From assembly GCA_946699065.1 (NCBI GenBank), contig CAMPDV010000242.1, positions 248,001-312,000 on the forward strand: a DNA stretch of 64,000 nucleotides, in the 5' to 3' direction. The DNA is from Loxodes magnus (Eukaryota > Ciliophora > Karyorelictea > Loxodida > Loxodidae). The notes under the pieces were generated by a model, which worked only from the letters and a program-made list of their open reading frames with translations, did not search any database and was not told the DNA's origin. Made by a program: the position numbers and the translations under genes. This document shows, piece by piece, positions 1 through 64,000 of the stretch (positions are counted from its first letter, which is position 1; every line of letters begins with the position of its first letter).

Positions 1-1
1 C

Positions 2-3000
2 TGTAAGACCATGAGTGGTCACACTAGTAATGTATGATCTGTGGCTATATCCAGTGATTCAGAGTTCATCGTATCGGGAAGTGCAGATTATACGGTGAGA
101 CTATGGGACGTCAATACAGTTACCTGTAAGACCATGAGTGGTCACACTAGTAATGTATGATCTGTGGCTATATCCAGTGATTCAGAGTTCATCGTATCGG
201 GAAGTCATGATTATACGGTGAGACTATGGAACATCAAGACAGTTACCTGTAAGACCATGAGTGGTCACACTGATTATGTATATGCTGTGGCTATATCCAG
301 TGATTCAGAGTTCATCGTATCGGGAAGTGCAGATTAGACGGTGAGACTATGGGACGTCAAGACAGGTACCTGTAAGACCATGAGTGGTCACACTAGTTCT
401 GTATTCTCTGTGGCTATATCCAGTGATTCAGAGTTCATCGTATCGGGAAGTGCAGATTAGACGGTGAGACTATGCGACGTCAAGACAGTTACCTGTAAGA
501 CCATGAGTGGTCACACTAGTAATGTATGATCTGTGGCTATATCCAGTGATTCAGAGTTCATCGTATCGGGAAGTCATGATTAGACGGTGAGACTATGGGA
601 CGTCAAGACAGGTACCTGTAAGACCATGAGTGGCCACACTAGTTATGTATGATCTGTGGCTATATCCAGTGATTCAGAGTTCATCGTATCGGGAAGTGCA
701 GATTATACGGTGAGACTATAAAACGTCAAGACAGGTACCTGTAAGACCATGAGTGGTCACACTAGTTGTGTATATGCTGTGGCTATATCCAGTGATTCAG
801 AGTTCATCGTATCGGGAAGTGCAGATTATACGGTGAGACTATGGGACGTCAAGACAGGTACCTGTAAGACCATGAGTGGTCACACTGATTATGTATATGC
901 TGTGGCTATATCCAGTGATTCAGAGTTCATCGTATCGGGAAGTCATGATTATACGGTGAGACTATGGAACATCAAGACAGTTACCTGTAAGACCATGAGT
1001 GGTCACACTGATTATGTATATGCTGTGGCTATATCCAGTGATTCAGAGTTCATCGTATCGGGAAGTGCAGATTATACGGTGAGACTATGCGACGTCAAGA
1101 CAGGTACCTGTAAAACCATGAGTGGTCACACTAGTAATGTATGATCTGTGGCTATATCCAGTGATTCAGAGTTCATCGTATCGGGAAGTCATGATTAGAC
1201 GGTGAGACTATGCGACGTCAAGACAGTTACCTGTAAGACCATGAGTGGTCACACTGATTATGTATATGCTGTGGCTATATCCAGTGATTCAGAGTTCATC
1301 GTATCGGGAAGTTATTATTAGACGGTGAGACTATGGGACGTCAAGACAGGTACCTGTAAGACCATGAGTGGTCACACTAGTAATGTATGATCTGTGGCTA
1401 TATCCAGTGATTCAGAGTTCATCGTATCGGGAAGTTAAGATTCTACGGTGAGACTATGGGACGTCAAGACAGTTACCTGTAAGACCATGAGTGGTCACAC
1501 TAGTTATGTATGATCTGTGGCTATATCCAGTGATTCAGAGTTCATCGTATCGGGAAGTTAAGATTATACGGTGAGACTATGGGACGTCAAGACAGGTACC
1601 TGTAAGACCATGAGTGGTCACACTAGTAATGTATGATCTGTGGCTATATCCAGTGATTCAGAGTTCATCGTATCGGGAAGTGCAGATTATACGGTGAGAC
1701 TATGGGACGTCAAGACAAGTACCTGTAAGACCATGAGTGGTCACACTAGTAATGTATGATCTGTGGCTATATCCAGTGATTCAGAGTTCATCGTATCGGG
1801 AAGTCATGATTATACGGTGAGACTATGGGACGTCAAGACAGGTACCTGTAAGACCATGAGTGGTCACACTAGTAATGTATGATCTGTGGCTATATCCAGT
1901 GATTCAGAGTTCATCGTATCGGGAAGTTATTATTAGACGGTGAGACTATGCGACGTCAAGACAGTTACCTGTAAAACCATGAGTGGTCACACTAGTAATG
2001 TATGATCTGTGGCTATATCCAGTGATTCAGAGTTCATCGTATCGGGAAGTTATGATTAGACGGTGAGACTATGGAACATCAAGACAGTTACCTGTAAGAC
2101 CATGAGTGGTCACACTGATTATGTATATGCTGTGGCTATATCCAGTGATTCAGAGTTCATCGTATCGGTAAGTGCAAATACTACGGTGAGACTATGGGAC
2201 GTCAAGACAGGTACCTGTAAGACCATGAGTGGCCACACTAGTTATGTATGATCTGTGGCTATATCCAGTGATTCAGAGTTCATCGTATCGGGAAGTCATG
2301 ATTAGACGGTGAGACTATGGGACGTCAAGACAGGTACCTGTAAGACCATGAGTGGTCACACTGATTATGTATATGCTGTGGCTATATCCAGTGATTCAGA
2401 GTTCATCGTATCGGGAAGTCATGATTAGACGGTGAGACTATGGGACGTCAAGACAGGTACCTGTAAGATCATGAGTGGTCACACTAGTTATGTATATGAT
2501 GTGGCTATATCCAGTGATTCAGAGTTCATCGTATCGGGAAGTCATGATTATACGGTGAGACTATGGAACATCAAGACAGTTACCTGTAAGACCATGAGTG
2601 GTCACACTGATTATGTATATGCTGTGGCTATATCCAGTGATTCAGAGTTCATCGTATCGGTAAGTGCAGATTATACGGTGAGACTATGGGACGTCAAGAC
2701 AAGTACCTGTAAGACCATGAGTGGCCACACTAGTTATGTATGATCTGTGGCTATATCCAGTGATTCAGAGTTCATCGTATCGGGAAGTGCAGATTAGACG
2801 GTGAGACTATGGGACGTCAAGACAGGTACCTGTAAGACCATGAGTGGTCACACTAGTAATGTATGATCTGTGGCTATATCCAGTGATTCAGAGTTCATCG
2901 TATCGGGAAGTGCAGATTATACGGTGAGACTATGGGACGTCAATACAGTTACCTGTAAGACCATGAGTGGTCACACTAGTAATGTATGATCTGTGGCTAT

Positions 3001-6000
3001 ATCCAGTGATTCAGAGTTCATCGTATCGGGAAGTCATGATTATACGGTGAGACTATGGAACATCAAGACAGTTACCTGTAAGACCATGAGTGGTCACACT
3101 GATTATGTATATGCTGTGGCTATATCCAGTGATTCAGAGTTCATCGTATCGGGAAGTGCAGATTAGACGGTGAGACTATGGGACGTCAAGACAGGTACCT
3201 GTAAGACCATGAGTGGCCACACTAGTTATGTATGATCTGTGGCTATATCCAGTGATTCAGAGTTCATCGTATCGGGAAGTGCAGATTATACGGTGAGACT
3301 ATGGGACGTCAAGACAAGTACCTGTAAGACCATGAGTGGTCACACTGATTATGTATATGCTGTGGCTATATCCAGTGTCTCAGAGTTCATCGTATCGGGA
3401 AGTCATGATTAGACGGTGAGACTATGGGACGTCAAGACAGGTACCTGTAAGATCATGAGTGGTCACACTAGTTATGTATATGATGTGGCTATATCCAGTG
3501 ATTCAGAGTTCATCGTATCGGGAAGTCATGATTATACGGTGAGACTATGGGACGTCAAGACAGGTACCTGTAAGACCATGAGTGGTCACACTGATTATGT
3601 ATATGCTGTGGCTATATCCAGTGATTCAGAGTTCATCGTATCGGTAAGTGCAGATACTACGGTGAGACTATGGGACGTCAAGACAGGTACCTGTAAGACC
3701 ATGAGTGGTCACACTAGTTCTGTATTCTCTGTGGCTATATCCAGTGATTCAGAGTTCATCGTATCGGGAAGTGCAGATTAGACGGTGAGACTATGCGACG
3801 TCAAGACAGTTACCTGTAAGACCATGAGTGGTCACACTAGTAATGTATGATCTGTGGCTATATCCAGTGATTCAGAGTTCATCGTATCGGGAAGTGCAGA
3901 TTAGACGGTGAGACTATGGGACGTCAAGACAAGTACCTGTAAGACCATGAGTGGTCACACTAGTTGTGTATATGCTGTGGCTTTATCCAGTGATTCAGAG
4001 TTCATCGTATCGGGAAGTGCAGATTATACGGTGAGACTATGGGACGTCAAGACAGGTACCTGTAAGACCATGAGTGGTCACACTGATTATGTATATGCTG
4101 TGGCTATATCCAGTGATTCAGAGTTCATCGTATCGGGAAGTCATGATTATACGGTGAGACTATGGAACATCAAGACAGTTACCTGTAAGACCATGAGTGG
4201 TCACACTGATTATGTATATGCTGTGGCTATATCCAGTGATTCAGAGTTCATCGTATCGGGAAGTGCAGATTATACGGTGAGACTATGGGACGTCAAGACA
4301 GGTACCTGTAAGACCATGAGTGGTCACACTAGTAATGTATGATCTGTGGCTATATCCAGTGATTCAGAGTTCATCGTATCGGGAAGTCATGATTAGACGG
4401 TGAGACTATGCGACGTCAAGACAGTTACCTGTAAGACCATGAGTGGTCACACTGATTATGTATATGCTGTGGCTATATCCAGTGATTCAGAGTTCATCGT
4501 ATCGGGAAGTTATTATTAGACGGTGAGACTATGGGACGTCAAGACAGGTACCTGTAAGACCATGAGTGGTCACACTAGTTGTGTATATGCTGTGGCTATA
4601 TCCAGTGATTCAGAGTTCATCGTATCGGGAAGTGCAGATTAGACGGTGAGACTATGGGACGTCAAGACAGGTACCTGTAAGACCATGAGTGGCCACACTA
4701 GTTATGTATGATCTGTGGCTATATCCAGTGATTCAGAGTTCATCGTATCGGGAAGTGCAGATTATACGGTGAGACTATGGGACGTCAAGACAAGTACCTG
4801 TAAGACCATGAGTGGTCACACTAGTTGTGTATATGCTGTGGCTTTATCCAGTGATTCAGAGTTCATCGTATCGGGAAGTGCAGATTATACGGTGAGACTA
4901 TGGGACGTCAAGACAGGTACCTGTAAGACCATGAGTGGTCACACTGATTATGTATATGCTGTGGCTATATCCAGTGATTCAGAGTTCATCGTATCGGGAA
5001 GTCATGATTATACGGTGAGACTATGGAACATCAAGACAGTTACCTGTAAGACCATGAGTGGTCACACTGATTATGTATATGCTGTGGCTATATCCAGTGA
5101 TTCAGAGTTCATCGTATCGGGAAGTGCAGATTATACGGTGAGACTATGCGACGTCAAGACAGGTACCTGTAAGACCATGAGTGGTCACACTAGTAATGTA
5201 TGATCTGTGGCTATATCCAGTGATTCAGAGTTCATCGTATCGGGAAGTGCAGATTAGACGGTGAGACTATGGGACGTCAAGACAGGTACCTGTAAGACCA
5301 TGAGGTGTCACACACATTATGTATATGATGTGGCTATATCCAGTGATTCAGAGTTCATCGTATCGGGAAGTCATGATTAGACGGTGAGACTATGCGACGT
5401 CAAGACAGTTACCTGTAAGACCATGAGTGGTCACACTGATTATGTATATGCTGTGGCTATATCCAGTGATTCAGAGTTCATCGTATCGGGAAGTTATTAT
5501 TAGACGGTGAGACTATGGGACGTCAAGACAGGTACCTGTAAGACCATGAGTGGTCACACTAGTTGTGTATATGCTGTGGCTTTATCCAGTGATTCAGAGT
5601 TCATCGTATCGGTAAGTTAAGATTCTACGGTGAGACTATGGGACGTCAAGACAGTTACCTGTAAGACCATGAGTGGTCACACTAGTTATGTATGATCTGT
5701 GGCTATATCCAGTGATTCAGAGTTCATCGTATCGGGAAGTTAAGATTATACGGTGAGACTATGGGACGTCAAGACAGGTACCTGTAAGACCATGAGTGGT
5801 CACACTAGTAATGTATGATCTGTGGCTATATCCAGTGATTCAGAGTTCATCGTATCGGGAAGTGCAGATTATACGGTGAGACTATGGGACGTCAAGACAA
5901 GTACCTGTAAGACCATGAGTGGTCACACTAGTTGTGTATATGCTGTGGCTTTATCCAGTGATTCAGAGTTCATCGTATCGGGAAGTGCAGATTATACGGT

Positions 6001-9000
6001 GAGACTATGGGACGTCAAGACAGTTACCTGTAAGACCATGAGTGGTCACACTGATCATGTATATGCTGTGGCTATATCCAGTGATTCAGAGTTCATCGTA
6101 TCGGGAAGTTATGATTATACGGTGAGACTATGGGACGTCAAGACAGGTACCTGTAAGACCATGAGTGGTCACACTAGTTATGTATATGCTGTGGCTTTAT
6201 CCAGTGATTCAGAGTTCATCGTATCGGGAAGTTATGATTAGACGGTGAGACTATGGGACGTCAAGACAGGTACCTGTAAGACCATGAGTGGTCACACTAG
6301 TTGTGTATATGCTGTGGCTATATCCAGTGATTCAGAGTTCATCGTATCGGGAAGTGCAGATTATACGGTGAGACTATGCGACGTCAAGACAGGTACCTGT
6401 AAGACCATGAGTGGTCACACTAGTTATGTATATGCTGTGGCTTTATCCAGTGATTCAGAGTTCATCGTATCGGGAAGTAATGATTATACGGTGAGACTAT
6501 GGGACGTCAAGACAGGTACCTGTAAGACCATGAGTGGTCACACTAGTAATGTATGATCTGTGGCTATATCCAGTGATTCAGAGTTCATCGTATCGGGAAG
6601 TTAAGATTCTACGGTGAGACTATGGGACGTCAAGACAGTTACCTGTAAGACCATGAGTGGTCACACTAGTTATGTATGATCTGTGGCTATATCCAGTGAT
6701 TCAGAGTTCATCGTATCGGGAAGTTAAGATTATACGGTGAGACTATGGGACGTCAAGACAGGTACCTGTAAGACCATGAGTGGTCACACTAGTAATGTAT
6801 GATCTGTGGCTATATCCAGTGATTCAGAGTTCATCGTATCGGGAAGTGCAGATTATACGGTGAGACTATAGGACGTCAAGACAAGTACCTGTAAGACCAT
6901 GAGTGGTCACACTGATCATGTATATGCTGTGGCTATATCCAGTGATTCAGAGTTCATCGTATCGGGAAGTTATGATTATACGGTGAGACTATGGGACGTC
7001 AAGACAGGTACCTGTAAGACCATGAGTGGTCACACTAGTTATGTATATGCTGTGGCTTTATCCAGTGATTCAGAGTTCATCGTATCGGGAAGTTATGATT
7101 AGACGGTGAGACTATGGGACGTCAAGACAGGTACCTGTAAGACCATGAGTGGTCACACTAGTTGTGTATATGCTGTGGCTATATCCAGTGATTCAGAGTT
7201 CATCGTATCGGGAAGTGCAGATTATACGGTGAGACTATGCGACGTCAAGACAGGTACCTGTAAGACCATGAGTGGTCACACAAATTAGGTATATGCTGTG
7301 GCTATATCCAGTGATTCAGAGTTCATCGTATCGGGAAGTAATGATTATACGGTGAGACTATGGGACGTCAAGACAGGTACCTGTAAGACCATGAGTGGTC
7401 ACACTAGTAATGTATGATCTGTGGCTATATCCAGTGATTCAGAGTTCATCGTATCGGGAAGTGCAGATTATACGGTGAGACTATGGAACGTCAAGACAGG
7501 TACCTGTAAGACCATGAGTGGTCACACTAGTTGTGTATATGCTGTCGCTTTATCCAGTGATTCAGAGTTCATCGTATCGGGAAGTAATGATTATACGGTG
7601 AGACTATGGAACGTCAAGACAGGTACCTGTAAGACCATGAGTGGTCACACTAGTTATGTATATGCTGTGGCTATATCCAGTGATTCAGAGTTCATCGTAT
7701 CGGGAAGTAATGATTATACGGTGAGACTATGGGACGTCAAGACAGGTACCTGTAAGACCATGAGTGGTCACACTAGTAATGTATGATCTGTGGCTATATC
7801 CAGTGATTCAGAGTTCATCGTATCGGGAAGTGCAGATTATACGGTGAGACTATGCGACGTCAAGACAGTTACCTGTAAGACCATGAGTGGTCACACTAGT
7901 TATGTATATGCTGTGGCTTTATCCAGTGATTCAGAGTTCATCGTATCGGGAAGTAATGATTATACGGTGAGACTATGGGACGTCAAGACAGGTACCTGTA
8001 AGACCATGAGTGGTCACACAAATTAGGTATATGCTGTGGCTATATCCAGTGATTCAGAGTTCATCGTATCGGGAAGTGCAGATTATACGGTGAGACTATG
8101 GGACGTCAAGACAGGTACCTGTAAGACCATGAGTGGTCACACTAGTTGTGTATATGCTGTCGCTTTATCCAGTGATTCAGAGTTCATCGTATCGGGAAGT
8201 AATGATTATACGGTGAGACTATGGGACGTCAAGACAGGTACCTGTAAGACCATGAGTGGTCACACTAGTTATGTATATGCTGTGGCTATATCCAGTGATT
8301 CAGAGTTCATCGTATCGGGAAGTAATGATTATACGGTGAGACTATGGGACGTCAAGACAGGTACCTGTAAGACCATGAGTGGTCACACTAGTAATGTATG
8401 ATCTGTGGCTATATCCAGTGATTCAGAGTTCATCGTATCGGGAAGTGCAGATTATACGGTGAGACTATGCGACGTCAAGACAGTTACCTGTAAAACCATG
8501 AGTGGTCACACTAGTTATGTATATGCTGTGGCTTTATCCAGTGATTCAGAGTTCATCGTATCGGGAAGTTATGATTAGACGGTGAGACTATGGGACGTCA
8601 AGACAGGTACCTGTAAGACCATGAGTGGTCACACTAGTTGTGTATATGCTGTGGCTATATCCAGTGATTCAGAGTTCATCGTATCGGGAAGTGCAGATTA
8701 TACGGTGAGACTATGCGACGTCAAGACAGGTACCTGTAAGACCATGAGTGGTCACACTAGTTATGTATATGCTGTGGCTTTATCCAGTGATTCAGAGTTC
8801 ATCGTATCGGGAAGTAATGATTATACGGTGAGACTATGGGACGTCAAGACAGGTACCTGTAAGACCATGAGTGGTCACACTAGTAATGTATGATCTGTGG
8901 CTATATCCAGTGATTCAGAGTTCATCGTATCGGGAAGTGCAGATTATACGGTGAGACTATGGAACGTCAAGACAGGTACCTGTAAGACCATGAGTGGTCA

Positions 9001-12000
9001 CACTAGTTATGTATGATCTGTGGCTATATCCAGTGATTCAGAGTTCATCGTATCGGGAAGTAATGATTATACGGTGAGACTATGGAACATCAAGACAGGT
9101 ACCTGTAAGACCATGAGTGGTCACACTGATCATGTATATGCTGTGGCTATATCCAGTGATTCAGAGTTCATCGTATCGGGAAGTCATGATTAGACGGTGA
9201 GACTATGGGACGTCAAGACAGGTACCTGTAAGATCATGAGTGGTCACACTAGTTATGTATATGATGTGGCTATATCCAGTGATTCAGAGTTCATCGTATC
9301 GGGAAGTGCAGATTAGACGGTGAGACTATGGGACGTCAAGACAGGTACCTGTAAGACCATGAGTGGTCACACTAGTTGTGTATATGATGTGGCTATATCC
9401 AGTGATTCAGAGTTCATCGTATCGGGAAGTGCAGATTATACGGTGAGACTATGGAACGTCAAGACAGGTACCTGTAAGACCATGAGTGGTCACACAAATT
9501 AGGTATATGCTGTGGCTATATCCAGTGATTCAGAGTTCATCGTATCGGGAAGTAATGATTATACGGTGAGACTATGGGACGTCAAGACAGGTACCTGTAA
9601 GACCATGAGTGGTCACACTAGTAATGTATGATCTGTGGCTATATCCAGTGATTCAGAGTTCATCGTATCGGGAAGTGCAGATTAGACGGTGAGACTATGG
9701 GACGTCAAGACAGGTACCTGTAAGACCATGAGTGGTCACACTAGTTGTGTATATGCTGTCGCTTTATCCAGTGATTCAGAGTTCATCGTATCGGGAAGTA
9801 ATGATTATACGGTGAGACTATGGAACGTCAAGACAGGTACCTGTAAGACCATGAGGTGTCACACACATTATGTATATGCTGTGGCTATATCCAGTGATTC
9901 AGAGTTCATCGTATCGGGAAGTTATGATTAGACGGTGAGACTATGGAACGTCAAGACAGGTACCTGTAAGACCATGAGTGGTCACAATAGTTATGTATAT
10001 GCTTTGGCTATATCCAGTGATTCAGAGTTCATCGTATCGGGAAGTGCAGATTAGACGGTGAGACTATGGGACGTCAAGACAGGTACCTGTAAGACCATGA
10101 GTGGTCACACTAGTTGTGTATATGCTGTGGCTTTATCCAGTGATTCAGAGTTCATCGTATCGGGAAGTGCAGATTATACGGTGAGACTATGGGACGTCAA
10201 GACAGGTACCTGTAAGACCATGAGTGGTCACACTAGTAATGTATGATCTGTGGCTATATCCAGTGATTCAGAGTTCATCGTATCGGGAAGTGCAGATTAG
10301 ACGGTGAGACTATGGGACGTCAAGACAGGTACCTGTAAGACCATGAGTGGTCACACTAGTAATGTATGATCTGTGGCTATATCCAGTGATTCAGAGTTCA
10401 TCGTATCGGGAAGTGCAGATTATACGGTGAGACTATGGAACATCAAGACAGGTACCTGTAAGACCATGAGTTGTCACACTAGTTATGTATATGCTGTGGC
10501 TATATCCAGTGATTCAGAGTTCATCGTATCGGGAAGTAATGATTATACGGTGAGACTATGGGACGTCAAGACAGGTACCTGTAAGACCATGAGTGGTCAC
10601 ACTAGTAATGTATGATCTGTGGCTTTATCCAGTGATTCAGAGTTCATCGTATCGGGAAGTGCAGATTATACGGTGAGACTATGGGACGTCAAGACAGTTA
10701 CCTGTAAAACCATGAGTGGTCACACTAGTAATGTATGATCTGTGGCTATATCCAGTGATTCAGAGTTCATCGTATCGGGAAGTGCAGATTAGACGGTGAG
10801 ACTATGGGACGTCAAGACAAGTACCTGTAAGACCATGAGTGGTCACACTGATCATGTATATGCTGTGGCTATATCCAGTGATTCAGAGTTCATCGTATCG
10901 GGAAGTTATGATTATACGGTGAGACTATGGGACGTCAAGACAGGTACCTGTAAGATCATGAGTGGTCACACTAGTTATGTATATGATGTGGCTATATCCA
11001 GTGATTCAGAGTTCATCGTATCGGGAAGTCATGATTATACGGTGAGACTATGGAACATCAAGACAGGTACCTGTAAGACCATGAGTGTTCACACTAGTTA
11101 TGTATATGCTGTGGCTATATCCAGTGATTCAGAGTTCATCGTATCGGGAAGTTAAGATTATACGGTGAGACTATGGGACGTCAAGACAGGTACCTGTAAG
11201 ACCATGAGTGGTCACACTAGTAATGTATGATCTGTGGCTATATCCAGTGATTCAGAGTTCATCGTATCGGGAAGTCATGATTAGACGGTGAGACTATGGG
11301 ACGTCAAGACAAGTACCTGTAAGACCATGAGTGGTCACACTAGTAATGTATGATCTGTGGCTATATCCAGTGATTCAGAGTTCATCGTATCGGGAAGTGC
11401 AGATTAGACGGTGAGACTATGGGACGTCAAGACAGGTACCTGTAAGACCATGAGTGGTCACACTAGTTGTGTATATGCTGTCGCTTTATCCAGTGATTCA
11501 GAGTTCATCGTATCGGGAAGTGCAGATTATACGGTGAGACTATGGAACGTCAAGACAGGTACCTGTAAGACCATGAGGTGTCACACACATTATGTATATG
11601 CTGTGGCTATATCCAGTGATTCAGAGTTCATCGTATCGGGAAGTTATGATTAGACGGTGAGACTATGGAACGTCAAGACAGGTACCTGTAAGACCATGAG
11701 TGGTCACAATAGTTATGTATATGCTTTGGCTATATCCAGTGATTCAGAGTTCATCGTATCGGGAAGTGCAGATTATACGGTGAGACTATGGGACGTCAAG
11801 ACAGGTACCTGTAAGACCATGAGTGGTCACACACATTATGTATATGATGTGGCTATATCCAGTGATTCAGAGTTCATCGTATCGGGAAGTGCAGATTATA
11901 CGGTGAGACTATGCGACGTCAAGACAGGTACCTGTAAAACCATGAGTGGTCACACTAGTAATGTATGATCTGTGGCTATATCCAGTGATTCAGAGTTCAT

Positions 12001-15000
12001 CGTATCGTGAAGTGCAGATTCTACGGTGAGACTATGGGACGTCAAGACAGTTACCTGTAAGACCATGAGTGGTCACACTAGTTATGTATTCACTGTGGCT
12101 TTATCCAGTGATTCAGAGTTCATCGTATCGGGAAGTGCAGATTATACGGTGAGACTATGGGACATCAAGACAGGTACCTGTAAGACCATGAGTGGTCACA
12201 CTAGTAATGTATGATCTGTGGCTATATCCAGTGATTCAGAGTTCATCGTATCGGGAAGTTAAGATTCTACGGTGAGACTATGGGACGTCAAGACAGTTAC
12301 CTGTAAGACCATGAGTGGTCACACTAGTAATGTATGATCTGTGGCTATATCCAGTGATTCAGAGTTCATCGTATCGGGAAGTTAAGATTATACGGTGAGA
12401 CTATGGGACGTCAAGACAGGTACCTGTAAGACCATGAGTGGTCACACTAGTAATGTATGATCTGTGGCTATATCCAGTGATTCAGAGTTCATCGTATCGG
12501 GAAGTTAAGATTCTACGGTGAGACTATGGGACGTCAAGACAGGTACCTGTAAGACCATGAGTGGTCACACTAGTAATGTATGATCTGTGGCTATATCCAG
12601 TGATTCAGAGTTCATCGTATCGGGAAGTTAAGATTATACGGTGAGACTATGGGACGTCAAGACAGGTACCTGTAAGACCATGAGTGGTCACACTAGTAAT
12701 GTATGATCTGTGGCTATATCCAGTGATTCAGAGTTCATCGTATCGGGAAGTGCAGATTATACGGTGAGACTATGGGACGTCAAGACAAGTACCTGTAAGA
12801 CCATGAGTGGTCACACTAGTAATGTATGATCTGTGGCTATATCCAGTGATTCAGAGTTCATCGTATCGGGAAGTCATGATTATACGGTGAGACTATGGGA
12901 CGTCAAGACAGGTACCTGTAAGACCATGAGTGGTCACACTAGTAATGTATGATCTGTGGCTATATCCAGTGATTCAGAGTTCATCGTATCGGGAAGTTAT
13001 TATTAGACGGTGAGACTATGCGACGTCAAGACAGTTACCTGTAAAACCATGAGTGGTCACACTAGTAATGTATGATCTGTGGCTATATCCAGTGATTCAG
13101 AGTTCATCGTATCGGGAAGTTATGATTAGACGGTGAGACTATGGGACGTCAAGACAGGTACCTGTAAGACCATGAGTGGTCACACTGATTATGTATATGC
13201 TGTGGCTATATCCAGTGATTCAGAGTTCATCGTATCGGGAAGTTATTATAAGACGGTGAGACTATGGGACGTCAAGACAGGTACCTGTAAGACCATGAGT
13301 GGTCACACTAGTAATGTATGATCTGTGGCTATATCCAGTGATTCAGAGTTCATCGTATCGGGAAGTTAAGATTCTACGGTGAGACTATGGGACGTCAAGA
13401 CAGTTACCTGTAAGACCATGAGTGGTCACACTAGTTATGTATGATCTGTGGCTATATCCAGTGATTCAGAGTTCATCGTATCGGGAAGTCATGATTATAC
13501 GGTGAGACTATGGGACGTCAAGACAGGTACCTGTAAGACCATGAGTGGTCACACTAGTAATGTATGATCTGTGGCTATATCCAGTGATTCAGAGTTCATC
13601 GTATCGGGAAGTGCAGATTAGACGGTGAGACTATGGGACGTCAAGACAGGTACCTGTAAGACCATGAGTGGTCACACTAGTTATGTATTCACTGTGGCTT
13701 TATCCAGTGATTCAGAGTTCATCGTATCGGGAAGTGCAGATTATACGGTGAGACTATGGGACGTCAAGACAGTTACCTGTAAGACCATGAGTGGTCACAC
13801 TAGTAATGTATGATCTGTGGCTATATCCAGTGATTCAGAGTTCATCGTATCGGGAAGTTATGATTATACGGTGAGACTATGGGACGTCAAGACAGGTACC
13901 TGTAAGACCATGAGTGGTCACACTGATTATGTATATGCTGTGGCTATATCCAGTGATTCAGAGTTCATCGTATCGGGAAGTGCAGATTAGACGGTGAGAC
14001 TATGGGACGTCAAGACAGGTACCTGTAAGACCATGAGTGGTCTCACTAGTAATGTATGATCTGTGGCTTTATCCAGTGATTCAGAGTTCATCGTATCGGG
14101 AAGTGCAGATTATACGGTGAGACTATGCGACGTCAAGACAGGTACCTGTAAGACCATGAGTGGTCACACTAGTTATGTATATGCTGTGGCTTTATCCAGT
14201 GATTCAGAGTTCATCGTATCGGGAAGTAATGATTATACGGTGAGACTATGGGACGTCAAGACAGGTACCTGTAAGACCATGAGTGGTCACACTAGTAATG
14301 TATGATCTGTGGCTATATCCAGTGATTCAGAGTTCATCGTATCGGGAAGTGCAGATTAGACGGTGAGACTATGGGACGTCAAGACAGGTACCTGTAAGAC
14401 CATGAGTGGTCACACTAGTAATGTATGATCTGTGGCTATATCCAGTGATTCAGAGTTCATCGTATCGGGAAGTGCAGATTAGACGGTGAGACTATGGGAC
14501 GTCAAGACAGGTACCTGTAAGACCATGAGTGGTCACAATAGTAATGTATGATCTGTGGCTATATCCAGTGATTCAGAGTTCATCGTATCGGGAAGTTATT
14601 ATTAGACGGTGAGACTATGCGACGTCAAGACAGTTACCTGTAAAACCATGAGTGGTCACACTAGTAATGTATGATCTGTGGCTATATCCAGTGATTCAGA
14701 GTTCATCGTATCGGGAAGTTATGATTAGACGGTGAGACTATGGGACGTCAAGACAGTTACCTGTAAAACCATGAGTGGTCACACTAGTTATGTATATGCT
14801 GTGGCTTTATCCAGTGATTCAGAGTTCATCGTATCGGGAAGTTATGATTAGACGGTGAGACTATGGGACGTCAAGACAGGTACCTGTAAGACCATGAGTG
14901 GTCACACTAGTTGTGTATATGCTGTGGCTATATCCAGTGATTCAGAGTTCATCGTATCGGGAAGTGCAGATTATACGGTGAGACTATGCGACGTCAAGAC

Positions 15001-18000
15001 AGGTACCTGTAAGACCATGAGTGGTCACACTAGTTATGTATATGCTGTGGCTTTATCCAGTGATTCAGAGTTCATCGTATCGGGAAGTAATGATTATACG
15101 GTGAGACTATGGGACGTCAAGACAGGTACCTGTAAGACCATGAGTGGTCACACTAGTAATGTATGATCTGTGGCTATATCCAGTGATTCAGAGTTCATCG
15201 TATCGGGAAGTTAAGATTCTACGGTGAGACTATGGGACGTCAAGACAGGTACCTGTAAGACCATGAGTGGTCACACTAGTAATGTATGATCTGTGGCTAT
15301 ATCCAGTGATTCAGAGTTCATCGTATCGGGAAGTAATGATTATACGGTGAGACTATGGAACATCAAGACAGGTACCTGTAAGACCATGAGTGGTCACACT
15401 GATTATGTATATGCTGTGGCTATATCCAGTGATTCAGAGTTCATCGTATCGGGAAGTGCAGATTAGACGGTGAGACTATGGGACGTCAAGACAGGTACCT
15501 GTAAGACCATGAGTGGTCTCACTAGTAATGTATGATCTGTGGCTATATCCAGTGATTCAGAGTTCATCGTATCGGGAAGTCATGATTATACGGTGAGACT
15601 ATGGGACGTCAAGACAGGTACCTGTAAGACCATGAGTGGTCACACTAGTAATGTATGATCTGTGGCTATATCCAGTGATTCAGAGTTCATCGTATCGGGA
15701 AGTTATTATTAGACGGTGAGACTATGCGACGTCAAGACAGGTACCTGTAAGACCATGAGTGGTCACACTGATTATGTATATGCTGTGGCTATATCCAGTG
15801 ATTCAGAGTTCATCGTATCGGGAAGTCATGATTATACGGTGAGACTATGGAACATCAAGACAGTTACCTGTAAGACCATGAGTGGTCACACTGATTATGT
15901 ATATGCTGTGGCTATATCCAGTGATTCAGAGTTCATCGTATCGGGAAGTGCAGATTATACGGTGAGACTATGGAACATCAAGACAGTTACCTGTAAGACC
16001 ATGAGTGGTCACACTGATTATGTATATGCTGTGGCTATATCCAGTGATTCAGAGTTCATCGTATCGGGAAGTGCAGATTATACGGTGAGACTATGCGACG
16101 TCAAGACAGGTACCTGTAAAACCATGAGTGGTCACACTAGTAATGTATGATCTGTGGCTATATCCAGTGATTCAGAGTTCATCGTATCGGGAAGTCATGA
16201 TTAGACGGTGAGACTATGCGACGTCAAGACAGTTACCTGTAAGACCATGAGTGGTCACACTGATTATGTATATGCTGTGGCTATATCCAGTGATTCAGAG
16301 TTCATCGTATCGGGAAGTTATTATTAGACGGTGAGACTATGGGACGTCAAGACAGGTACCTGTAAGACCATGAGTGGTCACACTGATTATGTATATGCTG
16401 TGGCTATATCCAGTGATTCAGAGTTCATCGTATCGGGAAGTGCAGATTATACGGTGAGACTATGGGACGTCAAGACAGTTACCTGTAAGACCATGAGTGG
16501 TCACACTAGTTATGTATGATCTGTGGCTATATCCAGTGATTCAGAGTTCATCGTATCGGGAAGTTAAGATTATACGGTGAGACTATGGGACGTCAAGACA
16601 GGTACCTGTAAGACCATGAGTGGTCACACTAGTAATGTATGATCTGTGGCTATATCCAGTGATTCAGAGTTCATCGTATCGGGAAGTTAAGATTCTACGG
16701 TGAGACTATGGGACGTCAAGACAGTTACCTGTAAGACCATGAGTGGTCACACTAGTTATGTATGATCTGTGGCTATATCCAGTGATTCAGAGTTCATCGT
16801 ATCGGGAAGTGCAGATTATACGGTGAGACTATGGGACGTCAAGACAGTTACCTGTAAGACCATGAGTGGTCACACTGATCATGTATATGCTGTGGCTATA
16901 TCCAGTGATTCAGAGTTCATCGTATCGGGAAGTTATGATTATACGGTGAGACTATGGGACGTCAAGACAGGTACCTGTAAGACCATGAGTGGTCACACTA
17001 GTTATGTATATGCTGTGGCTATATCCAGTGATTCAGAGTTCATCGTATCGGGAAGTCATGATTATACGGTGAGACTATGGGACGTCAAGACAGGTACCTG
17101 TAAGACCATGAGTGGTCACACTAGTTGTGTATATGCTGTGGCTATATCCAGTGATTCAGAGTTCATCGTATCGGGAAGTCATGATTATACGGTGAGACTA
17201 TGCGACGTCAAGACAGGTACCTGTAAGACCATGAGTGGTCACACTAGTTATGTATATGCTGTGGCTTTATCCAGTGATTCAGAGTTCATCGTATCGGGAA
17301 GTAATGATTATACGGTGAGACTATGGGACGTCAAGACAGGTACCTGTAAGACCATGAGTGGTCACACTAGTAATGTATGATCTGTGGCTATATCCAGTGA
17401 TTCAGAGTTCATCGTATCGGGAAGTGCAGATTAGACGGTGAGACTATGGGACGTCAAGACAGGTACCTGTAAGACCATGAGTGGTCACACTAGTTGTGTA
17501 TATGCTGTCGCTTTATCCAGTGATTCAGAGTTCATCGTATCGGGAAGTAATGATTATACGGTGAGACTATGGGACGTCAAGACAGGTACCTGTAAGACCA
17601 TGAGTGGTCACACTAGTTATGTATATGCTGTGGCTATATCCAGTGATTCAGAGTTCATCGTATCGGGAAGTAATGATTATACGGTGAGACTATGGAACGT
17701 CAAGACAGGTACCTGTAAGACCATGAGTGGTCACACTAGTAATGTATGATCTGTGGCTATATCCAGTGATTCAGAGTTCATCGTATCGGGAAGTGCAGAT
17801 TATACGGTGAGACTATGCGACGTCAAGACAGTTACCTGTAAAACCATGAGTGGTCACACTAGTTATGTATATGCTGTGGCTTTATCCAGTGATTCAGAGT
17901 TCATCGTATCGGGAAGTCATGATTAGACGGTGAGACTATGCGACGTCAAGACAGGTACCTGTAAGACCATGAGTGGTCACACTAGTTGTGTATATGCTGT

Positions 18001-21000
18001 GGCTATATCCAGTGATTCAGAGTTCATCGTATCGGGAAGTGCAGATTATACGGTGAGACTATGCGACGTCAAGACAGGTACCTGTAAGACCATGAGTGGT
18101 CACACTAGTTATGTATATGCTGTGGCTTTATCCAGTGATTCAGAGTTCATCGTATCGGGAAGTAATGATTATACGGTGAGACTATGGGACGTCAAGACAG
18201 GTACCTGTAAGACCATGAGTGGTCACACTAGTAATGTATGATCTGTGGCTATATCCAGTGATTCAGAGTTCATCGTATCGGGAAGTGCAGATTAGACGGT
18301 GAGACTATGGGACGTCAAGACAGGTACCTGTAAGACCATGAGTGGTCACACTAGTTCTGTATATGCTGTCGCTTTATCCAGTGATTCAGAGTTCATCGTA
18401 TCGGGAAGTAATGATTATACGGTGAGACTATGGAACGTCAAGACAGGTACCTGTAAGACCATGAGTGGTCACACTAGTAATGTATGATCTGTGGCTATAT
18501 CCAGTGATTCAGAGTTCATCGTATCGGGAAGTGCAGATTATACGGTGAGACTATGCGACGTCAAGACAGTTACCTGTAAAACCATGAGTGGTCACACTAG
18601 TTATGTATATGCTGTGGCTATATCCAGTGATTCAGAGTTCATCGTATCGGGAAGTTAAGATTCTACGGTGAGACTATGGGACGTCAAGACAGTTACCTGT
18701 AAGACCATGAGTGGTCACACTAGTTATGTATTCACTGTGGCTTTATCCAGTGATTCAGAGTTCATCGTATCGGGAAGTGCAGATTATACGGTGAGACTAT
18801 GGGACATCAAGACAGGTACCTGTAAAACCATGAGTGGCCACACTAGTTATGTATGATCTGTGGCTATATCCAGTGATTCAGAGTTCATCGTATCGGGAAG
18901 TGCAGATTAGACGGTGAGACTATGGAACATCAAGACAGGTACCTGTAAGACCATGAGTGGTCACACTAGTTATGTATATGATGTGGCTATATCCAGTGAT
19001 TCAGAGTTCATCGTATCGGGAAGTCATGATTATACGGTGAGACTATGGAACATCAAGACAGGTACCTGTAAGACCATGAGTGGTCACACTGATTATGTAT
19101 ATGCTGTGGCTATATCCAGTGATTCAGAGTTCATCGTATCGGGAAGTTATTATTAGACGGTGAGACTATGGGACGTCAAGACAGGTACCTGTAAGACCAT
19201 GAGTGGTCACACTAGTTGTGTATATGCTGTCGCTTTATCCAGTGATTCAGAGTTCATCGTATCGGGAAGTCATGATTATACGGTGAGACTATGGAACATC
19301 AAGACAGGTACCTGTAAGACCATGAGTGGTCACACTGATTATGTATATGCTGTGGCTATATCCAGTGATTCAGAGTTCATCGTATCGGGAAGTGCAGATT
19401 ATACGGTGAGACTATGCGACGTCAAGACAGTTACCTGTAAAACCATGAGTGGTCACACTAGTAATGTATGATCTGTGGCTATATCCAGTGATTCAGAGTT
19501 CATCGTATCGGGAAGTGCAGATTATACGGTGAGACTATGGGACGTCAAGACAGGTACCTGTAAGACCATGAGTGGTCACACTAGTAATGTATGATCTGTG
19601 GCTATATCCAGTGATTCAGAGTTCATCGTATCGGGAAGTGCAGATTAGACGGTGAGACTATGGAACATCAAGACAGGTACCTGTAAGACCATGAGTGGTC
19701 ACACTGATTATGTATATGCTGTGGCTATATCCAGTGATTCAGAGTTCATCGTATCGGGAAGTTATTATTAGACGGTGAGACTATGCGACGTCAAGACAAG
19801 TACCTGTAAGACCATGAGTGGTCACACTAGTTGTGTATATGCTGTGGCTTTATCCAGTGATTCAGAGTTCATCGTATCGGGAAGTGCAGATTAGACGGTG
19901 AGACTATGGAACATCAAGACAGGTACCTGTAAGACCATGAGTGGTCACACTGATTATGTATATGCTGTGGCTATATCCAGTGATTCAGAGTTCATCGTAT
20001 CGGGAAGTTATTATTAGACGGTGAGACTATGGGACGTCAAGACAGGTACCTGTAAGACCATGAGTGGTCACACTAGTTGTGTATATGCTGTCGCTTTATC
20101 CAGTGATTCAGAGTTCATCGTATCGGGAAGTGCAGATTATACGGTGAGACTATGGGACGTCAAGACAGGTACCTGTAAGACCATGAGTGGTCACACTGAT
20201 TATGTATATGCTGTGGCTATATCCAGTGATTCAGAGTTCATCGTATCGGGAAGTGCAGATTATACGGTGAGACTATGCGACGTCAAGACAGTTACCTGTA
20301 AAACCATGAGTGGTCACACTAGTAATGTATGATCTGTGGCTATATCCAGTGATTCAGAGTTCATCGTATCGGGAAGTGCAGATTATACGGTGAGACTATG
20401 CGACGTCAAGACAGTTACCTGTAAAACCATGAGTGGTCACACTAGTAATGTATGATCTGTGGCTATATCCAGTGATTCAGAGTTCATCGTATCGGGAAGT
20501 GCAGATTAGACGGTGAGACTATGGAACATCAAGACAGGTACCTGTAAGACCATGAGTGGTCACACTGATTATGTATATGCTGTGGCTATATCCAGTGATT
20601 CAGAGTTCATCGTATCGGGAAGTTATTATTAGACGGTGAGACTATGGGACGTCAAGACAGGTACCTGTAAGACCATGAGTGGTCACACTAGTTGTGTATA
20701 TGCTGTCGCTTTATCCAGTGATTCAGAGTTCATCGTATCGGGAAGTCATGATTATACGGTGAGACTATGGAACATCAAGACAGGTACCTGTAAGACCATG
20801 AGTGGTCACACTGATTATGTATATGCTGTGGCTATATCCAGTGATTCAGAGTTCATCGTATCGGGAAGTGCAGATTATACGGTGAGACTATGCGACGTCA
20901 AGACAGTTACCTGTAAAACCATGAGTGGTCACACTAGTAATGTATGATCTGTGGCTATATCCAGTGATTCAGAGTTCATCGTATCGGGAAGTGCAGATTA

Positions 21001-24000
21001 TACGGTGAGACTATGGGACGTCAAGACAGGTACCTGTAAGACCATGAGTGGTCACACTAGTAATGTATGATCTGTGGCTATATCCAGTGATTCAGAGTTC
21101 ATCGTATCGGGAAGTTATTATTAGACGGTGAGACTATGGAACATCAAGACAGGTACCTGTAAGACCATGAGTGGTCACACTAGTAATGTATGATCTGTGG
21201 CTATATCCAGTGATTCAGAGTTCATCGTATCGGGAAGTGATGATTATACGGTGAGACTATGGGACGTCAAGACAGGTACCTGTAAGACCATGAGTGGTCA
21301 CACTAGTAATGTATGATCTGTGGCTATATCCAGTGATTCAGAGTTCATCGTATCGGGAAGTTAAGATTATACGGTGAGACTATGGGACGTCAAGACAGGT
21401 ACCTGTAAGACCATGAGTGGTCACACTAGTAATGTATGATCTGTGGCTATATCCAGTGATTCAGAGTTCATCGTATCGGGAAGTTAAGATTATACGGTGA
21501 GACTATGGGACGTCAAGACAGGTACCTGTAAGACCATGAGTGGTCACACTAGTAATGTATGATCTGTGGCTATATCCAGTGATTCAGAGTTCATCGTATC
21601 GGGAAGTTATTATTAGACGGTGAGACTATGGGACGTCAAGACAGTTACCTGTAAAACCATGAGTGGTCACACTAGTAATGTATGATCTGTGGCTATATCC
21701 AGTGATTCAGAGTTCATCGTATCGGGAAGTCATGATTATACGGTGAGACTATGCGACGTCAAGACAGGTACCTGTAAGACCATGAGTGGTCACACTAGTT
21801 ATGTATTCACTGTGGCTTTATCCAGTGATTCAGAGTTCATCGTATCGGGAAGTCATGATTATACGGTGAGACTATGCGACGTCAAGACAGGTACCTGTAA
21901 GACCATGAGTGGTCACACTAGTAATGTATGATCTGTGGCTATATCCAGTGATTCAGAGTTCATCGTATCGGGAAGTCATGATTATACGGTGAGACTATGG
22001 GACGTCAAGACAGGTACCTGTAAGACCATGAGTGGTCTCACTAGTAATGTATGATCTGTGGCTATATCCAGTGATTCAGAGTTCATCGTATCGGGAAGTC
22101 ATGATTATACGGTGAGACTATGGGACGTCAAGACAGGTACCTGTAAGACCATGAGTGGTCACACTAGTAATGTATGATCTGTGGCTATATCCAGTGATTC
22201 AGAGTTCATCGTATCGGGAAGTTATTATTAGACGGTGAGACTATGGGACGTCAAGACAGGTACCTGTAAGACCATGAGTGGTCACACTGATTATGTATAT
22301 GCTGTGGCTATATCCAGTGATTCAGAGTTCATCGTATCGGGAAGTTATTATTAGACGGTGAGACTATGGGACGTCAAGACAGGTACCTGTAAGACCATGA
22401 GTGGTCTCACTAGTAATGTATGATCTGTGGCTATATCCAGTGATTCAGAGTTCATCGTATCGGGAAGTCATGATTATACGGTGAGACTATGCGACGTCAA
22501 GACAGGTACCTGTAAGACCATGAGTGGTCACACTAGTTATGTATTCACTGTGGCTATATCCAGTGATTCAGAGTTCATCGTATCGGGAAGTTAAGATTAT
22601 ACGGTGAGACTATGGGACGTCAAGACAGTTACCTGTAAGACCATGAGTGGTCACACTAGTAATGTATGATCTGTGGCTATATCCAGTGATTCAGAGTTCA
22701 TCGTATCGGGAAGTGCAGATTATACGGTGAGACTATGGGACGTCAAGACAGGTACCTGTAAAACCATGAGTGGTCACACTAGTAATGTATGATCTGTGGC
22801 TATATCCAGTGATTCAGAGTTCATCGTATCGGGAAGTCATGATTATACGGTGAGACTATGCGACGTCAAGACAGGTACCTGTAAGACCATGAGTGGTCAC
22901 ACTAGTTATGTATTCACTGTGGCTTTATCCAGTGATTCAGAGTTCATCGTATCGGGAAGTTAAGATTATACGGTGAGACTATGCGACGTCAAGACAGGTA
23001 CCTGTAAGACCATGAGTGGTCACACTGATTATGTATATGCTGTGGCTATATCCAGTGATTCAGAGTTCATCGTATCGGGAAGTTATTATTAGACGGTGAG
23101 ACTATGGGACGTCAAGACAGGTACCTGTAAGACCATGAGTGGTCTCACTAGTTATGTATATGCTGTGGCTTAATCCAGTGATTCAGAGTTCATCGTATCG
23201 GGAAGTTATGATTAGACGGTGAGACTATGGGACGTCAAGACAGGTACCTGTAAAACCATGAGTGGTCACACTAGTTATGTATTCACTGTGGCTATATCCA
23301 GTGATTCAGAGTTCATCGTATCGGGAAGTTAAGATTATACGGTGAGACTATGGGACGTCAAGACAGGTACCTGTAAGACCATGAGTGGTCACACTAGTTA
23401 TGTATTCACTGTGGCTTTATCCAGTGATTCAGAGTTCATCGTATCGGGAAGTTAAGATTATACGGTGAGACTATGGGACGTCAAGACAAGTACCTGTAAG
23501 ACCATGAGTGGTCACACTAGTTGTGTATATGCTGTGGCTTTATCCAGTGATTCAGAGTTCATCGTATCGGGAAGTCATGATTCTACGGTGAGACTATGGG
23601 ACGTCAAGACAGGTACCTGTAAGACCATGAGTGGTCACACTAGTTATGTATTCACTGTGGCTTTATCCAGTGATTCAGAGTTCATCGTATCGGGAAGTTA
23701 AGATTATACGGTGAGACTATGCGACGTCAAGACAGGTACCTGTAAAACCATGAGTGGTCACACTAGTTATGTATATGCTGTGGCTATATCCAGTGATTCA
23801 GAGTTCATCGTATCGGGAAGTCATGATTATACGGTGAGACTATGCGACGTCAAGACAGGTACCTGTAAGACCATGAGTGGTCACACTAGTTATGTATTCA
23901 CTGTGGCTTTATCCAGTGATTCAGAGTTCATCGTATCGGGAAGTTAAGATTCTACGGTGAGACTATGCGACGTCAAGACAGGTACCTGTAAGACCATGAG

Positions 24001-26395
24001 TGGTCACACTAGTTATGTATGATCTGTGGCTATATCCAGTGATTCAGAGTTCATCGTATCGGGAAGTTATTATTAGACGGTGAGACTATGGGACGTCAAG
24101 ACAGTTACCTGTAAAACCATGAGTGGTCACACTAGTTATGTATATGCTGTGGCTATATCCAGTGATTCAGAGTTCATCGTATCGGGAAGTCATGATTCTA
24201 CGGTGAGACTATGGGACGTCAAGACAGTTACCTGTAAGACCATGAGTGGTCACACTAGTAATGTATGATCTGTGGCTATATCCAGTGATTCAGAGTTCAT
24301 CGTATCGGGAAGTCATGATTATACGGTGAGACTATGCGACGTCAAGACAGGTACCTGTAAGACCATGAGTGGTCACACTAGTTATGTATTCACTGTGGCT
24401 TTATCCAGTGATTCAGAGTTCATCGTATCGGGAAGTCATGATTATACGGTGAGACTATGCGACGTCAAGACAGGTACCTGTAAGACCATGAGTGGTCACA
24501 CTAGTAATGTATGATCTGTGGCTATATCCAGTGATTCAGAGTTCATCGTATCGGGAAGTGCAGATTATACGGTGAGACTATGGGACGTCAAGACAGGTAC
24601 CTGTAAGACCATGAGTGGTCACACTAGTAATGTATGATCTGTGGCTATATCCAGTGATTCAGAGTTCATCGTATCGGGAAGTCATGATTATACGGTGAGA
24701 CTATGGGACGTCAAGACAGGTACCTGTAAGACCATGAGTGGTCACACTAGTAATGTATGATCTGTGGCTATATCCAGTGATTCAGAGTTCATCGTATCGG
24801 GAAGTTATTATTAGACGGTGAGACTATGGGACGTCAAGACAGGTACCTGTAAGACCATGAGTGGTCACACTAGTTGTGTATATGCTGTCGCTTTATCCAG
24901 TGATTCAGAGTTCATCGTATCGGGAAGTCATGATTATACGGTGAGACTATGGAACATCAAGACAGGTACCTGTAAGACCATGAGTGGTCACACTGATTAT
25001 GTATATGCTGTGGCTATATCCAGTGATTCAGAGTTCATCGTATCGGGAAGTGCAGATTATACGGTGAGACTATGCGACGTCAAGACAGGTACCTGTAAGA
25101 CCATGAGTGGTCACACTAGTTATGTATTCACTGTGGCTTTATCCAGTGATTCAGAGTTCATCGTATCGGGAAGTCATGATTATACGGTGAGACTATGCGA
25201 CGTCAAGACAGGTACCTGTAAGACCATGAGTGGTCACACTAGTAATGTATGATCTGTGGCTATATCCAGTGATTCAGAGTTCATCGTATCGGGAAGTCAT
25301 GATTATACGGTGAGACTATGGGACGTCAAGACAGGTACCTGTAAGACCATGAGTGGTCTCACTAGTAATGTATGATCTGTGGCTATATCCAGTGATTCAG
25401 AGTTCATCGTATCGGGAAGTCATGATTATACGGTGAGACTATGGGACGTCAAGACAGGTACCTGTAAGACCATGAGTGGTCACACTAGTAATGTATGATC
25501 TGTGGCTATATCCAGTGATTCAGAGTTCATCGTATCGGGAAGTTATTATTAGACGGTGAGACTATGGGACGTCAAGACAGGTACCTGTAAGACCATGAGT
25601 GGTCACACTGATTATGTATATGCTGTGGCTATATCCAGTGATTCAGAGTTCATCGTATCGGGAAGTTATTATTAGACGGTGAGACTATGGGACGTCAAGA
25701 CAGGTACCTGTAAGACCATGAGTGGTCACACTAGTAATGTATGATCTGTGGCTATATCCAGTGATTCAGAGTTCATCGTATCGGGAAGTCATGATTATAC
25801 GGTGAGACTATGGGACGTCAAGACAGGTACCTGTAAGACCATGAGTGGTCACACTAGTTATGTATGATCTGTGGCTATATCCAGTGATTCAGAGTTCATC
25901 GTATCGGGAAGTAATGATTATACGGTGAGACTATGGAACGTCAAGACAGGTACCTGTAAGACCATGAGTGGTCACACTAGTTATGTATATGCTGTGGCTT
26001 TATCCAGTGATTCAGAGTTCATCGTATCGGGAAGTTAAGATTCTACGGTGAGACTATGGGACGTCAAGACAGGTACCTGTAAGACCATGAGTGGTCACAC
26101 TAGTAATGTATGATCTGTGGCTATATCCAGTGATTCAGAGTTCATCGTATCGGGAAGTTATTATTAGACGGTGAGACTATGGAACATCAAGACAGGTACC
26201 TGTAAGACCATGAGTGGTCACACTGATTATGTATATGCTGTGGCTATATCCAGTGATTCAGAGTTCATCGTATCGGGAAGTGCAGATTATACGGTGAGAC
26301 TATGGGACGTCAAGACAGGTACCTGTAAGACCATGAGTGGTCACACTAGTTATGTATATGATGTGGCTATATCCAGTGATTCAGAGTTCATCGTA
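2..26395 (+). CDS. WD40 reading-frame block A (partial; open only if stops are read as sense)
   Basis: The frame is continuous for 8,798 codons, about 214 WD40 units, with no frame-changing indel that I can find. The 5' end is outside the window. Under the standard code it is interrupted in most units by TGA (V-*-SVA), TAG (D-*-T) or TAA (GS-*-D). Read as Trp and Gln/Glu these give VWSVA, DQTVRLWD and GSQD, which are ordinary WD40 sequences. No start context is visible; the only Met codon in the unit is ACC-ATG-AGT, repeated in nearly every unit. The product would be a scaffold or recognition protein made of propellers. No catalytic or membrane segment is present in this part. If the organism uses the standard code this is a pseudogene or satellite, so the CDS call is conditional. 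Confidence 0.5.
719..721 (+). other. TAA at the WD tryptophan position
   Basis: CTA-TAA-AAC replaces the usual CTA-TGG-GAC or CTA-TGG-AAC. This is the only TAA I found at the tetrad Trp position. Whether read as stop, Gln or Glu it removes the structural Trp of this blade. Confidence 0.85.
1436..2062 (+). repeat. Five-to-six-unit block duplicated 90 units away (left member)
   Basis: The unit series TAA-GAT-TCT, TAA-GAT-TAT, GCA-GAT-TAT (with AGT), CAT-GAT-TAT, TAT-TAT-TAG (followed by TGC, GTT and AAA variants) and TAT-GAT-TAG recurs at 12,506-13,132, an offset of 11,070 bases or exactly 90 units. All of these units are of the V-TGA-S type. Confidence 0.8.
4715..5203 (+). other. Stop-free run of four WD40 blades (left member of an end-to-end pair)
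   Basis: This is a 162-codon stretch with the unit order SADY/KTSTC, SCVYAVAL, DYVYAVAI with SHDY and WNI, then DYVYAVAI with LCD. The same order recurs at 62,575-63,063, 471 unit lengths away once the three indels are allowed for. It differs there by KTVTC against KTGTC. It is bounded by V-TGA-S units on both sides. Confidence 0.6.
5618..7280 (+). repeat. Nested duplication of a 7-8-unit block
   Basis: The pair TAA-GAT-TCT / TAA-GAT-TAT at 5,618 recurs at 6,602, an offset of 984 bases (8 units). The DHVYAVAI and GSYDY units further on recur at an offset of 861 bases (7 units), so the second member lacks one unit. A related stretch (LWDV..SCVYAVAI..LCDV..SYVYAVAL) occurs at 6,245, 7,106, 8,582 and 14,855. 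Confidence 0.7.
6869..6871 (+). other. TAG at the WD tryptophan position
   Basis: CTA-TAG-GAC replaces CTA-TGG-GAC by one transition (G to A). It is the only TAG found at this position, and like 719 it removes the blade Trp. Confidence 0.85.
7286..7288 (+). other. TAG after HTN (representative of three)
   Basis: CAC-ACA-AAT-TAG-GTA replaces CAC-ACT-AGT-TAT-GTA. The same change occurs at 8,024-8,026 and 9,500-9,502. The TAG stands at the variable position that elsewhere is Tyr, Asn, Cys, Ser or His. Confidence 0.85.
9690..11770 (+). repeat. Two copies of a short block 14 units apart
   Basis: Units at 9,690-10,040 (SCVYAVAL with GTC for Val, WNV, MRCHTHYV, GSYD-TAG, then GHNSYVYALA) recur at 11,412-11,770, an offset of 1,722 bases or 14 units. 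The GHN (His-Asn instead of His-Thr) and YALA variants occur together in both, which makes shared descent likely. Confidence 0.75.
12008..12010 (+). other. TGA at the SGS glycine position
   Basis: TCG-TGA-AGT replaces TCG-GGA-AGT by one G-to-T change. The same change recurs at 60,397-60,399. Outside V-*-SVA this is the only site where TGA is seen in frame. Trp at this position would be unusual for WD40, although the TCG-GTA-AGT (Val) variant shows that the position tolerates large residues in this array. Confidence 0.8.
12506..13132 (+). repeat. Five-to-six-unit block duplicated 90 units away (right member)
   Basis: This is the counterpart of 1,436-2,062 in the same unit order. Differences are limited to a few codons (for example GGT here against GTT in the first unit, and SNV against SYV). 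The units that follow differ, so the match is a discrete block. Confidence 0.8.
16769..17380 (+). other. Stop-free run of five WD40 blades (203 codons)
   Basis: This is the second-longest stretch without TAA, TAG or TGA. It begins at the Val-Ala-Ile of one unit (a GTG valine codon, not a credible start) and ends at the TGA of an N-V-*-S unit. It contains DHVYAVAI, SYVYAVAI, SCVYAVAI and SYVYAVAL units and one LCD unit. It shows that individual blades are intact WD40 sequence. I do not regard it as a separate gene, because both ends are ordinary repeat positions. Confidence 0.6.
23171..23173 (+). other. TAA at the conserved Ile/Leu of VA(I/L)SS
   Basis: GCT-TAA-TCC replaces GCT-TTA-TCC by one T-to-A change. 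This hydrophobic strand position is Ile or Leu in every other unit I read. It is a single instance. Confidence 0.85.
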
Positions 26396-26430
26396 TTATG
26401 TATATGATGTGGCTGTATATCCTAGTGATA
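26396..26430 (+). other. Scrambled unit / breakpoint
   Basis: The spacing between successive GTTCATCGTA motifs is 50 bases here instead of 123. After GTA at 26,395 the sequence jumps back to TTATGTATATGATGTGGCT, then carries four extra bases (GT, T and A) within about 20 bases of otherwise normal repeat before normal sequence resumes at 26,431. The matching place in copy 2 (33,5xx-33,7xx) has intact units and is 73 bases longer. This is the only rearranged unit in the window. Confidence 0.9.
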
Positions 26431-29400
26431 TCAGAGTTCATCGTATCGGGAAGTGCAGATTATACGGTGAGACTATGGGACGTCAAGACAGGTACCTGTA
26501 AGACCATGAGGTGTCACACACATTAGGTATATGCTGTGGCTTTATCCAGTGATTCAGAGTTCATCGTATCGGGAAGTGCAGATTATACGGTGAGACTATG
26601 GAACGTCAAGACAGGTACCTGTAAGACCATGAGTGGTCACACTGATTATGTATATGCTGTGGCTATATCCAGTGATTCAGAGTTCATCGTATCGGGAAGT
26701 GCAGATTATACGGTGAGACTATGGGACGTCAAGACAAGTACCTGTAAGACCATGAGTGGTCACACTAGTTGTGTATATGCTGTGGCTTTATCCAGTGATT
26801 CAGAGTTCATCGTATCGGGAAGTGCAGATTATACGGTGAGACTATGGGACGTCAAGACAGGTACCTGTAAGACCATGAGTGGTCACACTGATTATGTATA
26901 TGCTGTGGCTATATCCAGTGATTCAGAGTTCATCGTATCGGGAAGTTAAGATTATACGGTGAGACTATGCGACGTCAAGACAGTTACCTGTAAAACCATG
27001 AGTGGTCACACTAGTTATGTATATGCTGTGGCTATATCCAGTGATTCAGAGTTCATCGTATCGGGAAGTCATGATTATACGGTGAGACTATGCGACGTCA
27101 AGACAGGTACCTGTAAGACCATGAGTGGTCACACTAGTTATGTATTCACTGTGGCTTTATCCAGTGATTCAGAGTTCATCGTATCGGGAAGTTAAGATTC
27201 TACGGTGAGACTATGCGACGTCAAGACAGGTACCTGTAAGACCATGAGTGGTCACACTAGTTATGTATGATCTGTGGCTATATCCAGTGATTCAGAGTTC
27301 ATCGTATCGGGAAGTTATTATTAGACGGTGAGACTATGGGACGTCAAGACAGTTACCTGTAAAACCATGAGTGGTCACACTAGTTATGTATATGCTGTGG
27401 CTATATCCAGTGATTCAGAGTTCATCGTATCGGGAAGTCATGATTCTACGGTGAGACTATGGGACGTCAAGACAGTTACCTGTAAGACCATGAGTGGTCA
27501 CACTAGTAATGTATGATCTGTGGCTATATCCAGTGATTCAGAGTTCATCGTATGGGGAAGTCATGATTATACGGTGAGACTATGGAACATCAAGACAGGT
27601 ACCTGTAAGACCATGAGTGGTCACACTGATTATGTATATGCTGTGGCTATATCCAGTGATTCAGAGTTCATCGTATCGGGAAGTGCAGATTATACGGTGA
27701 GACTATGGGACGTCAAGACAGGTACCTGTAAGACCATGAGTGGTCACACTAGTAATGTATGATCTGTGGCTATATCCAGTGATTCAGAGTTCATCGTATC
27801 GGGAAGTCATGATTATACGGTGAGACTATGGGACGTCAAGACAAGTACCTGTAAGACCATGAGTGGTCACACTGATTATGTATATGCTGTGGCTATATCC
27901 AGTGATTCAGAGTTCATCGTATCGGGAAGTTAAGATTCTACGGTGAGACTATGGGACGTCAAGACAGGTACCTGTAAAACCATGAGTGGTCACACTAGTA
28001 ATGTATGATCTGTGGCTATATCCAGTGATTCAGAGTTCATCGTATCGGGAAGTCATGATTATACGGTGAGACTATGCGACGTCAAGACAGTTACCTGTAA
28101 AACCATGAGTGGTCACACTAGTTATGTATATGCTGTGGCTATATCCAGTGATTCAGAGTTCATCGTATCGGGAAGTCATGATTATACGGTGAGACTATGC
28201 GACGTCAAGACAGGTACCTGTAAGACCATGAGTGGTCACACTAGTTATGTATTCACTGTGGCTTTATCCAGTGATTCAGAGTTCATCGTATCGGGAAGTT
28301 AAGATTCTACGGTGAGACTATGGGACGTCAAGACAGGTACCTGTAAGACCATGAGTGGTCACACTAGTAATGTATGATCTGTGGCTATATCCAGTGATTC
28401 AGAGTTCATCGTATCGGGAAGTTATTATTAGACGGTGAGACTATGGGACGTCAAGACAGTTACCTGTAAAACCATGAGTGGTCACACTAGTTATGTATAT
28501 GCTGTGGCTATATCCAGTGATTCAGAGTTCATCGTATCGGGAAGTCATGATTAGACGGTGAGACTATGGGACGTCAAGACAGGTACCTGTAAGACCATGA
28601 GTGGCCACACTAGTTATGTATGATCTGTGGCTATATCCAGTGATTCAGAGTTCATCGTATCGGGAAGTGCAGATTATACGGTGAGACTATGGGACGTCAA
28701 GACAAGTACCTGTAAGACCATGAGTGGTCACACTAGTTGTGTATATGCTGTGGCTTTATCCAGTGATTCAGAGTTCATCGTATCGGGAAGTGCAGATTAT
28801 ACGGTGAGACTATGGGACGTCAAGACAGGTACCTGTAAGACCATGAGTGGTCACACTGATTATGTATATGCTGTGGCTATATCCAGTGATTCAGAGTTCA
28901 TCGTATCGGGAAGTCATGATTATACGGTGAGACTATGGGACGTCAAGACAGTTACCTGTAAAACCATGAGTGGTCACACTAGTTATGTATATGCTGTGGC
29001 TATATCCAGTGATTCAGAGTTCATCGTATCGGGAAGTTAAGATTCTACGGTGAGACTATGGGACGTCAAGACAGTTACCTGTAAGACCATGAGTGGTCAC
29101 ACTAGTAATGTATGATCTGTGGCTATATCCAGTGATTCAGAGTTCATCGTATCGGGAAGTTAAGATTATACGGTGAGACTATGGGACGTCAAGACAGGTA
29201 CCTGTAAGACCATGAGTGGTCACACTAGTAATGTATGATCTGTGGCTATATCCAGTGATTCAGAGTTCATCGTATCGGGAAGTTATTATTAGACGGTGAG
29301 ACTATGGGACGTCAAGACAGGTACCTGTAAGACCATGAGTGGTCACACTAGTAATGTATGATCTGTGGCTATATCCAGTGATTCAGAGTTCATCGTATCG

Positions 29401-32400
29401 GGAAGTTATTATTAGACGGTGAGACTATGGGACGTCAAGACAGTTACCTGTAAAACCATGAGTGGTCACACTAGTTATGTATATGCTGTGGCTATATCCA
29501 GTGATTCAGAGTTCATCGTATCGGGAAGTTAAGATTCTACGGTGAGACTATGGGACGTCAAGACAGTTACCTGTAAGACCATGAGTGGTCACACTAGTAA
29601 TGTATGATCTGTGGCTATATCCAGTGATTCAGAGTTCATCGTATCGGGAAGTCATGATTATACGGTGAGACTATGGGACGTCAAGACAGGTACCTGTAAG
29701 ACCATGAGTGGTCACACTAGTAATGTATGATCTGTGGCTATATCCAGTGATTCAGAGTTCATCGTATCGGGAAGTTATTATTAGACGGTGAGACTATGGG
29801 ACGTCAAGACAGGTACCTGTAAGATCATGAGTGGTCACACTAGTTATGTATATGATGTGGCTATATCCAGTGATTCAGAGTTCATCGTATCGGGAAGTCA
29901 TGATTATACGGTGAGACTATGGAACATCAAGACAGGTACCTGTAAGACCATGAGTGGTCACACTGATTATGTATATGCTGTGGCTATATCCAGTGATTCA
30001 GAGTTCATCGTATCGGGAAGTGCAGATTATACGGTGAGACTATGCGACGTCAAGACAGTTACCTGTAAAACCATGAGTGGTCACACTAGTAATGTATGAT
30101 CTGTGGCTATATCCAGTGATTCAGAGTTCATCGTATCGGGAAGTGCAGATTATACGGTGAGACTATGCGACGTCAAGACAGGTACCTGTAAGACCATGAG
30201 TGGTCACACTAGTAATGTATGATCTGTGGCTATATCCAGTGATTCAGAGTTCATCGTATCGGGAAGTTATTATTAGACGGTGAGACTATGGAACATCAAG
30301 ACAGGTACCTGTAAGACCATGAGTGGTCACACTAGTAATGTATGATCTGTGGCTATATCCAGTGATTCAGAGTTCATCGTATCGGGAAGTCATGATTATA
30401 CGGTGAGACTATGCGACGTCAAGACAGGTACCTGTAAGACCATGAGTGGTCACACTAGTAATGTATGATCTGTGGCTATATCCAGTGATTCAGAGTTCAT
30501 CGTATCGGGAAGTTATGATTAGACGGTGAGACTATGGGACGTCAAGACAGGTACCTGTAAGACCATGAGTGGTCACACTAGTTATGTATGATCTGTGGCT
30601 ATATCCAGTGATTCAGAGTTCATCGTATCGGGAAGTGCAGATTATACGGTGAGACTATGGGACGTCAAGACAAGTACCTGTAAGACCATGAGTGGTCACA
30701 CTAGTAATGTATGATCTGTGGCTATATCCAGTGATTCAGAGTTCATCGTATCGGGAAGTCATGATTATACGGTGAGACTATGGGACGTCAAGACAGTTAC
30801 CTGTAAGACCATGAGTGGTCACACTAGTAATGTATGATCTGTGGCTATATCCAGTGATTCAGAGTTCATCGTATCGGGAAGTCATGATTATACGGTGAGA
30901 CTATGGGACGTCAAGACAGGTACCTGTAAGACCATGAGTGGTCTCACTAGTAATGTATGATCTGTGGCTATATCCAGTGATTCAGAGTTCATCGTATCGG
31001 GAAGTTAAGATTCTACGGTGAGACTATGGGACGTCAAGACAGTTACCTGTAAGACCATGAGTGGTCACACTAGTAATGTATGATCTGTGGCTATATCCAG
31101 TGATTCAGAGTTCATCGTATCGGGAAGTTAAGATTCTACGGTGAGACTATGGGACGTCAAGACAGTTACCTGTAAGACCATGAGTGGTCACACTAGTTAT
31201 GTATGATCTGTGGCTATATCCAGTGATTCAGAGTTCATCGTATCGGGAAGTGCAGATTAGACGGTGAGACTATGGGACGTCAAGACAGGTACCTTTAAGA
31301 CCATGAGTGGTCACACTAGTAATGTATGATCTGTGGCTATATCCAGTGATTCAGAGTTCATCGTATCGGGAAGTCATGATTATACGGTGAGACTATGGGA
31401 CGTCAAGACAGGTACCTGTAAGACCATGAGTGGTCTCACTAGTAATGTATGATCTGTGGCTATATCCAGTGATTCAGAGTTCATCGTATCGGGAAGTCAT
31501 GATTATACGGTGAGACTATGGGACGTCAAGACAGGTACCTGTAAGACCATGAGTGGTCACACTAGTAATGTATGATCTGTGGCTATATCCAGTGATTCAG
31601 AGTTCATCGTATCGGGAAGTGCAGATTATACGGTGAGACTATGGGACGTCAAGACAGGTACCTGTAAGACCATGAGTGGTCACACTAGTAATGTATGATC
31701 TGTGGCTATATCCAGTGATTCAGAGTTCATCGTATCGGGAAGTCATGATTATACGGTGAGACTATGGGACGTCAAGACAGGTACCTGTAAGACCATGAGT
31801 GGTCACACTAGTAATGTATGATCTGTGGCTATATCCAGTGATTCAGAGTTCATCGTATCGGGAAGTCATGATTATACGGTGAGACTATGGGACGTCAAGA
31901 CAGGTACCTGTAAGACCATGAGTGGTCACACTAGTAATGTATGATCTGTGGCTATATCCAGTGATTCAGAGTTCATCGTATCGGGAAGTTATTATTAGAC
32001 GGTGAGACTATGGGACGTCAAGACAGGTACCTGTAAGACCATGAGTGGTCACACTAGTTGTGTATATGCTGTCGCTTTATCCAGTGATTCAGAGTTCATC
32101 GTATCGGGAAGTCATGATTATACGGTGAGACTATGGAACATCAAGACAGGTACCTGTAAGACCATGAGTGGTCACACTGATTATGTATATGCTGTGGCTA
32201 TATCCAGTGATTCAGAGTTCATCGTATCGGGAAGTGCAGATTATACGGTGAGACTATGCGACGTCAAGACAGGTACCTGTAAGACCATGAGTGGTCACAC
32301 TAGTTATGTATTCACTGTGGCTTTATCCAGTGATTCAGAGTTCATCGTATCGGGAAGTCATGATTATACGGTGAGACTATGCGACGTCAAGACAGGTACC

Positions 32401-35400
32401 TGTAAGACCATGAGTGGTCACACTAGTAATGTATGATCTGTGGCTATATCCAGTGATTCAGAGTTCATCGTATCGGGAAGTCATGATTATACGGTGAGAC
32501 TATGGGACGTCAAGACAGGTACCTGTAAGACCATGAGTGGTCTCACTAGTAATGTATGATCTGTGGCTATATCCAGTGATTCAGAGTTCATCGTATCGGG
32601 AAGTCATGATTATACGGTGAGACTATGGGACGTCAAGACAGGTACCTGTAAGACCATGAGTGGTCACACTAGTAATGTATGATCTGTGGCTATATCCAGT
32701 GATTCAGAGTTCATCGTATCGGGAAGTTATTATTAGACGGTGAGACTATGGGACGTCAAGACAGGTACCTGTAAGACCATGAGTGGTCACACTGATTATG
32801 TATATGCTGTGGCTATATCCAGTGATTCAGAGTTCATCGTATCGGGAAGTTATTATTAGACGGTGAGACTATGGGACGTCAAGACAGGTACCTGTAAGAC
32901 CATGAGTGGTCACACTAGTAATGTATGATCTGTGGCTATATCCAGTGATTCAGAGTTCATCGTATCGGGAAGTCATGATTATACGGTGAGACTATGGGAC
33001 GTCAAGACAGGTACCTGTAAGACCATGAGTGGTCACACTAGTAATGTATGATCTGTGGCTATATCCAGTGATTCAGAGTTCATCGTATCGGGAAGTAATG
33101 ATTATACGGTGAGACTATGGAACGTCAAGACAGGTACCTGTAAGACCATGAGTGGTCACACTAGTTATGTATATGCTGTGGCTTTATCCAGTGATTCAGA
33201 GTTCATCGTATCGGGAAGTTAAGATTCTACGGTGAGACTATGGGACGTCAAGACAGGTACCTGTAAGACCATGAGTGGTCACACTAGTAATGTATGATCT
33301 GTGGCTATATCCAGTGATTCAGAGTTCATCGTATCGGGAAGTTATTATTAGACGGTGAGACTATGGAACATCAAGACAGGTACCTGTAAGACCATGAGTG
33401 GTCACACTGATTATGTATATGCTGTGGCTATATCCAGTGATTCAGAGTTCATCGTATCGGGAAGTGCAGATTATACGGTGAGACTATGGGACGTCAAGAC
33501 AGGTACCTGTAAGACCATGAGTGGTCACACTAGTTATGTATATGATGTGGCTATATCCAGTGATTCAGAGTTCATCGTATCGGGAAGTCATGATTATACG
33601 GTGAGACTATGCGACGTCAAGACAAGTACCTGTAAGACCATGAGTGGTCACACTAGTTGTGTATATGCTGTGGCTTTATCCAGTGATTCAGAGTTCATCG
33701 TATCGGGAAGTGCAGATTATACGGTGAGACTATGGGACGTCAAGACAGGTACCTGTAAGACCATGAGGTGTCACACACATTAGGTATATGCTGTGGCTTT
33801 ATCCAGTGATTCAGAGTTCATCGTATCGGGAAGTGCAGATTATACGGTGAGACTATGGAACGTCAAGACAGGTACCTGTAAGACCATGAGTGGTCACACT
33901 GATTATGTATATGCTGTGGCTATATCCAGTGATTCAGAGTTCATCGTATCGGGAAGTGCAGATTATACGGTGAGACTATGGGACGTCAAGACAAGTACCT
34001 GTAAGACCATGAGTGGTCACACTAGTTGTGTATATGCTGTGGCTTTATCCAGTGATTCAGAGTTCATCGTATCGGGAAGTCATGATTCTACGGTGAGACT
34101 ATGGGACGTCAAGACAGGTACCTGTAAGACCATGAGTGGTCACACTAGTTATGTATTCACTGTGGCTTTATCCAGTGATTCAGAGTTCATCGTATCGGGA
34201 AGTTAAGATTATACGGTGAGACTATGCGACGTCAAGACAGTTACCTGTAAAACCATGAGTGGTCACACTAGTTATGTATATGCTGTGGCTATATCCAGTG
34301 ATTCAGAGTTCATCGTATCGGGAAGTCATGATTATACGGTGAGACTATGCGACGTCAAGACAGGTACCTGTAAGACCATGAGTGGTCACACTAGTTATGT
34401 ATTCACTGTGGCTTTATCCAGTGATTCAGAGTTCATCGTATCGGGAAGTTAAGATTCTACGGTGAGACTATGCGACGTCAAGACAGGTACCTGTAAGACC
34501 ATGAGTGGTCACACTAGTTATGTATGATCTGTGGCTATATCCAGTGATTCAGAGTTCATCGTATCGGGAAGTTATTATTAGACGGTGAGACTATGGGACG
34601 TCAAGACAGTTACCTGTAAAACCATGAGTGGTCACACTAGTTATGTATATGCTGTGGCTATATCCAGTGATTCAGAGTTCATCGTATCGGGAAGTCATGA
34701 TTCTACGGTGAGACTATGGGACGTCAAGACAGTTACCTGTAAGACCATGAGTGGTCACACTAGTAATGTATGATCTGTGGCTATATCCAGTGATTCAGAG
34801 TTCATCGTATGGGGAAGTCATGATTATACGGTGAGACTATGGAACATCAAGACAGGTACCTGTAAGACCATGAGTGGTCACACTGATTATGTATATGCTG
34901 TGGCTATATCCAGTGATTCAGAGTTCATCGTATCGGGAAGTGCAGATTATACGGTGAGACTATGGGACGTCAAGACAGGTACCTGTAAGACCATGAGTGG
35001 TCACACTAGTAATGTATGATCTGTGGCTATATCCAGTGATTCAGAGTTCATCGTATCGGGAAGTCATGATTATACGGTGAGACTATGGGACGTCAAGACA
35101 AGTACCTGTAAGACCATGAGTGGTCACACTGATTATGTATATGCTGTGGCTATATCCAGTGATTCAGAGTTCATCGTATCGGGAAGTTAAGATTCTACGG
35201 TGAGACTATGGGACGTCAAGACAGGTACCTGTAAAACCATGAGTGGTCACACTAGTAATGTATGATCTGTGGCTATATCCAGTGATTCAGAGTTCATCGT
35301 ATCGGGAAGTCATGATTATACGGTGAGACTATGCGACGTCAAGACAGTTACCTGTAAAACCATGAGTGGTCACACTAGTTATGTATATGCTGTGGCTATA

Positions 35401-38400
35401 TCCAGTGATTCAGAGTTCATCGTATCGGGAAGTCATGATTATACGGTGAGACTATGCGACGTCAAGACAGGTACCTGTAAGACCATGAGTGGTCACACTA
35501 GTTATGTATTCACTGTGGCTTTATCCAGTGATTCAGAGTTCATCGTATCGGGAAGTTAAGATTCTACGGTGAGACTATGGGACGTCAAGACAGGTACCTG
35601 TAAGACCATGAGTGGTCACACTAGTAATGTATGATCTGTGGCTATATCCAGTGATTCAGAGTTCATCGTATCGGGAAGTTATTATTAGACGGTGAGACTA
35701 TGGGACGTCAAGACAGTTACCTGTAAAACCATGAGTGGTCACACTAGTTATGTATATGCTGTGGCTATATCCAGTGATTCAGAGTTCATCGTATCGGGAA
35801 GTCATGATTAGACGGTGAGACTATGGGACGTCAAGACAGGTACCTGTAAGACCATGAGTGGCCACACTAGTTATGTATGATCTGTGGCTATATCCAGTGA
35901 TTCAGAGTTCATCGTATCGGGAAGTGCAGATTATACGGTGAGACTATGGGACGTCAAGACAAGTACCTGTAAGACCATGAGTGGTCACACTAGTTGTGTA
36001 TATGCTGTGGCTTTATCCAGTGATTCAGAGTTCATCGTATCGGGAAGTGCAGATTATACGGTGAGACTATGGGACGTCAAGACAGGTACCTGTAAGACCA
36101 TGAGTGGTCACACTGATTATGTATATGCTGTGGCTATATCCAGTGATTCAGAGTTCATCGTATCGGGAAGTCATGATTATACGGTGAGACTATGGGACGT
36201 CAAGACAGTTACCTGTAAAACCATGAGTGGTCACACTAGTTATGTATATGCTGTGGCTATATCCAGTGATTCAGAGTTCATCGTATCGGGAAGTTAAGAT
36301 TCTACGGTGAGACTATGGGACGTCAAGACAGTTACCTGTAAGACCATGAGTGGTCACACTAGTAATGTATGATCTGTGGCTATATCCAGTGATTCAGAGT
36401 TCATCGTATCGGGAAGTTAAGATTATACGGTGAGACTATGGGACGTCAAGACAGGTACCTGTAAGACCATGAGTGGTCACACTAGTAATGTATGATCTGT
36501 GGCTATATCCAGTGATTCAGAGTTCATCGTATCGGGAAGTTATTATTAGACGGTGAGACTATGGGACGTCAAGACAGGTACCTGTAAGACCATGAGTGGT
36601 CACACTAGTAATGTATGATCTGTGGCTATATCCAGTGATTCAGAGTTCATCGTATCGGGAAGTTATTATTAGACGGTGAGACTATGGGACGTCAAGACAG
36701 TTACCTGTAAAACCATGAGTGGTCACACTAGTTATGTATATGCTGTGGCTATATCCAGTGATTCAGAGTTCATCGTATCGGGAAGTTAAGATTCTACGGT
36801 GAGACTATGGGACGTCAAGACAGTTACCTGTAAGACCATGAGTGGTCACACTAGTAATGTATGATCTGTGGCTATATCCAGTGATTCAGAGTTCATCGTA
36901 TCGGGAAGTCATGATTATACGGTGAGACTATGGGACGTCAAGACAGGTACCTGTAAGACCATGAGTGGTCACACTAGTAATGTATGATCTGTGGCTATAT
37001 CCAGTGATTCAGAGTTCATCGTATCGGGAAGTTATTATTAGACGGTGAGACTATGGGACGTCAAGACAGGTACCTGTAAGATCATGAGTGGTCACACTAG
37101 TTATGTATATGATGTGGCTATATCCAGTGATTCAGAGTTCATCGTATCGGGAAGTCATGATTATACGGTGAGACTATGGAACATCAAGACAGGTACCTGT
37201 AAGACCATGAGTGGTCACACTGATTATGTATATGCTGTGGCTATATCCAGTGATTCAGAGTTCATCGTATCGGGAAGTGCAGATTATACGGTGAGACTAT
37301 GCGACGTCAAGACAGTTACCTGTAAAACCATGAGTGGTCACACTAGTAATGTATGATCTGTGGCTATATCCAGTGATTCAGAGTTCATCGTATCGGGAAG
37401 TGCAGATTATACGGTGAGACTATGCGACGTCAAGACAGGTACCTGTAAGACCATGAGTGGTCACACTAGTAATGTATGATCTGTGGCTATATCCAGTGAT
37501 TCAGAGTTCATCGTATCGGGAAGTTATTATTAGACGGTGAGACTATGGAACATCAAGACAGGTACCTGTAAGACCATGAGTGGTCACACTAGTAATGTAT
37601 GATCTGTGGCTATATCCAGTGATTCAGAGTTCATCGTATCGGGAAGTCATGATTATACGGTGAGACTATGCGACGTCAAGACAGGTACCTGTAAGACCAT
37701 GAGTGGTCACACTAGTAATGTATGATCTGTGGCTATATCCAGTGATTCAGAGTTCATCGTATCGGGAAGTTATGATTAGACGGTGAGACTATGGGACGTC
37801 AAGACAGGTACCTGTAAGACCATGAGTGGTCACACTAGTTATGTATGATCTGTGGCTATATCCAGTGATTCAGAGTTCATCGTATCGGGAAGTGCAGATT
37901 ATACGGTGAGACTATGGGACGTCAAGACAAGTACCTGTAAGACCATGAGTGGTCACACTAGTAATGTATGATCTGTGGCTATATCCAGTGATTCAGAGTT
38001 CATCGTATCGGGAAGTCATGATTATACGGTGAGACTATGGGACGTCAAGACAGTTACCTGTAAGACCATGAGTGGTCACACTAGTAATGTATGATCTGTG
38101 GCTATATCCAGTGATTCAGAGTTCATCGTATCGGGAAGTCATGATTATACGGTGAGACTATGGGACGTCAAGACAGGTACCTGTAAGACCATGAGTGGTC
38201 TCACTAGTAATGTATGATCTGTGGCTATATCCAGTGATTCAGAGTTCATCGTATCGGGAAGTTAAGATTCTACGGTGAGACTATGGGACGTCAAGACAGT
38301 TACCTGTAAGACCATGAGTGGTCACACTAGTAATGTATGATCTGTGGCTATATCCAGTGATTCAGAGTTCATCGTATCGGGAAGTTAAGATTCTACGGTG

Positions 38401-41400
38401 AGACTATGGGACGTCAAGACAGTTACCTGTAAGACCATGAGTGGTCACACTAGTTATGTATGATCTGTGGCTATATCCAGTGATTCAGAGTTCATCGTAT
38501 CGGGAAGTGCAGATTAGACGGTGAGACTATGGGACGTCAAGACAGGTACCTTTAAGACCATGAGTGGTCACACTAGTAATGTATGATCTGTGGCTATATC
38601 CAGTGATTCAGAGTTCATCGTATCGGGAAGTCATGATTATACGGTGAGACTATGGGACGTCAAGACAGGTACCTGTAAGACCATGAGTGGTCTCACTAGT
38701 AATGTATGATCTGTGGCTATATCCAGTGATTCAGAGTTCATCGTATCGGGAAGTCATGATTATACGGTGAGACTATGGGACGTCAAGACAGGTACCTGTA
38801 AGACCATGAGTGGTCACACTAGTAATGTATGATCTGTGGCTATATCCAGTGATTCAGAGTTCATCGTATCGGGAAGTGCAGATTATACGGTGAGACTATG
38901 GGACGTCAAGACAGGTACCTGTAAGACCATGAGTGGTCACACTAGTAATGTATGATCTGTGGCTATATCCAGTGATTCAGAGTTCATCGTATCGGGAAGT
39001 CATGATTATACGGTGAGACTATGGGACGTCAAGACAGGTACCTGTAAGACCATGAGTGGTCACACTAGTAATGTATGATCTGTGGCTATATCCAGTGATT
39101 CAGAGTTCATCGTATCGGGAAGTCATGATTATACGGTGAGACTATGGGACGTCAAGACAGGTACCTGTAAGACCATGAGTGGTCACACTAGTAATGTATG
39201 ATCTGTGGCTATATCCAGTGATTCAGAGTTCATCGTATCGGGAAGTTATTATTAGACGGTGAGACTATGGGACGTCAAGACAGGTACCTGTAAGACCATG
39301 AGTGGTCACACTAGTTGTGTATATGCTGTCGCTTTATCCAGTGATTCAGAGTTCATCGTATCGGGAAGTCATGATTATACGGTGAGACTATGGAACATCA
39401 AGACAGGTACCTGTAAGACCATGAGTGGTCACACTGATTATGTATATGCTGTGGCTATATCCAGTGATTCAGAGTTCATCGTATCGGGAAGTGCAGATTA
39501 TACGGTGAGACTATGCGACGTCAAGACAGGTACCTGTAAGACCATGAGTGGTCACACTAGTTATGTATTCACTGTGGCTTTATCCAGTGATTCAGAGTTC
39601 ATCGTATCGGGAAGTCATGATTATACGGTGAGACTATGCGACGTCAAGACAGGTACCTGTAAGACCATGAGTGGTCACACTAGTAATGTATGATCTGTGG
39701 CTATATCCAGTGATTCAGAGTTCATCGTATCGGGAAGTCATGATTATACGGTGAGACTATGGGACGTCAAGACAGGTACCTGTAAGACCATGAGTGGTCT
39801 CACTAGTAATGTATGATCTGTGGCTATATCCAGTGATTCAGAGTTCATCGTATCGGGAAGTCATGATTATACGGTGAGACTATGGGACGTCAAGACAGGT
39901 ACCTGTAAGACCATGAGTGGTCACACTAGTAATGTATGATCTGTGGCTATATCCAGTGATTCAGAGTTCATCGTATCGGGAAGTTATTATTAGACGGTGA
40001 GACTATGGGACGTCAAGACAGGTACCTGTAAGACCATGAGTGGTCACACTGATTATGTATATGCTGTGGCTATATCCAGTGATTCAGAGTTCATCGTATC
40101 GGGAAGTTATTATTAGACGGTGAGACTATGGGACGTCAAGACAGGTACCTGTAAGACCATGAGTGGTCACACTAGTAATGTATGATCTGTGGCTATATCC
40201 AGTGATTCAGAGTTCATCGTATCGGGAAGTCATGATTATACGGTGAGACTATGGGACGTCAAGACAGGTACCTGTAAGACCATGAGTGGTCACACTAGTA
40301 ATGTATGATCTGTGGCTATATCCAGTGATTCAGAGTTCATCGTATCGGGAAGTAATGATTATACGGTGAGACTATGGAACGTCAAGACAGGTACCTGTAA
40401 GACCATGAGTGGTCACACTAGTTATGTATATGCTGTGGCTTTATCCAGTGATTCAGAGTTCATCGTATCGGGAAGTTAAGATTCTACGGTGAGACTATGG
40501 GACGTCAAGACAGGTACCTGTAAGACCATGAGTGGTCACACTAGTAATGTATGATCTGTGGCTATATCCAGTGATTCAGAGTTCATCGTATCGGGAAGTT
40601 ATTATTAGACGGTGAGACTATGGAACATCAAGACAGGTACCTGTAAGACCATGAGTGGTCACACTGATTATGTATATGCTGTGGCTATATCCAGTGATTC
40701 AGAGTTCATCGTATCGGGAAGTGCAGATTATACGGTGAGACTATGGGACGTCAAGACAGGTACCTGTAAGACCATGAGTGGTCACACTAGTTATGTATAT
40801 GATGTGGCTATATCCAGTGATTCAGAGTTCATCGTATCGGGAAGTCATGATTATACGGTGAGACTATGCGACGTCAAGACAAGTACCTGTAAGACCATGA
40901 GTGGTCACACTAGTTGTGTATATGCTGTGGCTTTATCCAGTGATTCAGAGTTCATCGTATCGGGAAGTGCAGATTATACGGTGAGACTATGGGACGTCAA
41001 GACAGGTACCTGTAAGACCATGAGGTGTCACACACATTAGGTATATGCTGTGGCTTTATCCAGTGATTCAGAGTTCATCGTATCGGGAAGTGCAGATTAT
41101 ACGGTGAGACTATGGAACGTCAAGACAGGTACCTGTAAGACCATGAGTGGTCACACTGATTATGTATATGCTGTGGCTATATCCAGTGATTCAGAGTTCA
41201 TCGTATCGGGAAGTGCAGATTATACGGTGAGACTATGGGACGTCAAGACAAGTACCTGTAAGACCATGAGTGGTCACACTAGTTGTGTATATGCTGTGGC
41301 TTTATCCAGTGATTCAGAGTTCATCGTATCGGGAAGTCATGATTCTACGGTGAGACTATGGGACGTCAAGACAGGTACCTGTAAGACCATGAGTGGTCAC

Positions 41401-44400
41401 ACTAGTTATGTATTCACTGTGGCTTTATCCAGTGATTCAGAGTTCATCGTATCGGGAAGTTAAGATTATACGGTGAGACTATGCGACGTCAAGACAGTTA
41501 CCTGTAAAACCATGAGTGGTCACACTAGTTATGTATATGCTGTGGCTATATCCAGTGATTCAGAGTTCATCGTATCGGGAAGTCATGATTATACGGTGAG
41601 ACTATGCGACGTCAAGACAGGTACCTGTAAGACCATGAGTGGTCACACTAGTTATGTATTCACTGTGGCTTTATCCAGTGATTCAGAGTTCATCGTATCG
41701 GGAAGTTAAGATTCTACGGTGAGACTATGCGACGTCAAGACAGGTACCTGTAAGACCATGAGTGGTCACACTAGTTATGTATGATCTGTGGCTATATCCA
41801 GTGATTCAGAGTTCATCGTATCGGGAAGTTATTATTAGACGGTGAGACTATGGGACGTCAAGACAGTTACCTGTAAAACCATGAGTGGTCACACTAGTTA
41901 TGTATATGCTGTGGCTATATCCAGTGATTCAGAGTTCATCGTATCGGGAAGTCATGATTCTACGGTGAGACTATGGGACGTCAAGACAGTTACCTGTAAG
42001 ACCATGAGTGGTCACACTAGTAATGTATGATCTGTGGCTATATCCAGTGATTCAGAGTTCATCGTATGGGGAAGTCATGATTATACGGTGAGACTATGGA
42101 ACATCAAGACAGGTACCTGTAAGACCATGAGTGGTCACACTGATTATGTATATGCTGTGGCTATATCCAGTGATTCAGAGTTCATCGTATCGGGAAGTGC
42201 AGATTATACGGTGAGACTATGGGACGTCAAGACAGGTACCTGTAAGACCATGAGTGGTCACACTAGTAATGTATGATCTGTGGCTATATCCAGTGATTCA
42301 GAGTTCATCGTATCGGGAAGTCATGATTATACGGTGAGACTATGGGACGTCAAGACAAGTACCTGTAAGACCATGAGTGGTCACACTGATTATGTATATG
42401 CTGTGGCTATATCCAGTGATTCAGAGTTCATCGTATCGGGAAGTTAAGATTCTACGGTGAGACTATGGGACGTCAAGACAGGTACCTGTAAAACCATGAG
42501 TGGTCACACTAGTAATGTATGATCTGTGGCTATATCCAGTGATTCAGAGTTCATCGTATCGGGAAGTCATGATTATACGGTGAGACTATGCGACGTCAAG
42601 ACAGTTACCTGTAAAACCATGAGTGGTCACACTAGTTATGTATATGCTGTGGCTATATCCAGTGATTCAGAGTTCATCGTATCGGGAAGTCATGATTATA
42701 CGGTGAGACTATGCGACGTCAAGACAGGTACCTGTAAGACCATGAGTGGTCACACTAGTTATGTATTCACTGTGGCTTTATCCAGTGATTCAGAGTTCAT
42801 CGTATCGGGAAGTTAAGATTCTACGGTGAGACTATGGGACGTCAAGACAGGTACCTGTAAGACCATGAGTGGTCACACTAGTAATGTATGATCTGTGGCT
42901 ATATCCAGTGATTCAGAGTTCATCGTATCGGGAAGTTATTATTAGACGGTGAGACTATGGGACGTCAAGACAGTTACCTGTAAAACCATGAGTGGTCACA
43001 CTAGTTATGTATATGCTGTGGCTATATCCAGTGATTCAGAGTTCATCGTATCGGGAAGTCATGATTAGACGGTGAGACTATGGGACGTCAAGACAGGTAC
43101 CTGTAAGACCATGAGTGGCCACACTAGTTATGTATGATCTGTGGCTATATCCAGTGATTCAGAGTTCATCGTATCGGGAAGTGCAGATTATACGGTGAGA
43201 CTATGGGACGTCAAGACAAGTACCTGTAAGACCATGAGTGGTCACACTAGTTGTGTATATGCTGTGGCTTTATCCAGTGATTCAGAGTTCATCGTATCGG
43301 GAAGTGCAGATTATACGGTGAGACTATGGGACGTCAAGACAGGTACCTGTAAGACCATGAGTGGTCACACTGATTATGTATATGCTGTGGCTATATCCAG
43401 TGATTCAGAGTTCATCGTATCGGGAAGTCATGATTATACGGTGAGACTATGGGACGTCAAGACAGTTACCTGTAAAACCATGAGTGGTCACACTAGTTAT
43501 GTATATGCTGTGGCTATATCCAGTGATTCAGAGTTCATCGTATCGGGAAGTTAAGATTCTACGGTGAGACTATGGGACGTCAAGACAGTTACCTGTAAGA
43601 CCATGAGTGGTCACACTAGTAATGTATGATCTGTGGCTATATCCAGTGATTCAGAGTTCATCGTATCGGGAAGTTAAGATTATACGGTGAGACTATGGGA
43701 CGTCAAGACAGGTACCTGTAAGACCATGAGTGGTCACACTAGTAATGTATGATCTGTGGCTATATCCAGTGATTCAGAGTTCATCGTATCGGGAAGTTAT
43801 TATTAGACGGTGAGACTATGGGACGTCAAGACAGGTACCTGTAAGACCATGAGTGGTCACACTAGTAATGTATGATCTGTGGCTATATCCAGTGATTCAG
43901 AGTTCATCGTATCGGGAAGTTATTATTAGACGGTGAGACTATGGGACGTCAAGACAGTTACCTGTAAAACCATGAGTGGTCACACTAGTTATGTATATGC
44001 TGTGGCTATATCCAGTGATTCAGAGTTCATCGTATCGGGAAGTTAAGATTCTACGGTGAGACTATGGGACGTCAAGACAGTTACCTGTAAGACCATGAGT
44101 GGTCACACTAGTAATGTATGATCTGTGGCTATATCCAGTGATTCAGAGTTCATCGTATCGGGAAGTCATGATTATACGGTGAGACTATGGGACGTCAAGA
44201 CAGGTACCTGTAAGACCATGAGTGGTCACACTAGTAATGTATGATCTGTGGCTATATCCAGTGATTCAGAGTTCATCGTATCGGGAAGTTATTATTAGAC
44301 GGTGAGACTATGGGACGTCAAGACAGGTACCTGTAAGATCATGAGTGGTCACACTAGTTATGTATATGATGTGGCTATATCCAGTGATTCAGAGTTCATC

Positions 44401-47400
44401 GTATCGGGAAGTCATGATTATACGGTGAGACTATGGAACATCAAGACAGGTACCTGTAAGACCATGAGTGGTCACACTGATTATGTATATGCTGTGGCTA
44501 TATCCAGTGATTCAGAGTTCATCGTATCGGGAAGTGCAGATTATACGGTGAGACTATGCGACGTCAAGACAGTTACCTGTAAAACCATGAGTGGTCACAC
44601 TAGTAATGTATGATCTGTGGCTATATCCAGTGATTCAGAGTTCATCGTATCGGGAAGTGCAGATTATACGGTGAGACTATGCGACGTCAAGACAGGTACC
44701 TGTAAGACCATGAGTGGTCACACTAGTAATGTATGATCTGTGGCTATATCCAGTGATTCAGAGTTCATCGTATCGGGAAGTTATTATTAGACGGTGAGAC
44801 TATGGAACATCAAGACAGGTACCTGTAAGACCATGAGTGGTCACACTAGTAATGTATGATCTGTGGCTATATCCAGTGATTCAGAGTTCATCGTATCGGG
44901 AAGTCATGATTATACGGTGAGACTATGCGACGTCAAGACAGGTACCTGTAAGACCATGAGTGGTCACACTAGTAATGTATGATCTGTGGCTATATCCAGT
45001 GATTCAGAGTTCATCGTATCGGGAAGTCATGATTATACGGTGAGACTATGGGACGTCAAGACAGGTACCTGTAAGACCATGAGTGGTCACACTAGTTATG
45101 TATGATCTGTGGCTATATCCAGTGATTCAGAGTTCATCGTATCGGGAAGTGCAGATTATACGGTGAGACTATGGGACGTCAAGACAAGTACCTGTAAGAC
45201 CATGAGTGGTCACACTAGTTGTGTATATGCTGTGGCTTTATCCAGTGATTCAGAGTTCATCGTATCGGGAAGTGCAGATTATACGGTGAGACTATGGGAC
45301 GTCAAGACAGTTACCTGTAAGACCATGAGTGGTCACACTAGTAATGTATGATCTGTGGCTATATCCAGTGATTCAGAGTTCATCGTATCGGGAAGTCATG
45401 ATTATACGGTGAGACTATGGGACGTCAAGACAGGTACCTGTAAGACCATGAGTGGTCTCACTAGTAATGTATGATCTGTGGCTATATCCAGTGATTCAGA
45501 GTTCATCGTATCGGGAAGTTAAGATTCTACGGTGAGACTATGGGACGTCAAGACAGTTACCTGTAAGACCATGAGTGGTCACACTAGTAATGTATGATCT
45601 GTGGCTATATCCAGTGATTCAGAGTTCATCGTATCGGGAAGTTAAGATTCTACGGTGAGACTATGGGACGTCAAGACAGTTACCTGTAAGACCATGAGTG
45701 GTCACACTAGTTATGTATGATCTGTGGCTATATCCAGTGATTCAGAGTTCATCGTATCGGGAAGTGCAGATTAGACGGTGAGACTATGGGACGTCAAGAC
45801 AGGTACCTTTAAGACCATGAGTGGTCACACTAGTAATGTATGATCTGTGGCTATATCCAGTGATTCAGAGTTCATCGTATCGGGAAGTCATGATTATACG
45901 GTGAGACTATGGGACGTCAAGACAGGTACCTGTAAGACCATGAGTGGTCTCACTAGTAATGTATGATCTGTGGCTATATCCAGTGATTCAGAGTTCATCG
46001 TATCGGGAAGTCATGATTATACGGTGAGACTATGGGACGTCAAGACAGGTACCTGTAAGACCATGAGTGGTCACACTAGTAATGTATGATCTGTGGCTAT
46101 ATCCAGTGATTCAGAGTTCATCGTATCGGGAAGTGCAGATTATACGGTGAGACTATGGGACGTCAAGACAGGTACCTGTAAGACCATGAGTGGTCACACT
46201 AGTAATGTATGATCTGTGGCTATATCCAGTGATTCAGAGTTCATCGTATCGGGAAGTCATGATTATACGGTGAGACTATGGGACGTCAAGACAGGTACCT
46301 GTAAGACCATGAGTGGTCACACTAGTAATGTATGATCTGTGGCTATATCCAGTGATTCAGAGTTCATCGTATCGGGAAGTGCAGATTAGACGGTGAGACT
46401 ATGGGACGTCAAGACAGGTACCTGTAAGACCATGAGTGGTCACACTAGTTATGTATATGCTGTGGCTATATCCAGTGATTCAGAGTTCATCGTATCGGGA
46501 AGTTAAGATTCTACGGTGAGACTATGGGACGTCAAGACAGTTACCTGTAAGACCATGAGTGGTCACACTAGTAATGTATGATCTGTGGCTATATCCAGTG
46601 ATTCAGAGTTCATCGTATCGGGAAGTCATGATTATACGGTGAGACTATGGGACGTCAAGACAGGTACCTGTAAGACCATGAGTGGTCACACTAGTAATGT
46701 ATGATCTGTGGCTATATCCAGTGATTCAGAGTTCATCGTATCGGGAAGTGCAGATTATACGGTGAGACTATGGGACGTCAAGACAGGTACCTGTAAGACC
46801 ATGAGTGGTCACACTAGTTATGTATTCACTGTGGCTTTATCCAGTGATTCAGAGTTCATCGTATCGGGAAGTTAAGATTCTACGGTGAGACTATGGGACG
46901 TCAAGACAGGTACCTGTAAGACCATGAGTGGTCACACTAGTAATGTATGATCTGTGGCTATATCCAGTGATTCAGAGTTCATCGTATCGGGAAGTCATGA
47001 TTAGACGGTGAGACTATGGGACATCAAGACAGGTACCTGTAAAACCATGAGTGGCCACACTAGTTATGTATGATCTGTGGCTATATCCAGTGATTCAGAG
47101 TTCATCGTATCGGGAAGTGCAGATTATACGGTGAGACTATGGGACGTCAAGACAGGTACCTGTAAGACCATGAGTGGTCACACTAGTTATGTATATGCTG
47201 TGGCTTTATCCAGTGATTCAGAGTTCATCGTATCGGGAAGTCATGATTATACGGTGAGACTATGGAACATCAAGACAGTTACCTGTAAAACCATGAGTGG
47301 TCACACTAGTTATGTATATGCTGTGGCTATATCCAGTGATTCAGAGTTCATCGTATCGGGAAGTTAAGATTCTACGGTGAGACTATGGGACGTCAAGACA

Positions 47401-50400
47401 GTTACCTGTAAGACCATGAGTGGTCACACTAGTAATGTATGATCTGTGGCTATATCCAGTGATTCAGAGTTCATCGTATCGGGAAGTCATGATTATACGG
47501 TGAGACTATGGGACGTCAAGACAGGTACCTGTAAGACCATGAGTGGTCACACTAGTAATGTATGATCTGTGGCTATATCCAGTGATTCAGAGTTCATCGT
47601 ATCGGGAAGTAATGATTATACGGTGAGACTATGGAACGTCAAGACAGGTACCTGTAAGACCATGAGTGGTCACACTAGTTATGTATATGCTGTGGCTTTA
47701 TCCAGTGATTCAGAGTTCATCGTATCGGGAAGTTAAGATTCTACGGTGAGACTATGGGACGTCAAGACAGGTACCTGTAAGACCATGAGTGGTCACACTA
47801 GTAATGTATGATCTGTGGCTATATCCAGTGATTCAGAGTTCATCGTATCGGGAAGTTATTATTAGACGGTGAGACTATGGAACATCAAGACAGGTACCTG
47901 TAAGACCATGAGTGGTCACACTGATTATGTATATGCTGTGGCTATATCCAGTGATTCAGAGTTCATCGTATCGGGAAGTGCAGATTATACGGTGAGACTA
48001 TGGGACGTCAAGACAGGTACCTGTAAGACCATGAGTGGTCACACTAGTTATGTATATGATGTGGCTATATCCAGTGATTCAGAGTTCATCGTATCGGGAA
48101 GTCATGATTATACGGTGAGACTATGCGACGTCAAGACAAGTACCTGTAAGACCATGAGTGGTCACACTAGTTGTGTATATGCTGTGGCTTTATCCAGTGA
48201 TTCAGAGTTCATCGTATCGGGAAGTGCAGATTATACGGTGAGACTATGGGACGTCAAGACAGGTACCTGTAAGACCATGAGGTGTCACACACATTAGGTA
48301 TATGCTGTGGCTTTATCCAGTGATTCAGAGTTCATCGTATCGGGAAGTGCAGATTATACGGTGAGACTATGGAACGTCAAGACAGGTACCTGTAAGACCA
48401 TGAGTGGTCACACTGATTATGTATATGCTGTGGCTATATCCAGTGATTCAGAGTTCATCGTATCGGGAAGTGCAGATTATACGGTGAGACTATGCGACGT
48501 CAAGACAGGTACCTGTAAAACCATGAGTGGTCTCACTAGTAATGTATGATCTGTGGCTATATCCAGTGATTCAGAGTTCATCGTATCGGGAAGTCATGAT
48601 TAGACGGTGAGACTATGCGACGTCAAGACAGTTACCTGTAAGACCATGAGTGGTCACACTGATTATGTATATGCTGTGGCTATATCCAGTGATTCAGAGT
48701 TCATCGTATCGGGAAGTTATTATTAGACGGTGAGACTATGGGACGTCAAGACAGGTACCTGTAAGACCATGAGTGGTCACACTAGTTCTGTATATGCTTT
48801 GGCTTTATCCAGTGATTCAGAGTTCATCGTATCGGGAAGTTATTATTAGACGGTGAGACTATGGGACGTCAAGACAGGTACCTGTAAGACCATGAGTGGT
48901 CACACTAGTAATGTATGATCTGTGGCTATATCCAGTGATTCAGAGTTCATCGTATCGGGAAGTGCAGATTATACGGTGAGACTATGGGACGTCAAGACAA
49001 GTACCTGTAAGACCATGAGTGGTCACACTAGTTGTGTATATGCTGTGGCTTTATCCAGTGATTCAGAGTTCATCGTATCGGGAAGTGCAGATTATACGGT
49101 GAGACTATGGGACGTCAAGACAGGTACCTGTAAGACCATGAGTGGTCACACTGATTATGTATATGCTGTGGCTATATCCAGTGATTCAGCGTTCATCGTA
49201 TCGGGAAGTGCAGATTATACGGTGAGACTATGCGACGTCAAGACAGGTACCTGTAAAACCATGAGTGGTCACACTAGTAATGTATGATCTGTGGCTATAT
49301 CCAGTGATTCAGAGTTCATCGTATCGGGAAGTCATGATTAGACGGTGAGACTATGCGACGTCAAGACAGTTACCTGTAAGACCATGAGTGGTCACACTGA
49401 TTATGTATATGCTGTGGCTATATCCAGTGATTCAGAGTTCATCGTATCGGGAAGTTATGATTAGACGGTGAGACTATGGGACGTCAAGACAGGTACCTGT
49501 AAGACCATGAGTGGTCACACTAGTTATGTATGATCTGTGGCTATATCCAGTGATTCAGAGTTCATCGTATCGGGAAGTGCAGATTATACGGTGAGACTAT
49601 GGGACGTCAAGACAAGTACCTGTAAGACCATGAGTGGTCACACTAGTTGTGTATATGCTGTGGCTTTATCCAGTGATTCAGAGTTCATCGTATCGGGAAG
49701 TTAAGATTCTACGGTGAGACTATGGGACGTCAAGACAGGTACCTGTAAGACCATGAGTGGTCACACTAGTAATGTATGATCTGTGGCTATATCCAGTGAT
49801 TCAGAGTTCATCGTATCGGGAAGTGCAGATTATACGGTGAGACTATGGGACGTCAAGACAAGTACCTGTAAGACCATGAGTGGTCACACTAGTAATGTAT
49901 GATCTGTGGCTATATCCAGTGATTCAGAGTTCATCGTATCGGGAAGTGCAGATTATACGGTGAGACTATGGGACGTCAAGACAGGTACCTGTAAGACCAT
50001 GAGTGGTCACACTAGTAATGTATGATCTGTGGCTATATCCAGTGATTCAGAGTTCATCGTATCGGGAAGTTATTATTAGACGGTGAGACTATGCGACGTC
50101 AAGACAGTTACCTGTAAAACCATGAGTGGTCACACTAGTAATGTATGATCTGTGGCTATATCCAGTGATTCAGAGTTCATCGTATCGGGAAGTTATGATT
50201 ATACGGTGAGACTATGGGACGTCAAGACAGGTACCTGTAAGACCATGAGTGGTCACACTAGTTGTGTATATGCTGTGGCTATATCCAGTGATTCAGAGTT
50301 CATCGTATCGGGAAGTGCAGATTATACGGTGAGACTATGGGACGTCAAGACAGGTACCTGTAAGACCATGAGGTGTCACACACATTAGGTATATGCTGTG

Positions 50401-50751
50401 GCTTTATCCAGTGATTCAGAGTTCATCGTATCGGGAAGTGCAGATTAGACGGTGAGACTATGGAACGTCAAGACAGGTACCTGTAAGACCATGAGTGGTC
50501 ACACTGATTATGTATATGCTGTGGCTATATCCAGTGATTCAGAGTTCATCGTATCGGGAAGTGCAGATTATACGGTGAGACTATGCGACGTCAAGACAGG
50601 TACCTGTAAAACCATGAGTGGTCTCACTAGTAATGTATGATCTGTGGCTATATCCAGTGATTCAGAGTTCATCGTATCGGGAAGTCATGATTATACGGTG
50701 AGACTATGGGACGTCAAGACAGGTACCTGTAAGACCATGAGTGGTCACACT
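26431..50751 (+). CDS. WD40 reading-frame block B (partial; conditional on stop reassignment)
   Basis: This is the same 41-codon unit in a different window frame, 8,107 codons, bounded on the left by the scrambled unit at 26,396-26,430 and on the right by an inserted A at 50,754. It contains most of the 7,257-base higher-order repeat. Variants peculiar to this block include a Cys-to-Phe change (ACC-TTT-AAG) and the S-to-W change VWGSHD, each recurring at 7,257-base spacing. In-frame TGA, TAG and TAA occupy the same positions as in block A. I infer that A and B belong to one original frame separated by a local rearrangement or assembly error. Confidence 0.5.
26507..26526 (+). other. MRCHTH variant followed by TAG (representative site)
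   Basis: AGT-GGT-CAC is changed to AGG-TGT-CAC, so the GH dipeptide becomes CH, and ACT-AGT becomes ACA-CAT. TAG follows where Tyr normally stands. The same combination with TAG ends at 33,783, 41,040, 48,297, 50,388, 52,357, 52,726, 55,309 and 55,678. With TAT instead of TAG the variant occurs near 5,302, 9,851, 11,573 and 57,872. The AGTGGT to AGGTGT change looks like a paired one-base shift out and back. Confidence 0.8.
31746..39002 (+). repeat. Higher-order repeat HOR-1, copy 2
   Basis: This is a 7,257-base block, exactly 59 units of 123 bases. It matches copy 3 at a constant offset of 7,257 over nearly its whole length: HTH followed by TAG at 33,781 and 41,038, the ACC-TTT change at 38,551 and 45,808, and the VWGSHD codon at 34,810 and 42,067. 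Copies 2 and 3 are the most alike, so they probably derive from the most recent duplication. Confidence 0.9.
39003..46259 (+). repeat. Higher-order repeat HOR-1, copy 3
   Basis: This is the third 59-unit copy. It follows copy 2 except for a patch at about 45,028-45,310. There, GSYD with TAG is replaced by GSHDY, and an N-V-TGA-S unit is replaced by CVYAVAL with GSAD. Copies 1 and 2 agree with each other in that patch, so the change is on this copy and looks like short-tract conversion from another unit type. Confidence 0.88.
46260..48493 (+). repeat. Partial fourth copy of HOR-1 with a replaced middle
   Basis: The first unit continues the 7,257-base match. From 46,381 the unit types differ from the expected pattern (GCA-GAT-TAG instead of CAT-GAT-TAT), and the match resumes at about 47.49 kb (CAT then AAT units, WNI unit at 47,869 against 40,612, HTH-TAG at 48,295 against 41,038). 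It ends where TGG becomes TGC at about 48,494. The replaced interior keeps the 123-base phase, which suggests exchange with another part of the array rather than insertion. Confidence 0.75.
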
Positions 50752-50756
50752 AGATT
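50752..50756 (+). other. Single-base insertion (+1 frame change)
   Basis: The usual ACT-AGT-TGT-GTA reads ACTAGATTGTGTA, with an extra A at 50,754. The frame moves by one and stays shifted until the deletion after 59,608. No other unit in the window carries this insertion. Confidence 0.9.
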
Positions 50757-53700
50757 GTGTATATGCTGTGGCTATATCCAGTGATTCAGAGTTCATCGTA
50801 TCGGGAAGTCATGATTATACGGTGAGACTATGCGACGTCAAGACAGGTACCTGTAAGACCATGAGTGGTCACACTAGTTATGTATATGCTGTGGCTTTAT
50901 CCAGTGATTCAGAGTTCATCGTATCGGGAAGTTATTATTAGACGGTGAGACTATGGGACGTCAAGACAGGTACCTGTAAGACCATGAGTGGTCACACTAG
51001 TAATGTATGATCTGTGGCTATATCCAGTGATTCAGAGTTCATCGTATCGGGAAGTGCAGATTATACGGTGAGACTATGGGACGTCAAGACAAGTACCTGT
51101 AAGACCATGAGTGGTCACACTAGTTGTGTATATGCTGTGGCTTTATCCAGTGATTCAGAGTTCATCGTATCGGGAAGTCATGATTAGACGGTGAGACTAT
51201 GGGACGTCAAGACAGGTACCTGTAAGACCATGAGTGGTCACACTGATTATGTATATGCTGTGGCTATATCCAGTGATTCAGCGTTCATCGTATCGGGAAG
51301 TGCAGATTATACGGTGAGACTATGCGACGTCAAGACAGGTACCTGTAAAACCATGAGTGGTCACACTAGTAATGTATGATCTGTGGCTATATCCAGTGAT
51401 TCAGAGTTCATCGTATCGGGAAGTCATGATTAGACGGTGAGACTATGCGACGTCAAGACAGTTACCTGTAAGACCATGAGTGGTCACACTGATTATGTAT
51501 ATGCTGTGGCTATATCCAGTGATTCAGAGTTCATCGTATCGGGAAGTTATGATTAGACGGTGAGACTATGGGACGTCAAGACAGGTACCTGTAAGACCAT
51601 GAGTGGTCACACTAGTTATGTATGATCTGTGGCTATATCCAGTGATTCAGAGTTCATCGTATCGGGAAGTTATTATTAGACGGTGAGACTATGGAACATC
51701 AAGACAGGTACCTGTAAGACCATGAGTGGTCACACTGATTATGTATATGCTGTGGCTATATCCAGTGATTCAGAGTTCATCGTATCGGGAAGTCATGATT
51801 ATACGGTGAGACTATGCGACGTCAAGACAAGTACCTGTAAGACCATGAGTGGTCACACTAGTTGTGTATATGCTGTGGCTTTATCCAGTGATTCAGAGTT
51901 CATCGTATCGGGAAGTCATGATTAGACGGTGAGACTATGGGACGTCAAGACAGGTACCTGTAAGACCATGAGTGGTCACACTAGTTATGTATGATCTGTG
52001 GCTATATCCAGTGATTCAGAGTTCATCGTATCGGGAAGTTATTATTAGACGGTGAGACTATGGAACATCAAGACAGGTACCTGTAAGACCATGAGTGGTC
52101 ACACTAGTTATGTATATGATGTGGCTATATCCAGTGATTCAGAGTTCATCGTATCGGGAAGTCATGATTATACGGTGAGACTATGCGACGTCAAGACAAG
52201 TACCTGTAAGACCATGAGTGGTCACACTAGTTGTGTATATGCTGTGGCTTTATCCAGTGATTCAGAGTTCATCGTATCGGGAAGTGCAGATTATACGGTG
52301 AGACTATGGGACGTCAAGACAGGTACCTGTAAGACCATGAGGTGTCACACACATTAGGTATATGCTGTGGCTTTATCCAGTGATTCAGAGTTCATCGTAT
52401 CGGGAAGTGCAGATTATACGGTGAGACTATGGGACGTCAAGACAGGTACCTGTAAGACCATGAGTGGTCACACTAGTTATGTATATGATGTGGCTATATC
52501 CAGTGATTCAGAGTTCATCGTATCGGGAAGTCATGATTATACGGTGAGACTATGCGACGTCAAGACAAGTACCTGTAAGACCATGAGTGGTCACACTAGT
52601 TGTGTATATGCTGTGGCTTTATCCAGTGATTCAGAGTTCATCGTATCGGGAAGTGCAGATTATACGGTGAGACTATGGGACGTCAAGACAGGTACCTGTA
52701 AGACCATGAGGTGTCACACACATTAGGTATATGCTGTGGCTTTATCCAGTGATTCAGAGTTCATCGTATCGGGAAGTGCAGATTATACGGTGAGACTATG
52801 GGACGTCAAGACAGGTACCTGTAAGACCATGAGTGGTCACACTAGTTCTGTATATGCTTTGGCTTTATCCAGTGATTCAGAGTTCATCGTATCGGGAAGT
52901 TATTATTAGACGGTGAGACTATGGGACGTCAAGACAGGTACCTGTAAGACCATGAGTGGTCACACTAGTAATGTATGATCTGTGGCTATATCCAGTGATT
53001 CAGAGTTCATCGTATCGGGAAGTGCAGATTATACGGTGAGACTATGGGACGTCAAGACAAGTACCTGTAAGACCATGAGTGGTCACACTAGTTGTGTATA
53101 TGCTGTGGCTTTATCCAGTGATTCAGAGTTCATCGTATCGGGAAGTGCAGATTATACGGTGAGACTATGGGACGTCAAGACAGGTACCTGTAAGACCATG
53201 AGTGGTCACACTGATTATGTATATGCTGTGGCTATATCCAGTGATTCAGCGTTCATCGTATCGGGAAGTGCAGATTAGACGGTGAGACTATGGGACGTCA
53301 AGACAGGTACCTGTAAGACCATGAGTGGTCACACTAGTTGTGTATATGCTGTGGCTATATCCAGTGATTCAGAGTTCATCGTATCGGGAAGTCATGATTA
53401 TACGGTGAGACTATGGGACGTCAAGACAGGTACCTGTAAGACCATGAGTGGTCACACTAGTTGTGTATATGCTGTGGCTATATCCAGTGATTCAGAGTTC
53501 ATCGTATCGGGAAGTCATGATTATACGGTGAGACTATGCGACGTCAAGACAGGTACCTGTAAGACCATGAGTGGTCACACTAGTTATGTATATGCTGTGG
53601 CTTTATCCAGTGATTCAGAGTTCATCGTATCGGGAAGTAATGATTATACGGTGAGACTATGGGACGTCAAGACAGGTACCTGTAAGACCATGAGTGGTCA

Positions 53701-56700
53701 CACTAGTAATGTATGATCTGTGGCTATATCCAGTGATTCAGAGTTCATCGTATCGGGAAGTGCAGATTATACGGTGAGACTATGGGACGTCAAGACAGGT
53801 ACCTGTAAGACCATGAGTGGTCACACTAGTTGTGTATATGCTGTCGCTTTATCCAGTGATTCAGAGTTCATCGTATCGGGAAGTAATGATTATACGGTGA
53901 GACTATGGAACGTCAAGACAGGTACCTGTAAGACCATGAGTGGTCACACTAGTTATGTATATGCTGTGGCTATATCCAGTGATTCAGAGTTCATCGTATC
54001 GGGAAGTAATGATTATACGGTGAGACTATGGGACGTCAAGACAGGTACCTGTAAGACCATGAGTGGTCACACTAGTTCTGTATATGCTTTGGCTTTATCC
54101 AGTGATTCAGAGTTCATCGTATCGGGAAGTTATTATTAGACGGTGAGACTATGGGACGTCAAGACAGGTACCTGTAAGACCATGAGTGGTCACACTAGTA
54201 ATGTATGATCTGTGGCTATATCCAGTGATTCAGAGTTCATCGTATCGGGAAGTGCAGATTATACGGTGAGACTATGGGACGTCAAGACAAGTACCTGTAA
54301 GACCATGAGTGGTCACACTAGTTGTGTATATGCTGTGGCTTTATCCAGTGATTCAGAGTTCATCGTATCGGGAAGTCATGATTAGACGGTGAGACTATGG
54401 GACGTCAAGACAGGTACCTGTAAGACCATGAGTGGTCACACTGATTATGTATATGCTGTGGCTATATCCAGTGATTCAGCGTTCATCGTATCGGGAAGTG
54501 CAGATTATACGGTGAGACTATGCGACGTCAAGACAGGTACCTGTAAAACCATGAGTGGTCACACTAGTAATGTATGATCTGTGGCTATATCCAGTGATTC
54601 AGAGTTCATCGTATCGGGAAGTCATGATTAGACGGTGAGACTATGCGACGTCAAGACAGTTACCTGTAAGACCATGAGTGGTCACACTGATTATGTATAT
54701 GCTGTGGCTATATCCAGTGATTCAGAGTTCATCGTATCGGGAAGTTATGATTAGACGGTGAGACTATGGGACGTCAAGACAGGTACCTGTAAGACCATGA
54801 GTGGTCACACTAGTTATGTATGATCTGTGGCTATATCCAGTGATTCAGAGTTCATCGTATCGGGAAGTTATTATTAGACGGTGAGACTATGGAACATCAA
54901 GACAGGTACCTGTAAGACCATGAGTGGTCACACTGATTATGTATATGCTGTGGCTATATCCAGTGATTCAGAGTTCATCGTATCGGGAAGTCATGATTAT
55001 ACGGTGAGACTATGCGACGTCAAGACAAGTACCTGTAAGACCATGAGTGGTCACACTAGTTGTGTATATGCTGTGGCTTTATCCAGTGATTCAGAGTTCA
55101 TCGTATCGGGAAGTCATGATTATACGGTGAGACTATGCGACGTCAAGACAAGTACCTGTAAGACCATGAGTGGTCACACTAGTTGTGTATATGCTGTGGC
55201 TTTATCCAGTGATTCAGAGTTCATCGTATCGGGAAGTGCAGATTATACGGTGAGACTATGGGACGTCAAGACAGGTACCTGTAAGACCATGAGGTGTCAC
55301 ACACATTAGGTATATGCTGTGGCTTTATCCAGTGATTCAGAGTTCATCGTATCGGGAAGTGCAGATTATACGGTGAGACTATGGGACGTCAAGACAGGTA
55401 CCTGTAAGACCATGAGTGGTCACACTAGTTATGTATATGATGTGGCTATATCCAGTGATTCAGAGTTCATCGTATCGGGAAGTCATGATTATACGGTGAG
55501 ACTATGCGACGTCAAGACAAGTACCTGTAAGACCATGAGTGGTCACACTAGTTGTGTATATGCTGTGGCTTTATCCAGTGATTCAGAGTTCATCGTATCG
55601 GGAAGTGCAGATTATACGGTGAGACTATGGGACGTCAAGACAGGTACCTGTAAGACCATGAGGTGTCACACACATTAGGTATATGCTGTGGCTTTATCCA
55701 GTGATTCAGAGTTCATCGTATCGGGAAGTGCAGATTATACGGTGAGACTATGGGACGTCAAGACAGGTACCTGTAAGACCATGAGTGGTCACACTAGTTC
55801 TGTATATGCTTTGGCTTTATCCAGTGATTCAGAGTTCATCGTATCGGGAAGTTATTATTAGACGGTGAGACTATGGGACGTCAAGACAGGTACCTGTAAG
55901 ACCATGAGTGGTCACACTAGTAATGTATGATCTGTGGCTATATCCAGTGATTCAGAGTTCATCGTATCGGGAAGTGCAGATTATACGGTGAGACTATGGG
56001 ACGTCAAGACAAGTACCTGTAAGACCATGAGTGGTCACACTAGTTGTGTATATGCTGTGGCTTTATCCAGTGATTCAGAGTTCATCGTATCGGGAAGTGC
56101 AGATTATACGGTGAGACTATGGGACGTCAAGACAGGTACCTGTAAGACCATGAGTGGTCACACTGATTATGTATATGCTGTGGCTATATCCAGTGATTCA
56201 GCGTTCATCGTATCGGGAAGTGCAGATTAGACGGTGAGACTATGGGACGTCAAGACAGGTACCTGTAAGACCATGAGTGGTCACACTAGTTGTGTATATG
56301 CTGTGGCTATATCCAGTGATTCAGAGTTCATCGTATCGGGAAGTCATGATTATACGGTGAGACTATGGGACGTCAAGACAGGTACCTGTAAGACCATGAG
56401 TGGTCACACTAGTTGTGTATATGCTGTGGCTATATCCAGTGATTCAGAGTTCATCGTATCGGGAAGTCATGATTATACGGTGAGACTATGCGACGTCAAG
56501 ACAGGTACCTGTAAGACCATGAGTGGTCACACTAGTTATGTATATGCTGTGGCTTTATCCAGTGATTCAGAGTTCATCGTATCGGGAAGTAATGATTATA
56601 CGGTGAGACTATGGGACGTCAAGACAGGTACCTGTAAGACCATGAGTGGTCACACTAGTAATGTATGATCTGTGGCTATATCCAGTGATTCAGAGTTCAT

Positions 56701-59608
56701 CGTATCGGGAAGTGCAGATTAGACGGTGAGACTATGGGACGTCAAGACAGGTACCTGTAAGACCATGAGTGGTCACACTAGTTGTGTATATGCTGTCGCT
56801 TTATCCAGTGATTCAGAGTTCATCGTATCGGGAAGTAATGATTATACGGTGAGACTATGGAACGTCAAGACAGGTACCTGTAAGACCATGAGTGGTCACA
56901 CTAGTTATGTATATGCTGTGGCTATATCCAGTGATTCAGAGTTCATCGTATCGGGAAGTAATGATTATACGGTGAGACTATGGAACGTCAAGACAGGTAC
57001 CTGTAAGACCATGAGTGGTCACACTAGTAATGTATGATCTGTGGCTATATCCAGTGATTCAGAGTTCATCGTATCGGGAAGTGCAGATTATACGGTGAGA
57101 CTATGCGACGTCAAGACAGTTACCTGTAAAACCATGAGTGGTCACACTAGTTATGTATATGCTGTGGCTTTATCCAGTGATTCAGAGTTCATCGTATCGG
57201 GAAGTTATGATTAGACGGTGAGACTATGGGACGTCAAGACAGGTACCTGTAAGACCATGAGTGGTCACACTAGTTGTGTATATGCTGTGGCTATATCCAG
57301 TGATTCAGAGTTCATCGTATCGGGAAGTGCAGATTATACGGTGAGACTATGCGACGTCAAGACAGGTACCTGTAAGACCATGAGTGGTCACACTAGTTAT
57401 GTATATGCTGTGGCTTTATCCAGTGATTCAGAGTTCATCGTATCGGGAAGTGCAGATTATACGGTGAGACTATGGGACGTCAAGACAAGTACCTGTAAGA
57501 CCATGAGTGGTCACACTGATTATGTATATGCTGTGGCTATATCCAGTGATTCAGAGTTCATCGTATCGGGAAGTGCAGATTATACGGTGAGACTATGGGA
57601 CGTCAAGACAGGTACCTGTAAGACCATGAGTGGTCACACTAGTTATGTATATGATGTGGCTATATCCAGTGATTCAGAGTTCATCGTATCGGGAAGTGCA
57701 GATTATACGGTGAGACTATGCGACGTCAAGACAAGTACCTGTAAGACCATGAGTGGTCACACTAGTTGTGTATATGCTGTGGCTTTATCCAGTGATTCAG
57801 AGTTCATCGTATCGGGAAGTGCAGATTATACGGTGAGACTATGGAACGTCAAGACAGGTACCTGTAAGACCATGAGGTGTCACACACATTATGTATATGC
57901 TGTGGCTATATCCAGTGATTCAGAGTTCATCGTATCGGGAAGTGCAGATTATACGGTGAGACTATGGAACGTCAAGACAGGTACCTGTAAGACCATGAGT
58001 GGTCACACTAGTAATGTATGATCTGTGGCTATATCCAGTGATTCAGAGTTCATCGTATCGGGAAGTGCAGATTATACGGTGAGATTATGCGACGTCAAGA
58101 CAGGTACCTGTAAAACCATGAGTGGTCTCACTAGTAATGTATGATCTGTGGCTATATCCAGTGATTCAGAGTTCATCGTATCGGGAAGTCATGATTAGAC
58201 GGTGAGACTATGCGACGTCAAGACAGGTACCTGTAAGACCATGAGTGGTCACACTGATTATGTATATGCTGTGGCTATATCCAGTGATTCAGCGTTCATC
58301 GTATCGGGAAGTGCAGATTAGACGGTGAGACTATGGGACGTCAAGACAGGTACCTGTAAGACCATGAGTGGTCACACTAGTTCTGTATATGCTTTGGCTT
58401 TATCCAGTGATTCAGAGTTCATCGTATCGGGAAGTTATTATTAGACGGTGAGACTATGGGACGTCAAGACAGGTACCTGTAAGACCATGAGTGGTCACAC
58501 TAGTAATGTATGATCTGTGGCTATATCCAGTGATTCAGAGTTCATCGTATCGGGAAGTGCAGATTATACGGTGAGACTATGGGACGTCAAGACAAGTACC
58601 TGTAAGACCATGAGTGGTCACACTAGTTGTGTATATGCTGTGGCTTTATCCAGTGATTCAGAGTTCATCGTATCGGGAAGTGCAGATTATACGGTGAGAC
58701 TATGGGACGTCAAGACAGGTACCTGTAAGACCATGAGTGGTCACACTGATTATGTATATGCTGTGGCTATATCCAGTGATTCAGAGTTCATCGTATCGGG
58801 AAGTGCAGATTATACGGTGAGACTATGCGACGTCAAGACAGGTACCTGTAAAACCATGAGTGGTCACACTAGTAATGTATGATCTGTGGCTATATCCAGT
58901 GATTCAGAGTTCATCGTATCGGGAAGTCATGATTAGACGGTGAGACTATGCGACGTCAAGACAGTTACCTGTAAGACCATGAGTGGTCACACTGATTATG
59001 TATATGCTGTGGCTATATCCAGTGATTCAGAGTTCATCGTATCGGGAAGTTATTATTAGACGGTGAGACTATGGGACGTCAAGACAGGTACCTGTAAGAC
59101 CATGAGTGGTCACACTAGTTCTGTATATGCTTTGGCTTTATCCAGTGATTCAGAGTTCATCGTATCGGGAAGTTATTATTAGACGGTGAGACTATGGGAC
59201 GTCAAGACAGGTACCTGTAAGACCATGAGTGGTCACACTAGTAATGTATGATCTGTGGCTATATCCAGTGATTCAGAGTTCATCGTATCGGGAAGTGCAG
59301 ATTATACGGTGAGACTATGGGACGTCAAGACAAGTACCTGTAAGACCATGAGTGGTCACACTAGTAATGTATGATCTGTGGCTATATCCAGTGATTCAGA
59401 GTTCATCGTATCGGTAAGTGCAGATTCTACGGTGAGACTATGGGACGTCAAGACAGGTACCTGTAAGACCATGAGTGGTCACACTGATTATGTATATGCT
59501 GTGGCTATATCCAGTGATTCAGAGTTCATCGTATGGGGAAGTCATGATTATACGGTGAGACTATGGAACATCAAGACAGGTACCTGTAAGACCATGAGTG
59601 GTCACACT
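50756..59608 (+). CDS. WD40 reading-frame block C (partial; conditional on stop reassignment)
   Basis: This block has 2,951 codons between a one-base insertion (50,754) and a one-base deletion (after 59,608). The two indels offset each other, so blocks B and D share a frame. It contains the 24-26-unit higher-order repeat and five of the six units in which the conserved Glu of SSDSEF is Ala (GCG at 51,281, 53,249, 54,479, 56,201 and 58,292; the sixth, at 49,189, is in block B). It also contains the longest stretch free of TAA/TAG/TGA in the window (57,218-58,021). Stop placement follows the same pattern as elsewhere. Confidence 0.5.
50892..54089 (+). repeat. Higher-order repeat HOR-2, copy a (26 units)
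   Basis: Units from 50,892 to about 51,920 match sequence 3,198 bases (26 units) downstream. Units from about 52,160 to 54,02x match sequence 2,952 bases (24 units) downstream. Copy a therefore holds two extra units at about 51.92-52.16 kb. It contains the Glu-to-Ala variant at 51,281 and 53,249 and a three-unit (369-base) internal duplication seen in the pair of HTH-TAG sites at 52,355 and 52,724. Confidence 0.85.
54090..56974 (+). repeat. Higher-order repeat HOR-2, copy b (24 units)
   Basis: This is the second copy of the block described for copy a, including the Glu-to-Ala codons at 54,479 and 56,201 and the same 369-base internal duplication (HTH-TAG at 55,307 and 55,676). A single-base difference turns a tyrosine codon of copy a (53,768 region, D-TAT-T) into TAG at about 56,720. 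Similarity fades where copy a has WDV and copy b has WNV near 56,970. Confidence 0.85.
57218..58021 (+). other. Longest stop-free run, six and a half WD40 blades (267 codons)
   Basis: This run is open in the standard code across more than six units, close to the seven blades of one propeller. Units include SCVYAVAI, SYVYAVAL, DYVYAVAI, SYVYDVAI, SCVYAVAL and the MRCHTHYV variant. The apparent start is a GTG valine codon within TVRL and the end is the TGA of an N-V-*-S unit, so it is a gap between reassigned or nonsense codons and not a gene with its own signals. Confidence 0.6.
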
Positions 59609-59612
59609 ATTA
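59606..59612 (+). other. Single-base deletion (-1 frame change)
   Basis: The usual CAC-ACT-GAT-TAT-GTA reads CACACTATTATGTA, lacking the G after 59,608. It restores the frame used before 50,754. Related units at 27.6, 34.9 and 42.1 kb have the G. Confidence 0.9.
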
Positions 59613-62600
59613 TGTATATGCTGTGGCTATATCCAGTGATTCAGAGTTCATCGTATCGGGAAGTGCAGATTATACGGTGAGACTATGGGACGTCAAGACA
59701 GGTACCTGTAAGACCATGAGTGGTCACACTAGTAATGTATGATCTGTGGCTATATCCAGTGATTCAGAGTTCATCGTATCGGGAAGTCATGATTATACGG
59801 TGAGACTATGGGACGTCAAGACAAGTACCTGTAAGACCATGAGTGGTCACACTGATTATGTATATGCTGTGGCTATATCCAGTGATTCAGAGTTCATCGT
59901 ATCGGGAAGTCATGATTATACGGTGAGACTATGGAACATCAAGACAGGTACCTGTAAGACCATGAGTGGTCACACTGATTATGTATATGCTGTGGCTATA
60001 TCCAGTGATTCAGAGTTCATCGTATCGGGAAGTGCAGATTATACGGTGAGACTATGCGACGTCAAGACAGGTACCTGTAAAACCATGAGTGGTCACACTA
60101 GTAATGTATGATCTGTGGCTATATCCAGTGATTCAGAGTTCATCGTATCGGGAAGTCATGATTAGACGGTGAGACTATGCGACGTCAAGACAGTTACCTG
60201 TAAGACCATGAGTGGTCACACTGATTATGTATATGCTGTGGCTATATCCAGTGATTCAGAGTTCATCGTATCGGGAAGTTATTATTAGACGGTGAGACTA
60301 TGGGACGTCAAGACAGGTACCTGTAAGACCATGAGTGGTCACACTAGTTCTGTATATGCTTTGGCTATATCCAGTGATTCAGAGTTCATCGTATCGTGAA
60401 GTGCAGATTAGACGGTGAGACTATGGGACGTCAAGACAGGTACCTGTAAGATCATGAGTGGTCACACTAGTTATGTATATGCTGTGGCTTTATCCAGTGA
60501 TTCAGAGTTCATCGTATCGGGAAGTCATGATTAGACGGTGAGACTATGCGACGTCAAGACAGTTACCTGTAAGACCATGAGTGGTCACACTAGTTATGTA
60601 TTCACTGTGGCTTTATCCAGTGATTCAGAGTTCATCGTATCGGGAAGTTATTATTAGACGGTGAGACTATGGGACGTCAAGACAGGTACCTGTAAGACCA
60701 TGAGTGGTCACACTAGTAATGTATGATCTGTGGCTATATCCAGTGATTCAGAGTTCATCGTATGGGGAAGTCATGATTATACGGTGAGACTATGGAACAT
60801 CAAGACAGGTACCTGTAAGACCATGAGTGGTCACACTGATTATGTATATGCTGTGGCTATATCCAGTGATTCAGAGTTCATCGTATCGGGAAGTGCAGAT
60901 TATACGGTGAGACTATGGGACGTCAAGACAGGTACCTGTAAGACCATGAGTGGCCACACTAGTTATGTATGATCTGTGGCTATATCCAGTGATTCAGAGT
61001 TCATCGTATCGGGAAGTCATGATTAGACGGTGAGACTATGCGACGTCAAGACAGTTACCTGTAAGACCATGAGTGGTCACACTGATTATGTATATGCTGT
61101 GGCTATATCCAGTGATTCAGAGTTCATCGTATCGGGAAGTTATTATTAGACGGTGAGACTATGGGACGTCAAGACAGGTACCTGTAAGACCATGAGTGGT
61201 CACACTAGTTGTGTATATGCTGTGGCTTTATCCAGTGATTCAGAGTTCATCGTATCGGGAAGTTATTATTAGACGGTGAGACTATGGGACGTCAAGACAG
61301 GTACCTGTAAGACCATGAGTGGTCACACTGATTATGTATATGCTGTGGCTATATCCAGTGATTCAGAGTTCATCGTATCGGGAAGTGCAGATTATACGGT
61401 GAGACTATGGGACGTCAAGACAGTTACCTGTAAGACCATGAGTGGTCACACTAGTAATGTATGATCTGTGGCTATATCCAGTGATTCAGAGTTCATCGTA
61501 TCGGGAAGTGCAGATTATACGGTGAGACTATGGAACATCAAGACAGGTACCTGTAAGACCATGAGTGGTCACACTAGTTATGTATCTGCTGTGGCTATAT
61601 CCAGTGATTCAGAGTTCATCGTATCGGGAAGTCATGATTAGACGGTGAGACTATGGGACGTCAAGACAGGTACCTGTAAGATCATGAGTGGTCACACTAG
61701 TTATGTATATGATGTGGCTATATCCAGTGATTCAGAGTTCATCGTATCGGGAAGTCATGATTATACGGTGAGACTATGGAACATCAAGACAGTTACCTGT
61801 AAGACCATGAGTGGTCACACTGATTATGTATATGCTGTGGCTATATCCAGTGATTCAGAGTTCATCGTATCGGTAAGTGCAGATACTACGGTGAGACTAT
61901 GGGACGTCAAGACAGGTACCTGTAAGACCATGAGTGGTCACACTAGTTCTGTATTCTCTGTGGCTATATCCAGTGATTCAGAGTTCATCGTATCGGGAAG
62001 TGCAGATTAGACGGTGAGACTATGGGACGTCAAGACAGGTACCTGTAAGACCATGAGTGGTCTCACTAGTAATGTATGATCTGTGGCTATATCCAGTGAT
62101 TCAGAGTTCATCGTATCGGGAAGTCATGATTATACGGTGAGACTATGCGACGTCAAGACAGGTACCTGTAAGACCATGAGTGGTCACACTAGTTATGTAT
62201 GATCTGTGGCTATATCCAGTGATTCAGAGTTCATCGTATCGGTAAGTGCAGATACTACGGTGAGACTATGGGACGTCAAGACAGGTACCTGTAAGACCAT
62301 GAGTGGTCACACTAGTTCTGTATTCTCTGTGGCTATATCCAGTGATTCAGAGTTCATCGTATCGGGAAGTGCAGATTAGACGGTGAGACTATGCGACGTC
62401 AAGACAGTTACCTGTAAGACCATGAGTGGTCACACTAGTAATGTATGATCTGTGGCTATATCCAGTGATTCAGAGTTCATCGTATCGGGAAGTGCAGATT
62501 AGACGGTGAGACTATGGGACGTCAAGACAGGTACCTGTAAGACCATGAGTGGTCACACTAGTAATGTATGATCTGTGGCTATATCCAGTGATTCAGAGTT

Positions 62601-63999
62601 CATCGTATCGGGAAGTGCAGATTATACGGTGAGACTATGGGACGTCAAGACAAGTACCTGTAAGACCATGAGTGGTCACACTAGTTGTGTATATGCTGTG
62701 GCTTTATCCAGTGATTCAGAGTTCATCGTATCGGGAAGTGCAGATTATACGGTGAGACTATGGGACGTCAAGACAGGTACCTGTAAGACCATGAGTGGTC
62801 ACACTGATTATGTATATGCTGTGGCTATATCCAGTGATTCAGAGTTCATCGTATCGGGAAGTCATGATTATACGGTGAGACTATGGAACATCAAGACAGG
62901 TACCTGTAAGACCATGAGTGGTCACACTGATTATGTATATGCTGTGGCTATATCCAGTGATTCAGAGTTCATCGTATCGGGAAGTGCAGATTATACGGTG
63001 AGACTATGCGACGTCAAGACAGGTACCTGTAAAACCATGAGTGGTCACACTAGTAATGTATGATCTGTGGCTATATCCAGTGATTCAGAGTTCATCGTAT
63101 CGGGAAGTCATGATTATACGGTGAGACTATGGGACGTCAAGACAGTTACCTGTAAGACCATGAGTGGTCACACTGATTATGTATATGCTGTGGCTTTATC
63201 CAGTGATTCAGAGTTCATCGTATCGGGAAGTTATTATTAGACGGTGAGACTATGGGACGTCAAGACAGGTACCTGTAAGACCATGAGTGGTCACACTGAT
63301 CATGTATATGCTGTGGCTATATCCAGTGATTCAGAGTTCATCGTATCGGGAAGTTATGATTATACGGTGAGACTATGGGACGTCAAGACAGGTACCTGTA
63401 AGACCATGAGTGGTCACACTAGTTATGTATATGCTGTGGCTATATCCAGTGATTCAGAGTTCATCGTATCGGGAAGTGCAGATTAGACGGTGAGACTATG
63501 GGACGTCAAGACAGGTACCTGTAAGACCATGAGTGGTCACACTAGTTGTGTATATGCTGTGGCTATATCCAGTGATTCAGAGTTCATCGTATCGGGAAGT
63601 CATGATTATACGGTGAGACTATGGGACGTCAAGACAAGTACCTGTAAGACCATGAGTGGTCACACTAGTTGTGTATATGCTGTGGCTTTATCCAGTGATT
63701 CAGAGTTCATCGTATCGGGAAGTGCAGATTATACGGTGAGACTATGGGACGTCAAGACAGTTACCTGTAAGACCATGAGTGGTCACACTGATCATGTATA
63801 TGCTGTGGCTATATCCAGTGATTCAGAGTTCATCGTATCGGGAAGTTATGATTATACGGTGAGACTATGGGACGTCAAGACAGGTACCTGTAAGACCATG
63901 AGTGGTCACACTAGTTATGTATATGCTGTGGCTTTATCCAGTGATTCAGAGTTCATCGTATCGGGAAGTGCAGATTAGACGGTGAGACTATGGGACGTC
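59611..63999 (+). CDS. WD40 reading-frame block D (partial; runs off the window)
   Basis: This block has 1,463 codons of the same repeat, continuing past the right edge. It reuses rare unit types seen near the left end: the KIMSGHT unit followed by a VSVSAD-TTVRLW unit and then SSVFSV (61,645-62,010, compare 3,416-3,781), and an uninterrupted four-blade run (62,575-63,063, compare 4,715-5,203). No C-terminal domain, terminator or poly(A)-like tract is reached. Confidence 0.5.
60397..60399 (+). other. TGA at the SGS glycine position (second instance)
   Basis: The TCG-TGA-AGT change is the same as at 12,008, followed here by GCA-GAT-TAG. Recurrence at a distant unit suggests either copying between units or repeated mutation. 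Confidence 0.8.
62575..63063 (+). other. Stop-free run of four WD40 blades (right member of an end-to-end pair)
   Basis: This has the same blade order as 4,715-5,203, with one amino-acid difference that I can see (KTGTC instead of KTVTC in the WNI unit). Neighbouring rare units (SSVFSV at 61,94x and 62,32x) also resemble those at 3,72x, so this end of the window is related to the left end. Confidence 0.6.
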
Positions 64000-64000
64000 A

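Follow-up and report, generated by a model that had tools for sequence, protein, structure and literature searches.

We found a 64-kb array of WD40 units whose in-frame stop codons lie mostly at codons for the binding face, which suggests that these stop codons stand for amino acids. With moderate confidence, expressed as a judgement and not as a computed posterior, we take the stops to be old alleles of a recognition code that are read as residues. A 123-bp (41-codon) WD40 unit repeated in tandem makes up the entire 64,000-nt window (the whole stretch of DNA analyzed here), in which 520 units were located via their conserved core, and the array extends past both window ends. The window would thus be one portion of a huge array of recognition-type WD40 repeats.

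Organization of the WD40 array

Read in the frame GCT ATA TCC AGT GAT, the unit gives the 41-residue WD40 repeat AISSDSEFIVSGSxDxTVRLWDVKTGTCKTMSGHTxxVxxV, and the Pfam WD40 profile (PF00400), applied to the first 18 units with their stops read through, matched 18 stretches with 578 bits. The unit-to-unit spacing is exactly 123 bp in 516/519 cases, with the exceptions of 173 (at 26.4 kb), 124 (at 50.7 kb) and 122 bp (at 59.6 kb), in agreement with the three frame changes reported by an earlier, sequence-only reading of this DNA. These exceptions divide the array into blocks of 215, 197, 72 and 36 units (Table 1). Counts per codon refer below to 516 regular units; of the 520, the final unit and those bordering one of the three irregular spacings are excluded. 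Among these there are 178 distinct sequences, and random pairs of units differ on average by 7.9 of the 123 nt. No seven-unit periodicity was found across the array units, and no tRNA gene was found within the 64-kb window, all of which is array.

Table 1. Coordinates of the array, its frame blocks and selected stop codons within the window
Feature	Position	Strand	Remark
Tandem array of 41-codon WD40 units, 520 found	1..64000	+	Runs off both ends; Pfam WD40 on first 18 units
First codon-39 TGA (R1 position)	35..37	+	Type present in 230/516 regular units
Frame block 1	2..26395	+	GCT codon 1 of one unit at 44
Irregular junction, codon 10 joined to 36/37; scattered single-base insertions	26396..26430	+	Spacing 173 vs 123
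Frame block 2	26431..50752	+	Codon 1 at 26539
Single-base insertion	50753..50756	+	Spacing 124; private to one unit
Frame block 3	50757..59608	+	Codon 1 at 50771
Single-base deletion	59609..59610	+	Spacing 122; private to one unit
Frame block 4	59611..64000	+	Codon 1 at 59626
59-unit block (7,257 bp), about 3 copies	24643..48432	+	Copy 1 holds the irregular junction; coordinates computed from unit numbers
Rare stop TAA, conserved codon 21	719..721	+	
Rare stop TAG, conserved codon 21	6869..6871	+	
Rare stop TGA, conserved codon 12	12008..12010	+	
Rare stop TAA, codon 2	23171..23173	+	
Rare stop TGA, conserved codon 12	60397..60399	+	

Between copies of the 59-unit block, 89/92 compared unit pairs are identical, a near-identity that points to either a very recent duplication of part of the array or an assembly loop. 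The site of the 26.4-kb junction is regular in the other copies of this block and each odd spacing occurs a single time; hence, the frame changes look private. The insertions at that junction resemble noisy-read errors, perhaps from a poorly covered stretch. There are no recurrent length variants versus 44 substitution variants that are each shared by three or more units, and the spread-out length variants expected of a non-coding satellite are represented by nothing but the three odd spacings, each seen once. Loxodes, whose code (table 27) would suit the array, is reported to have assemblies in which low-complexity tandem repeats amount to 231–359 Mbp.

Eight units read through with table 27 were predicted from a single sequence to form a propeller in the best of five models (pLDDT 89.1, pTM 0.86), with pLDDT values of 81 or more in two of the five models and 35 or less in three. 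The top Foldseek matches are WD40 propellers, including ODA16 and the eight-bladed design Tako8. The modeling shows the read-through units to be compatible with a predicted propeller fold and says nothing on protein production.

A phage, plasmid, viral or prokaryotic origin was rejected. DNA matches were found neither in phages and plasmids (query, the first 2,000 bases) nor in viral contigs, and eleven pattern matches in genome contigs look like chance, as tblastn at E 1e-3 detected no resemblance between them and the array. Protein searches (length windows of about 406–1290, 89–283 and 1375–4375 residues, with about 8,000 top word-sharing candidates scored in each) returned no predicted protein more than 55% identical to the array among the 120 best of 7684, 240 and 6682 matches. 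The best sequence matches, which share with the array long runs of similar WD40 blades, are cyanobacterial NACHT/NB-ARC-WD40 proteins, Mortierella and Ceratobasidium proteins and 2ymu. Unlike the array, these bacterial and fungal multi-blade proteins have ordinary reading frames, and those among the matches listed are no longer than 4,259 residues, in part because of the length window of the search. In open-licence full texts, we found no report of a WD40 array with in-frame stops or of such an array in karyorelicts.

In-frame stops and hypervariable codons

Under the standard code, the four frame blocks hold 460 stops and the longest open run is 268 codons, i.e., fewer than seven blades; a stop is present in 351 of the 520 units, and the 169 stop-free units never form a series longer than five. 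The 516 regular units contain 455 in-frame stops, 450 of which fall at only four codons (37, 39, 14 and 16). As the sequence-only reading had claimed, each of the three stop types keeps to its own WD40 positions: TGA occurs in V-stop-SVA (codon 39, 230 units, with TCT as the next codon in 230/230), TAG in D-stop-TVRLWD (codon 16, 150 units) and HTH/HTN-stop-V (codon 37, 11 units, after CAT in 8 and AAT in 3) and TAA in GS-stop-D (codon 14, 59 units). Its tally of 12 TGA, 9 TAG and 3 TAA in the first 20 units recounts as 11, 9 and 3 in complete units, with the twelfth TGA in the cut starting unit. The remaining five stops are one TAA at codon 2, two TGA at codon 12 and one TAA and one TAG at codon 21. 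Since units are copied from one another, the fixed positions largely reflect descent, and the 455 stops trace back to roughly four common alleles plus four rare types rather than to 455 independent events.

Codes in which one or two stop types are sense were rejected, as they leave between 61 and 399 stops in the four frame blocks, and reading all three as sense leaves zero, which is true by definition. A code with UAR as Tyr, the Mesodinium type, was also rejected: it renders the stops at codons 14, 16 and 37 synonymous with TAT, yet 230 TGA are left over.

In WD40 propellers, top-face contacts come mostly from R1, R1-2 and D-1, of which R1 lies, with R2, between two Val/Leu/Ile residues, R1-2 is two residues before R1 and D-1 is the residue before the tetrad Asp (PMC3419727). 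From the motif V38-[39]-[40]-V41 and from spacing, we infer that codon 39 corresponds to R1 and codon 37 to R1-2; by the same kind of evidence, codon 14 is probably D-1 and codon 16 D+1. Three of the four array positions, mapped in this manner, are top-face contact positions. The four codons are hypervariable, with 54 combinations observed, and the codons flanking them (13, 17 and 38) are invariant.

The closest parallel is the NWD/HNWD family of Podospora anserina (het-d, het-e), the WD40 units of which are likewise near-identical, in tandem and of high internal conservation. The published sources consulted besides PMC3419727 are PMC2873952, PMC1805685, PMC6394959, PMC12005148, PMC11441545, PMC12222747 and PMC4967479. 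Codons 7, 9, 25 and 27 of the Podospora NWD repeats are reported to be under strong positive selection and to be paired around the conserved codons 8 and 26, and the residues tabulated for het-E at the four selected positions include S, W, D and K. The Podospora spacings 9–25 and 7–27 equal those from 39 to 14 and from 37 to 16 of the next unit in the array, so that, on this mapping, the hypervariable codons of both systems number four, flank a conserved codon pairwise and are equally spaced. The array displays the near-identical tandem units of an NWD/HNWD-type gene as well as, with the mapping by motif and spacing, its four-codon top-face diversification. The two differ in that functional Podospora alleles have about 10–11 repeats versus 520 units here, and in that the standard code leaves the Podospora genes open apart from stops in some disrupted alleles, whereas the array holds its 460 stops. 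Podospora NWD/HNWD proteins also feature NACHT and HET domains; the window covers repeats only, with no flank.

We divided the 55 nucleotide variants into common (in 21 or more units) and rare (in 20 or fewer). The four codons, which make up 12/123 nt, contain 13/25 common variants (p = 1e-7) versus 5/30 rare ones (p = 0.16), which show no concentration. Likewise, 11/12 sites in the four codons vary versus 3/19 fourfold third positions (p = 9e-5), and 7/55 variants are synonymous versus 22% expected. Indifference to codon structure is, accordingly, untrue of the common variants and true of the rare ones. The rare nonsynonymous variants bear no relation to WD40 column tolerance (rho 0.07), such that conserved columns are not avoided; the fit to column tolerance is also non-significant for the common variants (rho 0.27, p = 0.09) and for total array entropy (rho 0.20, p = 0.20). 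Given this lack of a significant fit to general WD40 column tolerance, it is the four named codons that carry the case. The old variation looks like selection for residue diversity and the recent variation looks unconstrained, with no purifying selection on rare variants.

Several further features of the variants were observed. There is no excess of transitions (19/55 variants; 8/30 among rare ones) and, relative to the consensus, G>T changes number 11 versus 2 for C>A. The variable codons mostly end in T, always so at codons 15, 26, 36 and 40 and in 505/516 units at codon 37, and a non-T third base at codons 14, 16, 37 and 39 is confined to the stops plus GCA, TTC and AAG. The tetrad His (codon 34) is Leu in 18 units. 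Tyr replaces the tetrad Asp (codon 15) in 68 units, all of which have TAT at codon 14 and either TAG (67) or AAG (1) at codon 16.

The age of the stop alleles was gauged from the number of unit backgrounds on which they occur, rarefied over 382 units from which copies 2 and 3 of the 59-unit block were removed. TGA (19.6 backgrounds) and the codon-16 TAG (18.1) resemble the sense alleles in this respect (median 18.3, range 11.5 to 22.3), which implies that at least two of the stops circulated alongside the selected diversity. The codon-14 TAA, with 10.5, is below every sense allele compared, and the codon-37 TAG, with 11 units, is too rare for this comparison. TGA blades pair with 13 combinations at codons 14–16 of the following unit. 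A working protein with these stops in the array is impossible under the standard code. The stops were either sense codons at one time or, like the diversity, founder alleles of a dead gene whose amplification came later.

Candidate meanings of the stops and competing explanations

Residues at the stop sites were examined in 290 distinct homologous blades from the 120 best listed homologs of a query that lacked stops and carried Tyr, among other residues, at the stop sites, a set biased, if at all, away from Trp and Gln at these sites. An earlier set (Trp 39% at codon 39, Gln 46% at codon 16) was discarded, as its query itself carried Trp and Gln there. Trp makes up 6.9% of the codon-39 residues, the third-highest Trp share among the 41 columns after codons 21 and 37; it is only the seventh commonest residue at this codon, with N, Y, T, S, R and F being commoner. 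Ser, which follows every codon-39 TGA of the array, is the commonest residue after Trp in the homologs (13/20), as it is after R, L, N and T. A reading of UGA as Trp is consistent with these homolog sequences. At codons 14, 16 and 37, Gln accounts for 2.8, 5.5 and 3.1% and Glu for 3.1, 7.6 and 2.1%, respectively. The homolog column alone thus gives no pointer to Gln, and the notion that Gln is a very frequent residue at the TAA/TAG sites has weaker support than the earlier reading gave it. The statement that Gln and Glu are inseparable from this window stands.

Complete reassignment has precedents: all three stops are sense in Condylostoma magnum and a Parduczia-like karyorelict (UAR as Gln, UGA as Trp), in Loxodes (table 27) and Amoebophrya ex Karlodinium and in Blastocrithidia (UAR as Glu, UGA as Trp). 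The array shares with these codes the presence of three stop types inside a protein-like frame and of TGA at a Trp-tolerant site. It differs from them in its basis: stop-free codes have been shown by many genes, tRNAs, profiling or mass spectrometry, and the reading of the array comes from one repeat array.

The earlier claim of a coding array under such a code survives in part. The failure of every single or paired reassignment to open the array, the seating of the common stops at four recognition codons, the mixed backgrounds of TGA and the codon-16 TAG and the tolerance of Trp at codon 39 speak for it. Against it stand the low rank of Trp there, the complete absence of CAA, CAG and TGG at the stop-bearing codons of the regular units, the nearness of TAT and the lack of purifying selection on rare variants. 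The stops at codons 14, 16 and 37 are also explicable by plain mutation, being one base from TAT, which is common at those codons.

The foremost competing explanation, which we regard as a real possibility that falls short of probable, is a decayed standard-code WD40 recognition gene: having lost its function, it acquired a small number of nonsense mutations, and unequal crossing-over then multiplied and shuffled its units to form a non-coding satellite. The selected diversity and the stops would then both be founder alleles from a modest number of diversified units, and such founder amplification also accounts for stops on many backgrounds. A decayed gene further fits the neutral-looking variation in one or two units (2/11 synonymous versus 22% expected), the lack of avoidance of conserved columns, the stops at conserved codons, the single step from TAT to three of the common stops, the short stop-free series and the state of the tetrad Trp (codon 21), which is retained in 407/516 units and replaced by Cys in 107. 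However, it requires that all four common stop alleles landed in recognition codons by chance. By our own calculation, which involves few events, 9 of the 27 one-step stop targets lie in the four codons, such that three of three stops would fall there with a chance of 84/2925 (~0.03) and four of four, with TGA added as a target, with 210/20475 (~0.01); were the four codons merely hypermutable (13/25), the chance would be ~0.07. Decay also has to contend with the codon-39 TGA, which is two steps from each other allele at that codon, where no TGG remains, and with a frame preserved in all but 3/519 spacings.

A second alternative, which we consider improbable, holds that the array is a silent store of blades, untranslated itself, that donates short tracts by gene conversion to an expressed WD40 gene, with selection on the expressed copies and stops tolerated in the donor. 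Pseudogene WD40 units of Podospora show concerted evolution with active loci, and the codon blocks 36–40 and 14–16 of the array recombine freely into the 54 combinations; but the two-thirds majority of stop-bearing units (351/520) would be poor donors, and the window, which holds nothing besides the array, does not include an expressed partner. Very unlikely, finally, is the generation of the stops from CAG, CAA, CGA or TGG by repeat-induced point mutation (RIP) or deamination in a fungal-type array: RIP prefers CpA and inactivated two Podospora NWD family members, and CAG to TAG and CAA to TAA fit CpA-type changes, yet the 516 units show no C-to-T change at any of the consensus unit's 8 CpA and 4 CpG sites, and only 19/55 variants are transitions.

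We favor reassignment on the grounds that 450/455 stops and 13/25 common variants fall in four codons, at the same positions that are selected in Podospora NWD, and slightly so for the contrast of zero recurrent length variants to 44 shared substitutions. It is disfavored by the neutral look of the rare variants, by the rare stops at conserved codons, by three of the four common stop alleles being one base from TAT and by the rarity of stop-free codes. The few backgrounds of the codon-14 TAA, the lack of a seven-unit periodicity, the three frame changes and the failure of the relatives to single out either Trp or Gln weaken it further.

A potential repertoire of binding faces

Under the reading of the stops as amino acids, selection on the protein would have driven the diversity at R1-2, R1, D-1 and D+1, with UGA probably read as Trp and UAA and UAG as Gln or Glu. 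The organism would have given each of the three stop codons a sense meaning, in the manner of Condylostoma, karyorelict ciliates, Amoebophrya ex Karlodinium and Blastocrithidia. Unequal exchange and short conversion tracts may shuffle the codon blocks 36–40 and 14–16 among units, and this shuffling could yield a repertoire of binding faces, either within a single, very long protein of many propellers or in the form of a blade store. We tentatively raise the possibility, which we hold as doubtful, that the array is coding for more than 500 WD40 blades, in which reassigned codons contribute to the set of residues used at the recognition face and shuffling keeps creating new binding surfaces; to our knowledge, this would exceed by far any WD40 repertoire described.

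Should the stops be sense codons, the array would point to an organism that combines a stop-free code with a recognition repertoire greatly exceeding the Podospora alleles of 10–11 repeats, and reassigned codons would figure among the selected residues. Otherwise, a recognition gene would have become a satellite in which the mark of past selection survives. Either way, the placement of stops at recognition versus conserved codons offers, within a single repeat array, an internal test of reassignment versus decay.
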